This document shows positions 1-64,000 of a stretch of DNA of 64,000 nt, piece after piece. Numbering within the stretch: position 1 is the first letter of the stretch; each line of letters starts with the position of its first letter. Under the pieces are notes generated by a model. That model saw only the letters and a program-made list of their open reading frames with translations, was not told the DNA's origin and made no database searches. Source of the DNA: Apostichopus japonicus. Taxonomy: Eukaryota > Echinodermata > Holothuroidea > Aspidochirotida > Stichopodidae. Location: assembly GCF_037975245.1 (NCBI RefSeq), contig NC_092580.1, positions 2,702,501-2,766,500 of the forward strand, read 5' to 3'. Made by a program: the position numbers and the translations under genes.

Positions 1-1815
1 CACAAACAGTAGGCCTAATCCATAAAAGGCTAATGGCTGCCACCGTCAAGGACTTCAGTAGATACAAATGTCTACAGAAGGTAGATCAATTTTAATGTAT
101 AACATAGGCTACTGATAGAGTTGAGAGTGGTTCATTGTAACGACCCGAAATACAAATAAGGCCGTGCACCGAAGCGGCATTCCGCGAAATGCTCAAATAC
201 GCTAACGATACCTCGGTTAGCTTTGCACTAAACTTCATCATATTTTCACCGTTGCAATAATAATAATGTGACCTTCAACTTTACCAGTTACGTCTTTGCT
301 TGTCTTCAATCAACCATGAACAGCTCCTGCACTATAAAATTGCGATGTCTTTGTTATCCGCCCTTCTTGCTTTGACAACCTACATTTTAATATCCCAGGG
401 TTTCTCCGCCTGACTATGAGTCACACTTCAAAACATCAACGGTGTAGTCAACTTGTTTAGGCCCAATAAACTTTTAGTACGTTATTTATATTTTCTTTAT
501 CTCTTTACATGATAACGATATCCTGTTTTAGAAACAAGACATGCTTGGTTAATCCAAGTGATGACCCAAACAGTGCAGGCGTACGTATATAGCCCATGCA
601 TGTAGCACACGTTGGATGTATGAATTGGTCCGCCTCACAGTATATAGGGAAATCTTCATACTTATCTTATTATAAGTCAAACAAGTCCTTAAAGTTCTTT
701 CTCTTTTTTCTTCTTTATCGGCCGATGAAACAATTATTTCGAGATAAGTCTAATCATATTTATATCTCTTTTTTCACATTGCCGTCCTTTCAAATTTACT
801 GTAGATATTATAATACGTTTAGTGAAGGTCGGCCAAAGTTTGGATGATTGGTAAGTTTCAGCAGAGAGTTAACATTCCCTGATTATCAAGTGAGGTATTT
901 TATCGTGACTGACACTTATATAAACCACACTTTTGCTGTGTACTATGATTTAAGAGACATTTATTGAAGAATAAATTGTTACTCGAAGCAATTATTTTTC
1001 ATATTGGTGCCTAACATCTCGAAGTATGAAAACATACCGGAATAAAACACAAAAACTTAAGCTGAATTAGATCATCCATACTAAATGAGTGTGAACAGAT
1101 GCTCAAAGCGAATTTTCATATTGGGGCCTAACGTCTCGAAGTATGAAAACATACCGGAATAAAACACAAAAACTTAAGTTGAATTAGATCATCCATACTA
1201 AATGAGTGTGAACAGATGCTCAAAGCGAATAGAGATACCAAATTATGTATCTTGGCAATGGACATACTTTCATAATTTGTCTAGAGGGGCCGAGGCTGAA
1301 CCCTCAAATCTTAGACATTCAATGAGTAGAAATTAAAATACCAAGAAATCTGTACACACACGCTACTGTAGAAAGGAATTTCCCAGGCACGGTACAAAAA
1401 AAAAAAGGTCAAAAAAGGTTTTACCAAGTAGTACCCGATTCTGTCAACAACTTCATTGTTTGTTATAGGCCCTAGTAGCTCAATACCATGTACCGTGATA
1501 GGAGTCAAGTGTTTAGTGTATGGAACACCATGGATAATGAAAGGGAGAGTCCGTGTTCACCGACCCCAAAAAGAACCAGTCTACTCGAAAAGAAGAACAG
1601 AAGAATAAGAGAACAAAGCAAAACAGATTACTTTAAGACAAACGACAGTGTGAATGATTGATAGTGTCAGAATTACTGAACTGTTATATCTAAATTGGGA
1701 TGCTACGTCGAAATCTAATTATAGGTACCGCACCACAATTAGAGTAGTGTACATCCGCTCAAAGGGTTATCCGTCAGAGAAAAGAGGTAAAAGTACCTAG
1801 TAAGGTAAAACTTGT
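1..1815. other. gene-free flank upstream of the tandem array
   Basis: No open frame here resembles a protein, and no splice-bounded exon matching the downstream family is visible. The only structure seen is the 117-bp tandem duplication at 997-1230. Similarity to the repeat units begins abruptly near 1816, so this is single-copy sequence beside the array. Confidence 0.6.
997..1230. repeat. 117-bp direct tandem duplication (two units)
   Basis: Two nearly identical copies of a 117-bp unit lie back to back. The motif CTCGAAGTATGAAAACATAC recurs 117 bp apart, and both copies end with CTCAAAGCGAAT at 1113 and 1230. Only a few substitutions separate them, so the duplication is fairly recent. No coding content is evident. 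Confidence 0.85.
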
Positions 1816-2000
1816 TTAAGCAAGTTATTAGTTACTGTCATCGTTTGTTCTACATGCCTTTATATGAAAGAGCATAATTTAAAGTACTACTGGTGTGAAA
1901 ATAGGGAGGATCGAAGGTGATATAAACCATTTTAGAAAATCTTTGGTTAAATGTTGATATTACTCCGAGCGAGCAGATGGAAGGGTGGGGGTTCAGTATG

Positions 2001-2198
2001 CTAAACTTGCTCCTCTTCTAGCTCAAAATCTAAACGGTCATGATGTGGAAGTTTGCAAATGCCATGATAGGCCAAGATCTCAGTTATCATGTGGTGGGTA
2101 GGATATACCAGCTGAAATGGTTTGGCAATGTATGCTTTATTCATGTACCCCTCTTGTAGTTGTTTATTTATTTGATTTAGAAAGAAAGTAAATTGCAC
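2001..2198 (-). other. short open frame conserved in all three units (possible exon or repeat relic)
   Basis: A 65-codon minus-strand frame ending HHDRLDFELEEEQV is kept open at the same place in all three units (also 17071-17268 and 30196-30393) with only a few amino-acid changes. The same HHDRLD stretch, in a sequence that soon hits a stop, recurs at about 44800-44830, which suggests a dispersed repeat rather than a gene. An AG at the CTACAAG just before the GYMNKAY codons could act as a 3' splice site. I do not recognise the peptide. Confidence 0.25.
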
Positions 2199-2809
2199 GA
2201 TCCTTGGCTAATCTGCTGCATCAAGGTACGCACTGCCAGTCCAAGTACATATACAGCGCCAACAGAGCGCCGGTTGGAATAACCGGTTGCAAGAATTTCA
2301 ACCAGTATTTACTTCCCATGCGGTTTACCGTGCTCAAATTTGGTTAAGACTTTCACATCCAGTGTGTAAATTTTAACCAGTTACATTGTTTAATATGTTT
2401 TAAAATTTCAACCCGTAGTAAATCAAACGACCCCCGACTTATAGCCTACCAATACATTACAGGACCTTGTACTCTCACTACGAGGAATCTATGTACATAT
2501 CATAAGTACGTGGTTCAATGTGTGATTTCTGTGGTAATCGACTTACTCCTGGCCTTACAGCGATTGTTTTACTTTGGGGATACCCAGTTTCTGTTAATTG
2601 AATCAAGTTAACGATCCAACAAAGCTAAATAAATCAATTTTCAATGAGTTTTCTTGTCGGAGGGAGGCTTCGAAAACAGTATTTCCCAATCACTGAAAAT
2701 ACAAAGAATGTCACTGCAGGACACGGTCAGTGACCTACTGTTTCAAAATAATTGGTATAGAAACAGGTGCGTATCCAGGGGGGGCGTTGGGGGCGCGCGC
2801 CCCCCGGGT

Positions 2810-2928
2810 AAGAAAAAGAGGAGAGAAAAAAAAGAGAAGAAAAAAGGAAAAAAGAGGGGAAAAAGAGGAGGAGAGGAAGGAAGGGAAAAGAAAAAGAAGA
2901 AAGAGAGAAGAAGGAGAAAAGGAGGGAG
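2810..2928 (+). repeat. uninterrupted 119-nt polypurine tract
   Basis: All 119 bases on the plus strand are A or G, and the tract continues with few pyrimidines to about 2972. It lies just inside the left end of the 2.2-kb transposon. It opens artificial lysine/glutamate/arginine-rich frames on the plus strand and serine/phenylalanine-rich ones on the minus strand, which are not genes. Confidence 0.9.
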
Positions 2929-3299
2929 TAAAAGAAAAACGCGAAGACACCGGGAAGAGAAAGAGGAACAGTGACATCATTACAGCGCTGAAGGGTAGCC
3001 AGTGACGGATCAATGATTTCGTAAAAGTGTGCCTCACCCTACCCCTTACACCGACAACTCCATTTTTTTGACGTTTCCATTTTCCTCTCTCACTAATGAT
3101 CTATATATATACTATATATGGTCTATCATAACGCGTGTGTAGAATTGTGCTATGAAACCAAATGTGGCTGGTCTCGAACTCGACCGTGTCGTCGGGGAAC
3201 ATGACGCATTTTGGGATGGGGGCGACCGCCCCCCCCCCCCATTCAGCATTTTTTTAAATGATATCGCTAAGTAATTTCAAAATAGAAAGTGCTTAGATG

Positions 3300-3500
3300 C
3301 AACTTACAAGGCCTGGGAAGTGTCATTTCCAGCGATCTGGGAGACATTTTCGGCCAAAATTTGCTTGTACGCTTCGCGCTAACAAATGGTCCTGGGTAGT
3401 GCCATTTCCAGCGATCTGGGAGGCATTTTCTGCCAACATTTTCTTGTACGCTTCGCGACAACCTATGGTGGCGCTACGCTTAGATAATTTGCCTACAGGC
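3300..3500. repeat. roughly 100-bp subterminal transposon motif, repeated
   Basis: A motif of the form 'GCCATTTCCAGCGATCTGGG ... TTGTACGCTTCGCG ... GGTGGCGCT(A/C)CGCTTAGATA' appears twice at 3300-3490 and again near 4125-4215 and 4830-4925, in the same orientation. These look like internal or subterminal repeats of the hAT-like elements. One of them lies inside the nested 385-bp element, linking the two elements as relatives. Confidence 0.7.
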
Positions 3501-3893
3501 TTCGCCCCTCCCTTGGCAAATTCCTCGCTACGCGCCTGTTCGAATTTGTAAAGCAAACAGCAGATATCACATCATATCAGTGAGCATGAAAATGGCGTTA
3601 CAGGATGAAAATCCTCAAAACTGTCCGACTTGCCTGAAAAAATAACCAAAAATTTTCGCGCGCGAAGCGCGCTTTCAACGTGTCAATGTCAATATCATAT
3701 AAGCAAGCATCGGTTATTACATCGCATGCCATCATGTACCGTACGGTCCGTTCAAATTGCGCAGTATACCGCGGGATGCTAATGTAAACAATGACATGTC
3801 TCATGTAGATGTATAAAAAGCATGGAGGTCCAATTATGTCAAAAGTTTCTTTTACATTAGTAATGGCGAATTAGGGGCTGCACCCCCGCCGCG

Positions 3894-4278
3894 CAGTGGC
3901 GGAGCGTCCATACGGTCAGGGGGCGGGGAATGCCCCCCCCCCCCTGACGGACTCAAATGGACTGCTGGCGCCTTTTTCAGCTCTTTACCACTTTTTACTT
4001 ATTCGCGATTATTGACTTTTTTATTGCGCTCTCATCTACTTATTGACATTTGTCACATTTTGTTGGTGTAATTTGGCGATGACACCCTATTCTTCGTTTA
4101 TCTGCAAATTAGCCAGGCCCTGAAAGGGTCATTTCCGGCGATCTAGGGAGTATCTTTACTCAAAAATTGTCTGAGCGCTACGCGCCAACCAGTGGTGGCG
4201 CTCCGCTTAGATAGTGTCGAAAGCACCCCTACAGACCATTCTCGCCCCTCCTGACCAATACCCCTAGCTCCGCCACTG
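3894..4278. mobile_element. nested 385-bp hAT-type MITE
   Basis: The ends are inverted repeats of CAGTGGCGGAG. They are flanked by an 8-bp target duplication with one mismatch, CCGCCGCG at 3886-3893 and CCACCGCG at 4279-4286. CAGTGGCG ends with 8-bp duplications are the hallmark of hAT elements. It is too short to code for a transposase and sits inside the larger element at 2764-4967, so it inserted later. Confidence 0.8.
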
Positions 4279-7044
4279 CCACCGCGCCTCCTGCGCCTAT
4301 GTGTGTAGTGTTCGGTTGAAGGAAATATCTGCTATTTTTTCATTTCCTTCAACCAAGTTTTATAATAGCCGTTATAAGAGGTTTAATATTTGTACACCAA
4401 TAAATTAACTGTGTCTGAATTTTAGAAAATTTCTGACCAACATTCTGCATCACACTTCCCTCTACTCGTGCAATTTTGACCGGTCAGTTAGGGGTTGAAG
4501 GAAGTTTTTCTATATTGGTTGTCCATAGATAAAATTTTGTACAACATTATGGGTATGTTTTGAAGTGAGTTTATTCACGAGAAATGTGAATTTTCAAATT
4601 CTGAACAAATTTGGGGCTTAAAACCTTGAAAAGTGGGGCTGACGGGTATTGTGGGCGGCGACGTAGAATCACCTACAAAAGCAAAGACCCACAGGACATG
4701 CGATCAGGTCGAACATGATGTGTGCCGGGTTGACAATATTCAAAAAGGTTATGGATGGAAAAAAAAAACTATTACGAAATACTTGGTTCTCAGGCAAAAA
4801 GTGTACATCTGGTTGGTCATTTCAAGCCCGAAAAGTGCCGTTTCCGGTGATCTGGGGGGGTATCAAAACAAGAAATTTTCTTGTACGCTGCGCGCCAACC
4901 GATGGTGGCGCTCCGCTTAGATAGTAATGCGCGCCCCCCGGGTTAGAAAATCCTGGATACGCGCCTGAGAAAGGTAGCAGTTGGTGCAGGCGATACAATC
5001 ATCATATATCATAGACGGTGCTTACGTAGCCTAGCCTATCGTTCTCATACTTAACTAAAGACATAACGTTAGGCTTAGTAGTTGTGTAGTACTATGATGG
5101 TCAACACATTGGTGTGATGAACTAACTTAAAAATGAGTAGCTTGTTGTCAATTAAGATGAAAAGGTAAAGGAAATAATAAGGAATAGACAATTGGTGCTT
5201 TACTGTGTAAAAAGGGCACTGAGATGATCAATGGATATGTACATAAAACATTGTGTCTGTAAAAACAAACGAATAACATAACAGAAAATTAAGGCAGTAC
5301 TTCCTTCCATCATCTATGTGCATAATTAGCTAATGTGTATTCATAATAAGACTAGAATGAAGGAAGGACTTCCGTAGACTTTAAATATAAGTTATGATCT
5401 AGAATGGAACTTACAAACAAACGTCGCATAATTCTGGTCAATTTTTGTAAAAATTAGCACCAAATTGCATACAAAGCACATACGTTTGTAACGCACCAAC
5501 TCAATTAGCTATCACGAACGGGACTTGTACAACACCAAGTAAGTAGGTGGACTAAAATATACTCTTAATATTTCAGTTTGAAGCTTTGAAATGATTAGGA
5601 AGTTCACTTGTTTCTGATACTGAATTCGAAATAAAATGACAAGTATGTTTACATCAAGTACGTCAATGGTAACAACTGCGTCGAGATACTGAACCTATAT
5701 CTACAGTTTTGGGCACAATCAAAGAAAGTTCTGCAAATTCAACTAATTTACAAATTTACGAAATAACTTGACAATGTAATGTAATCTTACATTAAATTAC
5801 TTTGGCTAACTTTGGCAAGCTGTCGTTCCCCGTTTTTCCAGTTACCTTTACCGATCATGAAGCTTAAAAAAACTAGTAACAACGCTCTGCAGTGATTGGA
5901 AAAAGAAAGCGAAAATGTACTCGTCGCGTGTTCAGAGTTCTACGTCTGGCCACCAAACTGATAAAAGGCTTCACGTGTATGTTTAGTGTTCGGTTTATGT
6001 TAGGTTAGCAAAAACAGTCGCCGGTTCAGGGAACTGATTTTGGAGTGTACACTCACTTTTTCAACCCCACACAGAAAGTAAATATAGCGCAACCTTCAGT
6101 GTAGATCTAACTATTTACCTATAATTTGTTGCCTGAATGTGCCTCGCATTGCACCATTTCATGTTCAAAATTTTATTTTCATATTTGTTTCTGGGGGAGG
6201 ACCCCAGATCCGTACACGTGATACTGCTTAAACGAGACCAGAGCAACACCCCATCCTATTTAAAACCAGGATCGGCCCCTGGAAGATACTGGTACAAAGT
6301 TGTATGAGTGACCACAATGTCGATGAGTTGCCCAAATTCTAAAAGTCAAGTTCCTCTGGCCAATTGCGACTTGGCAGGCGTTTCAAGCACATACTGTATG
6401 CTCAATATAGTTTGCGTACGCAAACGAAAATATTCTTCGCAAAAGTGTGAAGCCCAAGAATCCAATCAGAGAATGATAAACAAGAAATTAATTTTGCACT
6501 AATGTATCATGTATACATAAGAGAAACTGTAGGTAAGCAAATCACAACGACATTACTCGGTCATATGACTTCCTTGTCCAATAAGATGATGGAATGAACA
6601 TAAAAGTGTCGTGTGCAAATACTCCACATAAATCATTCGCAGAAGTGTTAAAACAATAACAAAAATCTGAAATGAACTTCATTAGTATAAGATCTGCTAA
6701 CAAACAAATAAAACAAACTAAAATTGAAGTGAGAAAGTACAAATTCGAAATAAAGTAATATCCATGAGAGTTAGAAAATGTGGTACGTTTTACAAATCCA
6801 TTCAAAATTCAAAGAAAACACTCTCCAGAAATTCAAAATGCGGGATATGTTACACGCGATGCAGATCAATCGGTACAGCTGTAGAAATATTGCTAGGACT
6901 CAATTTGCGTTTCGTTTTTGACCTGAGGTTATGATATATCAAGACTAAAATACTAACTGCAAGCATCCCCGAAACATAACCAAACTAAGTATAGTGTAGG
7001 CTACACTTTAAAGACGCAGTCAACTAACTCTTGTACACAGTTAA

Positions 7045-10000
7045 CTATCGGCGACCTTCTTTATGTATCTCAATTAAAATTCGTTTTGCGTTTAACTTTG
7101 AGACACCCAATTCCTTGTTTAATATTTCCACGTCTAAATCATAGAGAAGCGCTCCGTCGACCCTTTCCTTTTCAAAATTCTCTGTTACGTCAGATAAGCC
7201 GATACTGCAGAGGAACTTTAACACATCTGCAACCGAACCCTCTTTAAGAGAAGAGGTTACGGGTTCGGGTTTCACGTACACGTGGTTTGACTTGATCTGT
7301 TTGTTTAACCGGGCGACTTCCTCCTCTAAGCTCGAAATTTTCAGCAAGTGTTGTCTTCTCTCCTTTTGAAGTTCCTGTAAGACAAAAAAAATTAATGTAG
7401 TTGCAAGATCGGAGCATCGTAACAAAGCATTGTTAGGTACCAGAATTTTCAGATTGTGGTGGGGGGGGGGGGGGCTGAGGTGGGGCAAGTGCATGGTTGA
7501 GTTCAGGGGCAAGGTTCAGTGCAAACTGCACATGTATATATCAGGGGCACATCAAGGGCACCCCTCTCCTTTTTTCGAAGCCGTCAATGGACATAATACT
7601 GACTATTTCTGTTCTGTTCGTTACATATAATTGAATATTGAACCTGATGCGAATGAATTTTTAACCATACCTTTCTTGTTTAAAATGAGTGATATGAAAC
7701 GGACGAATTTATACTCACCGTAATCTTTGTTCTCAATTCCATCAGATCCTGTGTGAATAGAATACAAGATGTTGGGTGAGATGGATGAGATCTTCGCAAC
7801 AGATGCTTACTGATTGAAATAAATATTGGAAAACAATATATACCTTCCAGAACCTACTGGTTTCGATATTTACGAGTGACGAGCTTACCTGTCTCCCCAC
7901 AAGCTCAGCACCTCTTTCTACAGTGCCTAGAATGAACTGGTAACATTTCAATACTGTGCACCCTCTTTGTCCAGACCTCTCCTCCGGTCAATGTCCATCC
8001 CTTCTATGAAACCACCTCCCCCTTCCCGAAGTGATCCCTATCACACACCAGGGGCAATCTCGCCTAACCTCTTAGGAGATTCTACCCTCAATCCTTTGGC
8101 TTTTGTTCCAACCAGAGAATGAGATTACCTGTACGTCATGTGCAACATAAAATGTATAATACACATTAATAAATACATATATATATACACAGCTATACAA
8201 CTCAGTAAGTTTAAATGTGCTCAATCGCAAATGGTATAATGACTTATTTTAACCATCTCTATAACCAAACATGCCAAACTTTGACTTGTAACAATATTGT
8301 TATTTTTTTTTTGTCTATGACATTATACCACATATGCGGATGGGGTGTCGGTAAGAATGAAAAGCTTACAGTTTTGTCATGTGATGGTGTATGGCTGTTC
8401 CTTCGTGGTGCTGGAACGGGCGGGTACTGTACACTATTGTACGTGTCGTCACTGTCAATTAGAAAATGAAAAATTTTGTTTCAATTAATTATTAACCTTA
8501 CTTTAATTTCATAAATGATGCAAAAAATTTCCAATCATCCCCATCTCTTTGCCGCGAATATAGTCAATATAAGACTTGTCAATTAGCCAGTAACAATTTA
8601 GTTTAGGTTGCTTGACAGCATAAGGGGTCAAGAAACTACGCTTGACCCGAGGTTCAGCAAAAAGATATCGTAACAAGAATGCTATAATCGTCGGATGGAC
8701 AACTAAAAACTCCCCTCCAAACCTACTCACTTTCTGGAAACATCGTAGGTAATTGCATAGTGCAACGGAAAGAATAGTGATGATGATTAACCCCTTTCTA
8801 TTGATTATCAAGGTAACGGTAAACATGTGTTTACTAACCATACAAAAGTGGAAAGGTTTGAGTTCTTTACCTAAATGATGCGGCTCGCCTTTGTGATGTC
8901 GCTGGTTTTCTTGAAACAGCGGGCCTTTTTTTATCACGTGGGAGAGGAGTCGGTGGTGCTGTTCCGACTGTTTCCAGTTGCTTCTCTAACGATTTTATCC
9001 GTCGTGTTTGCTCTGCGATAGTGTCATTTTTAGATTTAACCGATCCTTCAGTTAGTCTTGCTGCTAGCTCATACCCTTTTAATAAAGATACAACAAATCC
9101 TTTTTTTTCATAAAGAAAAAAAAATGAAAAGATGATGTTTGCCACACATACATAAATCCATCGGAAGATAACATGAAAATTAAAGTGAGTGTCACCCGAT
9201 TATAAAGAGCAGTTAAAAAATAATTAGAAATCCACTTAAGAAAACTAAAATGGTTTCCTTCATTGATAAAGCAATTCAAACCGGAAAAATTATCTTTATA
9301 GAAAATTCAATGAAAACAATACGTATGCACGCCATTGGCTTTTACCGTTCCCAATAACCTCGGTATATTGTAAATATTTATTTTAGCTAAAACAATAAAA
9401 AAGATCCCCTGTCATTTCCATAAGAACAAAATGTTATTTGAATTTTGAAAGGTTACAGAGTATACGAACAATTTTCTAGATCACTTCGGTTTAACGAAGA
9501 CAGCTAATGAAATTATAATAGTAGGTCTACGAAACGACGTATATACAGGGAAATATGTCATTTAGCCTACATAAATCTTAAAATGACCAATCAAATCTTT
9601 AGTTAACGTTTAAAACACCTGAGTTTGAAAATTGCAAACATTTTGTGGTTTCTTTTTTTATGGTGTTCCACCCAATGAGGTATCGGTAAGAATGAATAAC
9701 TTACACTTTGTATAATGCTACAAAATATGTTTACCCTCCAACTGATCATAATAACCTCGTACAGTTAAGAAAGGCATTCTGCAGATATGTTATAGTCTTG
9801 AAAGAAGAATCAAAGAGCCATAACAAAGTTTTTCGGAGTAGAACCACCGAAGGACTAACCTTCTTTACTATTCATCCATTCCCGCAGAACACCTAGTAGC
9901 GGCTGCGGTATGCCGGTTAGATTGGGAGGGAGCGGCGTCCGGTCAACTTCATATAACCCCAGAGTCCAATTAACTAATGGATATAATTGTGACACGCTGT

Positions 10001-13000
10001 CCGCAAGGATAGGACTTTGATCGGCGATGTACTCCACCATAACTGTTGAAGTAAGAGGGATAGCATACACTGCCTCAGCCAGGGGAACTGTGGCGATAAC
10101 CTGGGCTTCGGCTTTGCACTCTTGAAGGGTGAAACAGCAACTCTTATCCTCTGTCTTGCGAACTCTCTGAAGAACAGAAACACAAAGAAGAGCGCCAATT
10201 TCGTAAAGTGTATAGCCTGCGAAATGTTTGTCACTCACTTTAAAACATCTTCATGTACAGTTTTATCGTCAAACATCGTTTCGTCTTATGGTGCTTTAAG
10301 TGTTCCCTGAAGTTTTTTTTTACTGAGCAATCTAGTCTGTTAACAGCTGAACTGTTATACATTTCGTATTAGTACCGTATTTAAGTGAAGCTGTACATAA
10401 TACCATATACAATAATGTATAGGTTAAAACGTGTGTACTGTAGAATGATACGATACAACCAAGCTGCAATCATGTAACACCATAATATAGCGATACCATG
10501 GTAATAAAACGTCAGCAGTAACATACTGATACCGTAACAGTTTTGAATGCTTGCTTCTCAAAAAACTAACAAGTGTATACTTTTTGGTAGATCGCATAAA
10601 TATCGATCTCTTTTCTTTTAAAGACAGAACTGGCGAGTCCATTTTATTGACTACAAAACTTCTGCACATAATTTTCTTATCGGATTTAATTGAAGCGGTG
10701 TCATTTGAATCTGTGAGAGGAAGTCGGATTGGTAAAGAATAGGGGTGATTATTAATCTTGTCCTATGTTGGTGGTCCCTTGGATTCGCCACCTTTTTCAT
10801 TTTCCAGTGACAAATAAAATGTGCTTACCAATGGAAGGTCATATTTCTTCATTATTTCTGAGAGATGGAGCGGCTGCTTGGATATCATCGTGGTATACAA
10901 AGATGTCATTTTCTCAGAGAAGGCAAACTGTTTTCTTGTTATTGTACTTTTTCCAACAAGGACCTATCATAGAAAAGAAAAGATAAATCCGACCTTCAAA
11001 ACATTTCTTGGGCATGTATCCCACGATAGACCTATACTTACAAGGTGAGTTGCTCTGCATTGCAACTACGCCCCTCCCCCCCCCCCCAAACTATGCTAAA
11101 TAAAATGGAAATAAACGACCAAAGAAGATGATTATATAGATATATTTCAATTGAGTTGGAAAATTCAGAACAGTGCAAACAGGATGGATGTGGCATTGGT
11201 TGGAACGTAAACCAGGGTCCATGAATACACCATACTCCCTCCCCACTCAACCCAATAACTATCAACCTAAATTATATGTAACATGTCATTAGGTCTTGAT
11301 CCTAACTATTTATAGGTATACAGCTGAGAGGATGCAGTAAACACTTATCAGTCAAGAAAGCATGTTGTGAATGATCTTACCTTTAGTTGCCCGCGACGTT
11401 CGATGTGACTAACGTCAATAATTTCTCCTGCCTCTTGGGATTCGTCTGGGTGACCCGAAGACACTGCAGCGAGAATCCGTAAACGTTTTGGAAGAGGCTT
11501 TGATTGGATGACTTCAGCTGTACCTTGAAACACTTTGTCATCGTGATGAGGTTCTGTAAATTAATGAAATTACAAATGATTTACCACTGATGATTCAAAC
11601 ACGTGTGCGTTACATACTATGTAATCTGCATGTAGGGCGATCAGGGGCATAATTTGCTACCTGGTCAGTGACCCCACCAGCGGAGTTGTGGACTTGGAAC
11701 AAGGGGGAATCAGAGAGAAAATTTGACATTAATTCGACGTCTGCTTTATTTGTTGGTAAGACAAATATGTACCAAATAAAGATTCGGTTTGGGCTGTATT
11801 ATTTTCTCTGAAAGATATAGTGAAGTACAATGTCCAGTATTTTACAGAAAGACAAAAATGATCACTATAGATTAGATGCCAAAATTCATGATCAAAAATC
11901 CAAATATTTGGCCCTGTTGCAAAAGTGTCTACATAAGGTTTGAGGCTAAGCACAACCTTTTTAAAAGAGTTGTTCGTAATATGAGCAACTTTACTTGTAA
12001 TTACTTGTATTGTCAACTCGACACCAATTGATGCAAGCAACTCCTCATTATTTTTTGTCCAGCTGTTGTGGTTGAAAATGTGACTGGTTTAAATGTTTCG
12101 TTTCTTTCAGAAAGAAATGTTAAGGCAATACCAAGTGAAATTATGTCTTCATATACGGTTTCAGTCACATATACCATCACGTTTGATGGGACGGATTATC
12201 ATAAAAATATCAATATCATAAAAATATCAAAATTTTTGTTGTTGTGATTGGCAGTGATAGTACGGTCATTCTGTACTAGCAGATATACCAGCCATTATAG
12301 TTGATGGACACAATGTATGGCTTGTAGTAAAGTTGCATAGCACTGTTTATTCAAAGCCACATTGGAGCATATAACGTGACAGAGACAGAAAACTATCAAG
12401 TTATTTGTCCAGGTAATCTTAAAGATAACTACACTCTGCCTTCTTACACTATCAGTATGAGCGATGCTAAGGTGGTTGTGTTGAGACACTGTATATATAT
12501 ACAAGAAGAACGGTAGGTGTTACCCTAATTTATGAGTTGTCTGTGATCATAAAAAAGAGCCTGACGTAAAAGTTTAAAGATGCAGTATATGAAATGTACA
12601 TGCAAATTTTCTACCCATGCAAGTAGCCAAGAGTAGATATGCTGTAGATCATCTGCATGTCCTTGGGCAGTATTAATGCAGTGCATTTGGCGTACTGTAG
12701 ATGAATGGGCTGTTACATTTATTGCTAAAATATAACCATGTTGTCCAGTACTATAATTCTATGGGGAGTGTAGGAAAAGATGTATCCAGCCTCTCTCTCA
12801 CTTATATTGTATTTGTTATATGTTTCCTCTAATGCAGATAGTTGCTCATAAATTGATAAAATGTACAGAGTGAGAGTAATGTTGTCACCAAAGTACATTC
12901 AGAAAGTGTCCCTTGTGCACCATCCAGAGTCTGTTGAAACCTTTGAAAGAAATGTTAAGCCTTGAAGGTAGTTTCACTTTGCAATATGCTGATCCAGACT

Positions 13001-15863
13001 TTGATGGTGAAAATGGTGAATCTGACAAATGCAAATATGATTGACCAGCGACAAGTGCATCATTCCAATTGATGTACACTCGCTCACGGTCAGTGCTATC
13101 AGAGTAGTACACCCTCACTGCCATCTGTCAGTTCAGGCCATACTGAGACAAATATACTGAGACAAAGGTCTTGGACAGACGTTTTTGAGTTACCTAAAGT
13201 ATGACTAGGGCTTGAACTAAACACTATTATGTGCAAAACTAGCTTACAGGCTTGTACAGTTAGCCACTCTTTGCTAAATCAACTCTTTGCATAGAAAACT
13301 TGATAATTATAACCAGTGTAATTTGAATTAATCCGTCTGGATTTACACAAACTCAGTTCTCAAATGTGTTTGCTTCAAGTTCGCTTTGGGTTGACAATGT
13401 GATAACTTCATCTGCTAATATGTCGAGAACCACATGTAGATAGGAACTGAACGCAACTTTCCCATTGCATAATGCTTATATTAAGTTCCTTTTTAACATA
13501 TCAAAAGCGATATTTTAGCTTATACCCTTTTATTAAAAGAGTTTTGTTTGTCTTAATGTTAGGAGAGAAGGTTGTCTGAGTTCTCAAACGTTTCCTTTGT
13601 TTTAGTGGAAAAACACTTAACTTCTTCAGTAACAAGCCATCAATATATCCTTGAGAGAAAGGACCCCCTTTCGTTTTCGTAGCATTGTAAAGAAATAGTT
13701 CGCTAAACCTTGATGTTTGGTTTGGATTCAGTTTTCCATTCTGATGTTAAGCAACAACAAGAGCAGTTTATTTGAACCATCGAAAGTACAAACTATGTCA
13801 TTGACACATTTTTCTTTTTTTAATGTTTCCACCAACAAAATTATGTGGTACATTTTATGTATTTGATGGTTTCCATGTCCTTGTTAAAGTACATTGTCAT
13901 TGGTTCAAAAGTTAGAAAATAAAGTTGTGTTGTTAACGGAGCAATATCTAGTTGTCTTTGATTAAATTGGTCTACTAAAATCTGTTGATATAACTCAAAA
14001 GTGTTGAGGTAACCCGCAGCCTAGAATATGCTAAGTAGAGTCAACTTAAATATTCCAAGTTAACTCTAAAATTAATTGGTATTGGGGTGAACCTAAATTA
14101 GTCTTGTTAGTTTAAAGAGGAAAAGACGTGCTTTATCACCTCTAAACTTTTAGTAACCATAACTTGTCCAGCTTTTTCTCAAGAAAAAAAATTGATGAAG
14201 ATTGAGTTTGACTTTGGTGATATCTGTTGCCATTATAACTTATGAGCAAACCAGTACTGTCAAATCTTACTTGAGGTGTGTCTGGGTTAGTGGAGTGAAC
14301 TTTAAACGTTAATTAATTTGGCAGCGGGTTATCTCGACGTTTTCAAGTTATCTTGACATGTTGCGTTTGACAGTGCATGACTGACTGTATGATAATGTGT
14401 TGTTATATTGTTCCCGTTGTTTGTTGACCTTTGTTAATCTTTTATAGGCGAATCTAATATATTCACATATATACTAGATGCGTATTTGCTGGAGACTGCA
14501 CAACAAATGAACTTAAGTATACTCTGTGTTAATCTGTACTTGGTATTAGATAAGGTTTACCGTAATGTATTCCGAGGGGGGAATCTTGTATAATTTCTTC
14601 CCCAATCACCATTCCCAATCACAAACTCTTTTGTGATTTGATGACGATTCACATTATATGAATAGTATGGCCTTGCAGGGAGGTGTTAGAGGTGTGATAG
14701 AGATAACTGTCAAAAGAAACTTTCCAAACAGCTAAGAAAAATATGATTTCATTTTTGAGATGTCACAGATTTAATGTTCGTTCACGCAAGACTGAATAAT
14801 TGATCAAGTCAAATATGACATCTTCGAGGCAAATGTGGTTCAACTTTTTTTTTTTTTTTAATTTATTTATTTATTACACCTCCCTGGGCATACACACTTC
14901 TCATAGTAGTTGAAACCTACAATGTTGAATATATCTTACTCATCTAGTCTTTATTTGACCCACTATCTTCCATCCATTCCCCATCCCCATGAAACTTTAG
15001 CCAGTTAGTCTGCAACTCCCTTTATCACAAAGATGTTAATGATAAGTTGACACTATGTGCATGAGAGTCATTCCCATTCATCATCGTACTGGAGATAGAC
15101 CCCAAGATTTTGGTTGTTGCTTTTATGTATATCTCTGATATGGAAATGAACGTTTGTAGGCAAACCTTCCGAGTGGGGAAATAATATACTGGGTGGGCAT
15201 TTTCCCACCCAGTTAGTGTGTTATTTATACTTCCCAGGAGACAATGTCTCACTGATTGAATCCATTAACGCCAAGGAAAACGTAAGCCAATTTGGTGCAC
15301 TGTCCGTCGTGTACTGTAAATTACCTTCCCACTAAACCCTATCCCTAATACCCCATAACATATCCCTTACACCCCGTAACACACCCGTAACACCCCATAA
15401 CGCATCCCTAATAATACATCCATTACAGCCCCTGCATGCATCAGAAGAAACGTGCGGCTATGAAATTAACTTGAACATTACCTCTTGGCAAAACATCATA
15501 CAGTTGTCGTGCATAGAGCGGTAGAACAATTTCCTTCCCATCTTTATCTGTAACGAAGACCTTCTTCGGTCTAATGATGAAATGTAACGTGAGTGTCCTT
15601 CCTCTCCTTACTACTTTGGTATCTCTCCTTTCGTCTAGTACTAACTCTTCTTTAAGTCTAACGAAGAAAGGAAGTTGCCGCTTGGACAACACCTCAGTTA
15701 ATGGAGTATGGTAGACAGCGTTAAGTTCTTCCCCCGTTGGGACGAACTTTAAATCAACTTTCCTGACTTTCATCTGGCCAATCAGACGTGTATCTCTATG
15801 CTGCAAGATTTCGCTGTAGTACTCCGGTTCCGTGGAGCGAGTAGTGTCCCTACGCCGCGACAT
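7045..15863 (-). CDS. CABIT / coiled-coil / SAM adaptor, GAREM-like (copy 1), nine exons, 563 aa
   Basis: Minus-strand exons: 15482-15863, 11381-11553, 10829-10963, 9860-10166, 8871-9075, 8370-8451, 7889-7936, 7719-7748, 7045-7374. All have GT/AG borders, phases match, and the sum is 1692 nt. Residues about 50-300 (exons 1-4) form a CABIT-type region with hydrophobic strands such as LPFFVRL and IVLPLYARQLYDVLP. Exon 5 starts with a coiled coil and ends in a basic linker. Exon 6 has tyrosines 405 and 410 and the SH3-ligand-like PPVPAPRR. Exons 7-9 form a second coiled coil, then Y487 in a YVKP (YxxP) motif, then a SAM domain at about 500-560. By family knowledge GAREM-type proteins are cytoplasmic adaptors that couple receptor tyrosine kinases to Grb2 and MAPK; that role here is inferred. 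The start is the ATG of MSRRRD, as the upstream in-frame codon is GTG. Intron 1 (3.9 kb) holds decayed foreign gene fragments. Confidence 0.86.
11130..11215 (-). mobile_element. 3' remnant of a SINE-like repeat in intron 2 of copy 1
   Basis: The stretch around GAGTTGGAAAATTCAGAACA matches the 3' tail of the tRNA-derived SINE found complete in units 2 and 3 (GAGTTGGAATATCCAGAACA). The same remnant is next to the full SINE in units 2 and 3, near 24262 and 37619, so the locus carries two insertions of the family in those units but only this fragment in unit 1. Confidence 0.5.
11757..13045 (+). pseudogene. decayed fragments of an uncharacterised gene family, opposite strand in intron 1 (unit 1)
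   Basis: Plus-strand remnants, broken by stops and frameshifts, encode in order: a YVPNKDSVWAVLF-like stretch, then the RFEAKH-type region with a following STRHQ-like stretch, then YTLPSYTIS. After a gap comes KVSLVHHPESVETFE followed by LQYADPDFDGENGES. From memory, RFEAKH and LQYxDPDFD are landmark C-terminal and N-terminal motifs of a large uncharacterised protein family seen in many fish and invertebrate genomes. The C-terminal piece precedes the N-terminal piece here, so these are two fragments, not one gene. No function is assigned. Confidence 0.55.
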
Positions 15864-16249
15864 TCTGTCGAATGAAAACCACACTTTGATGAGAAATCAA
15901 GATATTTATCGACTGCAGTCCTTAAAAGCACCCACATTTGTACATCTATATCACAATGTTAACTGTTGTCTCAATAATGGTGTATAGCGTATAGTTCCGT
16001 CTTATGGCAAGATTTCCCATTATGTTTCGGCGCGATACTCAAAACAACCTTTATACATATATACATACACACAACACTCAATACATACGTGATTACAAAC
16101 CAAATCAACATGTAATGGCAACGTTTGCAAAATACATAACTCTATATACGTTCACGATATGATTACTACTGGGGAAACCTGTCTTTGGCATGTAATTATA
16201 ATGGCATTGCATATACATACAAAACTAAGAAAGTTTTTACCATTCACAC

Positions 16250-16440
16250 ACACACACATACATAGATGGATATTTTCAAATAGGTCGTGGCTGCACACAG
16301 CGTCCCAAATTACGGCCCAATAGGCCCTAAAGATGTGGGACGATTGGTCAGATACCTTGATGAGGTCCAGGACCTTCTGGTCGAACCAGTTTATCAAGGT
16401 TCGGTCCTTTGAGGACCCAGAAATTGTAAGTTCAATAGCG
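16250..16440 (-). other. conserved minus-strand open segment upstream of gene copy 1
   Basis: A minus-strand frame reading TLINWFDQKVLDLIKVSDQ and onward is identical in units 1 and 2 (second copy near 29370-29560) and lies about 0.4-0.6 kb 5' of exon 1. It could be part of a 5' untranslated exon, an old transposon relic, or chance. Unit 3 lacks it because its homology ends at 43151. I do not recognise the peptide. Confidence 0.2.
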
Positions 16441-19400
16441 TTTTTTACAAAAATGGCTAGGCTAGGCCTAACGTTATGCCAACGTTAGGCTGTATTTGTA
16501 GAAAGTAAACAAAAGTAAACAACATTTGTACTAATAAATCAGTCATAACTCTGTCAATCCTCAACAGATTTCAGAAAATAAGGTATCATCTGAAAGAGCA
16601 GCCCCAGAAGAACCTTTATCATACAATTTGAAGTCAATTTTGAAGTCCGTAGTGATTTTATTGTATTTTGGTGTTTTCCAATTAAAATTAAATTGCGACC
16701 TAATTTGCATATTATAATTTGCATATATTTGGAATTTTTTATAAAATTATCATTCCAAATATTGTTCCCTATTGATCTAAATCAACTTCCTAATAGAGAA
16801 GTTGTCCCTAACCTTTATAGCCAGCCCTAACAAGATAAGTGCCCCCAGACCCTAATTGTTTTCCCACCCCCAATGCAGTAAAGGGTTAAGCAAGTTATCA
16901 GTTACTGTCATCGTTTGTTCTGCATGCCTTTATATGAAAGAGCATAATTTAAAGTACTAATGGTGTGAAAATAGGGAGGATCGAAGGTGATATAAGCCAT
17001 TTTAGAAAATCTTTGGTTAAATGTTGATATTACTCCGAGCGAGCAGATGGAAGGGTGGGGGTTCAGTATGCTAAACTTGCTCCTCTTCTAGCTCAAAATT
17101 TAAACGGTCATGATGTGGAAGTTTGCAAATGCCATGATAGGCCAAGATCTTAGTTATCATGTGGTGGGTAGGATATACCAGCTGAAATGGTTTGGCAATG
17201 TATGCTTTATTCATGTACCCCTCTTGTAGTTTTTTATTTATTTGATTTAGAAAGAAAGTAAATTGCACGATCCTTGGCTAATCTGCTGCATCAAGGTACG
17301 CACTGCCAGTCCAAGTACATATACAGCGCCAACAGAGCGCCGGTTGGAATAACCGGTTGCAAGAATTTCAACCAGTATTTACTTCCCATGCGGTTTACCG
17401 TGCTCAAATTTGGTTAAGACTTTCACATCCAGTGTGTAAATTTTAACCAGTTACATTGTTTAATATGTTTTAAAATTTCAACCCGTAGTAAATCAAACGA
17501 CCCCCGACTTATAGCCTACCAATACATTACAGGACCTTGTACTCTCACTACGAGGAATCTATGTACATATCATAAGTACGTGGTTCAATGTGTGATTTCT
17601 GTGGTAATCGACTTACTCCTGGCCTTACAGCGATTGTTTTACTTTGGGGATACCCAGTTTCTGTTAATTGAATCAAGTTAACGATCCAGCAAAGCTAAAT
17701 AAATCAATTTTCAATGAGTTTTCTTGTCGGAGGGAGGCTTCGAAAACAGTATTTCCCAATCACTGAAAATACAAAGAATGACACTGCAGGACACGGTCAG
17801 TGACCTACTGTTTCAAAATAATTGGTATAGAAAGGTAGCAGTTGGTGAAGGCGATACGATCATCATATATCATAGACGGTGCTTACGTAGCCTAGCCTAT
17901 CGTTCTCATACTTAACTAAAGACATAACGTTAGGCTTAGTAGTTGTGTAGTACTATGATGGTCAACACATTGGTGTGATGAACTAACTTAAAAATGAGTA
18001 GCTTGTTGTCAATTAAGATGAAAAGGTAAAGGAAATAATAAGGAATAGACAATTGGTGCTTTACTGTGTAAAAAGGGCACTGAGATGATCAATGGATATG
18101 TACATAAAACATTGTGTCTGTAAAAACAAACGAATAACATAACAGAAAATTTAGGCAGTACTTCCTTCCATCATCTATGTGCATAATTAGCTAATATTCA
18201 TATTCATAAATAAGCTATGGTCTAGAATGGAACTTATAAACAAACGTCGCATAATTCTGGTCAATTTTTGTAAAAATTAGCACCAAATTGCATACAAAGC
18301 ACATACGTTTGTAACGCACCAACTCAATTAGCTATCACGAACGGGACTTGTACAACAACAAGTAAGTAGGTGGACTAAAATATACTCTTAATATTTCAGT
18401 TTGAAGCTTTGAAATGATTAGGAAGTTCACTTGTTTCTGATACTGAATTCGAAATAAAATGACAAGTATGTTTACATCAAGTACGACAATGGTAACAACT
18501 GCGTCGAGATACTGAACCTATATCTACAGTTTTGGGCTCAATCAAAGAAAGTTCTGCAAATTCAACTAATTTACAAATTTACGAAATAACTTGACAATGT
18601 AATGTAATCTTACATTAAATTACTTTGGCTAACTTTGGCAAGCTGTCGTTCCCCGTTTTTCCAGTTACCTTTACCGATCATGAAGCTTAAAAAAACTAGT
18701 AACAACGCTCTGCAGTGATTGGAAAAAGAAAGCGAAAATGTACTCGTCGCGTGTCCAGAGTTCTACGTCTGGCCACCAAACTGATAAAAGGCTTCACGTG
18801 TATGTTTAGTGTTCGGTTTATGTTAGGTTAGCAAAAACAGTCGCCGGTTCAGGGAACTGATTTTGGAGTGTACACTCACTTTTTCAACCCCACACAGAAA
18901 GTAAATATAGCGCAACCTTCAGTGTAGATTTGATTATTTACCTATAATGTGTTGCCTGAATGTGCCTCGCATTGCACCATTTCATGTTCAAAATTTTATT
19001 TTCATATTTGTTTCTGGGGGAGGACCCCAGATCCGTACACGTGATACTGCTTAAACGAGACCAGAGCAACACCCCATCCTATTTAAAACCTGGATCGGCC
19101 CCTGGAAGATACTGGTACAAAGTTGTATGAGTGACCACAATGTCGATGAGTTGCCCAAATTCTAGAAGTCAAGTTCCTCTGGCCAATTGCGACTTGGCAG
19201 GCGGTTCAAGCACATACTGTATGCTCAATATAGTTTGCGTACGCAAACGAAAATGTTCTTCGCAAAAGTGTGAAGCCCAAGAATCAGAGAATGATAAACA
19301 AGAAATTAATTTTGCACTAATGTATCATGTATACATAAGAGAAACTGTAGGTAAGCAAATCACAACGACATTACTCGGTCATATGACTTCCTTGTCCAAT

Positions 19401-22400
19401 AAGATGATGGAATGAACATAAAAGTGTCGTGTGCAAATACTCCACATAAATCATTCGCAGAAGTGTTAAAACAATAACAAAAATCTGAAATGAACTTCAT
19501 TAGTATAAGATCTGCTAAGAAACAAATAAAACAAAATAAAATTGAAGTGAGAAAGTACAAATTCGAAATTAAGTAATATCCATGAGAGTTAGAAAATGTG
19601 GTATGTTTTACAAATCCATTCAAAATACAAGGAACACTCTCCAGAAATTCAAAATGCGGGATATGTTACACGCGATGCAGATCAATCTGTAAAGCTGTAG
19701 AAATATTGCTAGGACTCAATTTTCGTCAATTTTATATCAAGACTAACATACTGACTGCAAGCATCCCTGAAACATAACCAAACTAAGAATAGTGTACACC
19801 ATAAAGACGCAGTCAACTAACTCTTGTACACAATTAACTATCGGCGACCTTCTTTCTGTATCTCAATTAAAATTCGTTTTGCGTTTAACTTTGAGACACC
19901 CAATTCCTTGTTTAATATTTCTACGTCTAAATCATAGAGAAGCGCTCCGTCGACCCTTTCCTTTTCAAAATTCTCCGTTACTTCAGATAAGCCGATACTG
20001 CAGAGGAACTTTAACACATCTGCAACCGAACCCTCTTTAAGAGAAGTGGTTACGGGTTCAGCCTGAGGTTTCACGTATACGTGGTTTGACTTGATCTGTT
20101 TGTTTAACCGGGCGACTTCCTCCTCTAAGGTCGAAATTTTCAGCAAGTGTTGTCTTCTCTCCTTTTGAAGTTCCTGTAAGACAAATCATTTAATGTAGTT
20201 GCAAGATCGAGGCATCAGAACAAAGCATTGTTAGGTACCAGAATGTTAAGATTTTGTGTGTGGGGGGAGGGGGAGGGGGGGGGGGCTGAGTTGGGGAAAG
20301 TGCATGGTTGAGTTGAGGGGGCAAACATTTTGAAGTGCAAAACTGCACATGTATAAATGCACATCAAGGGCATTTCGATGCCGTCAATGGACATTATACT
20401 GATTATTTATGTTCTGTTCGTTACATATACTTGCCTTTGAATATCGAACCTGACGCGAATGAATTTTTAACCATACCTTTCTTGTTTAAAATGAGTGATA
20501 TGAAACGGACGAAATTATACTCACCGTAATCTTTGTTCTCAATTCCATCAGATCCTGTGTGAATAGAAAACAAGATGTAGGGTGAGATGGATGAGATTTT
20601 CGAAAAGATACTTACTTATTCAAATATATATTGGAAAACGATATATATTCCAAAACTTACTGGTTTCGATATTTACGAGTGACGAGCTTACCTGTCTCCC
20701 CACAACCTCAGCACCTCGTTCTACCGTGCCTAGAATGAACTCGTAACATTTTAATACTGTGCGCCCTCTTTGTCCAGACCTCTCCTCCGGTCAATATCCA
20801 TCCCTTCTTTGAAACCACCTCCCCCTTCCCGAAGTGATCCCTATCACACACCAGGGGCAATCTCGCCTACCCTCTTAGGAGATTCTTCCCTCAATTCTTT
20901 GGCTTTTGTTCCAACCAAGAGAATGAGATAACCTGTACGTCATGTGCAACATAAAATGTATAATACACATATACACAGCTATACGACTCAGTAAGTTTAA
21001 ATGAAATCATGTGCTCAATCGCAAATGGTATAATGACTTATTTTAACCATCTCTATGCCAAACATGCCAAACTTTGACTTGTAACAATATTATTTTCTTT
21101 TTTTTTCTATGACATTATACCACATATGCCGATGGGGTATCGGTAAGAATGAAAAGCTTACCGTTTTGTCATGTGATGGTGTTTTGTCATGTGAGGGTGT
21201 ATGGCTGTTCCTTCGTGGTGCTGGAACGGGTGGGTACTGTACACTATTGTACGTGTCGTCACTGTCAATTAGAAAATGAAAAATTTTGTTTCAATTAATT
21301 ATTAACCTTACTTTAATTTCATAAAAGATGCACAAATTTCCAATCTTCCCCATCTCTTTGCCGCGAATATAGTCAATATAAGACTTGTCAATTAGCCAGT
21401 AACAATTTAGTTTAGGGTTGCTTGACAGCATAAGGGGTCAAGAAACTACGCTTGACCCGAGGTTCAGCAAAAAGATATCGTAACAAGAATGCTATGATCG
21501 CCGGATGGACAACTAAAAAACTCCCCTCCCAACCTACTTTCTGGAAGCATCGTATGTCATTGCATAGTGAAACGGGAAGAATGGTGACGATGATTTTAAC
21601 CCCTTTCTATTGATTATCAAGTTAATGGTAAACATGTGTTTACTAACCATACAAAAGTGGAAAGGATCGAGTTCTTTACCTAAATGATGCGGCTCTCCTT
21701 TGTGATGTCGCTGGTTTTCTTGATACAGCAGGCTTTTTTTTATCAGGTGGGAGAGGAGTCGGTGGTGCTGTTCCGACTGTTTCCAGTTGCTTCTCTAATG
21801 ATATTATCCGTCGTGTTTGCTCTGCGATAGTGTCATTTTTAGATTTAACCGATCCTTCAGTTAGTCTTGCTGCTAGCTCATACCCTTTTAATAAAGATAC
21901 AAATACAAATACTGTCTTAAAAAAAATATGAAAAGATGATGTGTGCCACGCATACATAAATCCATCGGATGATAACATGAAAATGAAAGTAAGTGTAAGC
22001 CGATTATATAGACCAGTTAAAAATTAATTAGAAATCCACTTAAAAAAACTAAAATGGTTTCCTTCACTGATAAAGCAATTCAAACCGGAAAAATTCTCTT
22101 TATAGAAAATTCAATGAAAAAATAGGCAGCACGCCATTGGCTTTTACCGTTCCCAATAACTTGAGTATATTGTAAATATTAATTTTATCTAAAGCAATAA
22201 AAAAGATCCCATGTCATTTGCATAAGAACAAAATGTTATTTGAATTTTGAAAGGTTACAGAGTATAAGAACAATTTTCTAGATCACTTCGGTTTTTATGA
22301 CCATTTGTGAAAAATTCTATATCACAACGAAGACAGCTAATGAAAATATAATAGTAGGTCTACGAAACGACGTATATACAGGGAAATAATTCATGTAGCC

Positions 22401-22688
22401 TACATACATCTTAAAATGACCAATCAAATCTTTAGTTAACGTTTTAAACAACTTAGTTTGAAAATTGCACACATTTTGTAGTTTCTTTTTTATGGCGTTC
22501 CACCCAATGAGGTATTGGTAAGAATGAACAACTTACACTTTGTATGCTACAAAATATGTTTACCCTCCAACAGATCGTTATAAACTCGTACACTTAAAGA
22601 AAGGCATTCTTCAGATATGATATATACTTGAAAGAAGAATCAAAGACACATAACAAAGGTTTTCGGATAGAAACACTGAAGGACTAAC

Positions 22689-22879
22689 CTTCTTTACTAT
22701 TCATCCATTCACGCAGGACATCTAGTAGCGGCTGCGGTATGCCGGTTAGATTGGGAGGGAGCGGTGTCCGGTCAACTTCACATAACCCCAGAGTCCAATT
22801 AACTAATGGGTATAATTGTGACACGCTGTCCGCCAGAATAGGACTTTGATCAACTCTTATCCTCTGTCTTGCGAACTCT
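22689..22879 (-). other. damaged exon 4 of the middle copy (116-bp deletion)
   Basis: Aligned with 9860-10166 in unit 1 and 35926-36232 in unit 3, this exon lacks the counterpart of 10023-10138. The acceptor (TTCTTCAG before AGAGTTCGC) and donor (GAAG before GTTAG) are unchanged. The normal phase reads RVRKTEDKS followed by a stop. Another frame is open across the deletion but cannot be joined to exon 3 with the visible acceptor. Confidence 0.88.
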
Positions 22880-23875
22880 CTGAAGAACAGAAACACAAAG
22901 AAGAACGCCAATTTCGTAAAGTGTATACGTGTTGTATGGACAGCCTGCGAAATGTCTGTCACTCTGTACTTATCTCATCTTCATGTACAGTTTAATTGTC
23001 AAACATCGTTTCGTCTTATGGTGTACATAAATTATGTCTATTATATAAAACCCGTTTTTCGACAAGGATATATTAAACTGCACAAAACCTTGCTTTTAGT
23101 GTTCCCTGATGTTTTTTTACTGAGCAATCTAGTCTGTTAACAGCTGAACTGTAATACATTTTGTATTAGTACCGTATTTAAGTGAAGCTATACATAATAC
23201 CATACAATAATGCTAGGTTAAAACGTGTGTACTGTAGAATGATACGATAATACAACCAAGTTGAAATCATGTAACAACATAATACAGCGATACCATGCTA
23301 ATAAACGTCAGCATGCAGAAACATACTGATACCGTTACGTTTTAGAACGCTAGCTTCTCAAAAACTAACAAGTGTATATTTTTTGGTAGATCGCATAAAT
23401 ATTGATCTCTTTTCTTTTAAAGACAGAACTGGCGAGTCCATTTTATTGACAAAAGAACGTCTACCACATAATTTTCTTATCGGTGAGAGGAAGTCGGATT
23501 AGTAAAGTATATGGGTGATTATTAGTCTTGTCCTAAGTTGGTCCCTTGGATTCGCCACCTTTTTCATTTTCCAGTCACAAATAAAATGTGCTTACCAATG
23601 GAAGGTCATATTTCTTCATTATTTCTGAGAGATGGAGCGGCTGCTTGGATATCATCGTGGTATACGAAGATGTGGTCATTTTCTCAGAAAAAGCAAACTG
23701 TTTTCTTGTTATTGTACTTTTTCCAACAAGGACCTAACAGAAAAAGAGATAAAAATCAGCCCTTCAAAACATTTCTTGGGCATGTATCCCACGGTAGACC
23801 AATACTTACAAGGTGAGTTGCTCTGCATTGCAACTACGCCCCTCCACCCCTTCCCCCCCCCCAACACTGTATGAT

Positions 23876-24215
23876 ATTTATATATATATATATATTGAGT
23901 TGGAATATCCAGAACAGTGAAAAAACGTCCCACCTCCACCGGGATTCGACCCCGGGTCTCCCGCTTTATATGCAGACACCCTAACCAACAAGGCTATGAA
24001 CGCTAAATGTATGTCCAGAGGTTCGAAACCAGTGAGGAAGGTCGTAATTCCACTGTAGGTGTTTGCCACCTGTATCGAACAATGCTAATTCTGTTTTGGT
24101 AACAAACACATTTTGCCTCATTTTAGAGATCAAATCAAGACGCTAACCAACTCGAATTCATCTGTGAATCCAATAGCCGGATCTCGAAAGAGATACTTTG
24201 GTCAATTTATCATAA
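23876..24215 (-). mobile_element. tRNA-derived SINE in intron 2 (unit 2)
   Basis: Read on the minus strand, the element has a tRNA-like head at about 23925-24001. It contains an A-box-like GTTGGTTAGGG near 23979-23993 and a B-box GGGTCGAATCCC at 23942-23953 within a G/C stem (CCGGGGTCGAATCCCGG). The 3' end is a TATA simple repeat at 23878-23895. Unit 1 lacks this block at the same place, and unit 3 has an essentially identical copy. The folded head is imperfect as a tRNA and has a long unrelated body, so it is a SINE rather than a functional tRNA gene. Confidence 0.75.
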
Positions 24216-24875
24216 ATGAAATGGAAATAAACGACCAAAGAAGATGAATATACATATATATTTCAATATGAGTTGGAAAATTCAGAACAGTGAAAACAGG
24301 ATGGATGTGGCATTGTTAACCAGTTAACGTTAACCAGGGTCCATGAATACACCATACTCCCTGCCCACTCAACCCAATAACTATCAACCTAAATTATATG
24401 TAACAACATGTCATTTTGTTTTGATCCTAACTATTTAAAAGGTATATAGCTGTGCAGATGCAGTAAACACTTATCAGTCAAGAAAGCATGTTGTGAATAA
24501 TCTTACCTTTAGTTGCCCGCGACGTTCGATGTGACTGACGTCAATAATTTCTCCCGCCTCTTGGGATTCGTCTGGATGACCCGAAGACACTGCAGCGAGA
24601 ATCCGTAAACGTTTTGGAAGAGGCTTTGATTGAATGACTTCAGCTGTACCTTGAAACACTTTGTCATCGTGATGAGGTTCTGTAAATTAATGAAATTACA
24701 AATGATTTATCACTGATGATTCAAACACATTATAACATATGTAATCTGCATGTGGGCGATCATGGGCATAATTTGCTACCTGGTCAGTGACCCCACCAGC
24801 GGCGTTGTGGACTTGGAACAAGGGGGAATAAGAGAGAAAATTTGACATTGATTTGTCTGCTTCATTGATGGTAAG

Positions 24876-26165
24876 ACAGATATGTACCAAATAAAGATTC
24901 GGTTTGGGCTGTATTACTTTCTCTGAAAGATATAGTGAAGGACACAGTCCAGTATTTTACAGAAAGACAAAGATTACTAGATTACTGTAGATGCCAAAAT
25001 TCATGATCAAAAATCCAAATATTTGGACCTGTTGCAAAAGTGTCTACATACTGTAAGGTTTGAGGCTAAGCACAACCTTTTTAAAAGAGTTGTTAGGAAT
25101 ATGAGCAACTTTACTGGTAATTACTTTAATGATTTTAATTACTATGTATTGTCAACTCGACACCAATTGATGCAAGCAACTCCTCATTATTTTTTGTCCA
25201 GCTGTTGTGGTTGAAAATGTGACTGGTTTAAATGTTTCGTTTCTTTCAGAAAGAAATGTTAAGGCAATACCAAGTGAAATTATGTCTTCATATACGGTTT
25301 CAGTCACATATACCATCACGTTTGATGGGACGGATTATCATAAAAATATCAATATCATAAAAATATCAAAATTTTTGTTGTTGTGATTGGCAGTGATAGT
25401 ACGGTCATTCTGTACTAGCAGATATACCAGCCATTATAGTTGATGGGCACAATGTATGGCTTGTAGTAAAGTTGCATAGCACTGTTTATATATCAAAGCC
25501 ACATTGGAGCATATAACGTGACAGAGACAGAAAACTATCAAGTTATTTGTCCAGGTAATCTTAAAGATAACTACACTCTGCCTTCTTACACTATCAGTAT
25601 CAGCGATGCTAAGGTGGTTGTGTTGAGACACTGTATTTGTACAAGAAGAACGGTAGGTGTTACCCTAATTTATGAGTTGTCTGTGATCATAAAAGAGAGC
25701 CTGACGTAAAAGTTTAAAAATGCAGTAGATGACATGTAAATGCAAATTTTCTAACCATGGAAGTAGCCAAGAGTAGATATGCTGTAGATCAGCTGTCCTT
25801 GGGCAGTATTAATGCAGTGCATTTGGCGTACTGTAGATGAATGGGCTGTTACATTTATTGCTAAAATATAACCATGTTGTCCAGCACTGTAATTCTATGG
25901 GGAGTTTAGGAAAAATATATAGCCAGCCCTCACTTATATTGTTATTTTTCCTCCAATGCAGATAGTTGCTCATAAATTGATACAATGTACAAAGTGAGAA
26001 TATAACCAAAGGACATTCTGAAGGTGTCCCTTGAGCAACGTCCAGAGTCTGTTGAAAACCTTGTTGAATACTTTGAAAGAAAAGTTAAGCCTCGAAGGCA
26101 GTTTCACTTTGCAATATGCTGATCCAGACTTTGATGGTGAAAATGGTGAATCTGACAAATGCAAA
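24876..26165 (+). pseudogene. decayed fragments of an uncharacterised gene family, opposite strand in intron 1 (unit 2)
   Basis: Best preserved of the three copies. Plus-strand remnants read RYVPNKDSVWAVLLSLKDIV, IFGPVAKVST, then after a frameshift RFEAKHNLFKRVVRN (25056 on), LSTRHQ, TFDGTDYH and YTLPSYTISIS. About 300 bp later come LKVSLEQRPESVENLVEYFE and LQYADPDFDGENGES. The pieces match, from memory, C-terminal and N-terminal landmarks of one uncharacterised metazoan family in inverted order. Several in-frame stops rule out a working gene. Confidence 0.6.
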
Positions 26166-29100
26166 TACGATTGACCAGAGACAAGTGCATCATACCAATT
26201 GATGTACACTGAAATCGCTTATGATCAGTGCTATCAGAGTAGTACACCCTCACTGCAATCTGTCAGTTCAGGCCATACTGAGACAAAGGTCTTGGACAGA
26301 CGTTTTTGAGTTACCTAAAGTATGACTAGGGCTTGAACTAAACAATATTATGTGCAAAACTAGCTTACAGGCTTGTACAGTTAGCCACTCTTTGCTAAAT
26401 CAACTCTTTGCATAGAAAACTTGATTATTATAACCAGTGTAATTTGAATTAATCCGTCTGGATTTACACAAACTCAGTTCTAAAATGTGTTTGCTTCAAG
26501 TTCGCTTTGGGTTGACCATGTGATAACTTCATCTGCTATTATGTCGAGAACCTCATGTAGATATGAACTGAACGCAACTTTCCCTTTGCATAATGCTTAT
26601 ATTAAGTTCCTTTTTAACATATCAAAAGCGATATTTTAGCTTATACCCTTTTATTAAAAGAGTTTTGTTTGTCTTAATGTTAGGAGAGAAGGTTGTCTGA
26701 GTTCTCAAACGTTTCCTTTGTTTTAGTGGAAAAACACTTAACTTCTTCAGTAACAAGCCATTAATATATATCCTTGAGAGAAAGGACCCCCTTTCGTTTT
26801 CGTAGCATTGTAAAGAAATAGTTCGCTGAACCTTGATGTTTGGTTTGGATTCAGTTTTCCATTCTGATATTAAGCAACAACAAGAGCAGTTTATTTGAAC
26901 CATCGTAAGTACAAACTGTGTCATAGACACATTTTTCTTTTTTTAATGTTTCCACCAACAAAATTATTTGGTACATTTTATGTATTTGATGGTTTCCATG
27001 TCCTTGTTAAAGTACATTGTCATTGGTTCAAAAGTTAGAAAATAAAGTTGTGTTGTTAACGGAGCAATATCTAGTTGTCTTTGATTAAATTGGTCTACTA
27101 AAATCTGTTGATATAACTCAAAAGTGTTGAGGTAACCCGCAGCCTAGAATATGCTAAGTAGAATCAACTTAAATATTCCAAGTTAACTCTAAAATTAATT
27201 GGTATTGGGGTGAACCTAAATTAGTCTTGTTAGTTTAAAGAGGAAAAGACGTGCTTTATCACCTCTAAACTTTTAGTAACCATAACTTGTCCAGCTTTTT
27301 CTCAAGAAAAAAAAATGATAAAGATTGAGTTTGACTTTGGTGATATCTGTTGCCATTATAACTTATGAGCAAACCAGTACTGTCAAATCTTACTTGAGGT
27401 GTGTCAGGGTTAGTGGAGTGAACTTTAAACGTTAAGTAATTTGGCAGCGGGTTATCTCGACGTTTTCAAGTTATCTTGACATGTTGCGTTTGACAGTGCA
27501 TGACTGACTGTATGATAATGTGTTGTTATATTGTTCCCGTTGTTTGTTGACCTTTGTTAATCTTTTATTGTCGAATCTAATATATGCACATATATACTAG
27601 ATGCGTATTTGCTGGAGACTGCACAACAAATGAACTTAAGTATACTCTGTGTTAATCTGTACTTGGTATTAGATAAGGTTTACCGTAATGTATTCCGAGG
27701 GGGAATCTTGTATAATTTCTTCCCCAATCACCATTCCCAATCACAAACTCTTTTGTGATTTGATGACGATTCACATTATATGAATAGTATGGCCTTGCAG
27801 GGAGGTGTTAGAGGTGTGATAGAGATAACTGTCAAAAGAAACTTTCCAAACAGCTAAGAAAAATATGATTTCATTTTTGAGATGTCACAGATTTAATGTT
27901 CGTTCACGCAAGACTGAATAATTGATCAAGTCAAATATGACATCTTCGAGGCAAATGTGGTTCAACTTTTTTTTTTTTAATTTATTTATTTATTACACCT
28001 CCCTGGGCATACACACTTCTCATAGTAGTTGAAACCTACAATGTTGAATATATCTTACTCATCTAGTCTTTATTTGACCCACTATCTTCCATCCATCCCC
28101 CATCCCCATGAAACTTCAGCCAGTTAGTCTGCAACTCCCTTTATCACAAAGATGTTAATGATAAGTTGACACTATGTGCATGAGAGTCATTCCCATTCAT
28201 CATCGTACTGGAGATAGACCCCAAGATTTTGGTTGTTGCTTTTATGTATATCTCTGATATGGAAATGAACGTTTTGTAGGCAAACCTTCCGAGTGGGGAA
28301 AATAATATACTGGGTGGGCATTTTCCCACCCAGTTAGTGTGTTATTTATACTTCCCAGGAGACAATGTCTCACTGATTGAATCCATTAACGCCAAGGAAA
28401 ACGTAAGCCAATTTGGTGCACTGTCCGTCGTGTACTGTAAATTACCTTCCCACTAAAACCCTATCCCTAATACCCCATAACATATCCCTTACACCCCGTA
28501 ACACACCCGTAACACCCCATAACGCATCCCTAATAATACATCCATTACAGCCCCTGCATGCATCAGAAGAAACGTGCGGCTATGAAATTAACTTGAACAT
28601 TACCTCTTGGCAATACATCATACAGTTGTCGTGCATAGAGCGGTAGAACAATTTCCTTCCCATCTTTATCTGTAGCGAAGACCTTCTTCGGTCTAATGAT
28701 GAAATGTAACGTGAGTGTCCTTCCTCTCCTTACTACTTTGGTATCTCTCCTTTCGTCTAGTGTTAACTCTTCTTTAAGTCTAACGAAGAAAGGAAGTTGC
28801 CGCTTGGACAACACCTCAGTTAATGGAGTATGGTAGACAGCGTTAAGTTCTTCCCCCGTTGGGACGAACTTTAAATCAACTTTCCTGACTTTCATCTGGC
28901 CAATCAGACGTGTATCTCTATGCTGCAAGATTTCGCTGTAGTACTCCGGTTCCGTGGAGCGAGTAGTGTCCCTACGCCGCGACATTCTGTCGAATGAAAA
29001 CCACACTTTGATGATAAATCAAGATATTTATCGACTGCAGTCGTTAAACGCATCCACATTTGTACATCTATATCACAATGTTAACTGTTGTCTCAATATT

Positions 29101-32100
29101 GGTGTATAGCGTATAGTTCCGTCTTATGGCAAGATTTCCCATTATGTTTCGGCGCGATACTCAAAACAACCTTTATACATATATACATACACACAACACT
29201 CAATATATACGTGATTACAAACCAAATCAACATGTTATGGCAACGTTTGCAAAATACATAACTCTATATACGTTCACGATATGATTACTACTGGGGAAAC
29301 CTGTCTTTGGCATGTAATTATAATGGCATTGCATATACATACAAAACTAAGAAAGTTTTTACCATTCACACACACACACATACATAGATGGATATTTTCA
29401 AATAGGTCGTGGCTGCACACAGCGTCCCAAATTACGGCCCAATAGGCCCTAAAGATGTGGGACGATTGGTCAGATACCTTGATGAGGTCCAGGACCTTCT
29501 GGTCGAACCAGTTTATCAAGGTTCGGTCCTTTGAGGACCCAGAAATTGTAAGTTCAATAGCGTTTTTTACAAAAATGGCTAGGCTAGGCCTAACGTTATG
29601 CCAACGTTAGGCTGTATTTGTAGAAAGTAAACAAAAGTAAACAACATTTGTACTAAGTTAAATCAGTCATAACTCTGTCAATCCTCAACAGATTTCAGAA
29701 AATAAGGTATCATCTGAAAGAGCAGCCCCAGAAGAACCTTTATCATACAATTTGAAGTCAATTTTGAAGTCCGTAGTGATTTTATTGTATTTTGGTGTTT
29801 TCCAATTAAAATTAAATTGCGACCTAATTTGCATATTATAATTTGCATATATTTGGAATTTTTTATAAAATTATCAATTCCAAATATTGTTCCCTATTGA
29901 TCTAAATCAACTTCCTAATAGAGAAGTTGTCCCTAACCTTTATAGCCAGCCCTAACAAGATAAGTGCCCCCAGACCCTAATTGTTTTCCCATCCCCAATG
30001 CAGTAAAGGGTTAAGCAAGTTATCAGTTACTGTCATCGTTTGTTCTGCATGCCTTTATATGAAAGAGCATAATTTAAAGTACTAATGGTGTGAAAATAGG
30101 GAGGATCGAAGGTGATATAAACCATTTTATAAAATCTTTGATTAAATGTTGATATTACTCCGAGCGAGCAGATGGAAGGGTGGGGGTTCAGTGTGCTAAA
30201 CTTGCTCCTCTTCTAGCTCAAAATTTAAACGGTCATGATGTGGAAGTTTGCAAATGCCATGATAGGCCAAGATCTCAGTTATCATGTGGTGGGTAGGATA
30301 TACCAGCTGAAATGGTTTGGCAATGTATGCTTTATTCATGTACCCCTCTTGTAGTTGTTTATTTATTTGATTTAGAAAGAAAGTAAATTGCACGATCCTT
30401 GGCTAATCTGCTGCATCAAGGTACGCACTGCCAGTCCAAGTACATATACAGCGCCAACAGAGCGCCGGTTGGAATAACCGGTTGCAAGAATTTCAACCAG
30501 TATTTACTTCCCATGCGGTTTACCGTGCTCAAATTTGGTTAAGACTTTCACATCCAGTGTGTAAATTTTAACCAGTTACATTGTTTAATATGTTTTAAAA
30601 TTTCAACCCGTAGTAAATCAAACGACCCCCGACTTATAGCCTACCAATACATTACAGGACCTTGTACTCTCACTACGAGGAATCTATGTACATATCATAA
30701 GTACGTGGTTCAATGTGTGATTTCTGTGGTAATCGACTTACTCCTGGCCTTACAGCGATTGTTTTACTTTGGGGATACCCAGTTTCTGTTAATTGAATCA
30801 AGTTAACGATCCAACAAAGCTAAATAAATCAATTTTCAATGAGTTTTCTTGTCGGAGGGAGGCTTCGAAAACAGTATTTCCCAATCACTGAAAATACAAA
30901 GAATGTCACTGCAGGACACGGTCAGTGACCTACTGTTTCAAAATAATTGGTATAGAAAGGTAGCAGTTGGTGAAGGCGATACAATCATCATATATCATAG
31001 GCTTACGTAGCCTAGCCTATCGTTCTCATACTTAACTAAAGACATAACGTTAGGCTTAGTAGTTGTGTAGTACTATGATGGTCAACACACTGATGTGATA
31101 AAAAGGCTTAAAAATGAGTAGCTTTTTGTTAATTAATATGAACACGAAAGGGAAATAATTAGGAATAGACAATTGGTGCTTGACTGTGTAAAAATGGCAC
31201 TGAGATGATCAATTGATATGTACATAAAACATTGTGTCTGTAAAAACAAACGAATAACATAACAGAAAATGTAGGCAGTACTTCCTTCCATCATCTATGT
31301 GCAAAATTAGCTAATGTGTATTCATAAATAAGACTAGAATGAAGGAAGGACTTCCGTAGACTTTTAAATAAAAGCTATGATCTAGAATGGAACTTATAAA
31401 CAAACGTCGCATAATTCTGGTCAATTTTAGTAAAACTTAGTACCAAATTGGCATACAAAGAGCATACGTTAGTAACGCACCAGCTACCGGTATCAGCTAC
31501 CACGAACGGGACTAGTACAACACCAAGTAAGTAGGTGGACTAAAATAAACTCTTAATATTTCAGTTTGATCCTTTGATAAGATTAAGAATTTTACTTGTT
31601 TCTGATATTGAATTCGAAATACATGACAAGTATGTTTACATCAAGTACGACAATGGTAACAACTGGGTCGAGATAATGAACCTACCTACAGTATTGGGCT
31701 CAATCAAAGAAAGTACTGCAAATTCAACTTATTTACAAATTTACGAAATAACTTGACAATGTACTGTAATCTTACATTAAATTACTTTGGCTAACTTTGG
31801 CAAGCTGTCGTTCCCCGTTTTCCAGTTACCTTTACCGATCATCATAGCTTAACAAAACTAGTAACAACGCTCTGCAGTGATTGGAAAAAGAAAGCGAAAA
31901 TGTACTCGTCGCGTGTCCAGAGTTCCACGTCTGGCCACCAAACAGAAAAAAAAAAGGCTTCACATGTATGTTTAGTGTTCGGTTTATGTTAGGTTAGCAA
32001 AAACAGTCGCCGGTTCAGGGAACTGATTTTGGAGTGTACACTCACTTTTTCAACCCCACACAGAAAGTAAAAATAGCGCAACCTTCAGTGTAGATTTGAT

Positions 32101-33059
32101 TATTTACCTATAATGTGTTGCCTGAATGTGCCTCGCAATGCACCATTTCATGTTCAAAATTTTATTTTTATATTTGTTTCTGGGGGAAAACCCCAAATCC
32201 GTACACGTGATACTGCTTAAACGAGACCAGAGCAACACCCCATTCTATTTAAAACCTGGATCGGCCCCTGGAAGATACTGGTACAAAGTTGTTTGAGTGA
32301 CCACAATGCCAAATTCTAGAAGCCAAGTTCCTCTGGCCAATTGCGACTTGGCATGCGTTTCAAGCACATACTTTATGCTCAATATAGTTTGCGTACGCAA
32401 ACGAAAATATTCTTCGCAAAAGTGTGAAGCCCAAGAATCCAATCAGAGAACGATAAACAAGAAATTAATTGTGCACTAATGTATCATGTATACATAAGAG
32501 AACTGTAGGTAAGCAAATCACAACGACATTACTCGGTCATATGACTTCCTTGTCCAATAAGATGATGGAATGAACATAGAAGTGTCGTGTGCAAATACTC
32601 CACATAATATGTAATAAAAGTGTCGTGTGCAAATACTCCACATAAATCATTTGCAGAAGTGTAAAACCAATAAAAAACATCTGAAATGAACTTCATTAGT
32701 ATAAGATCTGCTAAGAAACAAATAAAACAAACTAAAATTGAAGTGAGAAAGTACAAATTCGAAATAAAGTAATATCCATGAGAGATAGAAAATGTGGTAC
32801 GTTTTACAAATCCATTCAAAATTCAAAGAAAACACTCTCCAGAAATTCAAAATGCGGGATATGTTACACGCGATGCAGATCAATCTGTACAGCTGTAGAA
32901 ATATTGATAGGACTCAATATTCGTTTCGTTTGTGACCTGGGGTTATGATATATCAAGACTAAAATACTGACTGCAAGCATCCCCGAAACATAACCAAACT
33001 AAGTATAGTGTAGGCTACACTTTAAAGACGCAGTCAACTAACTCTTGTACACCAATTAA

Positions 33060-36000
33060 CTATCGGCGACCTTCTTTCTGTATCTCAATTAAAATTCGTT
33101 TTGCGTTTAACTTTGAAACACCCAATTCCTTGGTTAATATTTCTACGTCTAAATCATAGAGAAGCGCTCCGTCGACCCTTTCCTTTTCAAAATTCTCCGT
33201 TACGTCAGATAAGCCGATACTGCAGAGGAACTTTAACACATCTGCAACCGAGCCCTCTTTAAGAGAAGAGGTTACGGGTTCATGTTTCACGTATACGTGG
33301 TTTGACTTGATCTGTTTGTTTAACCGGGCGACTTCCTCCTCTAAGCTCGAAATTTTCAGCAAGTGTTGTCTTCTCTCCTTTTGAAGTTCCTGTAAGACAA
33401 ATCATTTAATGTAGTTGCAAGATCGAGGCATCAGAACAAAGCATTGTTAGGTACCAGAATGTTAAGATTTTGTGTGTGGGGGGGAGGGGGAGGGGGAGGG
33501 GGGGGGGGCTGAGTTGGGGAAAGTGCATGGTTGAGTTGAGGGGGCAAACATTTGGAAGTGCAAAACTGCACATGTATAAATGCACATCAAGGGCATTTCG
33601 ATGCCGTCAATGGACATTATACTGATTATTTATGTTCTGTTCGTTACATATACTTGCCTTTGAATATCGAACCTGACGCGAATGAATTTTTAACCATACC
33701 TTTCTTGTTTAAAATGAGTGATATGAAACGGACGAAATTATACTCACCGTAATCTTTGTTCTCAATTCCATCAGATCCTGTGTGAATAGAAAACAAGATG
33801 TAGGGTGAGATGGATGAGATTTTCGAAAAGATACTTACTTATTCAAATATATATTGGAAAACGATATATATTCCAAAACTTACTGGTTTCGATATTTACG
33901 AGTGACGAGCTTACCTGTCTCCCCACAACCTCAGCACCTCGTTCTACCGTGCCTAGAATGAACTCGTAACATTTTAATACTGTGCGCCCTCTTTGTCCAG
34001 ACCTCTCCTCCGGTCAATATCCATCCCTTCTTTGAAACCACCTCCCCCTTCCCGAAGTGATCCCTATCACACACCAGGGGCAATCTCGCCTACCCTCTTA
34101 GGAGATTCTTCCCTCAATTCTTTGGCTTTTGTTCCAACCAAGAGAATGAGATAACCTGTACGTCACATGCAATATACAATGTATAATACACATCAATAAG
34201 TACATATAAACACAGCTATACGACTCAGTAAATTTAAATGAAATCATGTGCTCAATCGCAAATGGTATAATGACTTAATTTAACCATCTCTATGCCAAAC
34301 ATGCCAAACTTTGACTTGTAACAATATTATTTTCTTTTTTTTTTCTATGACATTATACCACATATGCCGATGGGGTATCGGTAAGAATGAAAAGCTTACC
34401 GTTTTGTCATGTGATGGTGTTTTGTCATGTGAGGGTGTATGGCTGTTCCTTCGTGGTGCTGGAACGGGCGGGTACTGTACACTATTGTACGTGTCGTCAC
34501 TGTCAATTAGAAAATGAAAAATTTTGTTTCAATTAATTATTAACCTTACTTTAATTTCATAAATGATGCACAAATTTCCAATCTTCCCCATCTCTTTGCC
34601 GCGAATATAGTCAATATAAGACTTGTCAATTAGCCAGTAACAATTAGTTTTGGTTGCTTGACAGCATAAGGGGTCAAGAAACTACGCTTGACCCGAGGTT
34701 CAGCAAAAAGATATCGTAACAAGAATGCTATAATCGCCGGATGGACAACTAAAAAACTCCCCTCCCAACCTACTTTCTGGAAGCATCGTATGTCATTGCA
34801 TAGTGAAACGGGAAGAATGGTGACGATGATTTTAACCCCTTTCTATTGATTATCAAGTTAATGGTAAACATGTGTTTACTAACCATACAAAAGTGGAAAG
34901 GATCGAGTTCTTTACCTAAATGATGCGGCTCTCCTTTGTGATGTCGCTGGTTTTCTTGATACAGCAGGCTTTTTTTTATCAGGTGGGAGAGGAGTCGGTG
35001 GTGCTGTTCCGACTGTTTCCAGTTGCTTCTCTAATGATATTATCCGTCGTGTTTGCTCTGCGATAGTGTCATTTTTAGATTTAACCGATCCTTCAGTTAG
35101 TCTTGCTGCTAGCTCATACCCTTTTAATAAAGATACAAATACAAATACTGTCTTAAAAAAAAATATGAAAAGATGATGTGTGCCACGCATACATAAATCC
35201 ATCGGATGATAACATGAAAATGAAAGTAAGTGTAAGCCGATTATATAGACCAGTTAAAAATTAATTAGAAATCCACTTAAAAAAACTAAAATGGTTTCCT
35301 TCACTGATAAAGCAATTCAAACCGGAAAAATTCTCTTTATAGAAAATTCAATGAAAAAATAGGCAGCACGCCATTGGCTTTTACCGTTCCCAATAACTTG
35401 AGTATATTGTAAATATTAATTTTATCTAAAGCAATAAAAAAGATCCCATGTCATTTGCATAAGAACAAAATGTTATTTGAATTTTGAAAGGTTACAGAGT
35501 ATAAGAACAATTTTCTAGATCACTTCGGTTTTTATGACCATTTGTGAAAAATTCTATATCACAACGAAGACAGCTAATGAAAATATAATAGTAGGTCTAC
35601 GAAACGACGTATATACAGGGAAATAATTCATGTAGCCTACATACATCTTAAAATGACCAATCAAATCTTTAGTTAACGTTTTAAACAACTTAGTTTGAAA
35701 ATTGCACACATTTTGTAGTTTCTTTTTTATGGCGTTCCACCCAATGAGGTATTGGTAAGAATGAACAACTTACACTTTGTATGCTACAAAATATGTTTAC
35801 CCTCCAACAGATCGTTATAAACTCGTACACTTAAAGAAAGGCATTCTTCAGATATGATATATACTTGAAAGAAGAATCAAAGACACATAACAAAGGTTTT
35901 CGGATAGAAACACTGAAGGACTAACCTTCTTTACTATTCATCCATTCACGCAGGACATCTAGTAGCGGCTGCGGTATGCCGGTTAGATTGGGAGGGAGCG

Positions 36001-39000
36001 GTGTCCGGTCAACTTCACATAACCCCAGAGTCCAATTAACTAATGGGTATAATTGTGACACGCTGTCCGCCAGAATAGGACTTTGATCGGCGATGTACTC
36101 CACCATGACTGTTGAAGTAAGAGGGATAGCATACACTGCCTCAGCCAGGGGAACTGTGGCGATAACCTGGGCTTCGGCTTTGCACTCTTGAAGGGTGAAA
36201 CAGCAACTCTTATCCTCTGTCTTGCGAACTCTCTGAAGAACAGAAACACAAAGAAGAACGCCAATTTCGTAAAGTGTATACGTGTTGTATGGACAGCCTG
36301 CGAATGTCTGTCACTCTGTACTTATCTCATCTTCATGTACAGTTTAATTGTCAAACATCGTTTCGTCTTATGGTGTACATAAATTATGTCTATTATATAA
36401 AACCCGTTTTTCGACAAGGATATATTAAACTGCACAAAACCTTGCTTTTAGTGTTCCCTGAAGTTTTTTTACTGAGCAATCTAGTCTGTTAACAGCTGAA
36501 CTGTAATACATTTTGTATTAGTACCGTATTTAAGTGAAGCTATACATAATACCATACAATAATGCTAGGTTAAAACGTGTGTACTGTAGAATGATACGAT
36601 AATACAACCAAGTTGAAATCATGTAACAACATAATACAGCGATACCATGCTAATAAACGTCAGCATGCAGAAACATACTGATACCGTTACGTTTTAGAAC
36701 GCTAGCTTCTCAAAAACTAACAAGTGTATATTTTTTGGTAGATCGCATAAATATTGATCTCTTTTCTTTTAAAGACAGAACTGGCGAGTCCATTTTATTG
36801 ACAAAAGAACGTCTACCACATAATTTTCTTATCGGTGAGAGGAAGTCGGATTAGTAAAGTATATGGGTGATTATTAGTCTTGTCCTAAGTTGGTCCCTTG
36901 GATTCGCCACCTTTTTCATTTTCCAGTCACAAATAAAATGTGCTTACCAATGGAAGGTCATATTTCTTCATTATTTCTGAGAGATGGAGCGGCTGCTTGG
37001 ATATCATCGTGGTATACGAAGATGTGGTCATTTTCTCAGAAAAAGCAAACTGTTTTCTTGTTATTGTACTTTTTCCAACAAGGACCTAACAGAAAAAGAG
37101 ATAAAAATCAGCCCTTCAAAACATTTCTTGGGCATGTATCCCACGGTAGACCAATACTTACAAGGTGAGTTGCTCTGCATTGCAACTACGCCCCTCCACC
37201 CCTTCCCCCCCCCCCCCCCAACACTGTATGATATTTATATATATATATATATTGAGTTGGAATATCCAGAACAGTGAAAAAACGTCCCACCTCCACCGGG
37301 ATTCGACCCCGGGTCTCCCGCTTTATATGCAGACACCCTAACCAACAAGGCTATGAACGCTAAATGTATGTCCAGAGGTTCGAAACCAGTGAGGAAGGTC
37401 GTAATTCCACTGTAGGTGTTTGCCACCTGTATCGAACAATGCTAATTCTGTTTTGGTAACAAACACATTTTGCCTCATTTTAGAGATCAAATCAAGACGC
37501 TAACCAACTCGAATTCATCTGTGAATCCAATAGCCGGATCTCGAAAGAGATACTTTGGTCAATTTATCATAAATGAAATGGAAATAAACGACCAAAGAAG
37601 ATGAATATACATATATATTTCAATATGAGTTGGAAAATTCAGAACAGTGAAAACAGGATGGATGTGGCATTGTTAACCAGTTAACGTTAACCAGGGTCCA
37701 TGAATACACCATACTCCCTGCCCACTCAACCCAATAACTATCAACCTAAATTATATGTAACAACATGTCATTTTGTTTTGATCCTAACTATTTAAAAGGT
37801 ATATAGCTGTGCAGATGCAGTAAACACTTATCAGTCAAGAAAGCATGTTGTGAATAATCTTACCTTTAGTTGCCCGCGACGTTCGATGTGACTGACGTCA
37901 ATAATTTCTCCCGCCTCTTGGGATTCGTCTGGATGACCCGAAGACACTGCAGCGAGAATCCGTAAACGTTTTGGAAGAGGCTTTGATTGAATGACTTCAG
38001 CTGTACCTTGAAACACTTTGTCATCGTGATGAGGTTCTGTAAATTAATGAAATTACAAATGATTTATCACTGATGATTCAAACACATTATAACATATGTA
38101 ATCTGCATGTGGGCGATCATGGGCATAATTTGCTACCTGGTCAGTGACCCCACCAGCGGCGTTGTGGACTTGGAACAAGGGGGAATAAGAGAGAAAATTT
38201 GACATTGATTTGTCTGCTTCATTGATGGTAAGACAGATATGTACCAAATAAAGATTCGGTTTGGGCTGTATTACTTTCTCTGAAAGATATAGTGAAGGAC
38301 ACAGTCCAGTATTTTACAGAAAGACAAAGATTACTAGATTACTGTAGATGCCAAAATTCATGATCAAAAATCCAAATATTTGGACCTGTTGCAAAAGTGT
38401 CTACATACTGTAAGGTTTGAGGCTAAGCACAACCTTTTTAAAAGAGTTGTTAGGAATATGAGCAACTTTACTGGTAATTACTTTAATGATTTTAATTACT
38501 ATGTATTGTCAACTCGACACCAATTGATGCAAGCAACTCCTCATTATTTTTTGTCCAGCTGTTGTGGTTGAAAATGTGACTGGTTTAAATGTTTCGTTTC
38601 TTTCAGAAAGAAATGTTAAGGCAATACCAAGTGAAATTATGTCTTCATATACGGTTTCAGTCACATATACCATCACGTTTGATGGGACGGATTATCATAA
38701 AAATATCAATATCATAAAAATATCAAAATTTTTGTTGTTGTGATTGGCAGTGATAGTACGGTCATTCTGTACTAGCAGATATACCAGCCATTATAGTTGA
38801 TGGGCACAATGTATGGCTTGTAGTAAAGTTGCATAGCACTGTTTATATATCAAAGCCACATTGGAGCATATAACGTGACAGAGACAGAAAACTATCAAGT
38901 TATTTGTCCAGGTAATCTTAAAGATAACTACACTCTGCCTTCTTACACTATCAGTATCAGCGATGCTAAGGTGGTTGTGTTGAGACACTGTATTTGTACA

Positions 39001-42000
39001 AGAAGAACGGTAGGTGTTACCCTAATTTATGAGTTGTCTGTGATCATAAAAGAGAGCCTGACGTAAAAGTTTAAAAATGCAGTAGATGACATGTAAATGC
39101 AAATTTTCTAACCATGGAAGTAGCCAAGAGTAGATATGCTGTAGATCAGCTGTCCTTGGGCAGTATTAATGCAGTGCATTTGGCGTACTGTAGATGAATG
39201 GGCTGTTACATTTATTGCTAAAATATAACCATGTTGTCCAGCACTGTAATTCTATGGGGAGTTTAGGAAAAATATATAGCCAGCCCTCACTTATATTGTT
39301 ATTTTTCCTCCAATGCAGATAGTTGCTCATAAATTGATACAATGTACAAAGTGAGAATATAACCAAAGGACATTCTGAAGGTGTCCCTTGAACAACGTCC
39401 AGAGTCTGTTGAAAACCTTGTTGAATACTTTGAAAGAAAAGTTAAGCCTCGAAGGCAGTTTCACTTTGCAATATGCTGATCCAGACTTTGATGGTGAAAA
39501 TGGTGAATCTGACAAATGCAAATACGATTGACCAGAGACAAGTGCATCATACCAATTGATGTACACTGAAATCGCTTATGATCAGTGCTATCAGAGTAGT
39601 ACACCCTCACTGCAATCTGTCAGTTCAGGCCATACTGAGACAAAGGTCTTGGACAGACGTTTTTGAGTTACCTAAAGTATGACTAGGGCTTGAACTAAAC
39701 AATATTATGTGCAAAACTAGCTTACAGGCTTGTACAGTTAGCCACTCTTTGCTAAATCAACTCTTTGCATAGAAAACTTGATTATTATAACCAGTGTAAT
39801 TTGAATTAATCCGTCTGGATTTACACAAACTCAGTTCTAAAATGTGTTTGCTTCAAGTTCGCTTTGGGTTGACCATGTGATAACTTCATCTGCTATTATG
39901 TCGAGAACCTCATGTAGATATGAACTGAACGCAACTTTCCCTTTGCATAATGCTTATATTAAGTTCCTTTTTAACATATCAAAAGCGATATTTTAGCTTA
40001 TACCCTTTTATTAAAAGAGTTTTGTTTGTCTTAATGTTAGGAGAGAAGGTTGTCTGAGTTCTCAAACGTTTCCTTTGTTTTAGTGGAAAAACACTTAACT
40101 TCTTCAGTAACAAGCCATTAATATATATCCTTGAGAGAAAGGACCCCCTTTCGTTTTCGTAGCATTGTAAAGAAATAGTTCGCTGAACCTTGATGTTTGG
40201 TTTGGATTCAGTTTTCCATTCTGATATTAAGCAACAACAAGAGCAGTTTATTTGAACCATCGTAAGTACAAACTGTGTCATAGACACATTTTTCTTTTTT
40301 TAATGTTTCCACCAACAAAATTATTTGGTACATTTTATGTATTTGATGGTTTCCATGTCCTTGTTAAAGTACATTGTCATTGGTTCAAAAGTTGGAAAAT
40401 AAAGTTGTGTTGTTAACGGAGCAATATCTAGTTGTCTTTGATTAAATTGGTCTACTAAAATCTGTTGATATAAGTCAAAAGTGTTGAGGTAAGCCGCAGC
40501 CTAGAATATGCTAAGTAGAGTCAAATTAAATATTCCAAGTTAACTCTAAAATTAATTGGTATTGGGGTGAACCTAAATTAGTCTTGTTAGTTTAAAGAGG
40601 AAAAGATGTGCTTTATCACCTCTAAACTTTTAGTAACCATAACTTGTCCAGCTTTTTCTCAAGAAAAAAAATTGATAAAGATTGAGTTTGACTTTGGTGA
40701 TATCTGTTGCCATTATAACTTATGAGCAAACCAGTACTGTCAAATCTTACTTGAGGTGTGTCTGGGTTAGTGGAGTGAACTTTAAACGTTAGTTAATTTG
40801 GCAGCGGGTTATCTCGACGTTTTCAAGTTATCTTGACATGTAGTGTTTGACAGTGCATGACTGACTGTATGATAATGTGTTGTTATTGTCCCCTTTGTTT
40901 GTTGACCTTTGTTAATCTTTTATAGGCGAATCAAATATCAGCACAAATATATATAATGAACTTAAGTATACTCTGTGTTAATCTGCACTTGGTATTAGGT
41001 AAGGTTTACCTTAGTGTATTCCGAGGGGGGAATCTTGTATAATTTCTTCCCCAATCACCATTCCCAATCACAAACTCTTTTGTGATTTGATGACGATTCA
41101 CATGATATGAACAGTACGGCCTTGCAGGGAGGTGTTAGAGATGTGATAGAGATAACTGTCACGAAAAACTTTCCAAACAGCTAAGAAAAATATGATTCCA
41201 TTTTTGTGATGTCACAGATTTACTATTCGTTCACACAAGACTGAATAATTGATCAAGTCAAATATGACATCTGCGAGGCAAATGTGGTTCAACTTTCTTC
41301 TTTTTTTAATTTATTTATTTATTACACCTCCCTGGGCATACACACTTCTCATAGTTATTGAAACCTACAATGTTGAATATATCTTACTCATCTAGTCTTT
41401 AGTTGACCCACTATCTTCCATCCATCCCCCAACCCCTATCCCTATGAAACTTTAGCCAGTTAGTCTGCAACTCCCTTTATCACAAAGATGTTAATGATAA
41501 GTTGACTGACGTTCATGTGAGTAATTCCCATCCATCATTGTACTGGAGATAGGCCCCAAGGTTTTGGTTGTTGCTTTTATGTACCGCAGTATATCTCTGA
41601 TATGGAATGAACATATAAAGCCAAACTTTCCGAGTGGGGAAAATAATTTACTGGGTGGGGCTTTGTTTACTGTAGTTGTCAAAATCATTTAATTGGGGGG
41701 GGGGGTATTTTCCCACCCAGTTAGTGTGTTATTTATACTCATTGGCGTAGGAAGGTACTTTTGAGTGTGGGGGGAGGGCTGAAGACTGATGGCCGACCTG
41801 GGGGAGGGGTCTAAGGAAGGGGGTGTCCCCCTCCCCCTTTGGATTTTTTTTTTGCATTTCCAGGTGGCCTCAGATGCAATTTGGTGCAATATAGCACACT
41901 TCAACACCCACTCCTTTTTGTAAACTTAATTTTGTATTTTCACCTGGCCATAGATGCAATTTGGTGCTCCAAATGAGTTTTGTTTTCTCATTTGGAAATG

Positions 42001-42753
42001 AAAAAGGGGTTTTCTGACTTGCGAAGCGCGGAATGATACTTCCGCCCCTCCACATTTTTCACTGGGGGGGCTGGCGCCCCCAGCCTCCCGGTTCCTACGC
42101 CCTTGTTTATACTTCACAGGAGACAATATCTCACTGATTGAATCCATTAACGCCAAGGAAAACGTAAGCCAATTTGGTGCACTGTCCGTCGTGCATTGTA
42201 AATTACCTATAGTTCCCACTAAAACCCCATCCCTAATACCCCATAACATATCCCCAACACCCCTTCACACACCCGTAACACCCCATAACGCATCCCTAAT
42301 AATACATCCATTATACAGCCCCTGCATGCATCAGAAGAAACGTGCGGCTATGAAAGTAACTTGAACATTACCTCTTGGCAAAACATCATACAGTTGTCGA
42401 GCATAGAGTGGTAGAACAATTTCCTTCCCATTTTTATCTGTAGCGAAGACCTTCTTCGGTCTAATGATGAAATGTAATGTGAGTGTCCTTCCTCTCCTTA
42501 CTACTTTGGTATCTCTCCTTTCGTCTAGTACTAACTCTTCTTTAAGTCTAACGAAGAAAGGAAGTTGCCGCTTGGACAATATCTCAGTTAATGGAGTATG
42601 GTAGACAGCGTTAAGTTCTTCCCCCGTTGGGACGAACTTTAAATCAACTTTCCTGACTTTCATCTGGCCATTAAGAAGTTTATCTCTATGCTGCAAGATT
42701 TCGCTGTAGTACTCCGGTTCCGTGGAGCGAGTAGTGTCCCTACGCCGCGACAT
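33060..42753 (-). CDS. CABIT / coiled-coil / SAM adaptor, GAREM-like (copy 3), nine exons, 570 aa
   Basis: Minus-strand exons: 42372-42753, 37864-38036, 36948-37085, 35926-36232, 34916-35120, 34400-34499, 33915-33962, 33748-33777, 33060-33389. The sum is 1713 nt with matching phases and GT/AG borders. Domain order equals copy 1: CABIT-type region in exons 1-4, coiled coil (exon 5), linker with YNSVQYPPVPAPRR (exon 6), second coiled coil (exons 7-9) and a SAM domain at about residues 507-567. It differs from copy 1 by one extra residue in exon 3, a duplicated TPSHDK hexapeptide in exon 6, changes at residues 25, 26 and 28, and loss of the YxxP motif before the SAM domain (YVKH instead of YVKP). 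The 5' flank differs from the other copies beyond 43151, so its promoter may differ. The signalling role is inferred from GAREM/THEMIS family members. Confidence 0.86.
37233..37572 (-). mobile_element. tRNA-derived SINE in intron 2 (unit 3)
   Basis: Essentially identical to the SINE in unit 2, at the orthologous position. The B-box region is at about 37299-37310 and the TATA tail at 37234-37252. Its absence in unit 1 and near-identity in units 2 and 3 mean that the block spread by duplication or conversion after insertion. Confidence 0.75.
38231..39527 (+). pseudogene. decayed fragments of an uncharacterised gene family, opposite strand in intron 1 (unit 3)
   Basis: Same series of plus-strand fragments as in unit 2, including RFEAKHNLFKRVVRN near 38413 and the LQYADPDFDGENGES stretch near 39468, with the same stops. 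It is nearly identical to the unit 2 copy, so it was duplicated with the unit after it had decayed. Confidence 0.58.
41740..42105. mobile_element. 366-bp hAT-type MITE, only in unit 3
   Basis: The ends are CATTGGCGTAGGAA and, inverted, CAAGGGCGTAGGAA. The flanks are a perfect 8-bp duplication TTTATACT (41732-41739 and 42106-42113), present once at the empty sites in units 1 and 2 (about 15222-15229 and 28344-28351). This identifies a hAT-type insertion after the triplication. It has no coding capacity. It shares a G/C-rich palindromic module with the element at 47879-49288. Confidence 0.9.
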
Positions 42754-43153
42754 TCTGTCGAATGGAAACCACACTTTGATGATAAATCAAGATATTTATC
42801 GACTGCAGTCCTTAAACGCACCCACATTTGTACATCTATATCACAATGTTAACTGTTGTCTCAATATTGGTGTATAGCGTATAGTTCCGTCTTATGGCAA
42901 GATTTCCCATTATGTTTCAGCGCGATACTCAAAACAGCCTTTATACATATATACATACACACAACACTCAATATATACGTGATTACAAACCGAATCAACA
43001 TGTTATGGCAACGTTTGCAAAATACATAACTCTATATACGTTCACGATATGATTACTACTGGGGAAACCTGTCTTTGGCATGTAATTATAATGGCATTGC
43101 ATATACACACAAAACTAAGGAAGTTTTTACCATTCACACACACATACATAGCC

Positions 43154-43157
<4 letters not shown>

Positions 43158-43202
<45 letters not shown>
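43158..43202. repeat. TA microsatellite
   Basis: About 45 bases of alternating T and A mark the point where homology to units 1 and 2 ends. Such AT repeats are frequent breakpoints in tandem duplications; that link is inference. Confidence 0.95.
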
Positions 43203-43206
<4 letters not shown>

Positions 43207-44750
43207 TTGCAGGTGCGTAGCGTTATAGGCGATTCATTGAACCGTAACACCCGAATGCAAAGGCAACGGGTTCCAACATTTTGATCGAACGAAACACTCT
43301 AATATGAACTGCCAGTCGTGTTTTCGCACGAATTGAAATGATTAGTCATATCCTTATGCCACAACCTGTCTTGTTTCACTTTACAACTGGCCTATCAAGG
43401 TGGGGGTATAGGGCGAGCAGAAAATCGGTTGCCAGTTTGGGGATCTTTGAAAAGAAATGTTTCTACTTTTTGCAAACGCTACTGTGACTCTGGAGGGACT
43501 TAGAAATTTCAACAATTTACCCTTAAAATTCGACTACTTTGTCACAAAATGTCAACTTTCGATATGATGATTACAACATCTTGACTTTTTTTAAAAATTT
43601 TTTAAACCGTCGTATATGTTTCTGTATGATTCGCGAAATGATTCTTTCAAACGCACTTTGTTCCTGGTTCGATGCTAATACCAGTGTTATATTGAACTTC
43701 TTGAACTTCTATATTTATGGGTTTAGATTCAACTTTTGAACAGGCCCTTGAAGCTCAAGCTATGCCACTCTTCCTATTGTTAATATTTCTTCACTTGTTG
43801 ACAATTTGTCGTCCAGTTGGGTATTTTTCTGAAACAGTAAAGGAGCACTTACGTCACTGATGCACAAACGTAATCAGTACAATACATGAACAGTTTGGTG
43901 GAACAACGCCCTCTATTTGATTGTCACTTCATATTGATTTGAACCCGTCTGGCTAGGTAACATATACCACAATTAGCAATGAAAGGTTAAAGCTCTACTA
44001 AAGGCACACATTTAATTTAATTTAATTGTTGTAGGCCGTTGAACAAACACTGCCATCTGGCACGAAATGACCCTTTAAGAATCCGAGGGTCATCAATTAA
44101 AGCGGCTGGATTTTTGCGTCTAACACAACTGAGACCATTAGTCAGCCAGTTCCTCAGATGCAATACGAACACGGAATAACGCCCTTAAATTATGCATTAC
44201 AAATTTGATGAGGACAAATCATGGGTATTTCGCGTCTTCCAATGGTGCTCTATGTGTGCGAAATCAAAATGTGTATTGGTTGAGTTATTAAGATGTATAA
44301 CACATTGAATTAACAACATTAATAACATCACGGCCTGTACTGAGAAGTCAATGTCATCATAAGATTAGCCTTAAATTAGCATTCCAGAGATGAAACTTAT
44401 ACTTGAAAGGTGACTATCATGAAACCGGAATCTCGATAGAAAAGTTACTAGCACTCAAATCGTTCTGTTCTGTTAGATCGGGGAGTTGTTATGGAACAAC
44501 TCTCTGGTTAGGCTGTCACTTATCAAAGACTAAAAGTCTTTCTTAAGGCACCTTATCGAGGAAATCACTAACATCGACTGACTGAAATTATTTGATTGGC
44601 ATAGTGTTCAGTCATCATCATGATTCCTGATGTTTCAATGTTAAAGGGGATAAAATAAACTACTGTTGGCTGAAAAATAAGAATTGGAGGCGAATTAAGA
44701 AGACGTGTTATAAATAATTGGTTTGTGAACCGGCAAGGAACCCACAAGGA
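43203..44750. other. gene-free intergenic stretch
   Basis: Only short chance frames are present. No family resemblance, no splice-bounded exon and no terminal-repeat element could be delimited. Confidence 0.5.
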
Positions 44751-44789
44751 GGTGCTTGCATATAGGTTCGGGAGTATAATGCCAGACTT

Positions 44790-45235
44790 TCACCTCTTTT
44801 AGCTTAAATCTAAACGGTCATGGTGGCTAACTTTTGACAGCCATCATACTCCAAGCCAGGAAATAAATAACAAACTAAGTGAGTGGAAAATTGCCCACCA
44901 GGTCAATTATTTTGGATGTGTTATGGGGTGTTAGGGATGGGGTTTTAAGTGGCAACTATAGATAACTTACAGGGCACGACGGACAGTGCACCAACTTGGC
45001 TTCAATAGATTCAATCTGAGACATTGTCTCCGGAGGAGGAGGGGGGGGGGGGAGAGAGGCCGGATCTGCGAAGTAAACAACACACTAACTGGGTGGGAAA
45101 TTGCACACCCAGTAAATTAGTTTGCAATGGTATTGGTTCCACCTCATCAACCGTTAAACTTGGGGGGGGGGGGGTTATGATGTAGCCTAAGAGCCATGAT
45201 ATACTCCAAGCCAGAGATCAAATGGTGGGAATAGG
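44790..45235. repeat. scrambled and inverted relics of the repeat unit
   Basis: 44925-45022 is the diverged reverse complement of the sequence just 3' of exon 1 in the units (compare 42119-42250): it contains GATGTGTTATGGGGTGTTAG and CACGACGGACAGTGCACCAA in inverted order. Two inverted copies of the nearby hairpin segment lie at 44865-44915 and 45075-45125. At 44800-44830 is a direct-orientation piece resembling the start of the unit (TCTAAACGGTCATG). The relics are more diverged than the units are from each other, so they record older rearrangements. Confidence 0.65.
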
Positions 45236-45537
45236 ACGTGTGTGTAGTCAATTGAAAACTTAAAAAGATGCTCAGAAGACCTTTAACGAAAGGTGACGAA
45301 TTCAAATACATAGTCCAACGAAGCAATTTATTATGGTGCGACACCTATACATTGGTTTTGACCATGCAAGTGTTACTTTCAAACGTTAACTATATGATCT
45401 TTCGTGTGTGAACTTGGAAGAGGAAGTATGGCAGTTTACACAGTTAAACGGCAAACGACGAGAGTATTGTTTGCATGGTGAGTGGTCTTCCTTCTCATAA
45501 CTTTGATAAGTGATTATTATTATTATTATTATAACAG

Positions 45538-46495
45538 GCAGGGAAGTTAGTGTCAGGGAGTATCAAGAGGCATAGGTGTTAGTGTCAGGGAGTATCAAGA
45601 GATATAGGTGTTAGTATCAGGGAGTATTAAGATGCATGGATGTTAGTATCACGGAGTATTACGAGGTATAGGTGTTAGTGTCAGGGAGTATCAAGAGGCA
45701 AGGAGGTGAGTATCAGGGAGTATTAAGAGGCATGGATGTTATAAGTGTCAGGGAGTATCAAGAGGTATAGGTGTTAGCATCAGGGAGTAATTAAGAGGCA
45801 TGGATGAAAGTGTCAGGGAGTATTACGAGGTATAGGTGTTAGTGTCAGGGAATATCAAGAGGTATATGTGTTAGCATCAGGGAGTAATTAAGAGGCATGG
45901 GTGTTAGTGTCAGATTAACAGGCATGGATGTTAGTATCAGGGAGTATTAAGAGGTATAGGAGTTAGTGTCAGGGAGTATAAAGAGATATAGGTGTTAGTA
46001 TCAGGGAGTATTAAGATGCATGGATGTTAGTATCACGGAGTATTACGAGGTATAGGTGTTAGTGTCAGGGAGTATCAAGAGGCAAGGAGGTGAGTATCAG
46101 GGAGTATTAAGAGGCATGGATGAAAGTATCAGGGAGTATTACGAGGTATAGGTGTTAGTGTCAGGGAGTATCAAGAGATATAGGTGTTAGTATCAGGGAG
46201 TATTAAGATGCATGGATGTTAGTATCACGGAGTATTACGAGGTATAGGTGTTAGTGTCAGGGAGTATCAAGAGGCAAGGAGGTGAGTATTAAGAGGCATG
46301 GATGTTATAAGTGTCAGGGAGTATCAAGAGGTATAGGTGTTAGCATCAGGGAGTAATTAAGAGGCATGGGTGTTAGTGTCAGATTAACAGGCATTGTTGT
46401 TAGTGTCATGGAGCATTAAGAGACATGGATGTTAATATCGGGGAGTATTAAGAGGCATGGATGTTAGTATGAGGGAGTATTAACAGGCATGATAT
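45538..46495 (+). repeat. 32-bp minisatellite with higher-order structure
   Basis: About 30 units of consensus near TTAGTGTCAGGGAGTATCAA followed by GAGGCATAGGTG, with variants such as GTATCACGGAGTATTACGAG. A block of several variants in fixed order starts at 45581, 45965 and 46157, spaced 384 and 192 bp, equal to 12 and 6 units. It is not coding; frames are broken throughout. Confidence 0.9.
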
Positions 46496-47870
46496 CATTA
46501 ATCTAACTCAACAAAAAATGTTAGACTAACAAAACTTTTGATAACTAGTATAAACAAAATCCGAAAACCGCAGACTTCTATCAGTCAATTGATAGTATAA
46601 AACGTCAGATCCGAATTGGCCCCTCAAATCACGATCCGGTCAGGGTCCGCACGGAATTGCATGTATGGCGACCAGGGACGTTGCTGCGGTCTTGTGATTG
46701 GGTGCAGGTGTAGAATCATTATATTCCTACTAGAATCATAATTTTCTATGTGGGTGGATTCGTAAGGAAGGGTGCCGTACCGCAAGTTCGAAATTTTCAG
46801 CAGCACTAACACGAGTGAGTTGTAAGCTCTTTGCTATACCGGGTACTTAGTAATATGCTAAGGTGCTAAGTCGAACGCCAATTGATCGTATTCAGACAAT
46901 TTTAAAGTTTGTACTATTTTCAACTTTATGATGGGTTGTACAAGTAGTAAGACACAAGATTTTGGTTGATTATAAGTTCCAATTTCGTCAAATCTTGTAA
47001 TAATGTAAGCCTAAAATTATAAATATTTTAAATATTAGAAATAGCCTAATATTATTAACTCAGAAATCAGAATCATCCTGTCAAGAGTGCGAGCAGCTTA
47101 AATTATTTTACGAGATGTTGCATATTCTCCAACTAATTGAAGATTAAAGCCAATCATTGGGGTGTCCCATCCACACCACTGCAGCGACGTCTCTGTATCG
47201 TTCCAAACATGATGTAATTCCATTGTTACTCGAATGTTACAATAGAGGTTTGTTAATCATAAACCAGGTGCGCAAAAACTAAAGCTCAAGGAAGTCGGAA
47301 AAGTGTTTTCAGACGTGTCGTGATATTAGTTTGGTTCATGCAGCCTATATGCCAGGCGTAACGTAACTTAAAAAAACAAAAATATTCATCACGTGGGTGT
47401 CGATGCATATAAGGAATTCACGGATGAATGACTTCCATATATCACAGGCCGATACTAACTGTGTTAACTTGAACTCGTTCCGTGCGAGACATACCACTTA
47501 CATATATACATGTTGCACTCTACGGTGATACACATGCTATTTATATCACAGTACTGTTTGAGGCGCTGGATGGTGCAACAGCATAGCACCAAAACCGGCT
47601 CTTACCATAGGTAAGTTTATACTCATTTCAGCAATTAAATACATATGCAATTTCACAGGCTGCTGTGTGGTACGTGTCACACATCGAAATCCATGTAGTT
47701 AATGTAAGTATGTTAATCGTTGTGTCTAAAGTTTTATTCCTTCACCTTTATCTAGAAATGGAATACAATGAAATAGATTTACTTTATTTCCATGTGAGAT
47801 AGTATTCGTTCGTGTGACAGGGTCAAAGCTGTGACGGATTTTAGCGGGCATCAAAGCCCATTATTACGAT
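46496..47870. other. gene-free intergenic stretch
   Basis: I see no exon of the local family, no RNA gene and no delimitable repeat. Short frames present have no recognisable content. Confidence 0.5.
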
Positions 47871-47878
47871 GACGACGG

Positions 47879-49288
47879 CAGTGGCGTCGCCAAGGGGGGC
47901 CAAGGGGGCACGTGCCCCCCTGGAAAACCTAGTGCCCCCGAGTGCCCCCCATCTGAGATTTGGGTTGGTAAAACAAAATATATATAGTTTGTTATATTCA
48001 ACTCCCATCATCTGAGTTGGTTTTTCATAAGGACAAAGAAGCACAGTAATTCGTATTTTCTTCAAATGAGCTGCGAAAAAAATGAAAAAGTTTATCCTTG
48101 ACCGTCGGGTATCGAAGTCGTAACCCGCGCCATCACAACAGGTGTCAATATTTACATTGAATGTGTCAGTGCTCACGTCATACCAGCGGCTATACACGTC
48201 CGCTTCGCAAGCTACATGACTCATCGTTCAAAACAATGAATTTCCCTGTTCTGGCTGTGCTGCAGCCGTGTTTTTATTTCCTAGGAAGTAGGACAAATAT
48301 TCAGAAAATCACTAGGTGCAGTCCAATCAAATTCCTGAAAAGTAGGCCACCCCTACTCTCCAGAGAGCACTATTTCTGGACCTTTCTCATGATTCTGACC
48401 TCAGAATATGAAAGAACGCGCTTTATTTTTTCTGGACCGATGAGTAATATCGTTGCTGTGAACCCTAACGTTGAGGGCCTTTGTGTGGGCCTTTGCGTGC
48501 CTTTGTCATATGGGTGAGAGTGTTTGTCTGCTGTCTGTGTGTGTCTTTTACCTCTCGTGAATTGTGTGCCTGTGAAATGCCGAAAATCCGGACCTGCTGT
48601 GAGAAGGGAGGGTACTGCAGTTTGTTGCCTTGGTCTGAGGTTGACAGGTTAGGAGCTGACGAAATGTGAGAATGTGAGGGTCCGCAGGCACCATGCATAC
48701 TTGCCTATATTTGTGGACCCATATATTAACCCTGTTGTGTAGGGGTGCAGAGGCCATTTGAGGTCAGATGCTTGTAGGAACAAATGGCAAATGTTCACAC
48801 CTGCGTACTGAGCCATACTCGATGTGTGATCCAACTTTGGATTGCATGGTGAGATCCCTGATAGGAGCCAATAACGATGCTGGAACCTGTTACATCTTAA
48901 TAGATAATGGGAGAAAACGAGAAGGACAAGAAAGGAGTCGGGGGTCATGCACACATTAATTCAACAAATGTAGGTTCTATTGATAGGGTTAGGCATAATA
49001 TCGACAGCATGTGGTTCATATCCTCTGCAAAATTCTGCGCGTTGTTAAAATCATTACCTCAAAAATAGCAATTTCCGGAGATATCTTCAGATCGAATTTA
49101 GCATCAAATGTGGCACCATTTTGCATCTAGCCCATCCTCCGTATGCGAAAATTTTCCAAAGGGGGAGGGGTACACCCCTCCCCTTAGACCCCTCCCCCAG
49201 GACAGCGATCCGTATCCACCTAAGTGCCCCCATCAAATGCTGGTGCCCCCCTGTGCCCCCCAGACTGAAAAGTCTGGTGACGCCACTG
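47879..49288. mobile_element. 1.4-kb non-autonomous hAT-like transposon with perfect 8-bp target duplication
   Basis: Terminal inverted repeats begin CAGTGGCGTC (left CAGTGGCGTCGCC, right inverted CAGTGGCGTCACC). Both sides carry GACGACGG (47871-47878 and 49289-49296). These are classical hAT features. The 1410-bp interior has no transposase; its longest frame (48161-48517, 118 codons) is not recognisable. Both ends are rich in GTGCCCCC runs, and the right part contains the same palindromic module as the element at 41740-42105. Confidence 0.92.
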
Positions 49289-49296
49289 GACGACGG

Positions 49297-50290
49297 TACG
49301 CTGTCGAAACTCGGTTACGGTTGTCGAGTCGCGATTCGATGAAAATAACTTTAAGTTCTGCAGAGGTATAACCTCACTGAACGGTGCAAACGACTATTTC
49401 TATGTTTAATAATGAATGAAAAAAATGAATGGAATGACTGGATGAATGAATGCAAAAATGACTTCAGGTGCCAATGAAACAAACCAACTTAGACAGGAAT
49501 CGTGGTACATAGAGTAAGACGTCTTCGTTCATAAATAAGGCCTATGTTACGGCTCGGAATTAAATTGAAGAAATTATAATCTAGTATAACAGATATTGAA
49601 GAGTCAGATCCAAATATTATTATAATGCATTATAATAGGTCCTCATCAGAGGGTTACTAATGATGTAATTAACTGAATGATGTAATTAACTTCGTATGAA
49701 TCCGCAGGTTAAAGGAAATCATTGAATTAATTAAATATGACGACAAATGGAATTCGTGAGGTTGTAACGGAATGGCAAAGTTAATACTGTAAAGTTATTT
49801 TTTTCTTCGAGATTGCAACTGAAGTATCCGAGTATGAATGTTAAATATAAGTATAGTGCAGGCTAAGAAACGATGGCCTGTCCTGAATGATGATATATAA
49901 ACCACTGCATGATTCAATTTACGAAACTCGCAAAGTTTCACGGCGACGGCGAATGTGCTGACGTCACTTACAATGCCACATATTAGATATATGCCATTGA
50001 TAAAGCAACCCCACAACGATACGGTGACATAGATTTTGTTATTAAGCCCTACACCGTCTAGGTCGAGCTTGTATAATAAACATTACCGCAACTACACCCC
50101 CCCCCCCCCCCCACTCCCCAAACCGAAAATATTGTGTAACGAACGAATCTGTCTGTTTTGGTACTGCTATAATTTAAGCAGTTATCTATTACAACTGTTT
50201 CTTGTTTATGTATCGATATCGCTTCTTAGCTGGGTTTTTGTTTCTAATTCTCATAATCCTATAGATATCGCATCATTACTATAGGGAACA
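49297..50290. other. gene-free stretch and putative 5' region of the plus-strand gene
   Basis: It contains a C homopolymer of about 17-18 bases near 50095-50112 and otherwise AT-rich sequence. It lies directly upstream of the first candidate coding exon, so a promoter may be here, but no specific element can be recognised. Confidence 0.45.
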
Positions 50291-50738
50291 ATGCAAGGGC
50301 CGCCAGTACCAAACAGGCAGTCCGTGCCACCACCGGTACCTCCTCGAGAGACGATCGTCCATCAATTCAAATTAGGTGACTTGATGAGAAGCCGAGAAAG
50401 TTACCGTCGAATGCCTCCACAACATCAAGAGTCGCAGGAAGAATTGGACAAAACACCAAAAGATAGGACGCCTTGTTTACTGTTTACCCCTCCAGAGGAT
50501 GAGGTTGGGTTCTATCGAACCGACATAGCAAAGTTACTGATAGATCATAAACTGCCTCTTTGGGTCAAGGTCACGGCTGACGATGTCATGAAAGGATGCT
50601 CTACTACTATCATGCAGGGCACGCTTTTATGCCTGCATTTTATTCATCGACCCGTAAGGGTTTATACCACGGATAAATACAATAATGATTACTACATGCC
50701 TCTCTGTGCCCAACAACTATATGAAGTCCTGCCGACGA
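50291..50738 (+). CDS. alternative first coding exon 1A of the plus-strand CABIT-SAM gene
   Basis: The ATG at 50291 opens 149 codons plus one base, ending at a donor (ACGA before GTAAGT). The peptide begins with two class II SH3-ligand motifs (PPVPNR and PPVPPR, PxxPxR). It then has the first CABIT module: IAKLLIDHKLPLWVKV, a TLLCLHFIHRPVRVYTTD strand pair, and MPLCAQQLYEVLPT. It aligns over its whole second half with exon 1B (52966-53458) and with exon 1 of the minus-strand genes, and ends in the same phase. Joined to exon 2 at 55565 it gives a 618-residue protein. It may instead be a stranded first exon of a lost paralogue; no second set of downstream exons is visible between 50739 and 52965. 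Confidence 0.72.
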
Positions 50739-50988
50739 GTAAGTACAGTAGCACTAATTATACAACACCTTATTGTATTCTGGTCATTTGATTGGTCAAT
50801 TGCTCGTCGATTGCATGCAAAATCCGCTCTATATCCACTCTATGAAATAGAACCATGGGGTTATACTTTTAATGGTAGCACTTTTTTTTCAATGGTAAGA
50901 GAGCAGAGAAACCTGTCTGTACAGTCTGTTCAAAACAATCTGTTGCATAAGTGCATTTTACCCATCTTAATATAATATGTTGTATAAA

Positions 50989-51153
50989 ACAAATAATGAA
51001 TGGTTTCCATTCGTGCAATAGTGCAAATATTTCATGAGTTGAAAGATGGAATGTTCCATGCAACTCGGCTGCGCCTCGTTGGATGGAACATACCATCTTT
51101 CAACTCATGAAATATTTGCACTATTGCACGAATGGAAACCATTCATTATTTGT
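50989..51153. mobile_element. 165-bp near-perfect inverted repeat (foldback MITE-like)
   Basis: Two arms of about 60-80 bases are reverse complements of each other around a centre near 51071. The left arm contains TGGTTTCCATTCGTGCAATA and the right arm its complement. The sequence would fold into one long hairpin with a short loop. It lies in the intron between exon 1A and the shared exons. It could be a MITE; flanking duplications are not clear. Confidence 0.8.
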
Positions 51154-52965
51154 ATACTAATTGGATCTGCTAACGACTTACTCAAAATGTGGTTACAGAA
51201 TACCAAATCAATGTGATGACTGATGGCAGATGGGCGATAGGGGGCTGAAGCTTGGATGGGATGGGGGGGGGGGGGGGTCAAGGTCCAATTGGCACTGGTG
51301 CACATGACTTTCATTAGAGGGGGCAAACCAAAGTTACGTTTCAACGAAATGGGTCGTATGTGCATTCTGAGGCTATACAATTCTACTACTTAAATGGGTA
51401 TTTTCCAGCACGCGGCCCTTGATTTTTAATAACAGGATATTTCAAATTACCCCTTTGAAAATTACACAGGGCCATTATGTAACAAGAAAAGTGGTAAGGG
51501 GTACTTTTTCTTACCATATGGGCGCATCTTAGTTGATGCACAGAAGCATTTTATGTTCATGTTACCAAACTAAACGGGGTGGAATGGGGGAGGCGCATTC
51601 CCCTGCCCCGCCCCCCCACCCTCCGCAGCTATTCCAAGCTCGACTGGCCGTGAAAAATAAGCGACAATCCACTCCCCTATGAGGGAAACAGTTTCTTTTT
51701 CAGTCTTTGCCGCAAAGAAGTCCATGCACCCAGAACTCATTGCCCGGGACTTTCTATCAACATGACATATTTTAATGTTTTCAAATTAACATAGGTAGGC
51801 CAACTTTTTCGTTCCCATTATCAAACTTGACTACCAACCGCTCTCTCTCCACCCCACTTTACTTTTTTGTGGACGTGTCAGGTATAGACGAAAATGCTAA
51901 TGATCGTTAATTGTGATGTTGGCTACCGTCCCAGCTCGCATCACGGATAGGCGATTGGGAAATTGGGCGTCTTCTTCCCAAGAGTAAGATTAGTTTTACA
52001 GATGGTACGGTGACCCACCCAGACAACAAACATATCTCAAAACGTCGACTGTTTCATCTCAATATTCAATTTTTTCCCCAAAATGTTGACTTTTTGTCTG
52101 AAATATTGCGACTGTTTGTGTCGAAATTTCAGTATGGTTTAGCTTGAGATTCTGTCGATTCTCCATTTCTATCGGCTCTTTATTTCAATAGTGACTTTTT
52201 TTATGATGAAATACGATGATCAAATATGTAGAAATTTTTCAGTTTCGAAGAGTTGACGTATATTATACGAGGTTCATGAAATGAGACATCTATCATTTGA
52301 GACACGACTCAGTACAAAGGATCCAACTGAATGATTCCGAGTTGAAAGATACATATACCAATGTTCCTAAAAATAAGGTATATAAATAAGGTAAACAAAA
52401 AAACTATACAAACTATACGTTCATACAATGAGAACTTTGATCCATAGATCTACATCTTGAAATTGCTGTCGACATGTATAGGGTTAGTTCCGGCTTAGGT
52501 TATTACAACGAGAGGAATTAAAAGTCGTACTGTTAAGTTGACTATCATTATCAGATATGACAGAACACATGCAAGCTTAAAATATTTTCTTCTACTATGA
52601 TAGTGCACATTTATAAAGGAAACAGGAATCTGAAGACTGCCACTCCTATATGATGATGTGACTTACGCATGTTTGTTATTACTAACGACATCACTAGAAC
52701 GAATGGACTCGTCCACTTATATCGAAACCGATCAAATGTTTGTTAGTTATATTGGCAGAGGCATTGTAGTTCACGTTACACCCATAGTTTAATAGACGCG
52801 CTCTCTATGTATAAATATATATATCAACCGTTGCGATAGTGTCTAATCAGGCTATTACAATCACGGCCGATCACAAGTGTTATAGAGCGGTTGTGACATG
52901 ATGCCACTACGAACGTGAACTAATGTAAACCTTTGTTATAGCCTTGTAACCGACGTTTGGTTTAA
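51154..52965. other. gene-free stretch between the two first exons
   Basis: There is a G homopolymer at about 51263-51277 and several C-rich runs, with no further exon of the family on either strand. The sequence just before 52966 may include the promoter for exon 1B, but nothing specific is visible. Confidence 0.45.
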
Positions 52966-55900
52966 ATGGAGGCCCCGCAATTTCGACTGCCAAAGATTCC
53001 TAAGTCCCGGCCTCTCAAGGATGAGGGGTCAGAGGCTCGTTATGTCGCCCCACCTGTACCTGTGCGACCAACTTCGCCAGTTCCTGACCGTAAGCAGCGG
53101 CCGCCGTCTTGTAAGGAAAACCTACCATCATCAACTGGCAGCCATATTCCTCACAGAGTGGTAAATATTCCCAACCAGAGGAAGGCTGCTTTATTGAATC
53201 TGGACAAGAAAGACGTCGATATCGAAACACTTGAAATATCAGACCTAGCAAAGTTAGTAACAAGAAAGGTACTGCCGATAGTAGTGGAGTTAAAACGAGG
53301 AGGGAATATCCAAGGCTGTAGTCTTGAATTGCCGAAAGGTTTACTGCTTCAGTTACACTTTTTGCACAAAACTACCAGGATTTACGCGACCGATTCTGTA
53401 GTGAAAGATGTCTACCTTCCGCTGTTCGCACGTCAACTGTACACTGTTTTGCCAATCGGTAAGAAGTGTCTATACTTTAGATAATCTATCATTGCATAAG
53501 TTTATCAAGTTTACTTCATAAGTAAATTTTCAACGGAAAACGTAAACTGGAAATGGGTACTGTGGTTTCTGACTGGCGCACCCCAATCTCCGCCCCTCTC
53601 TCCCCCTGTAACATGACTCTATAGATATCGCAACCAACTAGGGGACAGATATAGATCAGTTTTTGAGCACACGGCTGTATGACTTGTAACCGTGAGGTCA
53701 GCGGTACGATTCGCTTTTCTAGCCCAAAAATTGTCTGCTCCATTGAAATTAAGTTTATAGTTAAGTTACAGGTATAATGTTTAAATTCTCATATATTTTT
53801 CTTTGAAGTTTATATAATGTCTCATTCTTTGGGAATTGTGTGATTATTTATCATGAACGCAGTTTTTTACATACGCATTCCATTAATAGTACACATGCAT
53901 GCGCATCGATAATTATAACCGTATCCCGAAAATCTGTACCATGATGAAAAAAATTAAAAAATCGCGCATTCTTCTAAATGAGGGTATTCTTGTCACAAGT
54001 CAAAGCTAGCCCTTCTTTATTGTCATATTTAAATATTCATGAAATATTTGTACTTTCGTTTCGAAACGAAATTATGCTGATAGAAAAACATAATATTCTG
54101 CTGATTAGACATACTATTCTGATTAGATATCTAATAGCTGAATGGAGTTTCACCATTATATAAACAGTGCATATCGCTAAAAACAACCGAACCATTTAAC
54201 TTTTCAGCAACTTAAGCCATATTTAATTAGTACTGAGTTTTCAACACACCATGTTTCTTATGAATTGAAAATGACACCAACCGATGAGGCTTCCTCCTTA
54301 CCCGAGAAATAATAAAGCAAGTGTATAGGCTATACTTGAAGACCCTTGAAAATCTCACTGTGCCTCTCCAAAGTTAAAACCGCATTTTTATGTTAAACCT
54401 AAGAACTTATGTTAACTTGATAAGTCAAGTCTGATTAATAAGCTAAATTTAGTTCTTCTTGATTGACTACAACAGCTTTACGACAATATGTTGGACTTAA
54501 GAGGCTCCAGAGCTTCAAATGTTATCCAATCGGCCGAGAATTTAACCATGTAAAATTATATTAAAATGTTCATTTTTTTTATGATTAGCCTTATATTGAT
54601 CCGTGGCAGTAGCAGTGTGATACCAGTTTGAAGTTTAAATCCTCTACGTTATTCTCCGAATTCTCCCCTCTCATGGTCCCCCTTTATCTCTCCCCACCCC
54701 TCTCTCTTTTTCTCTCTCCCCCCTCTTTTTTCTCATTTTTGGGGGAAGGGGTGTGCGGGGCGACCGCCCCCCCCCCCACCACACACTTTGAGAAAGTCAC
54801 TACACTATGAGCTGATAACCATATGTGCTGTTCTCATACTGTTTACAGTACATCAATCTATCGTTCACTTTTGTAATTGCATGATTCTTTTTTTTTTTCC
54901 AGTGAAATTTGTTATTTGCCGAATCAAATTTCGAATTTTCATCAAACTTAAAACATCATAAATAATATAGCGAAGGGATTTTGACTATTGAGTTAATTTT
55001 TTCGTCATTTCAACTGTCTTGTTTGGTGTCTAAATGAACGGCAATATGGTGAACTTGATATAACAGTTAGTGACTGAACAAGCTGAACTGCACGTCTGCA
55101 TGAAATCCTTATCTTTGTAAGCTTCACATTGTGTGCTTCGTACTGTCAACACTAATGTCAACATTTTATGTCGTTTGGAACATGGTATGGCATACCATAC
55201 TAAATTGACGGAAAGGCATAGAGGATATACGCCTACACACATTGTAAAACTGTGTAAATCTGAAAACTACAAAATAAGTGTATTATGTAACGTCAAGACG
55301 TGAAAATGTACTGTTTTTTGACGACATATGCGATCTATGAGTTAAAGAACATTGTAAACCACCAAAACAAAATCGTCACAGGCTTCAGTGTAAACCTCAC
55401 CCTTTGAGGGAGTAGCAGTTCTAACTCTCCTCTGCTATTTCTTGCTATGAAGAACCTGTTCAAGATGACAGATTGTACCCTAACACAAAGATCTGATCAA
55501 TGTAAGCCTCACGCTTTGAGGGAGCAACAGTTCTCACTTTCCTCTGCTTTTCCTTATTACAAAGATCCTATTCACGATGACAGATTGTACCCTACCACAA
55601 GAGACCTGATCAATGCTAAACCGCTCCCTTTAAGAGTGAGGATTGAAGAAGCACACTTCTCTGATCACCCAGGGGAAGCACAGGAAGTTGGTGACATCAT
55701 TGAGATCAAAGGCGTCGAAAAACGACCCGTGCCCTATGATAGTGAGAACCCGCCTCAGAAGGTAACCAAAAGGGTTTTTTACAAAATAAATAAGACACAT
55801 GTATGGAATGAACAAGGAATGTAGGTACTGGCAGGAACAGTAAAGTGAAAAGAATGGAAGGGTCATTTAATGATACTAAACGCAAATTTACCTGTTATAT

Positions 55901-58900
55901 GTGAGGTTGCAGGGAGCTGAGGGGATGTCGAGTGGATGGTTACCAAAAGTTGAGGGGATGTGGGTGGATGGGTACCAAAAATTGATGGGATGTGGGTGGA
56001 TGGGTACCAAAAGTTGAGATGTGGGGTGGATGGGTACTGAAAGTTGAAGGGATGTGGGGTGGATGGGCACCAAAAGTTGAGAGGATGTCGTGTGGATGGG
56101 TACCAAAAATTGAGGGAATGTGGGGTGGATGGGTACCAAAGTTGAGGCGATGTGGGGTGGATGGGTACCAAAAATTGATGGGATGTGGGGTGGACGGGTA
56201 CCAAAAGTTCAGGGGATGTGGGGTGGACGGGTACTGAAAGTTGAGGGGATGTGGGGTGGATGGGTACCAAAAGTTGAGGGGATGTGGGTGGACGGGTACC
56301 AAAAGTTGAGGGGATGTGGGGTGGACGGGTACCGAAAGTTGAGGGGATGTGGGGTGGATGGGTACCAAAAGTTGAGGGGATGTGGGTGGACGGGTACCAA
56401 AAGTTGAGGGGATGTGGGTGGATGGGTACCAAAAGTTGAGGGGATGTGGGGTGGACGGGTACCAAAAGTTGAGGGGATGTGGGGTGGACGGGTACCAAAA
56501 GTTGAGGGGATGTGGGGTGGACGGGTACCAAAAGTTGATGGGATGTGGGGTGGACGGGTACTGAAAGTTGAGGGGGATGTGGGTGGATGGGTACCAAAAG
56601 TTGAGGGGAAGTGGGGTGGACGAGTACCAAAAGTTGAGGGGATGTGGGGTGGACGGGTACCAAAAGTTGAGGGGATGTGGGGTGGACAGGTACCAAAAGT
56701 TGAGGGGATGTGGGGTGGACGGGTACCAAAAGTTGAGGGGAAGTGGGGTGGACGAGTACCAAAAGTTGAGAGGATGTCGTGTGGATGGGTACCAAAAATT
56801 GAGGGAATGTGGGGTGGATGGGTACCAAAGTTGAGGCGATGTGGGGTGGATGGGTACAAAACGTTGAGGGGATGTAGGGTGAGTGGGTACCAAAAGTTTG
56901 TAACATTCAAATGATTACTGATGTCATGCAGGGACGGATAGAAAACTATATTTAGAATGTGATATCTGTTTTCAACGAAAGATTGCAATCCATTTATATT
57001 CTATACCAACATCTCATCCGTCTTCATTCACAAACGTTCTCTACAGTGTATCATTGGAACTTGCAACAATGTACCAATCGCATTTTCTGATTCCATGGAC
57101 TGTGCGTCCTATTCGACAATGCCTTCAGTTGACTTCATGAGCCTGTCTGAGGTTGTCAACAAGTTTCCACTTCCATTGGTGAGTATATGCTCTTATACTT
57201 AATAATAGCATTAAAGTTTCCACTTCCATTGGTGGGTATATGCTCTTATACTTAATAATAGCATTAAAGTTTCCACTTCCATTGGTGAGTATATGCTCTT
57301 ATACTTAATAATAGCATTATTTTATACACTGCAGTTTGCGACATTTCAAAAGTGAACATGTTCCACAATGATTCAACCTCAGTTCTAAAAATCCAAAAAC
57401 ATTTTGTAGGTCTGAACATGAGCTTACAAGAAATCTAAAATGGAGACATTATTTTGCGATTTGATAGTCAGTTGTGATCATTTCTGTCACATTTTGGGGG
57501 AAATATTTTAAACTGATTGAGTTAGCTACAAAGAAAGCCAAGCTAATTTGAAAGTATGAAACTCTTTGTATCATTATTCAGAATGTTGTCAATTCAATTT
57601 TCAAGAAACAAATATAACATGGCAGTGACACGCATATTGTTCAAAATATTTTAAGTTGAATATGAAGCAAAGAAGAACATGAAAAACCGAATAACATAAA
57701 TTGGGGACACTTTCATTTAAACATGTGTAATTATTCCTGCAGGATGACTTTCTATTTTTACCAAGTGGTCACTATTAAAATAAGGAATTAAAATAAAACG
57801 AATTACATTGTATTGTAATGTTGTCAATATCCACAAAATATAAATAACCGTTATAACCGTGACAGGCTCAGTGTTACCAAACAGGGCTCTGAAACTGATA
57901 TTGCTATTCCTACAACCTTGAGATGTTGCCGCTCTGGTATTATACTGTAGTACACCTCATGGACTTCTCAAGCATTTGGTTTGATCTAAAAACATGTTTT
58001 GATGGCTTGTTCCATCATAACTACTAACAAGTCTACATTCATGGTAGTATAGAAGTGTCAAGAACAGATGGAAGTAAATAATGTATTACCTTATAGTCCC
58101 CAAATTTTAACAGTTAACAAACAAATCTTTTTGTCTTTGAGTTGAGTTCCCCTCCCCCCTCCTCCCCCAAGTAAAACAAATGTATATACATAGTGTCTTT
58201 GTTATAGAGTAGGCTTTCTAGTAATCAGCTTTTTTTAAATGTAAGCATCATTGTTTTGAATGGATCTTGGATTAAAAGGAATAAGCTTACCAGAGAGTGA
58301 TCCGATCTTCGCTGGTAGATGACTAAAAGATTCTGTGTGTCAGCTTGAGTTGTGTATGAGGGAGGTACGATGGAATTTGAGAAGAGTCGGTGACTGTTTT
58401 ATCTGGGGGCCTACGTGGTGATATGACCTGGAATAATCCGTCTACTAAATTCAGTTGAAATATTAAATCCTTCCTCGTCCTTTCCAGAGAATCCGGAGGG
58501 CAGACAAGCCGGACCACGTCTTGATTCTCCATCGAATGGACGAAGAATACCACGTCATTGCCACCAGCGACAAATTCGACCACGTCTTCTCGATACCCAT
58601 CTCCTGGGAAGGAAAAATTGAAGAGGTTGACAAGGCCACTTCTTCCTTTCACTTCCCATCCCTTCTACCGCCACTGTACCCACTCGTTAACACCACGTGG
58701 GACGTCAAGGAACCTGGGAGAAGGGACTTACAATCAAGTATGCAACTGGTTGCTCAGCCCCCCGAAGGAATTCTGGATTCCTGGTCTAGGACAAAAGAGG
58801 GTGAGTGTCAGGTTAAATTAGTTACCTTTATCATTTTTAAAAAAATTTAATTTAAGGGGAATAAAATGTAAATTCTTGTTGTGTATTTTGAAAACTAGGG

Positions 58901-61900
58901 CAAAGTTACTTCTAAGACACTTTTGTTAAGAAACTGATAACTCAGAATTGGATTTGCAAATGGCTGCTGTTGTTGTTACCAGGCTCAATGCTGGATTTTG
59001 TCTTCGATTTGTTACATCCTGATCATATCATACCGGTTCTTAATAAATAAACAGTTTCCACCAAAAATCCTAAAAAGTGTTACTTTCATCCACCAAACTT
59101 GAAAAAGAATTGATGACATTATGCATGAGCTAATACTCCTTAGGTACAGTATATATGAAACAAAACCATTACCTTAATTTGCCCAGGGAAGTGATTGATG
59201 TTTTAATGATTGACAACACAGTAATCAGTGGCAATCATATAAAGCTGAGCACATAAATATCTTAATTCTAACGAGGGGTATATCTATATCTACATGTAAA
59301 TGGATTGTTCAGAGATATATCCCAGAATTAAGTTCAGCAATAGACCTGATTCGTTTTAGTCTACTCGAGTATAACTTAAAAGAAGATCTTATAAATAAAA
59401 GTACGACTGCAGTTCTCATTTTCCCACAAAGTAACGGTTCGGTGAGCAGTTTATAAAGTGTATTGTGCTCTTAACATATTGTTCCACAGAAAACTATTTA
59501 TATCACTATTCATCATATGCAAACAGCGCATTGGCCCAGAGTCAAGGTCATTATTGATTTATTAACTGCATCGTTATGGGGCTTGTTTACAATAGCATCG
59601 AGAACTTTATTATCCAAGTTATAGCACAATGAGCTACTCTTAAAATATTCTACCTGCCCTCTTCACTGTAAAACTGTGAACAGGAACAGGTGTTATGTTG
59701 AGCATTTCATAACAGATTTTAAATGAACCTAGACTAAAACCAGTATTATTTGCTGGTGGAGACTGTGCATACAGTGTATAGTAACAATTGCTTAAATTCA
59801 GCATGATTTGGAGACTTTTGAGGAAGTCATGTTTGTCATAAAATATGACTATTACAGATAAAGTAGGACTTAAATGTAACCAGGCTTATTAACTATTAAG
59901 GTGTCCAGTGCAGTCAATATATATGATGAGACACTGAATGCTACATTGATTAGCAATGTTAAAGTATGTATGAATCGTTACCTCCTCATGTCCACCACAT
60001 GTATGTGTCGATCCCATTGTTGCAATATAAACACGGCTGCAGTTATACATATGATCATAATTGAACAATGCTGTATCTTGGCTCATTAGTTGCAACTATT
60101 TCCTACATTTTTGTTTTTGTTTTTTTAAACTAAAGGACAAGACTTTGTGCTAAGAGCAACAAAAACAACTGTCGACTCCTACAAGCTGAGAGTTGAGGAG
60201 CTTATGGAGGAGAAAACAAGGCTAAATAATGAATTGAGATTGTACAGGACGAGTAAGCCCCCAGCACCCCCGCCAAGAGAATTACCAACGCCAATTTTAC
60301 CGCCAAAACCAGGATCATTCAGGTCGCCTCCACCGAGTCCTGGGTAAGTTTCTTAAAAAGCTCAACACTTCCTGTCCAAATGTCCTACAGGGAGAACAAT
60401 ATTAAACAGGGAGTCTATACGGGGCAACATTTACTATGGATCCATAAAAATGATCTCATGTGGTCAATCTTTGTCTCATGTGGTCTTTGTCTCATGTGGT
60501 CAATCTGTGGTCATCATTCTTTGTTTTGTGAGCATGTATATCAATCTTAACACTATGCAGTGACCGCATTGAAACTGACTACGAAGAAACTTTGTCCACA
60601 GTAACGATGACGATGATTGCGAGTACGAGGAACCCATGCACACCACAAACAAGGGTAAATCCCATAGACCGTCGTCTACACAGCTAGAGGAACTCAAACA
60701 CCTGGTGCAAGAAAGGGAGAGGGTGAGTACACAGCAGCTCAGCTTTATAAAGAAGCCAGACCTGACAGTATTCTTAAAAAGTAACAAGTTTGATTTCAGA
60801 GTTACGGTGACAGAGAAAGTCATTTGATCGCATTGTGCATGATTCTCAGAATTTCACTTACCTATTGAAAGTTTAAATGTAAATATCGCGGCTCTGTGTT
60901 TCAGATTTCACAAATACCACTCTAACCAGTAGAAACATCATACTGCAGTTATTACATACATTATAACACCACAAGTCAGTCGGTCTGTAATTGACCGACT
61001 GACCGACTGACTGCCCCGACCACAGCATTGTGCTTCAATTACATGAAGTGTTATATTCCTCTTTGCAGAGAATAAATACTTTTCATCCAAAAGTTTGAAA
61101 CAAGTTCAGCATGACCTTAAATGTTTGTGTTTAAACAGCAAATAATTGTTAACAGAAGAAAAGAGCCCAGTGGGCACTATGGTTCCTTGCTTAAGTGGTA
61201 TATCATTAAAGTGCTGTATGTCATCGCCCAATATCATAATATTTATGCCAACATGTACCAGCTCTATTAACCAACAAATTTGGATACAATCTGCCTTAAG
61301 GTCGTGGAGTGATTTCAATTATAAAATTTTGGCCCCTCCTCAAAATACTGGGCCGATAAAATTTTGTACCTAAATGGTCCCCAAAATAATTTTTCTGAAA
61401 CAGAGTGGCTCAAAGATATATTTGTCCCCCACATACACATGTCAACCTGACTACATAGGTTCCTTTGTTGCCCCAGCAAGGAAGCAAAAACCATGACTGA
61501 TAACTAGATCGTAAGGGAAAGATGTAGCTGTAACATAATTTCAGTTCTAACAAGTTCTAAAAAAATGTTCTTCCAATGCACAAATGAGGGTTAAAATAAA
61601 TTGATAACAGGGGTTGTGCAGTGATATTTCTCTGATACTTTGAAACTATCTCCAGCATTATCAAGTGGGCTCTTTGGATGATAATCATTTTTCATCAATT
61701 GTAAAGAGAAAAGTATTAATGTTTACAAAAACTGTTTGAGATAAGCCTTACATGAGACCTACTTTAAAACTAACCACCAGTGACCATGCATTCTTACAAT
61801 TCATTTAAAAAAGAAAGAATTACTCTACGGGGGCTGATAGTCCAACTCTAATAGATCTCTGACCCTCAGTCCAAGTGAACCATCTGATAACCTATATTGC

Positions 61901-63421
61901 CAATTAACTTTTATCTGAACATAAAAGAGTCTCTTTCTTACTTCTACAGAAAGTCACAGTTCTCCAAGACAAAGTTCAGGTAAGATTTCTAATATCTTTT
62001 CCTGAAGAGACTTGTGTTTGCAATGATTAATTTTTGGTTACCCAAGTAATATTTTATGTAAAAATTAACTAATTTAGTTTTTTCAGTGGCATTAATGGTC
62101 CCGTGCATGATCCCAGATAAAGCAGTTTGATAGGGCACTACCAAATTGAATATGCTTTAATATGACTAAACATTTTCATAAACAGAATTCTGGTCTCTTG
62201 TATTGGAATTCTGTGTCATATATGTTCAGTGTTTTTTTGTGCTTGGAATTCATTTTGATTATTGTATTTCAGTATTCAAAGGTTCCAAAAGTCTGCTGAC
62301 AAACTCCAGCAAGATGATTAAGTTTCCATTTCTATTGAATTAGTTCTAATTGCTTTGAAAAAAGCTAATGTTATTGTGATATTCTAAAATTAAAACTTAT
62401 TACTTTGAATGAGAAAGCAGATATTTTGCACTTAACTCAAACCAAAGAATGCACTATTGCTCTTTGAATAATGAGTACGATTGTAGAATGGATTCTGGAA
62501 ACCTAAGAATTTATCAGTAAGGCTAAATATACAGAACTTAATTACATAAAGATGTGTTACATCCGCCCACTGTGGCCTTATTCTTATAAAAATATACATT
62601 CACATATATTTGTTAATTTGAGTGACAACATTTCTATGATATCTTTGATGCAAGACTCCAGGCCTAACATCATAGAAGCAGTCCAAACCACTTTGACCCA
62701 TGGCAAAGACAATATGACAATACTTGGGGATGGCCCCTTTTATTTTTCAAGGTCACCATACATGTTGTCAAAATTGAGTGCATCCTCAGCAGGCTAGTTT
62801 ATGAGGTGTCTTCAGAGTTCAATGATTTAATTTTTCATTATTTGTATCAAAAAAAAAAATGCAATTGATAAAACATATTATCTGGCAAATTACAAATAAT
62901 GCACATTAAGTCTGAATTTATATTTTGCCTCCTAAGTCAGAAGATAAAACAAAACTGAATGTGCAGCATTTGTAGAATTGATTCTCACCCTTTTAATCAT
63001 CTCCTTTTCACAGCATCTCAAGAAAGAGAACAAAGACCTGGACAACAAGAATGCATCTCTGGTTGAGCATATCAGGCGACTTCAGGGCGATATAGACAAG
63101 TTAGAAGCAGCTGGTGACCCTACATATGACTCACTTGATGCTAATCAGTATGCATACCCCAGCACTGGTCCAATCTATAGTCATGCAGGTGGGGCTAGTG
63201 CTGCTATCAAGGGAGTCAAATCCTTCAATGAAGACGCCGTCGCTGGACTTCTTCGAGAGATGAGGCTCGAAGCGCACGTCACAAAATTCAAAGAGAATTC
63301 TATCAACGGCGAGCTCCTCTGTGACTTAGATGAGGAGGATCTCTATGGTGAGATCGGTATGAGTCGCATTCAAGCCAAACGGCTGATGTTGGAAGTCAAA
63401 AAGCGGAATAAAAAATCATAA
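52966..63421 (+). CDS. CABIT / coiled-coil / SAM adaptor, GAREM-like, divergent paralogue (633 aa with exon 1B)
   Basis: Exons: 52966-53458 (1B), 55565-55761, 57047-57178, 58488-58800, 60136-60343, 60602-60722, 61950-61979, 63014-63421. All have GT/AG borders and matching phases, and total 1902 nt. The N-terminus is proline-rich with a class II SH3 ligand (PPVPVR). A CABIT-type region follows at about residues 90-340: LPIVVEL, VYLPLFARQLYTVLP, KPLPLRVRIEEAHF, then FPLPLRIRRAD and HVFSIPISW. Exon 5 encodes a coiled coil and a PPAPPPR-type linker. Exon 6 has CEYEEPMH (YxxP). Exons 6-8 form a second coiled coil; residues 536-553 hold four tyrosines; the SAM domain is about 566-629. Layout and order follow GAREM, which recruits Grb2/SHP2-type partners downstream of receptor tyrosine kinases; that function is inferred. 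It differs from the minus-strand genes in having exons 6 and 7 fused. Confidence 0.85.
55386..55625 (+). repeat. 112-bp tandem duplication covering the exon 2 acceptor, upstream copy decayed
   Basis: The segment with GACAGATTGTACCCTA occurs at 55467 and again at 55579, a 112-bp offset, with flanking similarity on both sides. The downstream copy is the working acceptor and start of exon 2 (acceptor ACAAAG, exon from 55565). The upstream copy also has an AG (ATGAAG) followed by a related peptide (PVQDDRLYPNTKI) but then a stop, so it is a pseudo-exon. Confidence 0.75.
55912..56898. repeat. 33-bp minisatellite in intron 2 of the plus-strand gene
   Basis: About 30 units of consensus GTTGAGGGGATGTGGGGTGG followed by ACGGGTACCAAAA; some units have one G fewer (32 bp) or extra. 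Because 33 is a multiple of three, long frames of 11-residue repeats stay open on both strands (PSTPHPLNFWY type on the minus strand, up to 347 codons). Frame switches at the 32-bp units, absence of conserved ends and strong G/C strand bias mark it as a satellite, not a gene. Confidence 0.93.
57161..57319 (+). repeat. 53-bp triplication of the exon 3 donor
   Basis: The unit starts AAGTTTCCACTTCCATTGGT and continues through the intron start; copies begin at 57161, 57214 and 57267. Each contains the last five codons of exon 3 and a GT donor (GTGAGT, GTGGGT, GTGAGT). Only the first is joined to the rest of exon 3; using a later donor would run through stops in the intervening intron sequence. 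Confidence 0.88.
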
Positions 63422-64000
63422 TTACTGCATGCCGTTAAGTCAATTTAAGGTAAATTTTATAAATTCTTTGATGACATCCTGCAATAATGCAAAGAGCAAA
63501 AAGAATATACTGTATATAAGAGTTGAAAGGTGTTGGTTCTTTGATTACAATTAAATACCAATTGGCAACAGGCTTTGATGTAATATTAAAAATTCATGTC
63601 ATGACAGTTACAATAGCATAGCTATATTTGCCAAAAAAAATGTATGGAATTTGCATTGGAAACTTTTTCATTTTCAAAAAACATGCTGAAATCCTAGCCT
63701 TTACACTGTTATTTGATACTTGATTTTTTTTTTAACAAAATACCAAGCATTTCTCAAGATCACCATGTGCATACTAAGACAATGATAATGTTTCTTTAAC
63801 ATGAATGTGAACTTTAATTACCAAGCTTCAATGGAAAGTGATAAGGTATATTGATACAACTATTCTTCCTAAGTATTCAAAGGAATAGTCGAGATATGTC
63901 AATGTAACACTTTAATGAAAAAGAGAAATAATTCACTGATGTCCCATCCCAGAATCCTGTCCCTAACTGGAGATATGGTTGATTGAATGCCAGCTATTTG
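63422..64000 (+). other. 3' flank of the plus-strand gene
   Basis: AT-rich sequence after the stop codon, probably 3' untranslated region. An ATTAAA at about 63550 could serve as a weak polyadenylation signal. No other gene is visible before the window ends. Confidence 0.4.

What the first reader, a model, noticed from the sequence alone, without database searches (positions are those of the whole stretch)
1816..43151. Tandem triplication of a 13-kb unit, each carrying a complete nine-exon CABIT-SAM adaptor gene
Three direct repeats with the same gene, introns and flanks, next to a fourth, divergent member on the opposite strand. Vertebrates have few GAREM/THEMIS genes, each usually single-copy, so local expansion suggests lineage-specific diversification of receptor tyrosine-kinase or immune-type signalling. 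The high identity between units means either recent duplication or continuing homogenisation.
Basis: partly seen in the sequence, partly recalled or inferred. Interest (0 to 1): 0.75.

Follow-up and report, generated by a model that had tools for sequence, protein, structure and literature searches.

The report
Sea-cucumber cluster of GAREM-like adaptor genes
A sea-cucumber-like genome carries a local cluster of six related signalling-adaptor genes, three of them tandem copies that have exchanged sequence, with the middle copy broken; an ordinary kind of gene-family growth in an adaptor family that is small in mammals.

Summary
The triplication is real in the assembly: three direct repeats, 1816-16885, 16886-30010 and 30011-43151. 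Each holds the same minus-strand gene, for which I model eight coding exons (not nine). SAM is clear. CABIT falls below Pfam's cut-off, but a profile comparison with two CABIT genes elsewhere in the same genome, one of them Pfam-positive, supports it (E 4.6e-8). Architecture: CABIT, proline-rich stretch, heptad-like stretches, SAM; GAREM-type rather than THEMIS-type.

(1) The middle gene is not complete: a 116-bp deletion in exon 4 brings an immediate stop. (2) The array belongs to a larger cluster of six genes; two more minus-strand members lie left of the window, and the plus-strand member has two candidate first exons. (3) Unit 2 is a mosaic: unit-3-like over 7 kb (0.30% different), unit-1-like on both sides (0.2-2.1%), so duplication and later exchange both occurred. 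(4) Units 1 and 3 are under purifying selection (dN/dS 0.16). (5) Two further CABIT genes sit on another contig.

Most likely a lineage-specific expansion of GAREM-like adaptors. Function is inferred from architecture, and copy number needs long reads.

The parts
1816..16885 (.). tandem unit 1
   Evidence: self-BLAST and three-way alignment
16886..30010 (.). tandem unit 2 (mosaic of unit-1-like and unit-3-like sequence)
30011..43151 (.). tandem unit 3; ends at a TA microsatellite and lacks the ~625 bp that close units 1 and 2
7045..15863 (-). unit 1 gene, intact, 547 aa; coding exons e1 15482-15863, e2 11381-11553, e3 10829-10963, e4 9860-10166, e5 8871-9075, e6 8370-8451, e7 7719-7748, e8 7045-7374
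   Evidence: splice sites and frame conserved between units; no transcript evidence
19838..28985 (-). unit 2 gene, BROKEN in exon 4 (240 residues to a stop); e1 28604-28985, e2 24507-24679, e3 23596-23733, e4 remnant 22689-22879, e5 21680-21884, e6 21162-21261, e7 20525-20554, e8 19838-20173
22850..22851 (-). site of the 116-bp deletion in exon 4 of the unit 2 gene
33060..42753 (-). unit 3 gene, intact, 554 aa; e1 42372-42753, e2 37864-38036, e3 36948-37085, e4 35926-36232, e5 34916-35120, e6 34400-34499, e7 33748-33777, e8 33060-33389
19922..26968 (.). tract of unit 2 that is unit-3-like (0.30% different; 284 of 296 informative sites; longest identical run 2,182 bp)
1816..2117 (.). dispersed ~300-bp repeat at the head of unit 1 (also at 16886 and 30011)
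   Evidence: 40 places were scored of 1420 first-look candidates; 3 are the array, the other 37 match only about query positions 1-302
2759..4967 (.). 2.2-kb insertion present only in unit 1
50291..50738 (+). gene C, candidate first exon a (ATG, phase-1 donor)
52966..53458 (+). gene C, candidate first exon b (ATG, phase-1 donor)
55565..63421 (+). gene C, downstream exons (model incomplete): e2 55565-55761, e3 57047-57178, e4 58488-58800, e5 60136-60343, e7 61950-61979 (30 nt, predicted by splice-site score), e8 with SAM 63014-63421; e6 not found, so the join from e5 to e7/e8 is open

Best explanation
The locus is a tandem cluster of six GAREM-like adaptor genes (A and B left of the window, the three units, and C on the plus strand), most likely expanded within this lineage. 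Shown by sequence: exons 1-4 encode a region homologous to CABIT, exons 5-6 a proline-rich stretch with one ITIM-like tyrosine motif, and exon 8 a C-terminal SAM domain; exons 5, 7 and 8 carry heptad-like, possibly coiled-coil, stretches. Shown: two older copies (units 1 and 3), a middle copy closest to unit 1 in its flanks, and a 7-kb unit-3-like tract inside that middle copy; unit 2 has an exon-4 deletion. Inferred: a near-copy of unit 1 arose by unequal exchange, unit 3 then converted its middle, and the deletion came afterwards or arrived as a polymorphic allele. Inferred from architecture: the intact proteins work as scaffolds that receive tyrosine phosphorylation, bind SH3/SH2 partners of the Grb2 kind through the proline-rich and tyrosine motifs, and self-associate through SAM and the heptad stretches.
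For: Repeats. Spliced models with the same phases in units 1 and 3, and a predicted 30-nt exon of the same phase in genes C and B. SAM_1 E 4.3e-9; best solved relative 2dkz, 'hypothetical protein LOC64762', E 5.2e-5, identified as GAREM1 by recall only. CABIT: profile of the exon-1 stretch (6 sequences) against the first CABIT part of two C17 genes, probability 94.9, E 4.6e-8, 0 of 60 column shuffles reach it; whole CABIT region, probability 91.7, E 7.8e-7, 0 of 100 shuffles; one C17 gene passes Pfam CABIT (25 bits, cut-off 24). Mosaic: log-likelihood gain 172 against at most 11 in 200 shuffles. Purifying selection: dN/dS 0.157, Fisher p 7e-9 on rounded counts. Cluster: all matches at E below 1e-5 to four protein queries lie in C20:2.69-2.77 Mb, except one SAM match at C17:28174462, E 9.8e-6 (the tool scores only its best candidates, exon by exon).
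Against: The Pfam CABIT score of unit 3 is 15.6 bits and of the unit 1 region 13.9, against a cut-off of 24; genes A, B and C and a consensus gave no CABIT match. Other profile pairs are weak: the second CABIT part of the C17 genes matches the three cluster stretches with probabilities of only 2.4, 1.1 and 26.5 (one of 60 shuffles reached the first), and the exon-4 alignment against the C17 pair gave probability 4.3. The strict cysteine core motif (as I recall it) is absent in 5 of 5 sequences, and its loose form appears in 137-284 of 2000 shuffles of the four cluster sequences. Unit 1 has no PxxPx[KR] SH3 ligand; unit 3 has one and gene C several. Gene A is weak in the genome searches (E 0.0019 at best) and rests on local tblastn. 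Models of A, B and C are incomplete. No transcript or protein data. Copy number rests on one assembly. The C17 comparison set holds two sequences, one with a guessed junction residue.
Confidence: 0.72

Rival explanations
1. Unit 2 is an assembly product: the two haplotypes of a two-copy array (units 1 and 3) were strung together, so the living genome has two units per haplotype.
For: Unit 2 is nearly identical to unit 1 on its flanks (0.16-2.06%) and to unit 3 in its middle (0.30%), divergences that alleles could have.
Against: It needs two switches between non-allelic units. The assembly resembles the published Apostichopus japonicus HiFi/hifiasm assembly (671.6 Mb; mean read 14.7 kb, longer than a 13.1-kb unit; 64-fold; PMC10344927, passages), which should resolve units ~5% apart; the match is by size and contig number only and is not exact. 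Unit 2 also has its own 116-bp deletion. No N in the window.
Confidence: 0.15
2. Unit 2 arose in one step by unequal crossing-over between units 1 and 3, without gene conversion.
For: The right-hand switch (near 26968) is what one such crossover in a two-copy array would leave.
Against: There is a second switch back to unit-1-like sequence on the left (17828-19921: 2.06% from unit 1, 4.83% from unit 3), so at least one more exchange is needed. The middle (0.30%) also looks younger than these flanks (0.87% and 2.06%).
Confidence: 0.2
3. Exons 1-4 are not CABIT but an unrelated beta-barrel region fused to a SAM domain.
For: Pfam CABIT below cut-off; strict core motif absent; low-confidence model of exon 1 gives only weak matches, mostly SH3, E 0.012 or worse; weak or failed profile pairs.
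Against: Profile comparison with same-genome CABIT genes at E 4.6e-8 over 69 columns, 0 of 60 shuffles; N-terminal CABIT to C-terminal SAM order as in GAREM; the strands predicted for exon 1 fit CABIT's described all-beta nature (PMC3931654, passages).
Confidence: 0.07
4. The copies diversify under positive selection as part of an immune recognition or signalling repertoire.
For: Local expansion with turnover and sequence exchange; older members only 28-34% identical to unit 1 in the CABIT region; some single-exon ratios are raised (exon 1: 0.42, 0.40 and 0.91; exon 8 units 2-3: 0.83) but on 4 to 13 changes each.
Against: Whole-gene dN/dS of units 1 and 3 is 0.157, and 0.156 and 0.158 in the two parts of the protein; one copy is broken; no expression evidence.
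Confidence: 0.1

Closest known systems
GAREM1/GAREM2 (FAM59A/B), Grb2-associated regulators of Erk/MAPK
   Same: One CABIT region, proline-rich stretch and SAM (architecture from PMC4082722, passages); the SAM's best solved match is LOC64762, GAREM1 by recall; an ITIM-like tyrosine motif, as reported for GAREM1 Y453 (PMC8086153, passages).
   Different: 547-554 aa (GAREM1 is longer, by recall); heptad-like stretches between the proline-rich part and SAM, with a 30-nt exon; CABIT too divergent for Pfam's cut-off; six genes side by side.
Two CABIT genes on C17 of the same genome (L004, L005)
   Same: CABIT homology by profile; the L004 gene has a SAM ending ...GWRPNDN with 2dkz at E 5.8e-9.
   Different: The L004 gene has a 575-codon open frame with long proline runs and SAM. 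In the L005 gene I saw CABIT only; no SAM in the 10 kb fetched. The L004 CABIT query finds the L005 gene (E 6.1e-4) but nothing in the C20 cluster at E up to 10.
THEMIS1-3
   Same: CABIT family; proline-rich stretch.
   Different: THEMIS has two consecutive CABIT domains and is described without SAM (PMC4082722, passages); the cluster has one CABIT-like region and SAM.

Membership tests
CABIT domain (PF12736) | Pfam score at or above the curated cut-off (24 bits) | tested here: not met
   Unit 3 15.6 bits, E 0.012; unit 1 region 13.9 bits; genes B, C(a), C(b) and a consensus no match; gene A no CABIT match
CABIT domain (PF12736) | Homology to a sequence that does pass the cut-off | tested here: met
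   C17 gene in L005 scores 25 bits, the one in L004 18.8; cluster exon-1 profile against the first part of both, E 4.6e-8, 0 of 60 shuffles; whole region E 7.8e-7, 0 of 100 shuffles. The second part of the C17 genes matches weakly
CABIT domain (PF12736) | Cysteine-containing core motif (pattern recalled, from no call) | tested here: not met
   Absent in 5 of 5 sequences, the C17 gene of L004 included; the loose form is common in shuffles
CABIT domain (PF12736) | All-beta fold | tested here: inconclusive
   Exon-1 model: seven strands after a short helix, mean pLDDT 56.6 (about 70 over residues 61-127), best PDB match E 0.012; exon-4 model unusable, pLDDT 44.7
GAREM | C-terminal SAM domain | tested here: met
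   SAM_1 37.1 bits against cut-off 23, residues 492-550 of 554 in unit 3; gene C exon 8 26.6 bits
GAREM | Proline-rich region with SH3 (Grb2) ligands | tested here: inconclusive
   PxxPx[KR]: none in unit 1, one in unit 3 (PLPPDK in exon 5), and in both candidate first exons and exon 5 of gene C (pieces scanned). Binding not testable here
GAREM | Single CABIT region | tested here: met
   Exons 1-4 give one region of about 300 residues made of three apparently related stretches; 3 of 3 profile pairs among them beat all 60 column shuffles, but with low probabilities (8-32%)
GAREM | Orthology in a gene tree with other deuterostomes | not testable with these tools
   No collection with animal genomes other than this one
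THEMIS | Two tandem CABIT domains and no SAM | tested here: not met
   One region, SAM present

The most novel reading that the evidence does not exclude
The C20 cluster is a copy-number-variable, gene-converting repertoire of CABIT-SAM adaptors, a sub-family of its own with a heptad/30-nt-exon insert and alternative first exons that swap the first part of the CABIT region, used in sea-cucumber coelomocyte or receptor-kinase signalling; animals in one population would differ in number and sequence of intact copies.
Probability: 0.15. Interest if true: 0.6.

Novelty: new member of a known kind. Interest (0 to 1): 0.33.

Why it matters
The CABIT family is described as having five members in mammals and as traceable to cnidarians (PMC4082722, passages), and CABIT's own function was called unknown in 2014 (PMC3931654, passages). 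A cluster with intact, broken, converted and long-diverged members in one genome gives natural sequence variants for finding which parts of CABIT are constrained. If copy number varies between animals, it would also be a marker for signalling variation in what looks like a farmed species. The duplication and conversion themselves are ordinary.

Tried and rejected
Pfam CABIT as a family search of the own genome found nothing, and its 14 control genomes did not ring either, so that result says nothing. A draft protein joined from open-frame fragments gave no CABIT match; the spliced model gave 15.6 bits. A consensus of six CABIT regions gave no Pfam match. The recalled CABIT core motif failed, and its loose form is not specific. 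The exon-4 structure model was unusable, and the exon-1 fold search gave only weak matches, none at E 0.001 or better. Exon 6 of gene C was not found by splice-site scoring (one search ended in a script error and was redone). THEMIS-type architecture was rejected (SAM present, one region). A haplotype artefact was considered and kept as a rival. Searches of the held library for CABIT or GAREM expansions in echinoderms gave nothing on point (listings and starts of abstracts only); a first try to name the assembly from its size found nothing, a second found PMC10344927. ARAGORN found no tRNA, whereas Rfam reported two tRNA matches.
Full report
THE OBSERVATION. Self-comparison of the window gives three direct repeats beginning at 1816, 16886 and 30011 and ending at about 43151. 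Unit 1 is longer because of a 2.2-kb insertion at 2759-4967; unit 3 has about 420 extra bp in two inserts near 41.66-42.11 kb and lacks the ~625 bp that close units 1 and 2. At its right end unit 3 runs into a TA microsatellite. The window has no N and lies at C20:2702501-2766500 of a genome of 671,581,487 bases in 35 contigs. Size and contig number come close to the published Apostichopus japonicus HiFi assembly (671,643,915 bases in 34 scaffolds; PMC10344927, passages) but are not identical.

THE GENE. All three units carry one gene on the minus strand. Splice sites were found by reading frame, conservation between units and phase. I find eight coding exons (382, 173, 135/138, 307, 205, 82/100, 30 and 330/336 nt), not nine; an untranslated exon cannot be excluded. 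Units 1 and 3 are intact (547 and 554 aa). In unit 2 a 116-bp deletion inside exon 4 puts a stop directly after RVRKTEDKS, leaving 240 residues without SAM. An AG 16 nt into that exon would keep the frame with 44 codons lost; whether it is used is unknown. So 'complete' holds for two of three copies.

WHAT THE PROTEIN IS. SAM is clear (SAM_1, 37.1 bits against a cut-off of 23). Its best relative among solved structures is 2dkz, 'hypothetical protein LOC64762' (E 5.2e-5), which I recall to be GAREM1. CABIT is harder. Unit 3 gets 15.6 bits against a cut-off of 24, the unit 1 region 13.9 bits, and four of five queries gave nothing. The genome has two other CABIT genes, on C17. The one in L004 scores CABIT 18.8 bits, below the cut-off, and has a SAM matching 2dkz at E 5.8e-9. 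The one in L005 (found) scores 25 bits, above it; no SAM was seen in its 10 kb. Against the first CABIT part of these two genes, the exon-1 profile of the cluster scores probability 94.9, E 4.6e-8 over 69 columns, with 0 of 60 column-shuffled controls reaching it; the second and third cluster stretches score 85.7 and 73.6, 0 of 60 each. The whole region scores probability 91.7, E 7.8e-7, 0 of 100 shuffles. Against it: the second CABIT part of the C17 genes matches the three stretches with probabilities of 2.4 (one of 60 shuffles as good), 1.1 and 26.5; exon 4 against the pair gives 4.3; the recalled cysteine core motif is absent; the comparison set is two sequences, one with a guessed junction residue. 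On balance I take CABIT as supported.

Exons 1-4 hold three apparently related stretches with an LxxLxxxxLPxxV-like element. Exon 1 alone is modelled as a helix and seven strands with modest confidence, and its best PDB matches are mostly SH3 domains or chains that contain one, none better than E 0.012: suggestive only. Exons 5-6 hold PxxP motifs and one ITIM-like VQYPPV; unit 3, not unit 1, has a PxxPxK. Heptad-like stretches lie in exon 5 (1 of 1000 shuffles as good) and in exons 7-8 (35 of 1000). [quoted passage not shown]

THE CLUSTER. Genome searches with exon 1, exon 4, exon 8 and the gene C protein find, besides the three units, gene C on the plus strand and two minus-strand members left of the window: gene B, whose exon 1 lies about 200 bp left of the window start, and gene A, about 11 kb left. 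Gene A is weak there (E 0.0019 at best); in local tblastn four of its exons match at E below 0.001, three of them at 2e-6 or better, and exon 4 only at 0.21. All matches at E below 1e-5 to these four queries lie in C20:2.69-2.77 Mb, except one SAM match at C17:28174462 (E 9.8e-6), the L004 gene; the tool scores only its best candidates, exon by exon, so this is not proof of absence elsewhere. CABIT-region identities to unit 1 are 97% (unit 3), 34% (B), 28% (A) and 34% (C). Genes C and B have a predicted 30-nt exon of the same phase as exon 7 of the units, which rests on splice-site scores. The models of A, B and C are incomplete between exon 4 or 5 and the SAM exon, so that each is one CABIT-SAM gene is inferred from order and strand. 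Gene C has two candidate first exons, each with ATG and a phase-1 donor, and only one exon 2 was found after them: probably alternative starts.

HOW THE ARRAY EVOLVED. Along the three-way alignment, 315 informative sites join units 2 and 3, 161 join units 1 and 2, and 40 join units 1 and 3, out of 516 (columns within 3 of a gap were left out). They are not mixed: within unit 2, 19922-26968, 284 of 296 sites (1=3 sites set aside) join units 2 and 3; outside, 31 of 180. The likelihood gain is 172 against at most 11 in 200 shuffles. Divergences: middle, units 2-3 0.30% and units 1-2 5.10%; right flank, units 1-2 0.87% and units 2-3 4.03%; left flank, units 1-2 2.06% and units 2-3 4.83%; head (first 942 bp), 0.74-0.96% for all pairs, which I cannot explain by the same steps. 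The simplest account is an older pair (units 1 and 3), a younger near-copy of unit 1, and a still younger overwriting of its middle by unit 3. The deletion in unit 2 lies inside that tract. The unit begins with a ~300-bp dispersed repeat (40 places scored of 1420 first-look candidates; 37 of them lie outside the array), a possible but unproved site of the first exchange.

SELECTION. Units 1 and 3: dS 0.079, dN 0.012, ratio 0.157, and the same in exons 1-4 (0.156) and exons 5-8 (0.158); Fisher p 7e-9 on rounded counts. Single-exon ratios are higher in places (exon 1: 0.42 for units 1-3, 0.40 for 2-3, 0.91 for 1-2; exon 8: 0.13, 0.83 and 0.27 for the same pairs) but rest on 4 to 13 changes. Overall this is purifying selection, not diversification.

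MECHANISM. By architecture these are cytoplasmic scaffolds of the GAREM kind: GAREM is tyrosine-phosphorylated on EGF stimulation and binds Grb2 through a proline-rich region (PMC8086153, passages). For these proteins every such step is inferred. PxxPx[KR] ligands are absent in unit 1, single in unit 3 and several in gene C, so partners may differ between members.

VERDICT. A real tandem triplication in the assembly, one copy broken, inside a six-gene GAREM-like cluster. New members of a known kind; I found no description of this cluster in the held library (listings and starts of abstracts only), which misses most subscription papers. The main uncertainty is whether the middle unit exists in the animal.

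Noticed in passing
50291-50738 and 52966-53458, + strand: Two candidate first exons of gene C, 36% identical over the matched part, each with ATG and phase-1 donor, ahead of a single exon 2; alternative promoters would swap the first stretch of the CABIT region. [quoted passage not shown]
   Followed up: partly
12239-13134 and 13824-14375 (and equivalents in units 2 and 3): Intron 1 holds remnants of dispersed elements: partial matches of 74-80% identity at more than twenty other places, in several of which the two pieces lie about 3-4 kb apart.
   Followed up: no
23931-24003 and 37288-37360, - strand: Rfam tRNA matches (39.3 bits each) in intron 2 of units 2 and 3 only, inside a 340-bp stretch that unit 1 lacks; ARAGORN calls no tRNA. 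Probably a tRNA-derived repeat.
   Followed up: partly
45530-46491 and 55915-56898: Two minisatellites (copy spacing about 96 and 33 bp), one between the array and gene C and one in the intron between exons 2 and 3 of gene C; the 33-bp one gives long open frames on both strands that are probably not genes.
   Followed up: no
L004 5489-7213 (C17:28172989-28174713): A 575-codon open frame of a GAREM-like gene with very long proline runs and a C-terminal SAM; a second CABIT gene lies 114 kb away on the other strand.
   Followed up: partly
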